Below, one piece after another: positions 1-64,000 of a DNA stretch of 64,000 nt. The notes beneath the pieces are model-generated. The model was not told where the DNA came from. It worked only from the letters and a program-made list of their open reading frames with translations, and made no database searches. Source of the stretch: Bactericera cockerelli (taxonomy: Eukaryota; Arthropoda; Insecta; Hemiptera; Triozidae). Each line of letters starts with the position of its first letter. Position 1 is the stretch's first letter. Location: assembly GCA_024516035.1 (NCBI GenBank), contig CM044960.1, positions 20,724,668-20,788,667 of the forward strand, read 5' to 3'. Made by a program: the position numbers and the translations under genes.

Positions 1-2036
1 GTACCAAGTTGTCTTTTTTTTAAGATATAGTTTTAGCAGTACGTATTTAATTTTTCTAGGGTCAAAATGTATTTGGATCACAGATTTGGCCCCCTTAGGT
101 CCCCAAAGTGAGTAAATAATATATAAATTTGCATTGCAAGACCTTTTGATTCTATACTCAACATGATTAGGTTTATATTTCAATGCTAAATAGACCTCGG
201 AGCCTCCTATGAGGGACACTAAAACACCTGGATTTACAAATGCCAAAGAAATTGTAATCACCTTATCAAGGTGAGGTAATGAGTTCTCTCCCGTTGAACT
301 TTTCTTACCCGAATTCTCTCCGGCTTGTTGCAGGGGTCACGAGTATCTCTCCCGGAAATAAGACCATGCTTTTTTACATTAGGTATTTAAGAAAATGAAA
401 ACTATAAAATTACCATTTTTATATAAGAATCGGCCTTTTATAAGGAAATCTTTTAAATCTCTAACTAATGAAAGGCAATGCCTTCAGTGTATAGTAGAGT
501 TAGGTAAAATACATAGAATGCCATGCCTCAGGAACATAGTAGGGTTAGGGATAATACATAGAAGGCAATGCCTCGGGTTTATAGTAGGGTTAGGTAGATA
601 TATAGGCCATGCCTTGGGTTTATCATAGGGTTAGGACAAATACATAGAAGGCCATGCCTCAGGTCTATATCAATGATTCCTAGGTGTTTCGATTATAATT
701 TTTATGCTAGGTCTAAACTATGTAGGTATAAAATCAGGTAAAAATGCAAGCGACGCGACGGGAGACAATTTGGTGTTAATAAAACCATGAGCGGGAGAGA
801 ACTCGGTGGTGACGTCCCTTATCAATACCTCACGAGGTATGAGTGTACCCCGGACATAATGGACAGAGAAAAAAAAACTTCCCTGAAGGGGATCGAACCC
901 AAGTCATCATGCGTGCAAGCCTAGTATGCTACCCACTTGGTCAAAGTCACTACTTTGTCACAATTTTTATTGAGTAGCATCGATATTATGAGAGCTATTT
1001 CATCAATATTTTATCTCCATCCAACCATGATTGTCCAAAATCAATCTCGGAATGCCGCCACAGGTCATTGCCCAATTCTGCAACTACTAAAATATTCTTC
1101 GCGAGGGTAATGGGGTCGTCATGAAGATCAAATATAAAGATCGGAAAAAACAAAACAACGTTAAGCCCAAATTGAAAATATAGAGCTAAAAAAATTCGTC
1201 CCCGCCAGGATTCGAACCCATGCTGACTGGGTGGCAGGTCGAGCATGCTACCAATGGACAAAGTTATCTTCTAAAGAAACGGACGGAAAATGAACTAAAT
1301 TAATACTTGGAAAACTTGAACATTAAAATTTTGCAGTGAGAGAGCGAGGTCATCTCGAAAAAATACATACTGGCCAAGATCTGACCACTAAGCTAAGGAT
1401 TCGAAGGTACCTACCCGCCAAAGAAATGAAAAGGCCACCAGGTGCCACCCAGTGGACCGGATGAAGAATAAAATCAATAAATTTGGTATCTGCTCATCAA
1501 GATCTTTCATTTGATACCACTTAAGATTAGTATTATCCTTCAATTCCCGATTTGGGCTCCCAAAACCCGAGTCCGCCCAAATGGGCCGGCGCCCGCTTAT
1601 AATTTAGAATTTTTTTTTGGTCCGGGCTCATCTCCATTATATCTTGATCACTTAGACACCTCACTTAATCTTCAGTGCCAAGTTAAAGACACGAAGTCGG
1701 TCTCAAAGGATCCGTATGAAAAAAAACAGAAAAAAAAAAAAAAAAAAACAAAATTATGAATCTTTTCATGTCTTTCACGATTGTTGGGGGGGTCTCGAAA
1801 ATAGAGTTCCCGGTGTCCTAGGAAGTCAAACAAAGAGTCAAATCAACTTATTTTTCAACGTAGAGCCCATTTCTGCAATAAAAATTGCGATTTTTGAAAA
1901 TTCATGTTCCACTTTTCGCTGGCTGAAAGTACATGAAATGCATGGGAACTATGTTTTCCGTAACCTTACACTCTGCCGGGCTGTCTCTTTCTTTGTATAG
2001 GCGTTCTTCACACTCGGCCGAGGTGTTTGATATCAC
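1..2036. repeat. R1 repeat, copy 1 (may extend past the window)
   Basis: About 2 kb matches 8621-10636 with few differences. It contains three to four copies of a roughly 45-bp tandem unit (470-665) with AGGCCATGCCT and AGGGTTAGGT. It also has three tRNA-like B-box modules on the opposite strand (about 885-957, 1197-1262, 1363-1412). The right end has CCTCGGCCGAGG-type dyad and stops at GTTTGAT. No open reading frame of note. Class unknown. Confidence 0.9.
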
Positions 2037-2084
2037 TTCGTTTTTTTTTCTAAAAGTTAAAAGTGAAATAAAGTGAAAATTTTC
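2037..2084. other. Contig end before gap
   Basis: Short AT-rich tail after R1 copy 1, with a T run. Nothing else is visible. Confidence 0.6.
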
Positions 2085-2184
2085 NNNNNNNNNNNNNNNN
2101 NNNNNNNNNNNNNNNNNNNNNNNNNNNNNNNNNNNNNNNNNNNNNNNNNNNNNNNNNNNNNNNNNNNNNNNNNNNNNNNNNNNN
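2085..2184. other. Assembly gap, 100 N
   Basis: Exactly 100 N, the size commonly used for a scaffold join of unknown length. Order and orientation on either side are not proven by the sequence. Confidence 0.99.
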
Positions 2185-5071
2185 GAAACAAGAAAGTCTA
2201 GGCAGAGTATATTTTAATGACATTTGCAGCGGAATGATTTCCTGCACAGAGGATAGGTACACATGTGAAGGGTTTTCATGTATGGCAAGTGGAAGGTGGA
2301 TGTCGGGCGGAGTTATTCAAATACAAACAGCACGTACCGTACTATTATTACAAAACCAAGTACAGGGTGCTAGACCACAGAGCAGAATGAGGAACACGCG
2401 CTTTCATTAGACTTTTCCCAAAGGTATCACGTACAATTCGAGAGTGTGAAGACCCTGATCTTCTATGTCCGTACAGGTGATATAGTCCATTATTCTGCGT
2501 TATCCTGATGAAGAAACTGAAATTGTCAGCTTTTTGAAGATCACTGCAGCACGGCAGTGATAGCTGACAAATTTACCAATGAAGAGGATAAGGATACCTA
2601 TTGTCATGTTTGTTCGATTCCTGCGCGCGTGATGAAGTTTCGTCAAAATATCTGATTCTGGATTGGCTGACATTTTCTATCTGTTCTTTCGTTTTCCGGA
2701 AAAGTATGATCTCAAATTACTACACATATCTTGTCCGCTCTCATTTCAAAGAGCTTTGTCTCTTTCCATTTAGTCAGCACACAGTATGTACATTTATCAT
2801 GTACCATGACGAAAGAAGAGAAAGGAATATTACGTTTGCATATTTACAGGAAGAAGGAGTCACAATGGTATACAAGACGGAATTCCGACATGAAATTACA
2901 TACCAGTATACACCATACACTCCCTGCTTGTGCTTCATGCTAGTGTGAGTTACATAAGTCTCCTGCCTTCTTATGGAGAAATTCTTTGTTCCTAAGAAAC
3001 AATTGGGATGACCACGACCTCATTAAGAGTAGGTACTCAAAAACCTGTTAACTATTTGTATGAATGTCCCATTGTCTTGGTTCTAAAATTACTAAAAATA
3101 AGACGGCGAATGGAACAGTTAGTGAGGTGCCCTTTCTCTCAGTTGCCATTCTAAATTTTAGAACTAATTACCAACTATCAGCTCTGTACAGAATTAACTG
3201 TGCTTGCAGAACATTTCAGTTATTATTATTATTATTTTTTTGAAAATGTTAATCTTTATTGATGTTTTAAACAATACATTTCAGTTAAAAGAGTTGATAT
3301 GCTTAGCACACTAATCTGTCTTTTAGTTAAGCTGGTGTCTTTTTTTTTAAAGTTTTGCATTAAATTTTATTAGAGCTGAGAGGATTTTTGACTTCTAATG
3401 TGTAGTTAAACATTATAAAATGACATCCACCAGAAAAAAAACAGTGTTTACTTATAAGAAAACCCTGATGTAAAACCCCGCCAGACAAAACTTTATTACA
3501 GCGTGTTTTCTCCTTCTCTCTCCTTTTCTTGATTTATGTTAGTTTTAAAAGTAGAAAAAAATCATAAAGAGAGAACGGCGCCGACGGTAAGAAGAGAGAA
3601 ATGAAAAATGAACTTTAGCACAATATTTTGAAGTTAATACCAGTGCGCTGTGCCCCTCAGATGTTGTATCCCGCGGAAGGAACAACTAGCCCTGGGGAAG
3701 CGATGCAACGCGCTTTGGTTTTGATTAATGAGCGGGCTAGATTTTCCATACATAATTTATTTTTTCAGCAACTGAAAGCTCGAGCTGTCCATCATGGGAA
3801 ATGCCAACAGCTACTTGTATGTATGTTGTCTCTTGAGCCTGACTCAACATTGAAATATCAAAATCATACGTGATTAGTTCAGTTATAAAATCTTCAAATT
3901 TGAAGGAAATTCTATATCTAGATTTCTTTTTATCTATACAGTAAGGTCAAATTTAGCCAACTAAATTTCCACTGCTAACATCGAAAACCGGAGCTCCTGA
4001 ATTCTGATATATTTCAGAATTTTATACTCCAGATTCGACAACCACATACATGCAAAATTAATATGTATCCTCAAGACACGGAAGGAGCCATTGCTCTCCT
4101 TCAGTAGCAATGGCGTCTTCACATGGTGACCCAGTCACTCAATCCTTCCACCACCTCTCTTCCTCATCTCGTCAAATTCCCTCCAATCTCTATTCCAATG
4201 GAAGTCCAAACACATGAGCACCTTCTAGTAGGTATGTCGTCAACTAGAAAACCCCTGCACATTGGATGATCTACTTCAGGCAAACGAAAAAGTCCTAAAT
4301 GTTTCAGAGTATTGGAAGTAATTTGACCGAGGAACGAAAGGACACGGAAAATAAAATAAATAAATAATTTTTATATTTTTTTATCCAAAAATTAAAAAAA
4401 AAATAACTAGTAACCAAACACCGTCTATCACAATTCATAAGCCTTGAAAAGTTTAAAGGATGTTTGTGGCTTTTTCTACCGCTAAGACGAGTATTATACA
4501 ATACACATTGCATGGAAACACGATAATATATAATGTACATATCTCGTTCTCCTCTGTGTTTGCATTAATTTGGCTATAGTAATAAATTATGTCGTACCTA
4601 TAATAGTTGAAATAAAAATCAGTAAAGAAAAAGAGATGTACCATGTTTAATCCTGATGCAAACCGCTGCAAACACGTCCAAGCACAACCTATATCTCCTA
4701 CAACAAGGAAGATTGTTAGCAATTGTGTCCGTTATTGCGTGGATCTAGAACATTCTTTCTTAAGTTTCCTTTGTCAAGGTATTTCTTTACTCGTATACTT
4801 AGTGCTCTTAATAGCAATTTTCCTCAAAGGGATGTGACGTTCTCTTGCAGCGACAGATGGGAGTGTAACATGATGTGTTTCACTATTCTCCAGAAATAGA
4901 ATGGAGTGGGATACATTCAGGATGACGTATTAAGTTTACGGTGCATGTTGGGATGGCTTACTGGTGTCTTTGTGACTTGAGACTGCTAGACGTGTGTGTG
5001 GCAGCGACTGCTGGTGTAACGGGGAGGATGAGAAGAAACTGCAATTTTTTGAACATGAGTTTTATATTAGA
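2185..5071. other. Unannotated sequence, no gene seen
   Basis: About 2.9 kb of AT-rich sequence. A run of T and ATT repeats near 3220-3245 looks like the tail of a minus-strand retroelement. Sequence around 4070-4170 resembles, in reverse, 51350-51440 (CTCCTTCCG, GACGCC), so it belongs to a dispersed repeat. No coding region supported. Confidence 0.5.
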
Positions 5072-5100
5072 CTAGCGGGCTGCACCCGCTTCGCCAAGCC

Positions 5101-5347
5101 ATCACACACACCACACCCACACACCATATACACACACCTCACACACCCATCCACACACACACATCCACATCCACACACACACCCACCCAAACACACCCAC
5201 ACACACACAACACACCCACACACATCACACACACATACACACACCCATCCACACACACACACACCCACTCACCCACACACACCCACCCACCCACACACCC
5301 ACACACCCACACACCCACACACACACCCACCCACCCACCCACCCACC

Positions 5348-5406
<59 letters not shown>

Positions 5407-5480
5407 CACAACACAACACAAACACACCACACACACACACATCACCACACACACACACACACACACATCACCACACACAA

Positions 5481-5511
<31 letters not shown>

Positions 5512-5551
5512 AACACACAACACAACACACACAAACCACACACACACATCA

Positions 5552-5583
<32 letters not shown>
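5101..5583. repeat. CA-rich microsatellite, about 480 bp
   Basis: Mixture of CACACA, CACCCACC and CACAA motifs inside Helitron C. Both strands look open only because of low complexity. Confidence 0.98.
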
Positions 5584-5586
<3 letters not shown>

Positions 5587-5659
5587 GTCATCATCGCTGT
5601 AAATTTCAAAATCCCGAGCCAAATCTATCATAGCGGATATTGATAATGTAGCAAACTGG

Positions 5660-6180
5660 CCCATATTTCGAGAACGGTTTGTCAGAATATGGCAACAAAG
5701 GGCTCAAATAAAATCATGTGATGTTCTCAGACAGTTTTTACAATTAAAATATAGGTCCTCGCGATAACTTTTAAGTTCCGTGCTGGAATCTGTAAAAAAA
5801 AAAAACGTGAAAAGTCTGAAAAAATGGTCGAAATTTCGAACATTCTGGCTTCTATCTCGAGAACGGTACGTCAGAATGTGGCCTAATATGAATTAAATGA
5901 AAGCTAGTTTTGTCTAATGTGTTATTAAATAATAAAAAATATAGGTCCTCCCGACAAATTTTAAGTTCCGCGCTGGAATCTGCTAAAAAACGTGAAAAGT
6001 CTGAAAAAAAGGTCGAAATTTCGAACATTCTGGCTTATATCTCCAGAACGGTACGTCAGAATGTGGTCTAAATTGAATTAAATGAAAGCTAATTTTGTCT
6101 AATGTGTTATTAAATAATAAAAAATATAGGTCCTCGCGATAGATTTTAAGTTCCAGGGCAAAGACTGTCTTAAAATCGGA
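5660..6180. repeat. Three tandem copies of a roughly 180-bp segment
   Basis: Shared landmarks are GAACGGTACGTCAGAATGTG, ATATAGGTCCTC and AAGTTCCGCGCTGGAATCTG, at similar spacing. The copies diverge by a few per cent to over ten per cent. Confidence 0.85.
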
Positions 6181-6412
6181 CCCTTCCTCAAGGAAATACT
6201 TGAGGAAGGTCATAACTCAAGGATGGTTTGGAATTTCGGACTTTTGATAATTTTCCTGGTATTTTCCGGCAATTTTACTTGGGGTCATCTCTCATCAATT
6301 TTTCGCTATCTCTTACCGTTTCGCCTAAACAATTCCGGACACACAAAGATACAAAGCCCGTCCATATTTCTCATTTATATATAGAGATATCCTAATGTGA
6401 ATTTATTATTGA

Positions 6413-6474
6413 AACACTTTTTTATATATGTCTAGGATTCAATTTTTGAATCCTAGACATGTATAAAAAGTGTT
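6413..6474. repeat. Small hairpin, about 29-bp arms
   Basis: AACACTTTTTTATATATGTC and GGATTCAA face their complement across a 3-base loop, with two mismatches and one indel. Adjacent to the end of Helitron C. Confidence 0.85.
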
Positions 6475-7625
6475 GGGGGAAAAAGCAATATATATACTTA
6501 ATTCATAATTTAGGTGTTGCGTTCTAGACTATACCTATAGGGTGTGAGTCAGTGTTTGACGGTTATAATATTCGGCTTATAACCACCAAACAACCCTTAA
6601 TTTGGTTATAACCCTTTCAAACACTTCTTGCTCACCTCTTGCCGAGCTGCTAAAGTAAAAGATAAAAATGAAAAATGTTCAGGATTGAATAATGATTTTT
6701 CTTGACTCGCATCCAGGATCTTCTGCTGTTGAAATTTGACAGGAAAACAGCAGAGGAGTTGGGCAGAGGGAAGAGATTGAGAAAGAGAAAGATTTTCTCA
6801 TCAATCACGTGGTCAACAGAGAAAACGTTTCAATTTGTTTTTTTTTTACTCTCCTCTTTTCTCTTCTTTTCTGTCTCTCCTTCGCCCCCGCATTCCCCCC
6901 TCCCGTATTTTATACTCATGTGACTCAATGTGTCAAAATGTTGAGAGAAAACGAGATTGAAACCTTCCATATGAAAGCTGCAAGGCATCACAAGCTACAC
7001 AGAGGAGGAGGCACTGGTGGTTGTATACATGCAGACTCATTTCAACTGCACATCCCGTCCTGCTAGGCTTGACTGATATTGAGAGGCTAATCTAGGTTTA
7101 CACATTTCATGACTACATGTCTCATGCACAAATGAATCTGGTGTGGGGCGGTCAAATGGTAAGATTCAAAAGGTAAGAACCTCCCTTGTATCATGTGATC
7201 CATCCGTCTACAAAGCTATAGGAATTTCATCAAGTGTGAAGAACTGTGTTGCAACTTGTTTCTTAATTTTCCTGAAATTTTGTCTGGGTGGCGTCAAAAT
7301 GGTTGAGCTTCCTTCCCTCCTAACGTTGTGTTCCAAAATAAACTCCCTGGCGCCACGTCTGCCTGTCTCCACCAAGTTTTATCTTCCTAGTCAGACAATT
7401 TCCTCTCTCTTCCTTCCCGTCTGTCTCCCTCCTCCCTCCCACTCTGTGACCTCTTTGTCTTTCTCTTTTCCTGGAGAAATTTTCTCTACCTATGTTTCTA
7501 TGTAGGGTCATGTCGTTCTCAATTCTATTGTTTTACGTTTCAACATTTTTCTCAGAGACCAAAATGCTCCAGAGGTTTTCAAAGACAATTGCGCTGGGCA
7601 TTGCCATGTCCTTACTATTTATATT
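6475..7625. other. Unannotated sequence
   Basis: A weak inverted repeat at 6552-6625 (GTGTTTGA and TCAAACAC ends) and CT-rich tracts are visible. No gene is supported. Confidence 0.5.
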
Positions 7626-7990
7626 ACTTCCGGTAAATTTCGAATATTAGAAATCGGAAGTATTGTGATCGTTCTTGCAAAAAAAAATATTTTTTTGCTC
7701 CGAGTTCATTTTTTCTTCATACTTCTGGATGTTTCATAACCTCCTGAGCAACTTTGGTTTTGTGTCTGTCGGTCTCTTAAGTACATTCCTTGTTAACAAG
7801 CAAATCTCAGAAATTACTTTCGAGAAATTTGGTACACCTATAGGAGACGTATTGTAGATTGATGGTATTCGCACGAGCGGTTCTTGGAGATAGAGACCAT
7901 GCGCCTGACCTCTAACTTATTAGTTATACGCTTATATCTTGTGAACCACAAACTCGACTTATGAAATTGATGAAATTTCGGATGTATATA
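7626..7990. mobile_element. Fragment of the ACTTCCG transposon family
   Basis: Begins with a subterminal hairpin built from ACTTCCG and AATATTAGAAATCGGAAGT. It shares long stretches with 14634-15315 (CATGCGCCTGACC, CGCTTATATCT). No transposase. It ends where the inverted repeat at 7991 begins. Confidence 0.75.
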
Positions 7991-8531
7991 CCCCCCCAAA
8001 AACACCACTTCGTGGTTAAAAAAAGAAGAACGCCTCACTGAAAAGAATGATTATAATTAGCTAAAAATAAATGATATCAAATTAAGAACACCTTACCCCC
8101 TCTCTTTCTATATCTCTGCACTCCTCTCTAAATTTATTCCTCTTATGTTTATCTTTCTTTATCCTTTCTAGGGGTCATCCCAAACTTGATTATTCTTTAA
8201 ATTTACTTGTTGCACGGCAATAAAAAATGGCGGTCGGAGTATGATTTTTCTGAACTTATTTGATTTGAATCGAGAAAATTACACCGCGACCGCCATTTTT
8301 TATTGCCGTGCAACAAGTAAATTTAAAGAATAATCAAGTTTGGGATGACCCCTAGAAAGGATAAAGAAAGATAAACATAAGAGGAATAAATTTAGAGAGG
8401 AGTGCAGAGATATAGAAAGAGAGGGGGTAAGGTGTTCTTAATTTGATATCATTTATTTTTAGCTAATTATAATCATTCTTTTCAGTGAGGCGTTCTTCTT
8501 TTTTTAACCACGAAGTGGTGTTTTTGGGGGG
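7991..8531. repeat. Near-perfect inverted repeat, 246-bp arms, 50-bp spacer
   Basis: Left arm 7991-8236 and right arm 8287-8531 appear identical apart from one C in the terminal C run. Arms run from CCCCCCAAAAACACCACTTC to ATGGCGGTCG. The spacer is not self-complementary. It may be a fold-back element or a local inverted duplication. A transcript would form a long perfect hairpin. Confidence 0.93.
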
Positions 8532-8620
8532 ATATCAGTTCTTTTTGTACGAAAATGTAGCTTTATACACTACTGAAACATTATGAATAACAAAATTAAA
8601 TAAGCTGAGAAAATGTGAAT
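8532..8620. other. Short spacer between inverted repeat and R1 copy 2
   Basis: AT-rich, nothing recognised. Confidence 0.5.
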
Positions 8621-10636
8621 GTACCAAGTTGTCTTTTCTTAGATATAGTTTTAGCAGTACGTATTTAATTTTTCTAAGGTCAATATGTATTTGGATCACA
8701 GATTTGGCCCCCTGAGTCCCCAAAGTGAGTAAATAATATATAAATTTGCAATGCAAGACCTTTTAATTCTATACTCAACATGATTAGGTTTATCTTTCAA
8801 TGCTAAATAGATCTCGGAGCCTCCTATGAGGGACAGTAAAACACCTGGATTTACAAATGCCAAAGAAATTAATTTGTAATCACCTTATCAAGGTGAGGTA
8901 ATGAGTTCTCTCCCGTTGACTTTTTCTTACCCGAATTCACTCCGGCTTGTTGCAGGGTTCACCACAAGTATCTCTCCCGGAAATAAGACCATGCTTTTTT
9001 ACATTAGGTATTTAAGAAAATGAAAACTATAAAATTATCATTTTTATATAAGAATTGGCCTTTTAATCTTTAAAATCTCTAACTAATGAAAGGCAACGCC
9101 TTCAGTGTATAGTAGAGTTAGGTAAAATATATAGAAGGCCATGCCTCAGGAATATAATAGTGTTAAGGATAATACATAGAAGGCAATGCCTCGGGTTTAT
9201 AGTAGGGTTAGGTAAATATATTGAAGGCCATGCCTTGGGTTTATCATAGGGTTAGGAAAAATACATAGAAGGCCATGCCTAAGGTCTATATCAATGATTC
9301 CTGGCGTTTCGATTATAATTTTTATGCTAGGCCTAAACTATGTAGGTATAAAATCAGTTAAAAATGCAAGCGACGCGACGGGAGACAATTTGGTGTTGAT
9401 AAAACCATGAGCGGGAGAGAACTCGGTGGTGACGTCCCTTATCAATACCTCACGAGGTATGAGTGTACCCCGGACATAATGGACAGAGAAAAAAAACTTC
9501 CCTGAAGGGGATCGAACCCAAGTCATGGTGCGTGCAAGCCTAGTATGCTACCCACTTGGCCAAAGTCACTACTTTGTCACAACTTTTAGTGAGTAGCATC
9601 GACAATATGAGAGCTAATTCATCATATTTTATCTCAATCCAACCATGATTGTCCAAAATCAATCTCGTATTGCCGCCACAGGTCATTGGCCAATTCCACA
9701 ACTACTAAAATTTTCCTCGCGAGGGTAATGGGGTCGTCATGAAGATCAAATATAAATATCGGAAAAACAAAACACCAAATAGCCCAAATTGAAAAAATAG
9801 AGCTAAAAAATTTCGTCCCCGCCAGGATTCGAACCCATGCTGACTGGGTGGCAGGTCGAGCATGCTACGAATAGACAAAGTTATCTTCTAAAGAAACGGA
9901 CGGAAAATGAACTAACTAATACTTGGAAACTTAAACATGAAAATTTTGCAGTGAGAGAGCGAGGTCATCTCGAAAAATACATACTGGCCAAGATCTGACC
10001 ACTAAGCTAAGGATTCGAAGGTACCTACCCGCCAAAGAAAATGAAAAGGCCACCAGGTGCCACCCAGTGGACCGGATGAAGGAATAATATCAATAAATTT
10101 GGTATCTGCTCATCAAGATCTTTCATTTGATACCATTTAAGATTAGTATTATCCTTCAATTCCCGATTTGGGCTCCCAAAACCCGAGGCCGCCCAAATGG
10201 GCCGCCCGCTTATAATTTAGAATTTTTTTTTGGTCCGGGCTCATCTCCATTATATTTTGATCACTTTAGACACCTCACTTGATCTTCAGTGCCAAGTTAA
10301 AGACACGAAGTCGGGTCTCAAAGGATCCGTATGAAGAAAAAAAAAACAGAAAAAAAAAATTATGAATCTTTTCATGTCTTTCACGATTGTTCGGGGGTCT
10401 CAAAAATAGGGTTCCCGTTGGCCTAGGAAGTCAAACAAAAAGTCAAATCAATTTATTTTTCAACGTAGAGTCCATTTCTGCAATAAAAATCGCAATTTTT
10501 GAAATTCATGTTGCAATTTTCGCTGGCTGAAAGTACATGAAATGCATGGGAACTATGTTTTCCGTAACCTTACACTCTGCCGGGCTGTCTCTTTCTTTGT
10601 ATAGGCGTTCTTCACACCTCGGCCGAGGTGTTTGAT
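8621..10636. repeat. R1 repeat, copy 2
   Basis: Matches 1-2036 from GTACCAAGTTGTC to GGTGTTTGAT, with small indels. Contains the same tandem 45-bp units (9085-9290) and tRNA-like modules. The full 2-kb length implies that copy 1 begins at or near the window edge. Confidence 0.9.
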
Positions 10637-13600
10637 GCATGCGTATTAGTATTTTACATAGGCCACCTGTAATAACTGTAATTATTTTTTAAAAATATTG
10701 ATTTAGCTCTGATTAAAGAAAATCCAAAATTTAGAAAGAGAAACCCTTAAAACCCATCGCAGAATATCCAAAATTTAATCCTGTTCTATGTGGCAAGATA
10801 GTGCTCAGATATCACAATCTTGCCTCAATCAAATATTAGGTGATTGACCATTGGAAAAACAGATAGTAATATTGACTGAAGTGAGTAGCATAAATATTAC
10901 TCACTGGTATTTGTTTTCCTCAGTTCTAAGCTCCCTGGGTCTGCAGTGTATACAATGTACAGATATTCATGTTATATTCACATAAAACTTTAGGTGATAT
11001 TAATAATAATAATAGGTATGTGGGGAAAACTCTCAAACTTGAAATTGTTTATGAGTAAAGTTTTACTCTCTGGATAGAGCTTGTTTGTGCCGCTAGAAAA
11101 GTTTGGTCTTGAATTCCTGGTGCGGTCCGTGATGAGCCACGCTTTGCATGAGGCGTTGCCTAGAAGTGGAGACGGGCTCAATAGAGTGAGGCATGGCTTT
11201 TCATCTTGACGGCGCCGCGGTGTCTTCTCATTACCCGCAATATTACTGTCAGAAACTTACATGTGGATGAACCGTATTGAAATGTAGGCAAGTCATTTTA
11301 CTCGATATCACTAGGTAAGTACGTGTGGTTTAATTTTCATTTAATGGATTGTCATTTTACAACAGGGTGAACTTCATCTTTACATTTTTCCTTCCCTCCA
11401 TTCACAGCGCTGAACTCCTCTGTAGGTAACTAGGAATAAAAATCCTCCCTGGCGTATGATTGAACCCGCGACCATGACATTGGGCTAACTCTCTACTGTT
11501 ATGAGCCACCATGCCCTTCCAGTATGGACACAACAGTTTACCATGGTGATTTCAATTGATACGCTTCTCGTTCTGTAAAGTTACCGCACTTAAACTTTAT
11601 AGTTTTCCATCTCTCCAAGTGTTTCTAATTGTTTTCCACATAATAGTTCCTCTCCTCCACCCCTCAACACCTCTAGCTTTCATTAAGGTAACCCTTCACC
11701 TGGCCTCCACTGCCAAAACTTCCAAAATTGTTTTTTGTTTTCAAACTTTTCATTTTCTCCGGAGAAAAATCATCGCTCCCCTCGAACATTTCACTGGGAG
11801 GATAGGAGCTGAACGAACCACAGTCCTCCATTTGGCTTCGAATATTCTTTTAATTGTTTCACACAAGCTAGTATGCTAAAATCGTGCTGTGTTCACTTTT
11901 TAGATGGCTCAGCGGTTCTTTTTCTTTTTGAAGTATACACGTATACAGGGTGATTAAAAAAAGTATATAAACACTTTAACCATGTGTTTTAAGGACCATT
12001 TAAGAAGGTCAGTGTGCAGTGCAATGAGTGTGGTGTAATGGACAATGGACATGGTTCTCTTGCCAAAAGAAAGCTGATGTCTGGTATTGAGAGTTTTTTT
12101 TATCCCGTTCTACTCAAACAGGCGTAGATAGATATAAATAATGGAATTTATTTTTTTCAACTTCAGGGATGTGTCACTCTGTTAGGAAGCATTTTCTCAC
12201 TTTCTGTTATAGAAATAACCCCCTCTAAAATGGTCCATATATTATGCGTGTGACGTAATTACATGCGTTTTTTTTAATCACATTCAATACTACTTTAATA
12301 TTTTTACGATAATTTTATATACTTTTAGATGATCCTTATTTCACCCAATCATCATTATGAAACCCACAGAGACTCGGGTAAACATGGGGGTGAAAGCATA
12401 CCTGATTGCGCCGCCCCCATGCTTATTTGTGGAAATTTAAACCAAATATTTACAAAACTTTTTTCCTAAAAGGAAAGAGAGTTTATTCCGATAATCCTTA
12501 ACCGATTTTCTTTGACAAAAATTCAAGACGAAAAATTTGTGTACTGGGTGGTTTTAGTTTATCATAATACTGTTTCATGATATAAAGATGGTTTATTAAA
12601 TTTACTCAACAAACCAATACATTACTCTTCTATCTGATTTACAATAATATTCCCAACTTGAGTCTTTTAATATTTTTTTTTTTAAATGAAACACATTTTT
12701 TTTTTTTGTTCATAGGTTTATATGGTTTGATTGAACTTTCATTAAACTCCCTTCATGACTTTTCCCACAACTTCCATATTACCACTTCTTCATCTTACAG
12801 TATTTGATGCATACTATTTTAAGCTGGGTCATGCAAACGGGTGCCTTAAAACTATTTCTTGGTGGATTTATTTCCGAATGAAATGAGAAACTCTGTATGT
12901 TATTTGTTCTTCTGCAAAAAAAATAATCTGTAACGTCTTAATTGAAAGGCAGAGGAAGATGATAGAAGATATTCAGGATGTCACCACTGGTGAGAGAGCA
13001 CACATTTCAATTTGTTCACAGAAGAAACTGAGTCGAAAAATATTCCTGAGAAAAAAAGTTGGTATTATTGTTGAATTTCGAAGATAACTAGTGTTCAATA
13101 TTGTGAATATTCCGTCACGTGTACTATTATTGCTATTTTCAATAATAGTACACGTAACGGTCCTGTACATTCCCTGCGCTGCGTTGAGTTTCACAATTAA
13201 TTATTAGACTTTAGAATAAGTTATTTTTAATAGGCAATAATTATTAGGCATTTCCGTCCCTACGCAGGCTGGGTGAGGTTAATGGTATGATTTCCAGCGA
13301 ATGGAGGGTAAAACCCCCGTCCTATTCCAGGACGTTGAATCAAATAGAATCGTAGGCGTTAGGAAGGACATCCAGCCGTAAATGTGCCAAACCCAACCAA
13401 CCTCAACCATGAAGTTGAACAACGTCGACCCACCCTGCTCAAGCGGGATAAGACAGAGGAAAAGAAGAAGATGCCTTGTTCTGTATAGGTTTCCATGGAA
13501 GAAGTGAGACCTGATTGATGGCTGCGTGGAAAGAAGAAGACCAACATTTTCCCGGGAATGAAGAAAAAGAATAGCATTATTATTTTTTAATTAAAAAGAG

Positions 13601-14263
13601 ATTAAATTGTTTATAAGGAGACTGCATTAGGAAGGATGACAAGGGCAGGGCATACTCAAGCACAGCTCAAGTGCCATTGTGCAGATGTTCCTTCCGTAAT
13701 AATATTTTAATAACGTGATTTTTTTTTATACCAGCGTCAGATTAAAAAGAGATGGAGCTCTCCGGAAAGATTTTCTAATAATTGAAAAAGAAAAGTGCTA
13801 TTGAGACATTTGTCTATTTAAGCTAGTAAACTCAAGGGTCTGCTACGGTTGTTCAGTGTGTAAGCTTCTGAATTCAGGCAAAGTGTTCTAAACATTTCAT
13901 AAAAATATTGTTCTTTGAGGAACTAACTCTTTTGGTCTTACTTTAAAAGAGAATTTGGCAAAACTTATTTTAATACTCGTACTTTGTTGTATTATTTTAA
14001 AATCTTTATGAACCATTGAGAATTTACTTGAGGGAGACGTTTCATAAACTGATACTGATCCTAATGTTTAAATTCTGCTCTATTTGTTCACAGGTAAGTT
14101 TGAAGTTATTGTTTGACATCGCACCTTTGTTTTCGTGAGTATATTTTTATAATCAACGTGAAAGCTACATGAATTTCAACATGAATTTTGATTTCAAATT
14201 TGAATAATTAGTTTTAAATGAACTGCATTCTACAACAGCAAAACAATATAGTACTATATCTAG
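10637..14263. other. Unannotated sequence with SINE fragments
   Basis: At 11430-11515 a minus-strand tRNA-like B-box segment is visible (TTGAACCCGCGACC). At 13250-13480 there is a retroelement fragment with GAATGGAGGGTAAAACCCCC, also found in the 5S SINE body, then GGAAGGACATCCAGCCG. A 16-bp-arm hairpin is at 13117-13155. No gene is supported. Confidence 0.5.
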
Positions 14264-16124
14264 CAGTGCCGGATTAAGGCTGCGCGGGGCCCTTGGCATT
14301 TTTAAGGCGCGGGGCCCCAAAATTGTACTTTTTTTCTCTAAAATACTATTTTTAGAATCCATAATAGTATCCAAAACGACGTTTATAACATCGAAGGCAA
14401 CATTTTTCCGAGTAATAGTAGAAATATCTAATTATATATTATGAGGAGAATAACTGTAGAAAAATGTCATTAGGTAAGATGTGTAGAAAGTAGATCATCG
14501 GATTACTATGGAGATTTTATTGGTAGTATTGAATGCTACTTTTTTTTAAAAGGTCACTGCCCAAAATAATTCCAAACTATCAAAAGGCACTTCGAAAATG
14601 CCCAAAGACTTTTACTTCCGAGAAATTTCTAATATTAGAAATCGGAAGTATTGTGTTCGTTTTTGTAAAAAAAAATATTTTTTTGTTCTGATTTCAATTT
14701 TTTTCAGATTTCTGGATGTTTCATAACCTCCTGAGCAAATTTGGTTTTGTGTCTGTCTGTCGGTCTGTCGTTCTGTCGGTCTGTTAAAACGATTCCTTGT
14801 AACGCGCAAATCTCGGAAACTACTCGACCGATTTTGATGAAATTTTGCACACATCTAGGAGACATTCTGTAGATGGTCCCATTTTAAATTCATCGAATTC
14901 GTACTAGCGATTCTTGGTGAAAGAGCCCATGCGCCTGACCACTAACTTTTTACTTAAACGCTTATATCTCGTGAACGGTACACCCGATTTTAATGAAAAT
15001 TTGTGTGTGTATGCATATAATTGTTTTACATAGGCTATTTATATATATTTTTTAATTAATTATAATTAGACTCTGATATTTAAGAAAATCCGAAATTTTG
15101 GACAAAAAAGTCAAAAAATAAGGACCACGACTTGCCGATACAGAAATTTTTGTGGAATCTAGAATGTAGAAAAAACGATTTTCTACCATATAAAACAAAT
15201 TTGGAGAAAATCGGTGCAGTCGTTTTGGAGATAAAAGTAATTTAGTATAAAATCTCAAAATTGGCACGTATTAACAATGTGAAACAATCACGAGGAAGTA
15301 TAGAGTCCATAATTGGCAGTGTTTTTTTCTTTTAATGGTACATACTAGAAATGCACGTCTTGAAAAACAATCCAAAACATCATGATAAGTAAATTTGATG
15401 GCGCCGCAGGCGAAATTTTTGGAAAGTTATATGGTAAAGTACTCGAAAAAGAAAAAAGATATCTGAAAAAAAAAAAACATTCGATCACTGAGCACTCAGA
15501 AGACACCTTTATGGGTTTGATGGCAGAGATTACCGAAGGCGATAATCACGATCACGTCCGTCAATATTATTCTTTTCAAATACGAGTAATTATATAATAT
15601 TTATATATTGTATAAAGAGCCGCAGGCAATAGGTATATGTAGAGATCTACCTATTTTTATTTATATGTGGTCGATTTCAAGGGGGGCCCCGTGGTTTTTC
15701 TTTTAATATTTTGCTGAACTGGCTATGATTTTATTTAGTATTAAAATCCAGAAAAACTGACTTGAAGGTCATTAAAAAACACTTATAATTTGTGTAAGCT
15801 ACCCGAAACGCGGGGTCCCCAAAACTGCGGGGAACTTGGCATCTACCAAATTCGCAATTGGAGTAGGTAGTAATAGGGGGCCCCGCTCTTTTCTTTCAAT
15901 TTATGTACTTTGCTGTGAGTGTGTGTTTTTTCCCCTTTTATTTCTTCTTCTTCTTACTTATTACCCAAAAATACCTTGTGTAAGCTTTTAAAAAACTCAT
16001 AATACCTAGTGCAAGCTTTTTAAAAATCTCATAATATCTAGTGTAAGCTGCTCAGGCGCGGGGCCCCCTAAAGCGCGGGGCCCTTGGCATCTGCCAAATC
16101 CGCCATATGGGTGATCCGGCACTG
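14264..16124. mobile_element. hAT-like non-autonomous element with 8-bp target duplication
   Basis: Ends are CAGTGCCGGAT and ATCCGGCACTG, flanked by perfect ATATCTAG duplications (14256-14263 and 16125-16132). CAGTG termini with 8-bp duplications fit the hAT superfamily. Subterminal GCGCGGGGCCC motifs recur at both ends. No transposase frame. It hosts a nested copy of the ACTTCCG family (14634-15315). Confidence 0.85.
14634..15315. mobile_element. ACTTCCG-family element nested in the hAT element
   Basis: Starts with an ACTTCCG ... CGGAAGT hairpin, then phrases such as GACCGATTTTGATGAAATTT and GTCGTTTTGGAGATA. Related fragments are at 7626-7990 and 41710-41935. Non-coding. Confidence 0.75.
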
Positions 16125-16168
16125 ATATCTAGGGCAAATAAGGGGCCCAAGTTCATACTCTTAATGTT

Positions 16169-16268
16169 NNNNNNNNNNNNNNNNNNNNNNNNNNNNNNNN
16201 NNNNNNNNNNNNNNNNNNNNNNNNNNNNNNNNNNNNNNNNNNNNNNNNNNNNNNNNNNNNNNNNNNNN
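16169..16268. other. Assembly gap, 100 N
   Basis: Second 100-N scaffold join. All recognised Nbea exons lie to its right, so the lack of downstream exons to the left could reflect a misjoin. Confidence 0.99.
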
Positions 16269-19122
16269 TCCTAATAACCCCCCCCCTCCCCCCTGTGTAC
16301 GTGCTCGTAATAAATTCACTACAAGGCTCTTCTCGGTTACTAATCTATATTCTATCCAGTTTCCTAAGTGCACTTTCCTATCTCAATAAATCATACAACA
16401 GGATATAGAGTATTTAGTGCATCATGTGTCTGAGAGCAAGGTTACACAAGGGTTGTTACACACTTGATAATAGGTGTGTGCTTTGAGGTATCATCAAGTA
16501 CGTAGAAGACAGTATCTCTTTATTGAACAACGGCTGTAGAGGAATTTTCAACGAGTAAACCCAGTAATAAACATATCCTTTACAGATTCTTTTCTCACTT
16601 TTTTTTAAATATGGAAATTATAGAGATTCACCTAGGTTTATAAAAATTATAAACCATGGGTATGTACAATCATTGAACTCCACACGACACCAGAACCCTT
16701 CATGCGCAGATTATTTAAATGTCATTGCCTTTATGTCCCTGTTCTCTTCCTTCACCAGTGAATATACTATATCGGCCCCGTCTTCTGCCTTTCTATATGG
16801 AGCGCTCGCCCTCGCGTTCGTATACCTATTCCCAGAGATAGTTACCTACAGAACGTGTTACCCACCATTGCACTCAAAACGCAAACACCACTTGATATGA
16901 ATTATTTGTGTAAACAAGCATAATCATGGCAATAACAATAAACATAAAAATTAATATTCATCCTCGCATAAGAGCCGGTACGTAGGTATATGTAATGTAC
17001 AGTGGACCAGTGGAGGATGGGCGAAAAGAATAGGTGAGTATCAGGTAGGTAAGTGAGAACCCTCCACAGTCAGGGATAGAGAACTAGGCATTACTTCACA
17101 CTATGTACAAATAGGAAATAAACTGGGTTTGGGTTGAAAAGAGGCGGAACACATGGCTTTCAAGTTAAAAAATGTGGATTCTAAAATGCGACTTCTAAGA
17201 AAATGGTGTAAGGTAAGTCCTTGGTTATTAACAGTTAACTCTAAACTTTATTAAAGATAAGTTAGGCCAAGTCTTACAAAATTAGAGGTAAAAATAAACA
17301 CAGATTGTAATGATAGTATGAATATAGTTGGACATTGAGGTTCAGTACGAGTGGCAATTGTCTATGAAACTCACATCACTTAGAGGGTTCTAAGCTTCTT
17401 CTCCAAAGAAACCCTCTTCACTCTTCAGTCCACACTACGACACTGCCCTCAAATCTAACACCGGAGCAATAAAAACCCTCCTCTACACGACTCTGACTTA
17501 GAGATGAGATACATCAAGATACTATTGGTATCCCGAGTCCCTAGCGCCACATAAATCAAAACAATCAATTACCCAGCAAGATAAACACACGATCCAAGCT
17601 CTGGGGCCCCGGGGCACCTCCGGTAGTTTGAGGAGAATCAATGAGATCGAACCCGGGACCCTGGCTTCGGGAATGAATGAGACCTCACCGGGAGACTGGG
17701 AGGAAACCGTTCTCAGGTGACACAGAGGATTTTGATTTATAAGTTATAACAAACAAATGAATTCATTTACATAATAAGTGCTATTGATATGTTCATTCAC
17801 AAGTATTTGTTCACAGAGTATTTTAATAACGGAATTTGGTGATGGTTGTTGATCTACGTATTCTTTGCCAAATAGGTACATTAAAATTAAAAAAAACAAT
17901 CCTACAGTCTCAGAAGTAACAATGCCATTTGTTTGTAGGTACTAGAACAATTTTCAAATAATTCGCATTCGTCCTACTATGTTGAAACTTTCGCGGGCTG
18001 TTAACCAAATACCCAGATCTCAATAATCATTGGTTTTTGAATTCCTTTACATATGTTCAACAGACTTGAGCTGCCAAAAAAATGTTCTTCTACAGGAAAT
18101 TATGCGTCTTTGTGTTTTGTTAAAAGCTGCCTTTATATGTACTTAGGGTAAGAAATTTACTGTTTTTGTTGGTGAAATCCCATACCAAATAAATTACAAA
18201 ATCCTTACTTTACACCATCAAGTCAAATGTTATTCATCTGTAATGCTAAAAATGTATCAATACTTTAGTGGGTAGCACGGCATCATGAGACATTTGCGTA
18301 ACTCATTACTTGCTCGTAATGCCGCCACTAGTCGCTATCCATACAATAGATAAATAAATAATAATATGTACAATTGTGTACAAATATGTACAATTGTGCA
18401 TAGATATGATGTCATTATCAGCGAAACAGAAGTTTTAAAGAGAGTGCGAGTACCTCTCTAAAGCGAAGGTGCTGATATAGAAAAAAATGGATTTAGTATG
18501 AAGTACGTGTATCTGCTATCAATAGAAACATATAAGCGCCTGAATATATTTAGGTATGCAATATGCAAGGTATTCCGAACTGAAGTTCTATGTATACGGG
18601 GACGAGATGAGAATTATTCTTTTTACTTTATCAAAAGAAGTGGACTAGCGCTGGAACAAAATTTCCCACACTTGCAGAAATAAAAAATATAGGTATTTAT
18701 GAAGGTAGAACACATATTTCTTTTATACAGGGCTTTCTTTTCAAATAACAAGAAGACTTCGGTCTGCTATCATATTTCGTAGCTAAATAGTAACAGGAAA
18801 GGAGACAGGATTCCTTTTGAACCATTTGATTATAATTCAGTGAATAAATCATTATTATTTTATTTTATCAGGAAAGACATTTTTAAAGATAATGATTAGA
18901 AAATTTACAGATGAATAAAATATAACTTCGTCGTCCCCTTCTACCGTTAGTGTCGGCGGGGTTGGCAAAGAGCTCTCCATTGGACTCGGTTTTGAGCCTA
19001 GTCCGTGTCCTCTTTGTTACTTTAAATTTGTCGATTTTAAAATATAATTATGAAATTATATAAATATGAAAAGATGGCAATCTCTTCTACCCAACCCAGT
19101 GCACTACTCCACTCGGCCACGG
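16269..19122. other. Unannotated sequence downstream of exon 29
   Basis: Probably Nbea intron. No PH, BEACH or WD40 exon and no other gene was recognised on either strand. A possible tRNA-like segment lies near 17640-17690. Confidence 0.5.
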
Positions 19123-20095
19123 TGACTAGATAATATTAAGAGCACTCACCTCAGGGTCCGTGTCCCTGTACTCGGGGCAGTCCTCCAGTGACTAGATAAT
19201 ATTAAGAGCACTCACCTCAGGGTCCGTGTTCCTGTACTCGGGGCAGTCCTCCAGTGACTAGATAATATTAAGAGCACTCACCTCAGGGTCCGTGTTCCTG
19301 TACTCGGGGCAGTCCTCCAGTGACTAGATAATATTAAGAGCACTCACCTCGGGGTCCGTGTTCCTGTACTCGGGGCAGTCCTCCAGTGACTAGATAATAA
19401 TATTAAGAGCACTCACCTCGGGGTCCGTGTTCCTGTACTCGGGGCAGTCCTCCAGTGATTAGATAATATTAAGAGCACTCACCTCAGGGTCCGTGTTCCT
19501 GTACTCGGGGCAGTCCTCCAGTGACTAGATAATAATATTAAGAGCACTCAACTCAGGGTTCGTGTTCGGGGCAGTCCTCCAGTGACTAGATAATAATATC
19601 AAGAGCACTCACCTCAGGGTCCGTGTTCCTGTACTCGGGACAGTCCTCCAGTGACTAGATAATAATATTAAGAGCACTCACCTCGGGGTCCGTGTTCCTG
19701 TACTCGGGGCAGTCCTCCAGTGACTAGATAATAATATCAAGAGCACTCACCTCGGGGTCCGTGTTCCTGTACTCGGGGCAGTCCTCCAGTGACTAGATAA
19801 TAATATTAAGAGCACTCACCTCGGGGTCCGTGTTCCTGTACTCGGGGCAGTCCTCCAGTGACTAGATAATAATATCAAGAGCACTCACCTCGGGGTCCGT
19901 GTTCCTGTATCCGGGGCAGTCCTCCAATGACTAGATAATAATATTAAGAGCACTCACCTCGGGGTCCGTGTTCCTGTATCCGGGGCAGTCCTCCAATGAC
20001 TAGATAATAATATTAAGAGCACTCACCTCGGGGTCCGTGTTCCTGTACTCGGGGCAGTTCTCCAGTGACTAGATAATAATATTAAGAGCACTCAC
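19123..20095 (-). repeat. Array A: about 14 tandem copies of exon 29 end plus donor
   Basis: The unit is 66 or 69 bp, differing by an ATA. In transcript sense each copy holds about 37 bases of exon 29, the GTGAGT donor and about 25 bases of intron. The array begins directly at the genuine donor. Copies differ by single bases. One copy (about 19530-19580) is shortened and has lost its donor. Confidence 0.95.
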
Positions 20096-20232
20096 CTCGG
20101 GGTCTGTGTTCCTGTACTCGGGGCAGTCCTCCTCCACCTCGAAGTAGAGCTCTGTGGAGGTGATGGACAGGGTGCCCTGTGCTGTGAGGCCTGGGGAGAT
20201 GAGGCGGGCCCGCGTGCTGATGTTCACCGGAC
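20096..20232 (-). CDS. Nbea: Nbea exon 29 (residues 1958-2003), start of PH-BEACH domain
   Basis: This exon of 137 bp encodes [20 protein letters not shown] then [20 protein letters not shown] and RNTDPE, the first strands of the PH-BEACH domain (TLSITTTEIYFEVDED in NBEA). The GTGAGT donor and about 37 exon bases are repeated about 14 times downstream (array A). No further exon was found to its left in the window. Confidence 0.97.
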
Positions 20233-23200
20233 CTGGTCAACACAATTATGATACGGTAGTAAGCTTGTAACGGTGAATTAAAAAGCCTACTTTTAATCCC
20301 ATTTGTACTATGATGGTATGCTGAAGGTATGATTGTACGAGATGTATGATTTTACTAGCGGGCTGTCGCCTGCTTTGCGGGCCGAGGCATGGCCGTGCGG
20401 AGAAATAGCGGTGTAAGCAAAAAATCCTTTTTCGCCAATGGTAGGTGTTGTAGTGGGAATTTCGAAAAATCCCGTCTTATTGCTCATCTAGACTATACGA
20501 CATAGCTACCTTCCAAATTTCAGCTTCCTAGGACTTACCAGTTTGGAGAAACAGTGATGAATCAGTGAGTCAGTCAGTCAGTGAAACTTTTATAAGTATA
20601 GATTTGTGGTGAAACACAAGGTCTCTTTACAATTTATTTCTTTTTACTCTGGTATTGCTGTCACTGGTCGTTACTCATACAACTACTCATTTTTCCTCAC
20701 TAGAATGAGTGGACCCCGAACATCCAAGTATAGAGCAGAAAAAAGTTCCTGCCCCGCTGGGGATCAAATCCAGGTCACCGTGCGTGCAAGGCCTAGCGCG
20801 CTAACTCACTCGGCAACGGTGACTACTCTGATTGCACTACATATTCGGCAGTAATTCTTTTCTTTATTATTTTAAGAACAAATAATAACCGACCTCAGTA
20901 ACTTGATCGATAAGGCAGCGGACTTGTAATCTGCAGGTTGGTAGTTCTAGTCCCAAGTTAAGCAAAATTTTAATATAGGAAGTTTGCGTGGTTATAATAT
21001 CAAGATTGTGATTATAAAAAAATGATTTGTGTTAATTTCTTTTCACGCATTGTAAATAACAAAAAATGTAAATAAATAAAAGTTATTTGTTGAAAAAAAA
21101 ATAATTGAGTGATAACTTAGAAAAAATCTGGTGTGACATCACACGACTTTCCTTATCACTCGAAAATAAGTCAAATTCTTTGGATTTAAGCTCTGGTGAC
21201 CCTAAAACGTGTTTTGGCACTAAAAACTGACAATCGAAAATTTTGGGTGATTCCATTACTTTCCTTTCTATAGAGGATAAGGAAAGAAAAAAAGGGGGGG
21301 AAAAAAAAAAAACATTCTACGTTTTAGGGTTTTGCAGTTTTTACCTGTAAGATCTATGTCTATGTCTCCCGCCCCGTCTATCAGCTCGCTGTCATCCATG
21401 AGCTCATGGCAGCTGCTGGTGCCGTTGGCTTGGGAGGATTGGGACACCACGGCTACTTGGGCATGGAAATCTTGACTTGCCTGGAACGGGATGAAATCGT
21501 GTCAAATGATCTAACTACGGCTTGTGTGATTTGTTTAGTGATAGATGAATTATAACATCTACATCATCATCATAGGGTGGCGTCATCGTGAACGATTGTA
21601 GTCAGACAATGGAGTAATGACTCAGCACTTCTATCACTGTCTTTACAAGGAGGTTAATAACTGACTAGGGCCCCCAGAACCAAGCCACATCTACATTAGG
21701 TAAATAAATTTTCCGTCAAAGTTCCAATCGTATCATGTAGAAAATAAGGTTGTAGTTGACACATTCCTGTAAAGGCTTGGGTACATAAATAAATAGTTAC
21801 AAACACGAAATCCAATCATTATTTGATTGCCTGGCTGATTGATGTATCCTAAAAGCGGGAACATCAGAAATTTTGAACGGGTTTCTCTTGGTTATACATA
21901 TGCGAATAATTAAAGGATTAGCTGAAATTCGAAAGAAGATATACTGAAAAATCATTACAGCGTCGGCGACAAAATACATGGAGTCGGGTTAGTTGACTAT
22001 AAATAATTCGTATTGCTCCACGAACGCATTGAATTTAACTGAGAATTTCTCATTTAAAACAAAATTTCTAGATCTCCTGTTCTGAACCTAAACAGTTTGT
22101 GTATGTGTAATGTACACATCTACACATAGATATTAGAGAGGAATTAAAATTTAATAATAAGATGTTGAACTTAAAATGGTTTGAAACTCACATGGGCTAT
22201 GGCATCTTCAGGCACTTCTTTTTGAGCAACTTTCTCGAGTGTGGCACTGGGGTGGGTGGTGCCCCGGGGGTTCCTTACGAACCTCTTGCGTCTCCTGGCG
22301 TCGTCCTCCCAGGAGTCTAGCTTCCAGAACTCCTGGATCCTGAGGAGGGGGGTGGAGAAGGTAAAATCACTATACTCGTACCTTTATTTATAACACATAC
22401 ACGACCGGCACCATTTTCAGTGTATGTACGCATGGGACCGCTATATCTGAGCATATCTGACCTCCTGGGACCGAAAAACCCGCTTGGAGAGTAAAATTAT
22501 ACAGGGGTATAGAGTATATTTCTATACTAAAACATAGGAATAGGTTTCCCACTGGTGGGACAAGCAGGATTGAAATCAAGAAGGTCACTTGTCCCACGGG
22601 TGGGACAACCGGTCCATTGCGTACACTCACTTGTCCCACCGGTGGGACAACCAGTCCATTCAGTACACACGCAGTTGTCCCACCGGTGGGACAACCGGTC
22701 GTGTATGTGATAAGAATACAGTAGTCACTGTGGCAGAGTGAGTTAGCGCGCTAGGCATTGCACACATGGTGACCTGGGTTCGCCCCCCCCGGGGGTTTGG
22801 GATTTTTTCTGCTCTGTACTTGGATGTTCGGGGTGCACTAATACCTCGTGAGAAAAAATGAGTAGCTGCTTTGATGTGAAGCAGCGACCAGTGGCAGAAT
22901 CATAGGCAAAAAAAAATACAAGATATTGTAAATTTAAGTGGTAAAGTCCTATGATTCTGCGCAACCCACAAAAATTGTGACATAATAACACAAAGAAAAA
23001 GCATTATTATTATAAGTATACAATCTGACGTAACCCGCATTTCTTTCGATTTTGTTTTTTTTTTTTTTATCACAATAGCCATTTCATCACAAGCTTTAAG
23101 CTATAATTTTTCTTCTCGAAAAGTACTAGCCTAACTCTTTTCCAATCATGAGTTATAGTTGCTTTTGCATGTGTCATGGCCACGGTGCCACTTTATTGAC

Positions 23201-26200
23201 AAACAAATCATGTACAGATGACCATCAATAAACCATTTTGCTCTCCTGAAAAAATAAAATATAAATGTGGCTTACGTTGGAGAGTATTGTGAATTTAATT
23301 TAAAAAAAAAAAGCATTAACTTCGCCCGGATTACAATACATTGTACATTTAAATTTAAATATTTTTTTTCTATATCTTATTTTGTAAATATTGTAATTTT
23401 TTTATCTTTGTTAATAATTTATTGTTGTTTGTTTTGTATAAAAAATAAAGTGTAAATAAATAAATAAAACGAGTGCGTTTGTGTGTGTGTGTTTGTGTGG
23501 GCCTTACCTTCCCGCCTCATTGTACGCCCAGGCACCATGCTTGTTGGAGAGAATATTGGAGACCTTGTCCAGGATTCGACCCGCCGTTCCTTGGTCCCTC
23601 CTCCTGGCGGCTGATATCAGATGATCGCACAGCCTCTCTTCATCCCTCCTCTCTTGCAGGGTCTGGGCACAGTGGGACTGGAACATACGAGTAGGATATT
23701 AGGCCTGGTTTAGTAATCGTCTAGAGTTCATCGTTAGAGCCACTAGGTTTATCCACGCAATCAACCAATTGTCTTAAGAAGTGGCGTTAATTAAATAAAA
23801 ATAGCTTTAAATATTAGACCTTTTCTTAAAAAGTCAAAGAGTAAATTTAACTATAAATGTGGGATTGGGGAGCTAAATTTTAATTATATTATTATAGTAT
23901 GCTTTAATAGGAGGACAAAGTACAATGTTAACAGTATAAAATTAAGAAAAAACAAACAGATGACAAAATAAATAGGTAAGAAAGAAAATAACACTAATGT
24001 CCTACCTAAAGGGCGGGGTTATTGCCTGTGGCAATCTCTTTCACCCAACCCTTTAATTCAACAGGGAAACCCTCATGAATCTGATGTTTGCCTTTGAGTG
24101 ATTTAGGGGTAAGTCTATCACTATTTTATAAATTCCTTTAAAAAAATACTATAATAGCTGAAAGTGTATAACTACAAATCAATGCACTACTAACTTCAAA
24201 CTCTGCATGTTTGAGGACATCATCCGCCCTCATTCTGTTGAGGATGAACTCTGCTTCGTTGGCAACCCGTACTATATGATCCTTCATGGCGTGGGAGAGA
24301 AGTCTGGAAGACAAGTCATATTTGTACAAAATTAGATTTAATGATTCTTTAAATCATTAAATGAAAAATTAAATAGTTTTGACCGGCATTAGCATAGATA
24401 AATATTATGGAAGTCACTAAGACATTATGTGTCCGGTTGATCCACAAAGGACTTCGTGACATTACCAAAATTATATACTTGTAAAACCGAGACCCATTTA
24501 CTAACTAACTACTCGTAATTCATTGAATGACTGATCACACGTATGATGATAAATGTTAGAAAGCAAAGATTTTGCGTTAAGGTTTCTATTTGTTTCTGAT
24601 TTTCCTTTTTATTGTATAGGTATATTGTTTCCATTTTTTCATTGTTATAATAATTATTTGTATTGTACATACTCGTATGTCTTTTTATATCAAATAAAGT
24701 GTTTAATAATAATAATATGAAATAACAACTCACCTGCCCTCGTTGATAAGCTCTATGAAATAACAACTCACCTGCCCTCATTGATAAGCTCTATGAAATA
24801 ACAACTCACCTGCCCTCATTGATAAGCTCTATGAAATAACAACTCACCTGCCCTCATTGATAAGCTCTATGAAATAACAACTCACCTGCCTTCATTGATA
24901 AGCTCTATGAAATAACAACTCACCTGCTCTCATTGATAATCTCTATGAAATAACAACTCACCTGCTCTCATTGATAAGCTCTATGAAATAACAACTCACC
25001 TGCTCTCATTGTTAAGCTCTATGACATAACAACTCACCTGCCCTCATTGATAAGCTCTATGACATAACAACTTCACCTGCCCTCATTGATAAGCTCTATG
25101 ACATAACAACTCACCTGCCCTCATTGATAAGCTCTATGAAATAACAACTCACCATGCCTTCATTGATAAGCTCTATGAAATAACAACTCACCTGCTCTCA
25201 TTGATAATCTCTATGAAATAACAACTCACCTGCTCTCATTGATAAGCTCTATGAAATAACAACTCACCTGCTCTCATTGTTAAGCTCTATGACATAACAA
25301 CTCACCTGCCCTCATTGATAAGCTCTATGACATAACAACTCACCTGCCCTCATTGATAAGCTCTATGACATAACAACTCACCTGCCCTCATTGATAAGCT
25401 CTATGAAATAGCAACTCACCTGCCCTCATTGATAAGCTCTATGAAATAACAACTCATTGGAGATAGGAAAAAAGATGATAGAGAAGACAGGGAACACACA
25501 ATCGATGAGTCACCTAGTAGCTAAAATAAGCATGACAATCCAGAGAGGTAATGCTGCCAGCGTGTTAGGAGCATTGCCATCAGAAGAATTGACTTCAATG
25601 TTCTATCTGTAACTTTTAATAAAACACATTTATCGATATTAATTTTAAACAACTCACCTGCCCTCATTGATAAGCTCTATGACATAACAACTCACCTGCC
25701 CTCATTGATAAGCTCTATGACATAACAACTCACCTGCCCTCATTGATAAGCTCTATGACATAACAACTCACCTGCCCTCATTGATAAGCTCTATGACCTA
25801 TGACATAACAACTCACCTGCCCTCATTGATAAACTCTGTAGCGTGCGCAATGCTATACTAAATGCTGTACTATAATCTTTTCATGTTTGTTAAATTATGT
25901 ATTATGTATAATGAATTCTACGGATAAGATATCTAATGTCTACTGATCTCGCCCTAAATTATCTTTAGGTGTAGACAATAATTTGGTTTTGTTTATTTGT
26001 GAAGGTAAATACGAATTGTTTTCGTGTTTGTTTATTTATGTTTATTTAAATCAATAGTTAGGTGATTTTCGTCAATTTATATTAATTATTATTACGTATT
26101 TAAAAACAATTTCATTGATTATTGTAATATATTTAAAAAGATTGGTCTGAGAGCAGCTATTTAGCTAATGTTTTACAGATTTTTGTTTCAAGTTACCATG

Positions 26201-29200
26201 TATTTTTGTGCCAACCATTGTAATATTTTGTGTTTAAAAATAAATACAATTATTTTTTATCTATCTATCAACCAACTCACCTGCCCTCATTGATAAGCTC
26301 TATGAAATAACAACTCACCTGCCCTCATTGATAAGCTCTATGGAATAACAACTCACCTGCCCTCGTTGATAAGCTCTATGAAAGCCAGACCCGCATGCTT
26401 CTGCAGCGAGGTCTGCCACTCCTGGGAGCAGAGCAGCATGACCAGCTCCACCACGGAATGGGACTGCTTGAATGTGACCAGGCCCTTGCCTTCCAGCAGC
26501 AGCTCCTGCCCGTGTGTGCCCACCTGGAGTCATTAATAATAATTCCGTGTCCGTGAGATAGGTATTGATACCTAAATCACGGTGTTGAGAGGATTATATG
26601 GACGCCCAGATACAATGTCTAGGCTCCTTTCATTTTTTTATTTTATTTTTTTAAAAAATTCACGGAGAAATCTCCATTATACAAGTACATTAGTTGTCCA
26701 TTAATTCTATTTGGTTTTAACGTCCTGACTTGAGGTAGACAGGACGGGGGTTTTATCTTCCATTCGCTGGGAATCGTACCAGCTACCCACATTAACCTCA
26801 CCCAGCCTGGGTAGGGCCGGAATTGCCAGCCTCACATGTTTCGGGGGGAACAGAATTGTCTGTGCGAAAAGTCTGCTCCAACCGGGAACCGAACTCAGGA
26901 TATCTGGACTACGGGCAGTAGTCACAACCGTTACGCCACGGAGACTGGCCTGGAGTCATTGGTTCAGTATCATAACTCTGGAGGGAATTCATTAAACCCA
27001 CCTAAAGCCGGCCACACACGTACAATGTACATATTACATATATGCATGTATGGGCGTGTGTAGCGAAAAAATATCACGAGCCCGTTTAAAGTCTATTGAC
27101 TGTTCTTGCATGCAAGTCATGTATGCATGTACGTATGTGACCGGCTTTAAGAATAACAAGTTCTCAAAGCTGGAATTGAATGCGATAATAGCAATACCAT
27201 ATGATAAGATATTCTTTTCTCCACCGGAATTATTTTAAAAGTCAATTTTCAGAACTACAACATTGCATCGAACACTTACTCGTACATCCAGAATTTAGTT
27301 TTTCTGTAGTGCTAAATTAACCAAACACCATTGAAGCCTGAGGCACACAACAAATGGTGCCTCCAGCACGTCTTCTGGAGCATGCTACATAACTCTTATT
27401 GTACAAGAAATTTGAAACTAATTTTCCTCATGTTCGTTTTGGTTACAATAGTGTTGACGCATGCGGACGAAAGCGTTTTTCGGTCCGATGTGTCCACCCT
27501 ATATATTTATTATTCTATGTAGGTACTTATCTGTTATCTTGTTTTTCCTTATAGGCATGGCCTTCAATGTATTTTACCTAACCATATTATAAAACCGAGG
27601 CATGGCCTACATTGTATTTTACCTAACCCTACTATAAACCCAAGGCATGGCCTTCAATGTATTTTACCTAACCCTAGGGGAGGAATTTGACATTTCCCAC
27701 GCATGCTCCATTGTAGTATACAATCGAACCAGGAGTTGCCTTTAGGCAAGTCTTGACGCATGCTTCATGTTGCTTACCAGCGTGCGGGAGAGGAAGGGCG
27801 CGAAGTCGAGCATGATCTCCCGCAGGAGGGGGCACACGGAGCCCAGGGCGGCCTCCAGCTTCTGGGTGAGACAGGCCTCGCGGGTGAGGGGCGGGGGCGG
27901 GGGCGGCAGGTGCTGGGCGAGGGGGGGCGGGGGCGGGGAGGAGGGCAGGGGGGGCGGGGCGCCCTGGGGCACCGCGAGCACGGAGATCTCGGCCCGGGGC
28001 TTCTCTCCCCGCTGCAGCCCGGCCCCCGCGTCTCCTGAGGGGAAAGCCAAGAGGCGTGTGTCAGCTTTTTATACTGCTGTTGTTGTTGTAGCCAGCTTGG
28101 CTACAGCTGGAGGGGTGAGTGATGGTCTCCAGCCAACTTTATTTCAAAGTTGGCTCGTCCTGATCCACATATTTCTATGTGCGATCAACCATCATGACTT
28201 ACTTATTTATAATCATACTGCCCAAATGCACAGCTCAGGGATATACTCACTTATTTCTAATCCATGTCGCTGAATGGTGGTAAAACCAAATTAATTGAAA
28301 TTTAGACGAAGACTCCTTTTTTAATGTGGGTGAAAAATACTAACTACTTTGTTGGTTTGTGCAGAGACATGTCTCACAGAGCTGGTTCAAGTGTTCCCTT
28401 AGAAATAAGCAGATCCCCCCCAGCTTAGTCATAGAAATAAACCAAAGAAATAAAATATTTAACAGGGCCTTATTTATTTTATCCTTCTAAGTACAACAGA
28501 TATTGTACTTTCAAGGGGATTTTAATGAAAAAAAAAAATGTAAAAGGAAATTAAATACATTCCTTCCTTCCACCTGATTCACTTGACCTCGTTTATGTTG
28601 AATTTCCTTTTAAAATAATAATACATAATAACTATTCGGGCATTGAACACCAGCTGATCACAGCTGATGAAAGTTTTATTAAAAGCGGATAAATGTTTCA
28701 GGAAGGTTGAAAATAAAAACAATATAGTCAAACTCGAACAATACATTCAGAATTCATAGCTATATGAATTCATAGCTATAGTTTCAAGAGTATATCACGT
28801 TTGTCTTGTTTTCTTTAGAGTTACAAAGCGAAAGTTTTCTTCATCAGATGCGGGATGTGGCACAATCTCCATTACCTCTTTGTATTTCCTCCTGAAGACT
28901 GCTGCTGTCTTCATTCAAGTTGACATCACTCCAGGTTTCATCGGCCATGCTGTTGCTTAGCTTGTTGTGTCTGTGGGTTTCATTCTGATTGTCTGTTTCA
29001 TTGGTGCCTGTGCTCTCCACATCACTGGCTACACTGTTCGCTTCTTCAGAACCACTCTGAGGAGAGGTAGAATAAGATGTGCCGTTAGTGAAACAGAAAT
29101 TTGACTAGTTTTAATGACCGCCATTATCATGGATAGTTTACTTTGTCAGTTTAGGACATGGAGTTCTTTTATGTTAACTTCTGCGGTAGGAGACCACAGT

Positions 29201-32200
29201 TTAAGGCGAAATTAATAAATTATACTTGAGGCAAAATTAAAAAATCACTGAGTAAAATAAACCAGATCTGATGGAAATGAAAACAGTGTGAACATGCTCA
29301 CTACATATGTATGTAGGTCAGTACTTGGTCTGGTGCACTGCCGTGAATATGCTACATATTCAGTGTATGCAATATGTTTGCCTGATTAGAGTGACTAGGT
29401 CCAAATGAACGCGCTCAGTAGATTTGTCTTCTTTTGTACGACAAATGCATACTGAGAAAAATATGGAAACTTCAATTAACAAAACATCGGAAATCCCAAG
29501 GGTTCGTACATAGATAGGTATCATTACCTTGAGAGTGTGCATATGTTGAGAGTAGTGTCGCCCCACAGACAGGTTGGGATTAACACCTTCGCTGCCTCCA
29601 GATTGAGACTCTAGCTCGTACTGCTGTAAAAAAAAAGGAGTGGACGTGTTGAAAATGAAGTGATAATTTTTTTTTAACTATCTGATTGAATTTTTTTGTA
29701 TCAAACTTTTTTATATCTTATATCATGTGAATAGGGATATATAAAACAAAATTTTAATATTTTATCAAACCAAGTATTGCAAAAACCGTACTTGAAAAAT
29801 CTTTTTTCTATAAAATGAACTTACCTTCATAGAAGGGGACTGAGCTCCAGAAAGGACGGAAGAATTATTTTCATGTACAACAATCACATCAAACTCAGGA
29901 TCTTCTGAAATATGAACGGAAATAACTTTGGTTATAACAACAGTTGATTAACTTAATACTTAACAGCAATAGTTTGATCAATATAATCATTGTTCTAATA
30001 TTTTTTTTTCAAACATTGAGAAATTATTTTGTTTTTTAAAAGAAATGAAACTACCCCACTAAAGAAGACTATACTGCCTTAGTGTGGGATAGCAGCATTA
30101 GATATTTGTTACCTATTATATCTATGATGTACAATTATTAATGCAAATAAATTACAAATTACAAAAATGGAAAAAATATTTTCACACCAAGAATCTCGTT
30201 ACTAATAATTGATTTGTTTGAGTATGAAGCATTGTAGCTAGAGTCAAAAAGAAATGTGAACACGGAAGGTAAAGTGAAAATCCACGAGTCATTTGTTTTA
30301 TTTGTGACTTATTCAATCTTTTTAACATTCTTCAATAAGCGCAGATGTCTCATACGAAGTGATACATAAATGGCATCTAACTACAGATAAGGAGATCATA
30401 GGCAACATGAAATCTATTTTCATAATATCCATGCATATAAAAAGACAAAAAGCTGCATGAATATTGTTTTGGTTCAGTAAATCACAAAGAAGTTTTGGCT
30501 TGACAAAGCTGTGCTGTGTTAAGTGAAGAGATGTGGTGATATGAAAAATAAAATAAATATAAACCATAAAAGTATAAGCATTCAATACCCCCCCATTTTT
30601 CAAATTATTTCTGGTTTTGGGAATCTTTATACGGGCGAATGGACAAACGCCCGATAGGTTCCAGTTCATGCAGAATATGTGTGTTGTGTCAAAACAAAAA
30701 ATAGTTACTTCACATATTGAGGCTGTTCAAATAAGTAAATGTATGTGCTACACGCTATGGTATGTGTTTGAGGGAGGTAATAAATATGAGAGTTAGCCAA
30801 CCTCGTCAAAATATACTGGTGCTACATTTAAATTGACTAAAAAACAATAATGCAATGGCTTATATTTTACTTTACAAGTAAAACTAATAACGAACAAAAT
30901 ATTTTTATCAAAACTAATAATTTTAAGGCTAATATTGTGACTAAAATAGCAAAATAAAAAACAAGCACACAATGCAGGAGGAACTAATCAGCTACTTGAG
31001 AATTTCAACAACACTAGGGCAAAAGATAATAATAAATTAGTGAAAACTTGCAACATCAACATAGGAGTTACTGAAAACTTGGTTCAAACCGTACAGCACA
31101 CAATGCGGTGGTACCAAGAGCTAGGGATATGTGTGTACCTGAGGAGGTGAAGGCCCCTCCCCCAGGGCGGGGGGAGGCGGCGGAGGGGAGGAACTGGGGG
31201 TAGACGTGGTGACTCCACTGGGCGAACAGAGGCCTACCTCCGCCTCCAGAGCAGTCTGGAGGTGGTTCAGTGTTTTTTGTTATTATTACAAGTACATTTA
31301 ATCTGCCAACCACCATTGTAAAATCTTCACTGATAAATACAATTATCTTTAATCTTTATATTCTATTCTATTCTATTTTAAGTACATTTTAACATTACAA
31401 CACTTTTCATCATGTACGATACGAGAGATGGAGGTTTGTTTTATTTCGAAAATCCAAATGATCTCTGCATCAAGTGTGCCACTTGAAGCAGCTCAACTCC
31501 AGGCAGAATTTAATTTAAGGTACCTACATTTAAAAATCCTCTATTTAAAGGTACAATAAATTAAAATTCAATTCTCATCATGGAAGTAAACCATTACGAC
31601 TTGAAAATTGGTAATTGAGAAGTACTTTTTTTTCTTCTTCTTTCTTTCTCAAAGGTAAAAAGACACAAGTTTTAATTTAGCCACTCAATAGACCTAACGA
31701 GGCTCAGTTAAAACAAGGTTTTATATCATGACTTGTCCATCGTATTCATTCAGGTATGAATGATGTCTGTATTGTGAATAAGCCTGAATGCATCACTAAA
31801 ATCTTGATGGTGCATAAAATTGGGACCTATCGAAAAAAAAAAAAAAAATAGAATCGAACCCTCTTATTTTAATAATACATTATCTGAGAGAAATATAACA
31901 GGTACAAAAAGGCATGACCGGATTGACCATTACGTTTAATTTAAATTCAGTCCCGTTGCAAAGTACGAGTAGAGAGCTAGTGGGGGGGAAACTCACCCTC
32001 ATGGGCCTGGTTGTTACTCTGGCTCAGGGGAGGACTCAGGGCTCGGGGCAGCAGAGGGGGAGGCTCCAGTATGTCTCGGTACTTGGAAACCATGAGGACA
32101 CTGATGAAGTACACCACAGCCAGGGACAGGAATTGCGCCTGACGGGAAGAGAAGACATATTCCACGGTTAGCATATTGGGACTACCTGTCTTGCGCTGAC

Positions 32201-35200
32201 AGTCTAAATAAAGCACTACTTATACTCATACATATTCCACTGTTAGCATCATGGGACTACCTGTCTTGCGCTGACAGTCTAAATAAAGCACTACTTATAC
32301 TCATACATATTCCACTGTTAGCATCATGGGACTACCTGTCTTGTGCTGACAGTCTAAATAAAGCACTACTTATACTCATACATATTCCACTGTTAGCATC
32401 ATGGGACTACCTGTCTTGCGCTGACAGTCTAAATAAAGCACTACTTATACTCATACATATTCCACTGTTAGCATCATGGGACTACCTGTCTTGCGCTGAC
32501 AGTCTAAATAAAGCACTACTTATACTCATACATATTCCACTGTTAGCATCATGGGACTACCTGTCTTGTGCTGACAGTCTAAATAAAGCACTACTTATAC
32601 TCATACATATTCCACTGTTAGCATCATGGGACTACCTGTCTTGCGCTGACAGTCTAAATAAAGCACTACTTATACTCATACATATTCCACTGTTAGCATC
32701 ATGGGACTACCTGTCTTGTGCTGACAGTCTAAATAAAGCACTACTTATACTCATACATATTCCACTGTTAGCATAATGGGACTACCTGTCTTGCGGTGAC
32801 AGTCTAAATAAAGCACTACTTATTCTCAAACAATCAAAAATATTCCACACGCCTATGGTTACAAAGTACAGAAAAAGATTGGTTGAATCACTGGAAACCT
32901 GAATCATGAGAAGCTTCGTCCATCTCGACGGTTGGCAAATGCAATAGTGCAACATTGCACTCCCTTTAATGAATTTTTTCTTGTTGATTTTGATTAAAAA
33001 CTTGAATACGAAAATTAATTAAAAGTGTATTTCTTAAGATTTATAAAATTCCAATTTGAACCCTCATAATAGTGGCTATATCCGACCCAACCAAGGTTGC
33101 ATAAATTTTAGTTGATTTTTCTTGTTGGGAGACGTTAAACACGGAGAAGACTAGTGTCTCGCTAGCGGACTATAAACAGAGAACTGACTAGCCAACCCTT
33201 ACAAGCCAGGCTAGCTTGCAGATTTCAAAGGGTTTAATGGCTTATAAAAAAAGTCCAAGTCCTCACGATAGTTGATCGCACATAGAATTATGTGGTTCAG
33301 AAAAATAAAGTTGGCTGGAGACCATCATTCCCCCTCCAGCTGTAGCCAACCCGGCTACAAAAACAATAAGTTTTAGTAGATGGTTTGTGAGTTTCCATCA
33401 AATGAAAGGTAAAAATGACATCCCAAATGATTTCTGATTTTCTACTACAAACTACAAACAACTGTGGGACTAGTAAATTTGTACTTCAGTGCAAAGAAGT
33501 ACACTAGCAGTTAAAGAAACACACTGAGTTTTTTTTACCCATTGTGTACCATGGGTATCATATATGATTATGTTTTCTCGCTACCTGATTATCAGATATG
33601 ATAGGGGTTATCCTTATCTTAGAGGCTGGTTATCAAATGTGTTAGACAATATAACATAATTTGCATGCTTAGCGGATTCCATAATTGGGTATCACATGTG
33701 ATAGACTCGGAAAGTAAAGTAAAAATTATTAATTATCACAGGAAACCTGTGTATCATATGTGATAGACAGCTGAAATCGATTGAATTGAGCCTGATCTCC
33801 TGGGGTTATCAGGTTAAAAGGGCCCGGTACACAATGGGTTAAATAATAGAACATTACAATCTAGTGATTACCTGTTTGCTCTCCTCTATATCCCGGTAGA
33901 TGGCAATAGAGCATTACAATCTAGTGATTACCTGTTTGATCTCCTCCATATCCGGTAGATGGCAATAGAACATTACAATCTAGTGATTACCTGTTTGATC
34001 TCCTCCATATCCCGGTAGATGGCAATAGAACATTACAATCTAGTGATTACCTGTTTGCTCTCCTCCATATCCCGGTAGATGGCGGCGCGCAGTCTGTTCA
34101 CATCCATGTCTTGCAGGAGCTTGTGCAGATCCTTCACCGGGGAGCTGGAGCTAGTGGGACCTCCGGGCACATCATTCGCGTTCTGGACACCCGGGACGTG
34201 GAATATGTCATTAGAAATACAATGCTACACGTTATTTTTTTTTTAAAACAACATTTCCATTTATTTGACTAAGATAAACTATAACAATAAAAAATAATAG
34301 GAAGGTACACCCGTCTTCAAAGTTAAAAACTGTGAAGAAGACGGGGAGTTTGGATAATTAGTTAATTACGTATCTATGCTTTTTCCAGATAATTATTATA
34401 GTTATTAGTTCTTTTTTCCACATTTAATTGAAAAAGTCAAACTAATGGCTGCACAGTTTATAAGTCTGAAAGATTTTTATGGTCATTGACGAATTCAGTA
34501 AGAGCAAAGCTATGAAACAGGATTAGATTAACACTATCACTTAACTCAGACTATAGTGCTTTGTGATAGGTTGAAATTCGCACTAAAGGGTGTCCTGTAA
34601 CCCGTTCCAGAAACACTTTTTACTCTCCAAATCTTCGTTTCAATTGTCACACAACGCACTCTGATTGGTTAATTTGAATGCAATGACCAATCAGAGTGCG
34701 TTGTGTGACAGTTGAAACGGAGATCTGGAGAGTAGAAAGTGTTTCTGGAACGAGTCGTGTGGTCAACTGGTCATGAGTTAATCAATCAGTGTATTTGTAT
34801 GGCTGATTTACGTAAAGCCATTGCGTCCGCTTGGTGATCGAGTGTAATATGTCATTGCGTGTTTAGTGACCTGACCTTCTTAAGAGTTTTTATTTAAGAT
34901 CACATGGGGGAAAATTATTTGGCACTGCAAAATAATAGCATATATGTAGTAATTGTTTTTTTTTTTTTTAATTTATTATGTAATTTTAGAATTATTGTTT
35001 AACTAACTTGCATCCCAACCTCTATTGTAAACTCTTATTGAGAAATACAATTATATTTCTATTCTATTTAAGATCACATAATGACTGAAAGCAGTTCAGT
35101 GGTTCTAATTATTATTCTTTTACCTTGGGTGAGGTCTGGGCTCCTCGTATCAGACTCTGCAGGTGGGCATTCTTGGTGGCATTGTTATAGCCGGGGGAGT

Positions 35201-38200
35201 TGAGCAGCGCCCTGTGTCTCTCCTTGCACTCCAGACAGTTCCTCACGGCACACGTGCACACCTGCAAGTAGACATACATACGTCATGTTTCATTGGATGA
35301 GAGCGGGCTACGGAGTGACTTGAGAGACAATATTTTTGTCTTTTGTTAAGGTACACTTTTTGTAAAGCGTAAAACATAGTAGGAATTTATAATTAGTGAG
35401 TTCATGGAAGAAAAAAATCAACAAATACCGAACACTATTCAAAACAACGCTTTGTGGCACACTTCTTTTTTTTTGAGTCGCATATTTCTTCTTAGGTGAT
35501 GAAGATATGTAGGTAGATCTATGCAAATAATTTTAAGTATATCTGGTCGAACGAATATCGAGCGATAGGCAGACAAAACAAAAAACCTTTCTAACATAAT
35601 TCTCTGATGATCGTATTGCATAAAGGATATCCCCAGAACCGACCAGTTTAAGGCAATATCATGTGAATTTGAGGACTTTTGAGAGTATTTTGAACCCTCT
35701 AAATGAAAGTTAGTTGGTTAGGCCAGTGAAGATTTAGACAGCAATACTTTGCTTACCAGTCTCAGGCATTGTCGCAGGATACCTCCGCTGGACATATTCT
35801 TTTCTGCCTCCAGCTCTGCGAAGTTGAGAGAGGAGGCAAACACGAGCACATCCGCCATATTGACCAGCCGCTGCAGGAAGGATACTGCCACCTCGATGGG
35901 CATTCCCTGGGGGGAGACGGGTTGGTGTTAGAGAATGTGTAGTATATCAGCTATGACAGCTATTAGGAAGAGAATGCCGTGGGCATTAGCACCGCCCTTG
36001 ATCAAGTTTTGTTTTCTTAATTTTAATATCTATGTATGTATAATTATATTCTATGTCATTATTTTGTAAATAAAACTTGATCCAACTTGTTTAATATGAC
36101 GAACGTGAGAGATGGTTAACAAATTTGCGACCGGAACCATTTACAGCGTGTGCAATCGAGGGATAGCTAGTTTGAAAACTTAATCGTTAAGTTGAAAAAA
36201 AAATGTTGTTCCAACGGTCATCCGGTACATTCCATCCAAACTCATCTGTCCCACCGGTCAGTGGTACAACGGTCGTGTATGAGTGAAAAGATTTTTTAAG
36301 TCCACAGTTTTTTGATATCATTTAGGTAATAAGTCATTACTTCAAATTTATTCCATCAAACATGTCCATAAAACAACAAAAAACAATGTCCATCATTGTT
36401 TCTTATTCATGTCAAAAATAGGTAACATTGGTAATATTGCCAAAAAATACAAATTATGCGGTGAGTCATAGGATACCTACATTGCTAGTATTTGCCCCCA
36501 CAGGGTTGGAACCCGCTGTAGTGACTTACCTGCGTTGGCTCCATGACGTCTAGTTCACTGTTGGGTGAGGTGGCGGATGCCAGGAGAGGCAGGAGCCCCC
36601 CACACGCTATGATCAGATTGTCGGACAGCTGCGATATCAGATGGACCGTGTTCACTACGAATATGGCGTTCTCAGAACTGTTCACAAAGTCTAGTACAGA
36701 CTTAGTAGAATGTGATCGCCACGCCTGAAAACGTAGAGAAATAGTCAATTTAAACTCCGGTATTTGCATCCTTTTTTCAAATTGAAAATAAATAGCTTTC
36801 TGTCGCGAATGTACATTGCAAGGTAATTTATGGTTGACTCGTATTTTAATTAATAATTTAAAGACGGAAAGTAGATTAATAGAATGTATATGTTCAAACA
36901 CTTTGTTCAATGGATAGTATGAGTAGGTATGATATAACAATGAGTACCTGGATGTCAGTCTGTATGAAATAACAATAAGTACCCTGGATGTCAGTCTGTA
37001 TGAAATAACAATAGGTACCTGGATGTCAGTCTGTATGAAATAACAATAAGTACCTGGATGTCAGTCTGTATGAAATAACAATAAGTACCTGGATGTCAGT
37101 CTGTATGAAATAACAATAAGTACCTGGATGTCAGTCTGTAGGAAATAACAATAAGTACCTGGATGTCAGTCTGTATGAAATAACAATAAGTACCTGGATG
37201 TCAGTCTGTATGAAATAACAATAAGTACCTGGATGTCAGTCTGTATGAAATAACAATAAGTACCTGGATGTCAGTCTGTAGGAAATAACAATAAGTACCT
37301 GGATGTCAGTCTGTATGAAATAACAAGAAGTACCTGGATGTCAGTCTGTATGAAATAACAATAAGTACCTGGATGTCAGTCTGTATGAAATAACAATAAG
37401 TACCTGGATGTCAGTCTGTATGAAATAACAATAAGTACCTGGATGTCAGTCTGTATGAAATAACAATGTGTACCCGGATGTCAGGCTGTATGAAATAACC
37501 GGAATATCCCGATTGCGGTCAAAACTACCTTACCCTGAAAAGGCCACATCCTAATTGCGGTCGAGTGGAAAAAAAGTTGCACACGTCCTTATTGCGGTTA
37601 CATCCTGATTGCGGTTACGAGAAAAACAATGCATGTAAGAAAAAAAAAAATACAAAATACTACACTGATAATATGAAATTATTTGACCGCAATAAGGATG
37701 TGCACCAATTTTTTCTTTTCCGACCCGCAATCAGGATGTGGATGGTTGATCAATTACCGCAATCGGGATGTGTACCTTTCTTTTAAAAATAAAATCACCG
37801 CAATCCGGATCCACCCGAAATAACAATAAGTACCTGGATGTCAGTCTGTATGAAATAACAATAAGTACCTGGATGTCAGTCTGTATGAAATAACAATAAG
37901 TACCTGGATGTCAGTCTGTAGGAAATAACAATAAGTACCTGGATGTCAGTCTGTATGAAATAACAAGAAGTACCTGGATGTCAGTCTGTATGAAATAACA
38001 ATAAGTACCTGGATGTCAGTCTGTATGAAATAACAATAAGTACCTGGATGTCAGTCTGTATGAAATAAGAATAAGTACCCTGGATGTCAGTCTGTATGAA
38101 ATAACAATAAGTACCTGGATGTCAGTCTGTATGAAATAACAATAAGTACCTGGATGTCAGTCTGTATGAAATAACAATAAGTACCTGGATGTCAGTCTGT

Positions 38201-41200
38201 ATGAAATAACAATAAGTACCTGGATGTCAGTCTGTATGAAATAACAATAAGTACCTGGATGTCAGTCTGTATGAAATAACAATAAGTACCTGGATGTCAG
38301 TCTGTATGAAATAACAATAAGTACCTGGATGTCAGTCTGTATGAAATAACAATAAGTACCTGGATGTCAGTCTCGAGAGAGAAGAGCACGTCTGAGAGGA
38401 GGCGCTGGTGAATGTAGGACCACTTGAACTCAGGTATCCTGAAGGGGGGCCGGGCCGGCCCGGGTGAGAACATGGGCCTCCCTCCCGGGCCCACGGACTC
38501 CTTGGCCTCCCCCCCATTGCTCAGATGCTTGGTGTCCACCTGTGTGGAGGTGGAGGCAGAGGGGGGCCGGGGGGGCTCCCTCACTGCATTGCCGGGCCTG
38601 GGGGGATGATTGTTGTTGATACTGTCAGGGTTCACGTTTATATTGTCTGGATTGTTGTTAATACTGTCCAAGTTATTGACATTATTCACACGCTCGAAGC
38701 TATTTGTGTTATTGAGACTGTCCGAGTCATTGTCAAGTTTGTTGATACTGTCTGATATACTGTTAATGTTGTTCACCGGAGGTGCTTCATCATTGGAGGG
38801 AATGTCATTTGTTGCGGCAGATAGTGCAGAAGGTTTAGAAGATGAGTCATCATCAGGAGCCTCACTGTGCTCTTCTGAGAGTTTCTCAGGAGATGCCTGG
38901 TGATCTAATGGGTTAAGTTCACTCTCCGCACCCGTGAGGTTGTGATTAGGAGAGGAGTCTTTGCTGGCAGCTGTGTGTACGGGACTCGTAGCTTCCGGAG
39001 CAATATCACTGTCCACAGACTTGTGTTTAGGAGAACTTTCCGTGCTGGGCACTTCTTTAGGAGAACTATTCACATGTTTAGTATCATCATGCTCACTCGA
39101 GTCAATATGTTGCGGTGAACTCTCCATACTGGACACTTTGTGCATAGGGGAACTCTCGATACTAGACAGCTTATGGATAGGGGAATTGTCTACACTAGGA
39201 ACATTAGTACTTGGGACGGATTTTTCGCTGTCGGAGCCTGCAATTGATCTTATGCTTTCCAAATCCGACAGCATTTTATCTTTGTCTTCACTACAGGTGC
39301 GCGAAAGAGGCTCACTCTTCACTTGGAATGATTTCTCTGACTCTGGTGGGGTGGGGGCGACCTCTTTGCTCTCAGCAAGGAGGATGGGTGTGCGCGTGCC
39401 ATCAGCTTCGTCTGGTCTAGTATCTGTACTAACAACAGGTGATACATCGGATATGTCACCATCCCCTCTATCCTCCACTTGACCACTATCATGTGTTGCA
39501 ATGATTTTCACCTCCAGTTCCTCATCTTGTTCATTAGCACCGTCCCCCACCCCTCTGTCACACTCCATGCTGTCATTCACATCATCCTCATCATGCTCAT
39601 GGCTCACCCCGTTCATCTGCTCCGGTGGAATCGTCTCCAAAGATTTTCTGTTCAGCAGCTCTTCCTCAGTCACCATGATCGAAAGTTCCGCTAGTTCCTT
39701 CTCAATACTTTCTCGATTTTCATTATGTATTCTTTCGTGCTGTAACAATTCCTGAGTCAAAGTCTTCACTTCGTCCAGGTCTACTCTATCTAAAGGTTTG
39801 GTAACTTCTTCATCGCTCTCAGGAGATTGTACGATCGCCGGAGAAATGTCGTTTTCTGAGCCGTTTTCTTCTGAGGGACTTGTAGGCTCTTTTGATTCAC
39901 TGGTCTCGGATTTTTTCTCCGGAGTGGTTTGCAAGGAGCTGGCTTCAGAGCCCGGGTCACACTTGCTAGGGGAGGGCTCCCTAATGGCGTACGCGACCTC
40001 CCCCGAGTTGTTAACTTGAGCTGTATCACAGGCGTCCGCTGGCTTCAGGTATTTCAGTCTTTCGTCTTCACTTTCCGTGGTAGTGGGATGCTGAAGCAAA
40101 AGAAAAAGAAAAATAATGTAAAGATTCTGAAATTTTTCTTTGCATTTTTTCTATAAAATAATTATAAAACCACAGGCAGGCATCAGGTCTACCCTCACAT
40201 ATGTAAGTATTTATGTACGAGTTTGATCAGTCACAATTTTACTTCCTAAACTACTGCTTGAGAAAATATTATTATTTAACCTAGTTATATGGTTTCAGTC
40301 GAAAATCAATAAAATTAACACTGCAACCTAAAAAGGTCTTTGGTGAAGCAATATTTGAATTTGCCCAAAATGAGATGAGAGTACTCAATAGAGTTTGTCA
40401 GCTTGACTATACCTCTGAGAGTGCAGTAGTTCGAACTACTACTCCCAAAAAGTTAAGTTTAGCTTAGGAGGTAATCCAAAATGTATATTTTTTTGATGTA
40501 AATAAATTTGCCACATTTTCAAAAAAAAAAAAAAAAAATATTTAATGGAGGCAGCATATCAGAATTTCTTTTAGAAAAGACCCCCAGAAAGAATGTCATA
40601 CCTCTGAGTCCTCATAGTCCATCCCGGAGGGCTGGTCCCAGCCCGATATCGTGCTGATGGGCCGCTGCTGCCGCAAGTGAGGGTCTGTGATGTTGTCGCT
40701 CCTCTGCCTGTCGTACCTCTCATACATCTGGGCGAACTGGAGCTTGAACTCCTCGTAGGAGACCTGGGGTAGAAGTTAGAGGGTATCGTATTTATTTATT
40801 TATTAGACAATAATATTCTCAAAATTGAGGATAGTTTACGGTACATAAGAGAAAAACATCGAGATACAATTATATTATTTTTAAATACTAATCTAAGATG
40901 CTATTACTACTATTAAATTGAACAGTGTAAATGTAATGGCGGTAAACACAAAAATATCGTGTTAGCCAGCGTCGATAGCACGTTGAATACACCCGTTCTC
41001 ATTCAGTCAATAAAGTTAAGCACCGTCTAGCGAAGCTAGAACTTGGATGAGTGACCACTCAAATTCAAAACCTCGTGATGCTGGCTATTCCTGGCCTTAC
41101 TTAGGCTGTTTGATGTTAATATGAGTAGCTGTAGCTGGTTTGTGAGTTTCTAGCGAATGGAAGGTCGTGATATGACTATATAAATCGAACGAATGAGATT

Positions 41201-43419
41201 TACATCGTTGTTATAGATATCACCCCAGTTTTCTCTTTCAATGATAATCATTTGAAATCTTTCTCCTTCTACATAAAGGGGGACTCTTACCTTGGAATGA
41301 ACGATAGCCAGTGTGTCCACCCATACTCTCCACCCCCCATACTCATGCTTGATGGCATGGTGCAGAAGCATACGGAATAGCGTGTACACCATTTCCGAGA
41401 TCTTCTGCTCGTCAGCGTTCTTTGGATGAATGTAAGCCATTGCAATCAACCACTCCTGTGAAATAAATAAAAGAAGCACATTGAACTTTGAGCAGTAGAT
41501 TCGGTATGTGGTAAATTCCAACACAATGCACATAGTTGTAAAATCTAACCTGGATATGAGAGAACTCAAGGGACCGAAAATTTATTCTCTTGTAGAAACG
41601 TTATTGTCCCTTATGAAAAGGTAAATTTGACCGAGAAATTGTTCTGTTATATTCAGGTTTCTCTTCAAAACCATCCACCTATGTGACATTTAACATAAAT
41701 TATTTTATTACTTCCGAGAAATTTCTGATATTAGAAATCGGAAGGTCTCATTTCGTAGAAAAAAACTGTATTCTGCCATATAAGACAAATTAAAAAAAAA
41801 AAAATCGATTGAGCCGTTTTGGAGATACAAGTAATTTAATATAAAATCTTAAAATTGCCACGTGTATACAGTGTGAACCAATCACGAGGAGTTATTGTGT
41901 CCATAATATGTATGCCATCATTTAATGGGTCTGAATATTGCATAAGTCTGAAGATGGGTCCTCCAGATGGTAGGACGGACGGACTGACCTGCCACACAGA
42001 CATCTGCAGCACCGTCCTCCTGTTCTCCCGGTTGTTGTTGCAGAGCAGGGTGAGGTCGGAGAGGAACAGCTTCTTCACCTCCAGCAGGAGCTCGCTGGGT
42101 TTGGACTGGCGGATGAGGGTCGCCACCACTTTCAGGATCATCGGGTTCTCTAGCCTAGGAGCGGAGGGAAACAATTGAACTGTCAGGAGTAATAATAATA
42201 ATAATATCGCCTTATTTATACAGCCCGATTAGGACTATTAGGGCGGAATTAATAGACGTTTTTGTAATACCTCTGTGACGTTAAGTCACGGATTGCGTAC
42301 TGTGTAAGATAGGGAAAACCGATGCTTAGCAGTAACTTGTGATAAATAATTTGTCTATTAATTCCGCCCTTAAAGTCCCATTATTCCAGCAGTAAGCCCA
42401 AGACATATTATTATGTGGTAAAAATCCCAATTGGGAGGATTTCGTTCCAGCTGGGTTTCGAACCCACGACCTCTGGAGTCTTTGGATTCACAGAGTACCG
42501 CCTTTACCACTGAGCTATTGGGACAGACTTAAATATGAAGAAGATAAAAAATGAGACCTAAGGTGATTTTCAGTTGCATTAAAACTCTAATATTTAAACA
42601 GTGATAAAAAAAATGGATTGTTACATTTATAACTATTTTTGTTTTCATCAAAATCATAATGAGTGATCAAAAAATTGCGCGATCAAAGGAAAGGCTATGT
42701 CTAACTGATGAGGATAGAAAAATGATAGGTCTTGCCAATCAAACACCTCGGACAAGGTTTGAGGAACGCCCGATAAGAAGAAAGAGACAGCGCGGCTGAG
42801 TGTAAAGTAACGGTAAAATTAGTTCCCATGTAACAAATTATATTTTCATAATATGAGACTACGATTCATTGTCATCTCTTTTGACTATGAATTAGTCACA
42901 GTCAGCAGATCTTCTACAGCTACACCCACGGGTGTAGAAGATCTGCTGACTGTCACATCTTGTGGCTATGAGTTAGTTCACATAACAATGAATCCTAGTC
43001 TCAAATTATGAATATATAATTTGTTACATATTGGATGTCAAACTTGTTGAATTTAGTTCCCATGTATTTCATAAACTTTTAGCCAGCGATAGATATTGAC
43101 AAGGAGGCAGTTCAATGTAGAGCGCGCAATTAGCTCAGTGGTTAAGCACTCGCTTGCCATGCGAAAGGTCCCGGGTTCGATCCCCCGTGCCGACAAAAAT
43201 TTGTATTCTTAATTTGGTTACAATTGTTTGTAAGGGATACCTTCTGATGCGCTCGTGTTGACCCAGCACCTAAATGAGAAGTATTGTGTCACTTCTCGCC
43301 CATCAGAGGGGAGGCATACTACGGGATGGGCACGCTACAACACAGACCACAAGCATCTGCAGTAGCTCCTGTTTGATGGCTACGAAATAAAAAAGGCTCT
43401 AAAACAATGTGAAACACTC

Positions 43420-43455
<36 letters not shown>

Positions 43456-46400
43456 AACTTTTAGCCTGCGATATATATTGACAAGGAGACAGTTCAATGT
43501 AGACTGGACGCGGGCGGGGCGGGGTGGGGCGACGTGCTGATTTTTTTTTTATTTTTAATTTTCCATTTATTTATTACAATTATAAAATGATACAGATTTT
43601 GAAATGCTTGAATGGTACCCTTTCTAAAGTTAAAAAACTGTGTTGAGAAAGTTGAGAAATTACCTGTAGTGACTCTCGGGCTCGGGGTGGCGGGTGTAGA
43701 GGATCTGCTGACTGATGTGCTCCGTCAGGATCTCGTACAGAACATTGTAGGTGGCGAAGGAGAGGGAAGCTTCGTGCTGCAGCAGCCGCTCTGCCAGGAG
43801 TGTGTACAGGTTGTGCGGCGACATTACGTCGTACTTGCGTCTGAAACGGAATAATAATAATAATAATATCGCCTTATTTATACTGACCGATTAGGACTAT
43901 TAAAGTCCCATTATTCCAGCAGTAAGCCCAAGACATATTATTATGTGGTAAAAATCCCAATTGGGAGGATAACATGTCATGTCCCAGCTGGGAATGTTGT
44001 TGTTATAGCCGGCTTGGCTGGAGGGGTGAGTGATGGTCTCCAGCCAACTTTATTTCAAAGTTGGCTCGTCCTGAACCACATATTTCTATGTGCGATCAAC
44101 CATCATGAGGACTTGGACTTTTCTCTATAAGCCATTAAACCCTTAGGAAACTGCAAGCTAACCTGGTTTTATTACAGTTGAACCTGGATGTACGAGAACG
44201 ATTCCGAGGTCTAATTACCCGCTGTAAATTAAGGAAAATTATTTCTTCATAAGAGAATTCTGGATGTAGGAGAAAAAAATTCTGGTTCCTCTTATACCCA
44301 GGCTCGACTGTATTACATTTTCTGGATACACTTTCAAACGGTCGTTTTTCTTCCGAAATCTATTATTAGACATCGGAAGTATTTTTTTTTTCTTTTTGAC
44401 GTCTCTTTAATCATTCGAGACGTTGCGGTGTTTTTACTTTCCATTCGCTGGAGAGTACTCACACTACTCACATTAATTGGTGAACATGTTGATCAATTGT
44501 GTAAAAAATGTTTTTTTTTTTTTTGTTGAAAAGTTGAGGATAGAAGTATTAGTCAAGTTAATGATTAAGTCTGTTCATTAGCAACTATGCCACTAGACTA
44601 GACCATCATGATTCGGTAGCATGATATAATAATATCGCCTTATTTATACTGCCCAATTAGTACTATTAAAGTCCCATTATTCCAGCAGTAAGCCCAAGAC
44701 ACATTATTATGTGGTAAAAATCCCAAATGGGAGGATAACTTGTAATGTCCGGGCTGGTTTTCGAACCCGCGACCTCTGGAATCTCTGGATTCACAGAGTG
44801 CCGCCTTTACCACTGAGCTACCGGGACATGATGACTCACTTATGCGTGCTCCTGCTGAGGAAGAAGCCCAGCAGCTTGAGAGCCTGCAGGCGGATGAGCT
44901 GGGAGCTGGAGCAGAGCAGCTTGAACACAGTCCTCACCCCCTGCTTCATGTCGAAGGCCGGCACCAGGCAGGCTGGGTGCTCGCACATGAGGGAGATCAG
45001 GGTCTGCAACACGTCGTGCAGGTTCTCGTCCTCTTGCACCTGCGGGAACACATACACATGCTATAGGTATATAGGTATACACATGCTGCGGGTACACATG
45101 CTATAGGTATATAGGTATACACATGCTGCGGGTACACATGCTATAGGTATATAGGTATACACATGCTGCGGGTACACAACATGCTATAGGTATGCAAGCT
45201 GGCAGATTTATAATCAGATGAACAGTAGAAGCGGTTTTTTTTTTTTTTTTTGAACGAAGCGAACCGAAGCTGACCTGGTCACTGAAATTCACTTTTTTTT
45301 ATTTGACCCGACCGAAAAATCCTGACCAGAGTGGACCGGCTCGTTCGTTCGGTCATGGCGTTTGGTTTGCGAAGAAGAAGTGGATGATTTCAAATGCAAA
45401 ATGTAAACTAACACCGATATCTTTAATGTAAACAAACCAGAGTTCCAAAAATCATTTTTTTTTATTCTTCAAATTTTGGTTAACCAGAGCTGACTGATCG
45501 ATCGGTCTCGTTCAGATTTTTCGTTCAATTAAAAAAAACCGCTTTAGGATACACTAAGATCCAAAAGTCTTATTAACTTCACGTGTGTTCCTCTTGATTA
45601 TAAATAACAACTGGACAAATGAGATGAAATAAATTATACTCTATATTTTGTAGAAAAATTACAATGATGAGAAAAACTCAAACTTAAAATTAAAGTTAAG
45701 TTATCATATTTCTGTTTATCAAAGTTAAAATACTCAAACTCGCTATACTAATTTTAGCTCAACTTGGAACGTTAACCACCGACCTCAAGGTTAAAACTCA
45801 TGATTATAGAAGAATAACTCGTTTGGCAATTTATTGGGAACGCTGGACCCCCTCTGATCATATTTTATGATCGAACTACTACCCTTCATATGTTTCCAAT
45901 ACAAACAAAGGTTAGTTAGTTAGTTATCATATTTGTGTTAATCACTTTCGTGCTATCACAACTACTCATACTCGCTTTATTAAATCTACGCTGAAACCGG
46001 GACTTGAACCACCGACCTCCAGGTTACAAGTCCGCCGCCTTATCAAAGATTTACCGTGGTGAGGTAGTTGAGTATGGACTGCAGCTCATCCTCCTTGACC
46101 CCAGGTCCCAGCATCATGAGCTGCTTGAGGAACAGCAGAATGTAGGCTCGCACTGCTAGGATGTCCTTCTGGGCGGGCCGGGGACCCTCTGGAACATGGA
46201 AGGAAAGGTATCATATTTATTTGTGTTAATCACATTCGTGATATCACAACTACTCAAACTCGCTTTACAAAATCTACGCTGAAACCGTGACTTGAACCAC
46301 CGACCTCCAGGTTACAAGTCCGCTGCCTTATCGATCAAGCTACTGAGGTCGGTACATGGAAGGAAAGAGATTGTGAGGTACTTGCATCAATTTATTCAAC

Positions 46401-49400
46401 CGGAAGCTAGTTTTCCACTGAGCACAACATTTCGATTCGAAACGCTTCACTATAGTTATTCTATAAAATATAAAAGACCTGTTTGACTGCTGGAGTAAAG
46501 GGACTTTTCAGTCTTACCTCGGCAGTATAAACAAGGTATATTCTATTCTATAGTTTGTCTCGAATGTTGAATGAAAAGTGCAAAGCAATGTTTCAGTCAG
46601 TAGGATTTGATCTCATTTAATTGTACAGGAAGAACTTTTCGAAACAAAATGTTGCGGTCAGTTGGGAACCGGCCAGCTTCAACATGTCGGTAGTCTGTGT
46701 TGTCGGAGTACATACCCTACAAGGTAGTAGAATTCTATAACTTGACCCCTTCATAAGTACGAACAAAGAATGTACATACATATGTTAAAGCCCAATTTCA
46801 CCGGGAGATAGTTTTACCGCAATGTCTGTATATGCATGCCTGAGTCCTATTTTTTTTTTTTTTTTTCTTACTTATTAAAATTTCTGTGTGCATTAGAAAG
46901 AAATATGCGAGTTGTTAACTTTGCTTACCCAACCCCTTCGGCAGGACACCTGTCTTGAGGCGCGGGTTGACCACCCAGTAGTAGAACTTGAGGGTGTGCA
47001 TGGTCTGCAGGATGGTGGACACGCGACGCACGTTGCTGTACACGGCGGTGTCCGCTAGGAACTCGGTGCCCAGATAGGCGTACAGGCGGGACTGAACAGT
47101 CGGGGGGGCGTGGATCCACAGGCGGGATTGAAGAGGATGTGGTCCAGAGCCTGCCGGAGCAGAAACGAACAGGAGAACTGAACGGGTGGGTGAGTGGTTA
47201 GTGGGTAATAACAGGGTATACGATACAATATGAACTAGTGGGTGAGTGGTTAGTGGGTATATGATACAACTAGCGGGCTGTCGCCCGCTTGTTTTTTTTT
47301 GCTTTCACGGCCGAGGCATGGCTGTGAAAGCAAAAAGTTCTTTTTCGCCAATGGCAGGTGTTGTAGTGGGAATTTCGAAAAATCCCAAAAAAAAATCGAA
47401 AAAAAAAAAAAAAAAAAAAAATCTTACTGCACATGTAGACTATAAGACAAAGCTACCTACCAAATTTCAGCTTCCTAGGACTTACCAGTTCGGAGAAACA
47501 GTAATGATCAGTCAGTCAGTGACATTGACATTTATATATGATCTGACGGGTGGTGATGGTTATGGTACGATACAATCGAATGGCTGGGTGAGTGGTTAGT
47601 GGGTATACGATACAATCTGAACCGCTGGGTGAGTGGTTAGTGGGTATACGATACAATCTGAACGGTGGGTGAGTGGTTAGTGGGTATACGATACAATCTG
47701 AACAGTGGGTGAGTGGTTAGTGGGTATAGATACAATCTGAACCGCTGGGTGAGTGGTTAGTGGGTATACGATACAATCTGAATGGCTGGGTGAGTGGTTA
47801 GTGGGTATACGATACAATCTGAACTGTGGGTGAGTGGTTAGTGGGTATACGATACAATCTGAACGGGTGGGTGAGTGGTTAGTGGGTATACGATACAATC
47901 TGAATGGTGGGTGAGTGGTTAGTGGGTATACGATACAATCTGAATGGCTGGGTGAGTGGTTAGTGGGTATACGATACAATCTGAACGGGTGGGTGAGTGG
48001 TTAGTGGGTATACGATACAATCTGAAGGCTGGGTGAGTGGTTAGTGGGTATACGATACAATCTGAACTAGTGGGTGAGTGGTTAGTGGGTTACGATACAA
48101 TCTGAACGGGTGGGTGAGTGGTTAGTGGGTATACGATACAATCTGAATGGCTGGGTGAGTGGTTAGTGGGTATACGATACAATCTGAACTAGTGGGTGAG
48201 TGGTTAGTGGTATAGATACATCTGAACGGTGGGTGAGTGGTTAGTGGTATACGATACAATCTGAATGTGGGTGAGTGGTTAGTGGTATACGATACAATCT
48301 GAACTGGTGGGTGAGTGGTTAGTGGGTATACGATACAATCTGAATCGCAGGGTGAGTGTTTAGTGGGTATACGATACAATCTGAACAGTGGTGAGTGTTA
48401 GTGGGTATACGATACAATCTGAACCGCAGGGTGAGTGTTTAGTGGGTATACGATACAATCTGAACCGCAGGGTGAGTGCTTAGTGGGTATACGATACAAT
48501 CTGAACCGGGGTGAGTGCTTAGTGGGTATACGATACAATCTGAACGCAGGGTGAGTGCTTAGTGGGTATACAATACAATCTGAACTGTGATGAGTGGTTA
48601 GTGGGTATACTGATACAATCAGAACTAGTGGGTGAGTGGTTAGTGGTATATATACAATCTGAACGAGTGGTGAGTGGTTAGTGGGTATAGATACAATCTG
48701 AACTACTGGGTGAGTGGTTAGTGGTGTAGGATACAATCTGAACGGGTGGGTGAGTGGTTAGTGGGTATACAATACAATCTGAACTAGTGGGTGAGTGGTT
48801 AGTGGGTATACGATACAATCTGAACGGGTGGGTGAGTGGTTAGTGGGTATACGATACAATCTGAACTAGTGGGTGAGTGGTTAGTGGGTATACGATACAA
48901 TCTGAACGGTGAGTGGGTATACGATGCAATCTGAACGGCTGGGTGAGTGGTTAGTGGTATACAATACAATCTGAACGGGTGGGTGAGTGGTTAGTGGGTA
49001 TACGATACAATCTGAACGGGTGGGTGAGTGGGTATAAAACTAAGAACAAAGTCCAGGCTAACAAAATAGCAATTTTCTCTCTAACCTCTGGTTGTGGGTT
49101 CAAGTACTATCGATACTTAGATATACCAACTTGATAGACCTTTCAACATAAGATTTTCCTGTTGTTAAATGTCACAAAGGTTCCACGTTCAAACCTTCAG
49201 ATTTTCTTTTCAGAATAGTCTAACAGATTTAGAAGGTCTAACATTTTTTGGGAAAACAGTTATTTTATATGTGGGGGCATTTTATTGACTATTTAACTTT
49301 GGATAGCACTTTCATAAATCTCTTAGAGTTCAACAAAATGGATTAGCTGAATATAAACGGCATAATAAAGCAAACATGATGATCAAATGGAATTTAATTG

Positions 49401-52400
49401 TTTTAGTACTGAAGTAAAATGTAAAAAAAATGTTGATCCCGCATCAAATCATTCTGAAAAAATGCACCATTGCCAATCGAGAATAGTTTAGTGTCTAAAC
49501 TTTCTAATATGTTAAACTGGCACAGGATACACGACACACTAAATTAGGTACTGCTTACTAACACAGGGTTAGTAGCTTACGAGTGAAACACAATCTTGTA
49601 CACCTCATTTATTTATTTATTTACACTTTATTTATTTTACAAAACAATAATCAACAAAGAATGAATAACAATAAATTTTAAAAAAACTTAGAAGTATGTA
49701 CAAAAATAATAATAATAAAAATCAATATTAATTTATAATTACAATTGTTTTGTAATCCGGAGAAGTTAGTGCCACTTAACACCTCCACACACTCTCACCT
49801 GTTTCAAGAGTAGCTCACTGTTGGGCGTGAGGCAGGTGACCAGATGTTTGGTGAAGCGGAGGAAGGAACCCAGGACCTCCAGAGTGAGATGCTCCCGTGA
49901 CAACTTCTGCAGCATGTAGCTGATGGCGAGGAAGCCGCGGTTCTGGATGATGTGCTGCTGCACTGTCTGCGAGCTCTCCACCAGATCACAGATGAAGCCC
50001 AGCAGCTTCGAACTGGAAGAGTAATAATAATAATAATATCGCCTTATTTATACTGCCCGATTAAAACTATTAAGTCTCATTATTCCAGCAGTAAGCCCAA
50101 GACGTATTATTATGTGGTAAAAATCCCAAATGGCAGGATAACTTGTCATGTCCCGGCTGGGTTTCGAACCCACGACCTCTGGAATCTCTGGATTCACAGA
50201 GTGCCGCCTTTACCACTGAGCTACCGGAACAGACGTAACTTAGTGCATGAACACAACGAAGCCCTAGACCCTAGTGTAGTTCCGGTACCAAGCAGAATAA
50301 TCCAACCATGTTATTAAATGAGGAGCATACGTGCGAAAATGAACATCTCCGAAAATATGAGTTTTCAGTATGAAGGAAGAACTGATATTATGAAAAGTAA
50401 AACAATATAGAAACATCTGTTCTATATTGGATCTGATTGATACGGTCGTTTTGAAAGCGCAATTACTATGGGATGTGTTCGAGTAAGGTCATTTATTGTT
50501 TAATTTTTGAATTCCGCTTAGTATAAACTGTTAGAATCAATTCCTAACTCCATTTTTGTATTTTTGGATATATTCATTTTTGCACGTATGCTCCTCAAAT
50601 GTAAGCGGTCTCAATGGAGTCACGAAAATCGTTTATATCTAGGTGTAGGGACTAGGGTTCAGGGTATAGGGTCTAGGTCCAGAGTCGGCTACTTAGGGTC
50701 AAAATGGATGAAAGTAGAAAATTACCAACACATTACTAAAGCCCTACTCCCACAGAGTCCAACATTCTCAAGAAATTTCTTTATTTTCTTTTTTTTTTGC
50801 TCTTATAACGAATTTTGTTAATAATAATTACAATAGTACTCGAACATTTTCGTTTCCTTTGCAGTGTCTTAGAAATTCCAACCTCCGCGCTCCAGGGTGA
50901 AAATAGTCCTTGTGTGTATAATACCCTGGTTGTTTCTAGAGTTCATGGGTTCTAATGCTTTAAAAAAAGAAAATTCTATTATCATCCAAGTAATTATCAA
51001 GTGAAGATTGAACTTTGAACAAAAGAATAGACTGATAGTTCACTTACCAGAGATGCGGATCTTTCTTATCGGCACTATCACAGGGCAAGTCAAGCTGGGA
51101 GAAGAGAGGGAAGAGGACCTGAATGCCACCCACGGAATTGAGCGTGCTGTGGATGGAGTGAGTGATGACAGCTTTCACGTCCTGGTGAGGGAAATCGGAC
51201 AGAATAGGTAAGTAACTGATTACACTTAGGATCAAGGTCTATTTTAAGTACTTCAGTCATATTGGTTCAGAGGAGAAATACTTTAAACATGTACTTGCGC
51301 AGGTTCTTCAACCTTCACACCAGTCAGATTTCATTCCTTTCTTCTACTTACTTTCCGAGTCCATGTGTGATGTCATGGTGGTGGAAGGATTGACATGGGT
51401 GAACCCTTTGGACGCCCAGAACCATTGTTTTGGGCTCCTTCCGCGTCCAGTGTGTAGTGTATGGTGTATATGTATGTAGTTTGTTGAAATAATGCACTTA
51501 AAACTGACAATTTTAAAAATTTGATAGGGATTTTAAAATTCATCGTACTTTTTCAAATTTGATGAAGTCATCTTCTACTAATAATGTAAAGAAGGTTTTA
51601 TAGTTATTCACAGGATTTGAACTGTGTATAATAACAAATAAAGAGAGGAAACTTGTAGAGCCCTGTCGAAATTGAGTGTCAGACTAAACACCACTGTGGT
51701 TATTAATATCATTGTATTTCATAATTGTGATTATTTCATTAAACTCGTAAGCAATACGTATGTCACACATTTCTCAGGATTGATCACAACTAGCAACTGA
51801 AGCAGTAGACTTACCTGCAGCATGAGGGCATGGGGAGTATGTACAAAGTAGGTGGGGTTGCCCTTGGGAGCTGACTGCAGACACAACTGAGAGTCAGTGG
51901 CCACAGGGTTGTACATGAACACAATGGCAGCCGAGAGCTTTCCGTCGTACAGAACCTGCGGGCAGACAGCACATGTAGTGGCGGACCATTTCAACCATCA
52001 CTGGGGGTTTTTTTTTTGGCATTGGGCAAAAACAACCCATACAGCCATATAACTGGGGTTGGAGGGTTCTTGAACAATACTTTTTCCAAGCTTCATTGTC
52101 TTTTAGGAAATAAGAGTTCTATGGGACCATTTGAATTTCACAAAAATGTAGGGAGTAATGAAAAGAGGAAATGCTAGATTAATTAAATAGGTGGAGTACA
52201 AGGAGGAGGAACGAATATGGAAAAAAGACAAAAAAGAAAGAAAAGGATATGAACTTGTTAACAGAATAAGTATATTTACCATAAAAGTAACCATACAGAA
52301 TATAATGACATTCAATAAATGAACTTTTGAACGAAAATCAATAAAGGAAGATTAAAGTCTGGTGGGATATGGGAAAAAGAAAGAATTATCAGAATATGAG

Positions 52401-55400
52401 TTTGTAATTTACTACGCGAATATTTGAATATGTTATTAAATACATAGATAAAAATTCAGTTGATATTTAGCTGCCTTTGGATTTACACCAGCATATGATA
52501 AATAAAAAAACTTTCAAACGTACCATTGTGAACTGGAGCACTCAGCTCTTTCTCTATTTTCTATTCTAATTAACTTCTCCATATTCGTTCCTCTTTCTCT
52601 AGTGAGCTTTCCTGAGTCAAACTTTGCACATTTTACTGCAAATTTACTTCGTAGCGTAAAAATTTAAATATGTACAAAACCCCGGCAAATAAAAAGAACA
52701 GGATGAAACTGAAACTATAACACCAAATTTACATATTTTTTTTTGACCCTCGTACAATTCCCAACCCAACCTTGGCTGGGTGAAATGAATGTGGGTCGCT
52801 GGTTTCTAAGTTTTGGCAAATAGAAGTGAAAGTTCCTGTTTGTAATGAGCACCGATGCTGAAGAGAAATGTCTTTCATAATTATAACTTTAAACTGAAAG
52901 TACAGCAGACAGCTTCAGTATAAATTCTTTTCTAGCGGGGAGCAATAAAGATCAGAAAGTGTGAGGAGAAAATGCTAATAAGATAAGATCATAAATCAGA
53001 TTCCCCCAGTCAGCTTTTGTCTCAAACTATTTTCCGCTGACTCGCTTGCTTATTTTTCAGCTTTATTCTTGTTAATTTTCAGTCCAGCAAATGAACTTGT
53101 TTGAAACGTTGCCAGAATACTCCTCTCTACTCTTTCCAGTGTTGAGACTTCGATCTGAATTTGGAATGCATTTTCTATATCTCTCGGATTTTATTATTCA
53201 AGTCGCGAGTGATTTCCAACTCGGAAAATTACAGGGTATTGGAACGCGTGCACAGGGAGACAACGGGTTAAAGTTACGATGCGTCTGTGAGAGAGATTTA
53301 CTTAATTTCAATTTAGATCTACTTATAGCCATATGATCGAGTATAAAAAAGTTCGAGGGGAATGACAAAAACTTAAACTTCAACACAGTTATTATATGTG
53401 TTATAACCCTTTTACTCATTAATATGTTTCTATCATAAAATTATTTATTTAGTTAATTTTTTTAGAATTTTACTTTTAACAATCGCCACCTCTTCGGATT
53501 TCGATGTTTTAATATTTATTCTCTTTACCAGTAAATATTTTTTCAAATCAAACTGCACGAACTTTCTCAGTACGATTGGCTGGAACGTACATATATTATT
53601 AACTTTTTCCCCACCCCTATCACCCATACATGACATGTAGTAGGGTGGTTTTTCTCCATGTGACAGGAATTCATTAAAATCTTCTATCAATCGAGAGGAA
53701 TTTATTTTGATTAAAAATATAAAATACGGTCCCCCCTTCTCATGTGGAGTCAAATAATTAAAAACAATCGTGTCATCTGACAAGGGACATACAGTTATGG
53801 TATGTAAAACACACCTACATGTATATATAGGTATTGTACCAACATCGTACATCAAACTGTACGGTAGAATATACGACTCTCTTTCTCTCTCGCTCACACA
53901 CCCCTCTTCTTCTAAATAATTCCAAATTCAAAATCAAACAAAAGTTCAAGGATATTCGTTCAGGATTTTGTGAAAGTTGTCTCTTTCCTGTTACACAGCA
54001 TGTTACGCTTGCCCGAGGACATTTAGGATATATCCTTCACTATTTCTCTGCTCTATTTCTTATGCGTTGAAAAAGACAAAATGCAGAAAAGCTGAAATTA
54101 TTTGAAGATTTACTGTGGGAAACACAAGCTATCAGGTTATACAGGGTAGAACCGTTTAATTAACGAGGTCGAATTTTATCTACAACTATTGGGTGTACAG
54201 AAATTGTATTCAGAACTTAAATACATAGCACAAAAGGGGACATCTTATAATGACCTTTCCTAATCTGCCAAGGTTGTCCGTCAATGTTGATTCAAGGTCA
54301 ACTTCAGAATCTTAAATGGATTGACCTGAATTGTATTTCATATTCAGAAATTTTGACTTCATTTAACTATTTTCATCAGACTTTTTTCTGTAGATTTTTT
54401 AAACTAGAATTCCTTTTTCAACTTGAACTTACACGTGTGACAAATCAAATCAAATAAAAATACCATGCTCAATGTGAAAAAAAATAACACTTAGAAGCCA
54501 GCGTCGATGGCATGTTGAATACACCGGTTCCCTTCAGAACACCGAAGTTAAGTGACATCCAGCGAGGTTAACACTTGGATGGGTGACCATTCAAATTCTA
54601 ATTCTCGTGACGCTGGCTTTTCCCGGCCCCACTCAGGCTGGGTGAGGTCAATGTGAGTAGCAGGTTTGTGAGTTTCCTGCGAATGGAGGGTAAAACCCCC
54701 GTCGTGATATGACCATGGCAGTTGAAAGCGACGTTAAACCCCACTTAAAAAAAAAAAAAAAAATAACACTTAGAGGTATATTTGGTATAAATATTAGTGT
54801 TAAATTACAGTGCTTGTAATGGAAATCCGAGAAAAATTTAAGTGATTTTTATTGTTTTTCACATTCAGCATTTTATAAGTTCGAGTTAAAAAAAATTCAA
54901 CCTTCAAAAATCTGGCGAGAAAAGGTCTATTGAAAATTTAAAGTGAATAGTTAAATAAATAAATTTCATGGAGTATCTGAATATCATATGAAATTTAGGT
55001 CGATCCATTTAAAATTCTAAAGTTGACCTTGAAATAACCTTGACGACAAACAATCTTTGCAGATTTGTAAAGGTCATCATAAGGGCCCTTTGTGTTACTT
55101 AAGTTCTGAATACATTTTCTCTACATCTCATAGTTTTCGAGAAAAATCTATCTCGTGACTGAAAGGGGTACGTAAAAGCAAGCGGTCAAAGGCTGCTCGT
55201 ATAAAATGTACGAAGAAAAAAATAATATATTAAAATTCTTGCAACATGCACAAATAGGGAATAATACCCAAGTAGTAAAAAATCAAATCATAATATAGGC
55301 CCCAGTAAGTGAACACATGCTGTAACAGTAATCTGGTCACGATATCAGCTGTCAGATTCCGCTGTGGATCGCTGTCACTCTTGCATCGCGTCCTACGGGC

Positions 55401-58400
55401 TGTAGCGAACTACACTATGAACTTACAATGTAGGGGATAGGAGAAATTTATCTACACAAAATAAGTGTTTTATTAGTGTCTCAACTATCCCATGTGTAAT
55501 CAAATACTTGTGGCCTTGCCAAAGCCAAATGAAAATTAGATAGTATACCAGATTAGCCTTACAGCAAGTGTTAGTACAGGGACAGAAATAGATTACAGGA
55601 ATACAACTTTTAAATAGCCAAATGAGGTTTCATCATGACAATCAAGCTGTCTTTATCAGAATTTCTCAATAACTACAAATAATGCACATATGTAAAGAAA
55701 TAATTATTATAAAATTCTGAGATGGTAAAAGAAATACAAATAAATACAAAATAAGAATAAAAACTGCAGAGAAAAATATAGAAGTAAGAAATCTACATGT
55801 CATAAGTTCAATTAATGTTCAAACAGAATAAAACAACAGTAGATTTGGAAGGAGGCGAAATCTGCCGGCTGTACTGTACACCTCGTGGAGACACAACGAG
55901 AGTGGAGGCGCACGCGCGTAGTGTACCTGCGCTGACTCGTGCCTGATCGACTCTGCTCGGCAGGTATCGGAACACGAGGCAGAGGACCCGAAGGTAACTC
56001 TTCAAGGGGAAAGCATTCTTCCCCTGTTCTTTGTGTTCGGGGTCCTTGTATACGATACTCTAATGAAAATTTGAAAATTGCCTCAACGTCTCAGGTAATA
56101 TCGCTGATGAGTGGCTTGGCGAGAATGTACAGAGATATAAGCATTGAAAATAAATGTAAAAAATACATCAAGTTGATTTAGAATATTTAGAAATCTTAAT
56201 TGATCATCAAATCAATATTTTTATATGATTATTTATTTCATAAAATAGATGCTGCAACATATTATTAATAAACAAGCGATATGTAAATGAATAAGATTTA
56301 GATCAGGTTGTCGGGTATTGGAAATAATTAAGTCACCTCGAAAAAAATCCCACTGAAAAAATGAAAAGTTAATGATACATTAGATTAGATTTTATACTTC
56401 CGAACTTTCGGATTCAGGGTACACAAATTACACAAGTAAATTATTGATCTCAGAAATAAATAATCCATGGTACAGCACAAGTGATGCAAATTTACTCTAA
56501 GATGAAATAGACATGTCGCGAATTCATGCCTAATTAGAGCTACACTCAGTTTTACAAAAAGCATCCATAAAAAGAGCTCACTTTAAAGCCACGTAATTCA
56601 AAGAAGAAAAAAAGTCCTAGGGAAATCTCATAAAAGCAAGCAGTCATTTGATATTCTGATTGCACTTTTCACAAGCTTTTTATCCTTAATCTCCTAGAGT
56701 AAATAAAGTAGATTAAATTTTTATATTATAGTCCCGAGTCTAAAGTTCACGTTTCAGATTCCACCTGAGGACAGAATATTATAGTGGGGGAGAGACAATA
56801 ATGGAATTATCTTTCAAAGCTACGGAAAATTAAATTAATTTATCAATGAATAATGGACGCAACATTTTCTGTTTGTTTCATTTCCCCAAACACATCATGT
56901 GTGACGGCGACTCATATCAATCAGGATGTAATAATTTTCAATTCTTTCCACCATTTTACATTGAAAATACTTTTGCCCAAGTACTGTAAGACTATAAGGA
57001 ATTTTTTTTCTTCTCTAGTTTCAAAAATTCTCCTTAGAAAGTTTTAGTCTCCCCTCGCCTAGTTCATAGACATCAAACAAAAGTGACATACTACTAGATA
57101 TTTCAACCAGGACTAATAAAATCAACACCCGGACAGACACTCAGGATTAACATGAAATAGGAAAATACACTGCCAATTCGGAACACCACACTTCCTAATG
57201 AATTGTTCACGTATAAACTTAGTAATAAAAAAAGTGACTTTCGATTGTCAATATATTCTGAGATTTTATACCATTTTTTCAATGCTAATGTAATGTCTTT
57301 GCACTTTTTTGCTATTTTTGTTTTAAAAAATATCAGAGCTCAATAATAATTTCATTTTTTTTAAACAAAAATTATATGATAGACACTATTTTACATAGTC
57401 ATATAAAAATATCATCAAAATTGGGTGTACTTTTCACGAGATACATAAAGTGAAAAAAATCCGCACTTTCGAGTTTCATGAATTTAAAATGGGACCATCT
57501 ACAACACGTGTAAAACAATACTTCCGATAGTACATTATTAGTTATCTCATGTATTAGATATCTCGTAAGTAACAGAGTCGTACAGATTATGGGTGAAGTT
57601 GTTCCCTAACTTGTCAGTAGATGGACACTCCGAGGCAGTGCAAAACTTTTCACAATATTCTGTATTCGAAGGAGCGGTGTAACTCTATTTTCAGCAGCAA
57701 AAACGAAGGCAAAAGGATAGAACCGAGAAAATGGTAATATACAGGGTGATTCATCAATCATTGATTGGTCAATTTTGTTCAACTTATTAGTTTATTCATT
57801 GTCTGTATTATAATAAATTCCACAACAACAGCAAATCACAACACCATAGAATTGCTAGAAAATGGTTTTAAAGTCTCATTTTGATTCAGAAAGACATTAA
57901 ATTGACAGAAAGACATTGGAACATATAAGAATTATTTTCACAAAACGGTCCGAATAAAGAAGAAAACATTACAGCACTCAAAACAGATTAACGCGATGCA
58001 AACCAAGAGCAAGAATGCTAGATGAGGCACCCATTTTATCATATATGTATCATTCTATTCCTTTCCAAATATAGCTCGCATGAAAGTGTCCCTTCAATTT
58101 ATGTTTAGCCTCGAGAGAGAAAAAGCTATGGACGGAGAGAGTAGTAACTGAACAAATATGTATGTAACGATATACTTGGAGTATCTCTGCTGGTTCTCCA
58201 GGAACTTAACTGGGGACACACATGCTTATATGTGAGCCCCAAGTCAAAAATAATAAGGGGGGGAAAAAGAGAGAGAAAGAGAGAGAGAGAGAGAAATTCG
58301 AGAAGAAAGGTACAAGACGAGGGAGAGGGAGAAGTAAAATGCTGTTAATACGTTTATCTAGAGTATAGTCTGCGAGGGACAGGGATAGAGAGAGAGAGGG

Positions 58401-61400
58401 AGGTAAAGTGTTCTAAATGAAAAATGTTTCATATTTTCCCAAGCAAGAATAATAAAAAGTTTAAACATTAATTAATTTAAATGAACAGAGGGAGAGATGG
58501 AGAAAGAAAGGGAGGGAAAATTAAATTTCCTGTTAGAATTTCTCGACCTCGCGATAAATTTTAGGATGAACAACTCCGGTTCCTAAGTGACATGTCTCTT
58601 TTCCTCTCTCCCACTCTACAACACGGTGTTGAATCAAAGAGAAAGGATAGGCATGGAGGGGAATAAACAGGTAGAGTCTTGGAGAAATATGGGGGGAACT
58701 CCAGGGGGAGTGAGAGAAGGCGACCTCAGAGGCGGGTAGTGGAAAAGAAGATTTCCGACACATTTCCGAGAATTAGAAAAAGTTTAATTTCAATCATCTA
58801 ATATTTGAGATCTTTTTAACAAACTCGATTTTTTGCTGAATTAATAAGTTCTACCAGCCTGAGGCAACATTTAAATAGAAGCATAGAACATAATTTGCCT
58901 GAAGCGTGTTTTCTGAAGTATACTACAGTAAGCATGTAGTGGCCAGTAGGTCAGTGTTCTTTGAAACTCATTGGACCCAAGTTTCTTTCAGTTGAACAAG
59001 TCTAGAACTCTAAAAGTGTAATAATATAGCAAACTCATACTAAATGTTACCTCAGTAGAATGAAAACTTGAGAATAAAAATATTAATCAATGTTTGTTTT
59101 GTCAATAATACACAAAAGATAAGAAAATAAAAACACATTCAAAACCAAAAAAATAAAGGTTCAAAAACTATTCCTAAATACAAACATGGGTTGCATTCAG
59201 CTATTAGATTAAGGGATCTACTGCAGACAATGCAATGCTCAGGGGGTATGGAGAAATAAACGTCCAACAAAAAGTATGTTAAGGGGTACCTCATACATAA
59301 TGTAGATTATAACTGGAACTAAAAGTTTTAATGCTGAAAATCATGAATATCCATTAAAATAATATTGATAAGATTAGATAATTTTCGGGAAGACACATGC
59401 CTTATGAAATGAGTCGACTTATACTGACTTCAAAGAGACTACCATTTCAATATTTTTTTTTTTTTTTTTAATTAACCTTGTAAAATAATACATTAAACAT
59501 TTATCTGGCTAGTAAATTATAATTCAATCGAGCATGAATTTTTTCATTATGTTTATATAATTGAGCTTGTAATTCCAATACTTCCATGTATGTACACATG
59601 GATACTATCCGTAAATTAAATAGATAATTAGGAGGAACATGGTATTTCTCTGTTTGAAGTTTGAACTCAATATGTATAAGTCAAATTATAATGATGAATT
59701 TCGTTGTTTCCGACGTGCTTTGACTTTTGAGTCATACAATGAAAATATTGGCAAAATCATAGAAATAACCATGATGATTTTTTTTATTAATAAAAACTTG
59801 CATAATCCATTGTTTTCAATAAGTAATTAGTTTGAATTGATGTTTTTGACCCAGTTAAAGAGTATTTCATAGGTCAAAAATGCTCTCAATGAAAACTTGA
59901 CAAAAAATTACAGATATTTTTAGTCAGACCGAAGATTTCTAGTTTTCTCTTGGTCTTCTATCTGATTTTCCAATCCGACTTTTGTCGGGACTACGTTTTA
60001 GAATTTGGAAATCAAAAGCTATGTGGTAAAAGAAAGATTAATGAGTAACTAAAGACTAAACTACAAACTAAGAAAAATAACAAAATGCAAAGAGGCTTAC
60101 AGACAAGGTGTTGAGCGAAACTTCTTCTCCATTCACTACAACACTAACCTTCTTGTGATTGTCTGGCATGTTCATGTGACATTCGTTGTCGAATCGGAAC
60201 TGACTCTGTAAAAAAATAGAAAATTAAAAGCTGGCCCTATAAAAGTAACTTTTTCATTTTATGACAAAACCGTTTTCAAAACCGATTGTAGCAGAAATAG
60301 ACGGCCCTTGTTTTCTTATATGGCAAAACTATGAGCACAATGTTTGGAAAAAATATTTTAAAACGAAAAAAAAAAAAAAACCAATGATACATACATATTT
60401 AGCTGTAATACACGTGTTATACGTGTTTCATAGTTTGCACATGCAATTGAACATACATATAATTATGCTAAATTTCAAACTGGGTTCCACCAGTAATACA
60501 ATACGATATACATACATAAACGCAGGGAACTTTTCTTCAAAGTTCACACCCTGAGGGAGCTCTCCATTCCCATCGTGAACTCAGGATTATTTACGATCCG
60601 AACATTTGTTTATTGCCTTTTTGTAGAAAAATTCAAAATTTATGTGATTCACAAGTCGAATATTTCCATTGGGTATATTTCTAGGATAGTATTTCACAGA
60701 TATGTAACGTTAGTATGCCTGGTTAATGTTACTTTACCAAAGAGCTTTACTCACATTGCTTTGAAACAAGGTCACTTTGATGAAATATTGAAAATAGAGA
60801 GGTTCATACTTTTACTTAGTTATTATCTCATTCCTTATAATTTACTCTACCATATACATTGAATCATTTTTTTTTCAAGACGTAATAGTGTAAGTACAAG
60901 GACAAAATGCTTGAACCTAATTACAGAAGCATAAAAATTGAAAAAAATTCGGAAGTAAAATGACATGCATAAAATAAAATTTTAATTATTTTTAAGGCGT
61001 TTTACTTGTTGGGTGTTATCAATAGCAACCATATAACAGAAATTGTTTTTGTTTGAGACAAAACCATAAATCCACTGAAAAAAAAACTTGGCAACTTCCG
61101 AAATACTTGTAGTTTCAGAAAATCTATTTCTAACTTTGTGAGCCGTTTACAGACAAATTATTTCTCCAGAACAATTTTGTCTCAGGTGTCAGGGAGAGCT
61201 GTGCTATACTCACACTTCCTGCAACTCTAAATACCCACACTCCTTTTGCTCTACCAAGAATAAGGAAGGATTTGCTTTTTATTGTTTGAAGAAAAACTGC
61301 TATTCCTTGTAATATCATATTTCCTGAACGAAAGTTTTTTACTGCAAATTTTACGCCGTTATTTAAAACCTTTCCACAAGTTCAGTCCACAATCTTCTTA

Positions 61401-63667
61401 CGAGCGTCGGGAACATATCTATTTAATTTCATAGTTTAGTGCCACATACGTAGCAGAACAAAATTTACGAGATTTTTTCATTTTTTATTACACTAGCCTT
61501 TTCTCATTATTCATAGAGGGACTAAATTAATTTAAAAAAGTATGGCCACACGAGTTGATACGATACGCCAATGCCTTTTTAAGGCTTTTAATTAATTTTT
61601 CATTTAGCGTGATCAAATGTAGGGTAGAAGTGGATTCTTATTAAAGGAAAAAATACACCCAAATTCATTCATATTTTCACTTAATTATGCACATTGCACA
61701 GAATGCACAAGCACAGAAGTCACATTTGAGCTTTACGATAATAAGGCATTGAATTTTCTTGTTACCAAATTTATCAGCTTGACTGTGCATCAATTCATCG
61801 AAGATACACCCCTCGTTGTGAGGAATTTCCTTGTGCACTCGCCTTGTGTTTTATTTATCTTGGACTTTTTCTTCTTTACTGAACAGAAGAAAAAGCTCAC
61901 CTTGTAGCCGGGACCTAACCGGTGCATGGCGCAGATCTGGTGCGTGGACAGGGACTCGTTGAAGAGATAGATAGCTGCCATCTGGCCGCAGAACACCCGC
62001 TCCTCATCCAGCTCGGGGGTGGCGCCGATGTAACATTTCTCGAACGGCTGAAACAAGACACACAACACGTTAAAGTTTTTTAAGTTATCATATTTATGTT
62101 AATCACTTTCGTGATATCACAACTACTCAAACTCGCTTTACGAAATCTACGCTGAAACCGGGACTTGAACCACCGACCTCCAGGTTACAAGTCCGCCGCC
62201 TTATCGATCAAGCTACTGAGCTTGGTACACACAACAGGTTTGACTGCTTAATGGTGCGTTTGCATTCAGTAGGTGATCAGACCGACCTCAGTAGCTTGAT
62301 CGATAAGGCGGCGGACTTGTAACCTAGAGGTCGGTGGTTCAAGTCCCGATTTTCAGCGTAGAACAATTTAATTCTGATAACTTTTAACGACAAGATCTAT
62401 TGGTTTCCAATATTTTGCTAGTGAGCTCAATCAAATGCTCTACTTTGTTAGATTCTACATAACAAATTGAAAACCCTGTAGAACATTTATATCTCTCAGC
62501 GTGCGTATCATGCCGTCTAACACCTATTCCACTTTAATTCCAAAGGATATTATGCAAGGGTATCCGACCTTTTCCCTCCCAGAGGATATTAAAGTATTTA
62601 TTTTGGTAATTTTAAAATGTTTAATGTCTCTTTTCTTCCTTCTCTGTTTTTTCTCAATTTGAACCCCCCTCCCCACAAGCTCTTCAGTTTTTCATTACTT
62701 CCCGCCTCGCGTCATCTCCCAGACTTTTCACCTTTATCCTACCTACAACCTATACACTAAATGTATATTGTATTCATGATAATTATTCCACGAAATTTTA
62801 GGAGGGTAAAAAGAGGGTAGCGCATGAAATTTGTGTAATTATTTTACTTCTCAAAATTTTCGGCGCTTACCTTGAATTTGAGTAGATGAAATAATTAGAA
62901 AGTCATTGCCATGTACTAATTGGGAAATTTAATTAGTGATATTTGTTAAAAGGTTTCATGAGACTCTTGAAACAGTACAGCAATTACTAAATTACATACA
63001 TGAAAACATTAACTAACAAATGAACAACTATGCATTAACATCGTATGTATGTAGAAATATTGTAAGTACAAGAATTATCATACACTACTTGGGAAAAAAG
63101 TACCACTAGGCTAATATTTAAGATCAATTACTATAACTTGCGCTGGAAGCTGTACAAACGGCTTACTTACGGTAAAAAGGGATTTTTTTAAAAATGAAAT
63201 CAGCTTCCTACAACTTCCTTGTTTTTATAGGAATATCAACTACCTACTCATTATTTGAACATCACTTGATAGAAATTCGAAAGAAAATCAGCTTGCTTGA
63301 AAAACTTCCTAGTTATTTTTGTTCGTTTTAAACAGGCGTGCAAAAAATAATCAGCCTAAAATTAGCAGCAATAAGAACTAACATTAGTAAAGTAAATAAC
63401 TTGTAGAACAATTAAAACTGTTTTTGTCTCTATTTGAGCACAGGAAACAACAGACTTTCATTTTTTTTTTTTTTTTTGTTTTTTTTTTTTCAAGGTACTT
63501 TATTTGTATTTTTATAAATCAATTTCCTGTTGTATATTATAACTTACCTCATTAGTGGACACGAACCAGGCCATTTCGGTGCTTGACGCTAGTTGACCGT
63601 TCACAAAGCATTTTATTTCACTTTTCGTCCATCGGTTATAGATATAAACTATCGCAATCATGTACCA
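20096..63667 (-). CDS. Nbea: Neurobeachin / rugose orthologue, internal part, 29 exons
   Basis: This is a large BEACH-family scaffold protein. In known animals neurobeachin/rugose acts in vesicle and membrane-protein traffic, synapse function and protein kinase A anchoring. Twenty-nine exons on the minus strand join with consistent phase into about 2,003 residues. Recognisable NBEA segments in order: end of the ConA-like lectin domain (RVFCGQM, LGPGYK), solenoid/DUF4704 blocks ([48 protein letters not shown]), a long acidic disordered exon ending in FRIPEFKWS, then [80 protein letters not shown]1088 ([25 protein letters not shown]) and the start of PH-BEACH ([18 protein letters not shown]). 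Residue numbers in the exon entries count from the first codon in the window. I see no RII-binding helix clear enough to claim. Insects generally carry one NBEA/LRBA gene. The start, most of PH, BEACH and WD40 are outside the window. Confidence 0.97.
20355..20602 (-). mobile_element. Helitron-like element A, 248 bp
   Basis: On the minus strand it runs from TCTATACTTATAAAAGTT to the hairpin and CTAG end (GCCCGCTAG), inserted between A and T. It shares the middle (CCAAATTTCAGCTTCCTAGG, ACTTACCAGTTTGGAGAAAC) with element B. Non-autonomous. Confidence 0.82.
20640..20833 (-). mobile_element. tRNA-derived SINE, family T3
   Basis: On the minus strand it has an A box near GCCGAGTGAGTTAGCGCGCT and a B box (GGATTTGATCC), followed by GGGAACTTTTTTCTGCTC and CTTGGATGTTCGGGG. 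The same order is seen at 22733-22915 and inside R1. Confidence 0.7.
20888..21090 (+). mobile_element. tRNA-derived SINE, family T1
   Basis: Head with ACCTCAGTAACTTGATCGAT and TAGTTCTAGTCCC, a diverged A and B box. Ends near a TAAATAAATAAA tail. The same family is at 45925, 46208, 62068 and 62280. Confidence 0.65.
21345..21480 (-). CDS. Nbea: Nbea exon 28 (residues 1913-1957)
   Basis: This exon of 136 bp encodes [14 protein letters not shown] to [14 protein letters not shown] and ends at phase 1 before GTAAAA. It is the variable acidic stretch that precedes PH-BEACH in the family. Its phase joins exon 29 as G|GT. Confidence 0.93.
22192..22339 (-). CDS. Nbea: Nbea exon 27 (residues 1863-1912)
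   Basis: This exon of 148 bp encodes [20 protein letters not shown] then [20 protein letters not shown] to PEDAIAH. It matches HDFWRLDYWEDDLRRRRRFVRN in NBEA. Donor GTGAGT. Confidence 0.97.
22389..22712. mobile_element. MITE with repeated 20-bp palindromes
   Basis: Terminal inverted repeats CACATACACGACCGG and CCGGTCGTGTATGTG. Near the right end are four copies, two perfect, of the palindrome TTGTCCCACCGGTGGGACAA, spaced about 45-50 bp. A degraded relative is at about 36100-36290. Confidence 0.75.
22733..22915 (+). mobile_element. tRNA-derived SINE, family T3
   Basis: GTGGCAGAGTGAGTTAGCGC (A box), then GACCTGGGTTCGCCC (B box), then a body with CTTGGATGTTCGGGGTG. Orientation opposite to the copy at 20640. 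Confidence 0.7.
23508..23677 (-). CDS. Nbea: Nbea exon 26 (residues 1807-1862), DUF1088
   Basis: This exon of 170 bp encodes [20 protein letters not shown] then [20 protein letters not shown] and [16 protein letters not shown], with AG left before the GTAAGG donor. NKHGAW is a fixed family motif. Confidence 0.97.
24195..24303 (-). CDS. Nbea: Nbea exon 25 (residues 1770-1806), DUF1088
   Basis: This exon of 109 bp completes arginine and encodes [20 protein letters not shown] then [16 protein letters not shown]. This is almost identical to the vertebrate DUF1088 segment. Donor GTTAGT. Confidence 0.98.
25456..25650. other. Unrelated segment inside array B (first)
   Basis: About 195 bp with no repeat units and no coding sign interrupt array B. 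I do not recognise it. It could be an insertion or a remnant of the original intron. Confidence 0.6.
25852..26271. other. Unrelated AT-rich segment inside array B (second)
   Basis: About 420 bp, AT-rich, ending on the plus strand in AATACAATT, poly-T and a short TCTA run. That looks like the 3' tail of a non-LTR element. No target duplication is clear. Confidence 0.5.
26357..26523 (-). CDS. Nbea: Nbea exon 24 (residues 1715-1769)
   Basis: This exon of 167 bp encodes [20 protein letters not shown] then [20 protein letters not shown] and [15 protein letters not shown], leaving AG of an arginine codon. This begins the DUF1088 region. The donor side is array B. The acceptor and first exon base lie inside the target duplication of a SINE. 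Confidence 0.97.
26535..26948 (-). mobile_element. SINE at the exon 24 acceptor, 12-bp target duplication
   Basis: Flanked by CCTGGAGTCATT at 26523-26534 and 26949-26960. On the minus strand it has a tRNA-like head (CCGTGGCGTAACGGTTGTGA, GAGTTCGGTTCCCGG). The body has GAATGGAAGATAAAACCCCC, shared with the 5S-headed SINE, and then an A-rich stretch. Confidence 0.85.
27005..27147. mobile_element. Small MITE, about 143 bp
   Basis: Imperfect terminal inverted repeats AAGCCGGCCACACACGTAC and GTACGTATGTGACCGGCTT, with a TA on either side. Internal GCATGCA dyads. Non-coding. Confidence 0.75.
27545..27690 (-). repeat. Three units of the R1 tandem repeat, away from R1
   Basis: Three roughly 47-bp units with GGCATGGCCT, ATTTTACCTAACC and TATAAA, the reverse complement of the units at 470-665. 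Only the tandem part of R1 is present here. Confidence 0.8.
27778..28034 (-). CDS. Nbea: Nbea exon 23 (residues 1629-1714)
   Basis: This exon of 257 bp has a proline-rich first half with runs of five and six prolines. The second half is the conserved helix [20 protein letters not shown] and [11 protein letters not shown], which matches KLERALEKVAPLLREI in NBEA. The donor is GTAAGC. Very GC-rich; the opposite strand is therefore open by chance. Confidence 0.96.
28078..28190 (+). repeat. Dispersed repeat family X, copy 1
   Basis: TGTAGCCAGCTTGGCTACAG, GATGGTCTCCAGCCAACTTT and ATTTCTATGTGCGATCAACC in order. Same order at 43984-44160 and, reversed, at 33188-33358. Starts about 44 bp upstream of exon 23. 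Confidence 0.8.
28876..29056 (-). CDS. Nbea: Nbea exon 22 (residues 1569-1628)
   Basis: This exon of 181 bp encodes [15 protein letters not shown] to [19 protein letters not shown] and IQR, ending at phase 1 before GTAATG. It is an acidic, polar linker. Phase and splice sites are consistent on both sides. Confidence 0.9.
29528..29623 (-). CDS. Nbea: Nbea exon 21 (residues 1537-1568)
   Basis: This exon of 96 bp and 32 codons encodes [14 protein letters not shown] to [12 protein letters not shown]. The acceptor is a NAGNAG site (ACAGCAG), so the first glutamine may be included or omitted. Donor GTAATG. Linker region; no fold visible. Confidence 0.85.
29825..29904 (-). CDS. Nbea: Nbea exon 20 (residues 1510-1536)
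   Basis: This exon of 80 bp takes two bases to complete a GAA codon, then encodes [20 protein letters not shown] and QSPSMK. Its phase fits exon 19 directly. The sequence is of the variable linker type; assignment rests on splice sites, phase and position. Confidence 0.85.
29905..31138. other. Intron sequence, nothing recognised
   Basis: AT-rich intron between the candidate cassette exon and exon 20. An open frame on the minus strand (30322-30669) has no coding character that I recognise. Confidence 0.6.
31139..31255 (-). CDS. Nbea: Candidate cassette exon between Nbea exons 19 and 20
   Basis: A GC-rich block of 117 bp is bounded by CTCCAG and GTACAC. It is a multiple of three, so it could be included or skipped without shifting frame. 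In the phase the neighbours demand it reads [17 protein letters not shown] and so on. In the phase-0 frame it reads [12 protein letters not shown] and then a serine/proline-rich stretch, which looks more protein-like but does not fit. The pyrimidine tract is weak. Exon 19 also joins exon 20 directly in frame. It could be a retained GC-rich intron segment. Confidence 0.35.
31997..32138 (-). CDS. Nbea: Nbea exon 19 (residues 1463-1509)
   Basis: This exon of 142 bp starts [20 protein letters not shown] and RDILEP, a hydrophobic, nearly invariant NBEA block, then a proline-rich variable tail ending QAHE. It ends at phase 1 before GTGAGT. The intron just upstream is filled by array E. Confidence 0.96.
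32157..32830 (-). repeat. Array E: nine copies of a 75-bp unit carrying a branch-point motif
   Basis: The unit contains, in transcript sense, TGCTAAC and CTGTCAG followed by CGCAAGACAG. The copy nearest exon 19 supplies the only TGCTAAC close to its acceptor (GTCAG), about 30 bases upstream. No exon sequence is included. Confidence 0.9.
33188..33358 (-). repeat. Dispersed repeat family X, copy 2
   Basis: Reverse orientation of the other X copies: AGTTGGCTGGAGACCATC, then GTAGCCAACCCGGCTACA. Extends to AAGCCAGGCTAGCTTGCAG on its far side. Confidence 0.8.
33537..33839. mobile_element. MITE with repeated TATCAYRTGTGATA dyads, at the edge of array C
   Basis: Terminal inverted repeats ACCCATTGTGTACC and GGTACACAATGGGT are perfect over 14 bp. 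Inside are about five short palindromes of the form TATCA(T/C)ATGTGATAG. It ends within 2 bp of array C. Confidence 0.85.
33841..34050 (-). repeat. Array C: three extra copies of exon 18 end plus donor
   Basis: The unit is about 60 bp: 33 bases of exon 18 (from GCCATCTACC to AAACAG), the GTAATC donor and 27 intron bases. The most distal copy stops where a MITE begins (33537-33839). Confidence 0.93.
34051..34182 (-). CDS. Nbea: Nbea exon 18 (residues 1419-1462)
   Basis: This exon of 132 bp and 44 codons runs from [18 protein letters not shown] to [20 protein letters not shown] and MEESKQ, matching LLQDVDINRLRAVVFRD in NBEA. The GTAATC donor and the last 33 exon bases are tandemly repeated downstream (array C). 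Confidence 0.96.
34595..34753. repeat. Inverted repeat, about 66-bp arms
   Basis: CGTTCCAGAAACACTTT to GCACTCTGATTGGT faces its complement (ACCAATCAGAGTGCG to AGTGTTTCTGGAACG) over a spacer of roughly 16 bases. A few mismatches. Looks like a fold-back MITE. Confidence 0.88.
35124..35261 (-). CDS. Nbea: Nbea exon 17 (residues 1373-1418)
   Basis: This exon of 138 bp and 46 codons starts [20 protein letters not shown], matching the cysteine-rich VAVRNCLEC block of NBEA, then becomes variable ([11 protein letters not shown]). Donor GTAAAA. Confidence 0.95.
35757..35906 (-). CDS. Nbea: Nbea exon 16 (residues 1323-1372)
   Basis: This exon of 150 bp and 50 codons encodes [20 protein letters not shown] then [20 protein letters not shown] and [10 protein letters not shown]. 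The acceptor has a long C/T tract and the donor is GTAAGC. Confidence 0.97.
36530..36724 (-). CDS. Nbea: Nbea exon 15 (residues 1258-1322)
   Basis: This exon of 195 bp and 65 codons encodes [20 protein letters not shown] then [20 protein letters not shown] and [14 protein letters not shown] to MEPTQ. It directly continues the FRIPEFKW block. Donor GTAAGT. Confidence 0.97.
36935..38359 (-). repeat. Array D: about 30 copies of exon 14 end plus donor, split by a MITE
   Basis: The 35-bp unit in transcript sense is ACAG, ACTGACATCCAG (the last four codons of exon 14), then GTACTTATTG and intron. The array fills the whole intron up to about 210 bp from exon 15. It is interrupted at about 37489-37815 by an inverted-motif element. 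The same ordered pair of variant units occurs on both sides of the insertion. Confidence 0.95.
37489..37815. mobile_element. MITE of repeated inverted motifs inside array D
   Basis: Flanked by GAAATAAC on both sides, an apparent 8-bp target duplication although it is array sequence. The left half has five copies of CC(C/T)(G/A)ATTGCGGT-type motifs; the right half has the complements (ACCGCAATC). Imperfect termini CGGAATATCCCGATTGCGGT and ACCGCAATCCGGATCCACCC. Confidence 0.8.
38360..40090 (-). CDS. Nbea: Nbea exon 14 (residues 681-1257), long disordered linker
   Basis: This is a single open exon of 1,731 bp and 577 codons. Most is acidic and rich in S, E, P, D and N, with no visible fold. It has repeated motifs of the type SSxESSPxHK and later an N/D/S-rich stretch with [12 protein letters not shown]. 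Linkers of this position and character are typical of NBEA/rugose. The last 35 or so residues return to a conserved sequence, [18 protein letters not shown] to LFSLETDIQ. The donor GTACTT is followed at once by about 30 tandem copies of the exon end plus donor (array D). Confidence 0.96.
40602..40763 (-). CDS. Nbea: Nbea exon 13 (residues 627-680)
   Basis: This exon of 162 bp and 54 codons opens [20 protein letters not shown] and ends GMDYEDSE, with donor GTATGA. The first half matches the charged helix following the solenoid in NBEA. The second half is the start of the variable linker. Confidence 0.94.
40965..41178 (+). mobile_element. 5S rRNA-derived SINE, copy 1
   Basis: The head aligns with 5S rRNA: GCCAGCGTCGATAGCACGTT, AAGTTAAGCACCGTCTAGCG, ACTTGGATGAGTGACC, ending GATGCTGGCT. 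Then the shared body (TTTGTGAGTTTC, GCGAATGGAAGG). Several changes and a truncated end. A SINE3-type element. Confidence 0.88.
41291..41455 (-). CDS. Nbea: Nbea exon 12 (residues 572-626)
   Basis: This exon of 165 bp and 55 codons is phase 0 on both sides. It encodes [20 protein letters not shown] then [20 protein letters not shown] and [15 protein letters not shown]. This conserved block ends the solenoid before the disordered linker. Confidence 0.97.
41710..41935 (+). mobile_element. ACTTCCG-family fragment next to exon 11
   Basis: Has ACTTCCGAGAAATTTCT and AGAAATCGGAAG, then GCCGTTTTGGAGATA and CAATCACGAGGAG, as in 14634-15315 but with the middle deleted. About 50 bp past the exon 11 donor. 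Confidence 0.75.
41989..42154 (-). CDS. Nbea: Nbea exon 11 (residues 516-571)
   Basis: This exon of 166 bp uses the acceptor CTCCTAG; the alternative AG four bases on breaks the frame. It encodes [18 protein letters not shown] to [17 protein letters not shown] and ends at a GTCAGT donor. An unrelated transposon fragment (41710-41935) lies about 50 bp past the donor. Confidence 0.95.
42190..42527 (-). mobile_element. tRNA-derived SINE, family T2, with a nested MITE
   Basis: On the minus strand the head is GTCCCAATAGCTCAGTGGTA (A box) and GTGGGTTCGAAACCC (B box); the tail ends in an ATT run. The MITE 42241-42369 splits its body. Begins about 36 bp upstream of exon 11. Confidence 0.82.
42241..42369. 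mobile_element. PIF/Harbinger-like MITE, 129 bp
   Basis: Perfect 17-bp inverted ends GGGCGGAATTAATAGAC and its complement, flanked by TTA on both sides (42238-42240, 42370-42372). The related SINE copies show the uninterrupted site, ACTATTAAAGTCCC. TTA duplications and G-rich ends fit PIF/Harbinger. Confidence 0.88.
42735..43121 (-). repeat. R1 right-end fragment, reverse orientation, with insertions
   Basis: Starts ATCAAACACCTCGG and continues AGAAAGAGACAGCGCGGCTG, AGTTCCCATG, ATTTCATAAACTTTTAGCCA, matching the reverse of R1 near 1930-2036. Two later insertions sit in it: the palindrome at 42833-43052 and the SINE at 43122-43450. Confidence 0.75.
42833..43052. mobile_element. Palindromic insertion with an exon 10-like core
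   Basis: Flanked by TTAGTTCCCATGTA direct repeats (42819-42832, 43053-43066). Arms of about 95 bp converge on 42928. The inner right arm (42929-42952) matches 23 of 24 bases of exon 10 at 43691-43714; the left arm carries the complement with a 6-base insertion. Confidence 0.8.
43122..43450 (+). mobile_element. tRNA-Gly-like SINE with poly(A) tail and 53-bp flanking repeats
   Basis: Head TTAGCTCAGTGGTTAAGCAC (A box), anticodon loop TTGCCAT (GCC), GGGTTCGATCCCC (B box). A poly(A) tail ends at 43450. Flanked by 53-bp direct repeats 43069-43121 and 43451-43503 with three mismatches. The acceptor stem does not pair, so it is not a functional tRNA gene. Confidence 0.85.
43664..43840 (-). CDS. Nbea: Nbea exon 10 (residues 457-516)
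   Basis: This exon of 177 bp finishes the lysine codon, then encodes [20 protein letters not shown] and [20 protein letters not shown] to HPEPESHY. The donor is GTAATT. A 24-base stretch (43691-43714) recurs with one mismatch in a palindrome 740 bp downstream in the transcript, at 42929-42952. Confidence 0.95.
43850..43983 (-). mobile_element. tRNA-derived SINE, family T2, truncated
   Basis: Has the ATAATAATATCGCCTTATTT tail side and body to GGGAGGATAACATGTC, then gives way to repeat X instead of its tRNA head. Starts about 10 bp upstream of exon 10. Confidence 0.75.
43984..44160 (+). repeat. Dispersed repeat family X, copy 3
   Basis: GTTGTTATAGCCGGCTTGGC, GATGGTCTCCAGCCAACTTT, then CTATAAGCCATTAAACCC. 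It has replaced the head of the T2 SINE. Confidence 0.8.
44628..44827 (-). mobile_element. tRNA-derived SINE, family T2, at the exon 9 donor
   Basis: Complete from ATAATAATATCGCC to the head GTCCCGGTAGCTCAGTGGTA. The head end lies about 12 bp past the exon 9 end, within the first bases of the intron. Confidence 0.8.
44840..45039 (-). CDS. Nbea: Nbea exon 9 (residues 391-456)
   Basis: This exon of 200 bp starts [20 protein letters not shown] and continues [10 protein letters not shown] to [10 protein letters not shown], leaving AA of a lysine codon before the GTGAGT donor. It is one of the best conserved solenoid blocks. The acceptor side carries a short array of duplicated acceptors; a SINE ends about 11 bp past the donor. 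Confidence 0.97.
45043..45195 (-). repeat. Array F: three to four copies of the exon 9 acceptor region
   Basis: The unit is about 41 bp and contains CCCGCAG, the same 3' splice site that precedes exon 9, after a stretch of CTATA repeats. The last copy, degraded, ends near 45195. Confidence 0.85.
45925..46050 (-). mobile_element. tRNA-derived SINE, family T1, abutting the exon 8 donor
   Basis: Tail side TATCATATTTGTGTTAATC, B box GGTTCAAGTCCC, and A-box side GATAAGGCGGCGGACTTGTA. The head is cut off where the donor GTAAATCTTT begins. Confidence 0.75.
46055..46188 (-). CDS. Nbea: Nbea exon 8 (residues 346-390)
   Basis: This exon of 134 bp completes a GAG codon and encodes [20 protein letters not shown] then [20 protein letters not shown] and YLTT. 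It has SINE sequence on both sides: one starts 20 bp upstream with a target duplication in the pyrimidine tract, another abuts the GTAAATC donor. Confidence 0.96.
46208..46353 (-). mobile_element. tRNA-derived SINE, family T1, at the exon 8 acceptor
   Basis: Flanked by perfect 14-bp duplications ACATGGAAGGAAAG (46194-46207, 46354-46367). The duplication is the pyrimidine tract of the exon 8 acceptor in transcript sense. Confidence 0.9.
46929..47150 (-). CDS. Nbea: Nbea exon 7 (residues 272-346), carries a 1-base deletion
   Basis: The acceptor CGGCAG and the donor GTAAGC are clear. The exon is 222 bp, one short of the 223 its flanking phases need. The first ten codons read [10 protein letters not shown]. 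The frame then shifts by one, and the rest reads [17 protein letters not shown] to [17 protein letters not shown]. The missing base is at the GCC/TGTGG junction near 47117-47126, where NBEA has ALW or AIW. The likely cause is a dropped C in a C run. A polymorphism or real lesion is possible. Confidence 0.9.
47165..49035 (-). repeat. Array G: about 40 copies of a 41-bp unit resembling a 3' splice site
   Basis: In transcript sense the unit reads CCCACTAACCACTCACCC, a few bases, then TTCAG and ATTGTATCGTATACC. A CTAAC branch-point match followed by a C-rich tract and CAG makes each copy a plausible acceptor. The array starts about 15 bp upstream of exon 7. Many copies carry one-base indels. It is interrupted by a Helitron (47270-47541). 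Confidence 0.9.
47270..47541 (-). mobile_element. Helitron-like element B, inserted in array G
   Basis: CTAG-hairpin end at 47270 and the TC end at 47541. Neighbouring units read ACAA/TCTGAA, and the insertion falls exactly between that A and T without duplication. It contains the same middle as element A plus an A run. Confidence 0.88.
49799..50012 (-). CDS. Nbea: Nbea exon 6 (residues 200-271)
   Basis: This exon of 214 bp takes one base to finish the cysteine codon, then adds 71 codons: [15 protein letters not shown] through [17 protein letters not shown] to SELLLKQ. It is an armadillo-like solenoid repeat. A tRNA-derived SINE starts about 9 bp upstream of the acceptor side. Confidence 0.95.
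50021..50233 (-). mobile_element. tRNA-derived SINE, family T2, at the exon 6 acceptor
   Basis: Full copy from the ATAATAATATCGCC tail side to the tRNA head near GGTAGCTCAGTGGTAAAGGC. Starts about 9 bp upstream of exon 6. Confidence 0.8.
51048..51181 (-). CDS. Nbea: Nbea exon 5 (residues 156-199)
   Basis: This exon of 134 bp starts at phase 0 and leaves two bases (TG) of a cysteine codon. It encodes [19 protein letters not shown] and then [12 protein letters not shown], a highly conserved solenoid helix pair. The donor is GTAAGT. Confidence 0.96.
51815..51955 (-). CDS. Nbea: Nbea exon 4 (residues 109-155)
   Basis: This exon of 141 bp and 47 codons is phase 0 on both sides. It runs from [20 protein letters not shown] to [11 protein letters not shown]. 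It matches the NBEA segment between the lectin fold and the solenoid. It follows an 8.2-kb intron, the largest complete intron in the window. Confidence 0.97.
53445..53897 (-). CDS. Unassigned 150-codon open frame, doubtful
   Basis: Open from an ATG on the minus strand inside the large intron. Mixed composition, no low complexity, no family recognised. Long for AT-rich intron DNA but may be chance; no promoter, poly(A) signal or conserved motif was seen. Confidence 0.12.
   Translation of the reverse strand: MSERERESYILPYSLMYDVGTIPIYTCRCVLHTITVCPLSDDTIVFNYLTPHEKGGPYFIFLIKINSSRLIEDFNEFLSHGEKPPYYMSCMGDRGGEKVNNICTFQPIVLRKFVQFDLKKYLLVKRINIKTSKSEEVAIVKSKILKKLTK
54145..55175. mobile_element. Degenerate long-arm inverted repeat element
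   Basis: Arms of about 300 bp (54145-54440 and 54860-55175) align with many mismatches, for example TTCAGAACTTAA facing TTAAGTTCTGAA and AAGGTCAACTT facing AAGTTGACCTT. Likely an old fold-back or long-TIR transposon, now split by the 5S SINE. Confidence 0.65.
54497..54763 (+). mobile_element. 5S rRNA-derived SINE, copy 2, with poly(A) and target duplication
   Basis: Head matches 5S rRNA well (GCCAGCGTCGATGGCATGTT, CACCGAAGTTAAGTGACATC, CACTTGGATGGGTGACC). Body GCTGGGTGAGGTCAATGTGA and GAATGGAGGGTAAAACCCCC, then poly(A). Flanked by ATAACACTTAGA on both sides. Confidence 0.93.
60149..60205 (-). CDS. Nbea: Nbea exon 3 (residues 90-108), short form
   Basis: This exon of 57 bp and 19 codons encodes [19 protein letters not shown]. 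It ends at a GTTAGT donor so that HKK joins VLYDGKL of exon 4, as HKQ does in vertebrate NBEA. A second donor, GTAAGC, lies 48 bp further on in an open frame (60101), giving a possible longer form. Confidence 0.85.
60206..61900. other. Nbea intron between exons 2 and 3
   Basis: 1.7 kb of AT-rich sequence. No repeats of note and no gene recognised. Confidence 0.6.
61901..62047 (-). CDS. Nbea: Nbea exon 2 (residues 41-89), end of ConA-like domain
   Basis: This exon of 147 bp and 49 codons is phase 0 on both sides, with a CAG acceptor and a GTGAGC donor. It contains the family signature [14 protein letters not shown] and ends in HRLGPGYK, closing the lectin-like fold. A tRNA-derived SINE lies about 20 bp upstream of it (62068-62226). 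Confidence 0.97.
62068..62226 (-). mobile_element. tRNA-derived SINE, family T1, at the exon 2 acceptor
   Basis: Flanked by ACACACAACA (62058-62067 and 62227-62236). Contains TGATTAACATAAATATGATA on the transcript strand and the B box GGTTCAAGTCCC. Confidence 0.87.
62280..62365 (+). mobile_element. tRNA-derived SINE, family T1, truncated head
   Basis: GACCTCAGTAGCTTGATCGA and GGTGGTTCAAGTCCC are the best preserved A and B boxes of the family here. Opposite orientation to its neighbour, 54 bp away. Body missing. Confidence 0.75.
62366..63547. other. Nbea intron between exons 1 and 2, remainder
   Basis: AT-rich, with a T run at about 63461-63491 that could be the tail of a minus-strand retroelement. 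No gene recognised. Confidence 0.6.
63548..63667 (-). CDS. Nbea: Nbea exon 1 in window (residues 1-40), ConA-like domain
   Basis: This exon of 120 bp and 40 codons starts after a CAG acceptor at 63668-63670 and ends at a GTAAGT donor. It opens [13 protein letters not shown] and contains CFVNGQLAS, matching the strand pattern of the ConA-like domain of NBEA. It starts at phase 0, so the preceding exon ends on a codon boundary. I found no further upstream exon in the last 330 bp of the window. Confidence 0.95.
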
Positions 63668-64000
63668 CTGAAATAAGTCAGAGAAAACACAAAAAAATCA
63701 ACCATATGAAATTATTTAAAAGGACAGGTACATTTATTTCAGTTTACATACTGGAGGTACGACCCAGAAAAGTTTTGCCGAAGTGTGCTTATCCATTGTT
63801 TTGTTGTATTCGTAAAATGTACCTTTATCCTGAAAAATTCTCATACCACTCAATAATGTTCCTACATACAATAAAATGGATCTAAAATAACAATCCGATT
63901 CTGATTCGCCAACAAAGTAACTAGTCAAGGTAAAGGTGTCTGTCAATTATTTTATCCAAGCTCTAATATTGACAACTTTCAAGACAGATATTGAAAAAAT

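Follow-up and report, generated by a model that had tools for sequence, protein, structure and literature searches.

Splice-signal-bearing minisatellite arrays at seven intron ends of a neurobeachin-type gene in the psyllid Bactericera cockerelli

Seven intron ends of a neurobeachin-type gene in the psyllid Bactericera cockerelli each carry a minisatellite array whose unit contains the splice donor, branch point or acceptor of the intron concerned. We identified these arrays in a 64,000-nt stretch of contig CM044960.1 (hereafter the window), in which they are real features of the assembly, occur at high density, and are placed non-randomly. They represent a rare kind of repeat that has already been described, here found in an insect. 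Our main reading, to which we assign a probability of roughly 0.7, is that local tandem duplications at intron ends were expanded and tolerated, and that they are of the same kind as the “mirages” of amphioxus and the “exon stuttering” of chicken. An earlier note on this DNA had placed seven arrays among the exons, and all seven were recovered at those positions by TRF.

The gene is encoded on the minus strand and extends from about 62 kb down to 20 kb of the window, and all exons and arrays described below are on this strand. Exons were initially recognized by eye and were then checked against four homologous proteins, which gave 26 mapped exons with AG/GT at their borders and GT-AG introns of 471-9945 nt (n=25). 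This exon count is a minimum, the longest introns may conceal further exons, and the exon numbers of the earlier note run two to three above ours. The reading frame is unbroken across E2-E4, E6-E17, and E18-E26, with a single one-base frameshift in E5 (46929..47150), located at 47121 within a run of C, which is probably a base error of the assembly. E17 (31997..32138), the 3' end of which is uncertain, is out of phase with E18, and an exon was therefore probably missed between them. For protein comparisons we left out E1 and joined the two frame pieces of E5. Among the best 120 of 3790 matches, the protein of Diaphorina citri was most similar to this assembled protein (74%, covering 77% of the query), followed by that of Cacopsylla (67% over 67%), and by these similarities the gene is an insect neurobeachin that is closest to psyllid proteins. 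The matches thus point to a probable psyllid other than D. citri as the source of the DNA and speak against amphioxus. The Pfam domains DUF4704 and DUF1088 were found in the assembled protein, while a PDB search with two exon pieces gave no match. Two 5S rRNA-like stretches (40965-41086 and 54497-54618; Rfam RF00001) are also present and are perhaps 5S-derived SINEs.

Four of the arrays, A to D, repeat an exon end together with its 5' splice site, as had been claimed, and this was borne out by the exon mapping, by a copy-by-copy display, and by comparison of each exon with its unit. The units consist of the last 14-37 nt of their own exon and 18-32 nt of the adjoining intron, donor included, and their consensus exon parts differ from the adjacent exon by 0-1 base. 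Array A (19130-20132) adjoins E26 (20096..20232, with the genuine donor after 20096) and has a unit of 69 nt (66 nt in some copies), made up of 37 nt of the exon end and about 32 nt of intron that include the donor GTGAGT; it holds 15 donors, including the genuine one. Array B (24716-26383, in TRF blocks 24716-25456, 25648-25837, and 26273-26383) has 27 donors, again counting the genuine one, and a 38-nt unit in which about 20 nt of the end of E21 (26357..26523) is joined to 18 nt of intron with the donor GTGAGT. The exon part becomes 27 nt if a 7-nt overlap of exon and intron, TTTCATA, is included, and the array is broken by two inserts at about 25457-25647 and 25838-26272. In array C (33845-34083), a 60-nt unit with 33 nt from the end of E16 (34051..34182) and 27 nt of intron carrying the donor GTAATC provides four donors, one of them genuine. 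An element with the inverted ends ACCCATTGTGTACC, recognized by eye, lies at 33537-33839, some 5 nt away from the intronic end of this array. Array D (36927-38373) follows the 1731-nt exon E12 (38360..40090) and repeats a 35-nt unit comprising 14 nt of the exon end and 21 nt of intron in which the donor GTACTT is located, giving 32 donors with the genuine one included. It is split at about 37491-37815 by an insert with an 8-nt flanking duplication, GTTATTTC (by eye). Use of an inner donor would bring in a stop codon within the first added unit after 24 nt in A, 1 nt in B, and 15 nt in C, and in D the addition of a single 35-nt unit would change the reading frame. We saw no sign of selection against these decoy donors in A, B, and D, where donor columns were no more variable than other columns (0.11 vs 0.20, 0.00 vs 0.76, and 0.22 vs 0.23, respectively); this comparison covers only the modal-length copies of these three arrays (9, 21, and 28).

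The remaining arrays, E to G, had been described as repeats of branch-point or acceptor sequence, and we found such motifs in each of their units. None of these units contains sequence of the following exon, so that only A to D span an exon-intron boundary. Array E (32155-32832; nine copies of 75 nt) ends 16 nt before E17 and carries the branch-point-like motif TGCTAAC about 30 nt before the acceptor, and array F (45053-45193; 3.5 copies of 40 nt) lies beside E7 (44840..45039) and includes in its unit the acceptor of that exon, CCCGCAG. Array G (47165-49031) has a 41-nt unit and 37 CACTAA starts; it is made up of a main TRF block (47541-49031) and, beyond an insert at about 47281-47540, two more copies and a remnant at about 47165-47280. 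Similar elements are located inside this array (47260-47538) and about 112 nt before E26 (20345-20594). The G unit, CACTAAC...TTCAG, corresponds to the branch point, tract, and AG of the distal one of two E5 acceptors (47151-47183), and the TTCAG of its last copy lies 27 nt before the acceptor used in our map. Translation from the distal acceptor gives FSCSFLLRQ, where the Cacopsylla protein has FSASFLLRQ. Among the 36 proteins in which the pattern could be read (from the best 120 of 3790 matches), the extension is present in 11, including those of Cacopsylla, beetles, and others, and absent in 25. These counts, together with the Cacopsylla match, suggest that the two acceptors 27 nt apart constitute a conserved alternative acceptor, and array G appears to repeat an alternative E5 acceptor that is old in insects.

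The placement of the arrays was evaluated with a set of nine intronic minisatellites, which excluded exonic arrays (27893 and 39117), the array in a B insert (26073), periods below 20 nt, and arrays outside the gene with the exception of A. Seven of the nine carry a splice element in their unit, compared to 0.85-1.3 expected when each array was reduced to a single unit and its position randomized, with a per-unit probability of 0.075-0.19 (P 2e-6 to 3e-5 across four nulls, post hoc). The presence of donors in at least four of the nine had a P of 1e-4 to 5e-4. When the whole window was considered (arrays with a period of 20-150, three or more copies, and a TRF score of 250 or higher), all seven arrays held a splice element (P 6e-9), and without the score cut the result was seven of nine (P 2e-7), as two arrays of the dispersed family described below were added. 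All of these enrichment tests, along with the splice zones and the array cut-offs, were framed after the data had been seen. The earlier note's view of a non-random arrangement thus held within the window. Its statement that all of the larger arrays touch or nearly touch an exon edge was correct for the seven, but two smaller intronic arrays found by TRF lie off the edge: 22585-22700 is 245 nt away from E24, and 27553-27676 is 101 nt away from E20. The latter belongs to a dispersed 45-nt tandem-repeat family that also occurs at 472-669 and 9090-9290, inside the larger similar segments 1-2031 and 8621-10636. Low-copy duplications were not in excess at the other exon edges (4 of 45, against 22 of 250 background points), and no intermediate stage is therefore visible.

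We infer that the preference for exon edges results mainly from the introns still having been short when the arrays arose, which was the plainer view of the earlier note. If the introns had uniformly been 60-100 nt long, seven of nine would be expected or even inevitable, while P is 0.58 at 150 nt and 0.2 at 200 nt. With estimated lengths of the repeat-free intron remainders, seven of nine has a P of 7e-4, and with half of these remainders a P of 0.04; the lengths are estimates read from the inserts, and the 500 used for A is assumed. As the shortest intron is now 471 nt and the remainders give so low a P, the account requires introns that were well below 200 nt. It is compatible with a second set of sequences, as 6 of 24 transposon-like segments are found no more than 25 nt from an exon, compared to 1.2 expected (P=9e-4). 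These segments were defined solely by their similarity to one another inside the window, an element broken by an insert was counted twice, and one copy beside E1 lies just outside the counted span. This crowding of transposon-like copies at the edges favours short introns at the time of array seeding.

The main rival to this account is that DNA breaks linked to splicing or transcription, such as those from R-loops or from forks stalled at the compositional steps between exon and intron, seeded the duplications at splice sites. Clustering that is strong even with the repeat-free remainders (P=7e-4) speaks for this scenario, as does the involvement of both donors (four) and 3' splice sites (three). 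However, transposon-like copies crowd the edges in a similar, if weaker, manner (6 of 24), the other 45 edges lack an excess of small duplications, single units fold no better than their shuffles, and 0 of the 7 G4 motifs of the window falls within an array. We therefore lean toward short ancestral introns and regard seeding by breaks as a possible but rather improbable cause.

Copies share variants within arrays, and larger blocks have been duplicated as well. In array B, a variant block at about 25382-25153 recurs at 25115-24924, and in array D one variant pair is repeated on either side of the insert. The inserts inside B, D, and G indicate that these arrays are older than those insertions. 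The earlier note had cited variation between copies against a simple assembly artefact, and the shared variants, block duplications, and later insertions that we found strengthen this point. There are two 100-N gaps in the assembly and a probable base error in E5, and one amphioxus mirage is reported to have been misassembled in the genome draft (PMC3087553/PMC3902484). Nevertheless, shared variants, block structure, and unique inserts in B, D, and G are unlike a single copy stuttered in a consensus, and we consider such an artefact very improbable. Chance placement of ordinary intronic minisatellites has slightly less in its favor still, because the P values of the four nulls (2e-6 to 3e-5) and of the whole window (6e-9 or 2e-7) stand against it, even if there are only nine arrays from one gene and the zones and cut-offs were chosen post hoc. 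The units were also said to share no sequence, which is nearly right, except that B and D have in common the 13-mer TTGTTATTTCATA, which is present nowhere else in the window; sharing of 13 nt was reached in 4 of 400 resampled sets. This 13-mer and the sequences resembling element ends at which A and C terminate (by eye) would fit an origin of the units as pieces of transposons or introners carrying splice sites, but the exon halves of the A to D units are local exon sequence and no array unit is dispersed elsewhere within the window, leaving such an origin as improbable as chance.

Arrays contribute 884-1607 nt to each of the introns E4-E5, E12-E13, E16-E17, and E21-E22, in support of the earlier suggestion of intron growth, while the share is 141 nt in intron E6-E7 and about 1.0 kb after E26. 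The proteins of Diaphorina citri, Lygus, and Schistocerca have no insertion at E4/E5, E6/E7, E12/E13, E16/E17, or E21/E22, and the fourth protein, that of Cacopsylla, has 9 extra residues at E4/E5 only. These five junctions cover arrays B to G, and the junction of array A falls outside the comparison, as its downstream exon is beyond the window. Because the proteins join at the five junctions without insertion, the array copies are intronic. Tandem duplication of AGGT-containing segments had been put forward as a route of intron creation, and here we saw no new intron at the five testable junctions. From these alignments, the arrays are best read as lengthening existing introns, with no new intron position seen.

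We propose that each array would have begun as a rare tandem duplication of 35-75 nt at one intron end, of a stretch that included either the donor together with 14-37 nt of the preceding exon end or the branch point or acceptor. Growth would then have occurred by replication slippage and unequal exchange, of which the duplicated blocks in B and D are a sign, and selection would have held the coding copy fixed. The arrays may be tolerated because the outermost, exon-proximal splice signal still works and would support normal splicing, and RNA spliced at an inner donor would acquire a stop or a frameshift and could be cleared by nonsense-mediated decay. Two other drivers of expansion were considered and rejected: hairpins, as single units of all seven arrays fold no better as DNA than their shuffles (z -0.19 to 1.16), and G4 structures, as none of the seven motifs in the window is inside an array.

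Repeats of this kind have been described in two other groups of animals. In amphioxus, mirages are named in globins (BflGb6/BflGb9), with Adh3 also cited (PMC3087553), and are reported from TnC and PGBD5 with splicing undisturbed (PMC3902484). They are minisatellite-like duplications across the exon-intron boundary, at either end of the intron, with units that range from some tens of nucleotides up to about 160 nt and with splice signals in many copies (PMC3087553, PMC3902484). The units of A to D likewise span the boundary and match the adjacent exon, which is intact at the testable junctions. In these reports, mirages are a feature of the lancelet with one or two per gene, whereas here seven arrays are found in one gene of an insect with up to about 37 copies, and E to G differ from boundary-spanning mirages in that they lack exon sequence. 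Exon stuttering in chicken, according to a 2026 report, affects 236 introns, 190 of them on dot chromosomes, is stated there to be unreported in other vertebrates, and is speculatively linked by its authors to GC content or DNA secondary structure (PMC12954441). As described there, exon edges together with a donor or acceptor form imperfect tandems through the adjoining intron, as in our arrays, and E to G correspond to the purely intronic arrays that accompany them. In contrast to the GC-rich dot chromosomes of chicken, 4-kb bins here have 33-42% GC and the arrays contain no G4 motif. Tandem duplication of AGGT segments has also been modelled as a source of intron gain (the Rogers 1989 model, with potato RdRp as a case; PMC4974935), and our arrays resemble it in consisting of tandem copies of a splice-signal segment but appear to differ in that existing introns were lengthened, with no new position seen. 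Introners, the subject of another report (PMC9860276), are dispersed mobile copies that each form an intron. No earlier insect case of splice-site arrays was among the matches listed in the open-licence literature.

The psyllid arrays extend a phenomenon of lancelets and birds to an insect whose introns are AT-rich, where seven ends of introns in a single gene are affected, and an AT-rich case weakens explanations that are tied to GC-rich dot chromosomes. They also provide natural test cases for the choice of the spliceosome among many identical sites and for intron growth. It is tempting, though doubtful, to regard tandem duplication with splice-site-bearing units as a general and recurrent process at animal intron ends, as in lancelet, bird, and insect, in which splice sites or their transcription or splicing would act as seeding hotspots. 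If this were true, introns would be steadily lengthened and decoy splice sites multiplied.

Among the transposon-like copies near exons, a tRNA-like SINE (recognized by eye) lies in sense orientation beside the acceptors of E6 (46205-46356) and E1 (62054-62229) and beside the donor of E6 (45897-46044), and an antisense copy is found farther away at 62281-62362. ARAGORN identified no tRNA in these copies, and a search for one SINE-like repeat among viral and prokaryote sequences gave 0 exact matches. A 14-nt duplication that contains the polypyrimidine tract flanks the copy preceding E6, and because this tract was duplicated as the target, part of the edge crowding may reflect target choice rather than intron length. 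A second SINE family is represented by four sense copies (50010-50238, 43848-44169, 44626-44828, and 42177-42532). The acceptors of E4, E8, and E9 each have the (ATT)n tail of one copy at a distance of up to about 40 nt, the remaining copy starts 12 nt after the E7 donor, and it is intriguing to consider that this family might supply 3' splice signals.
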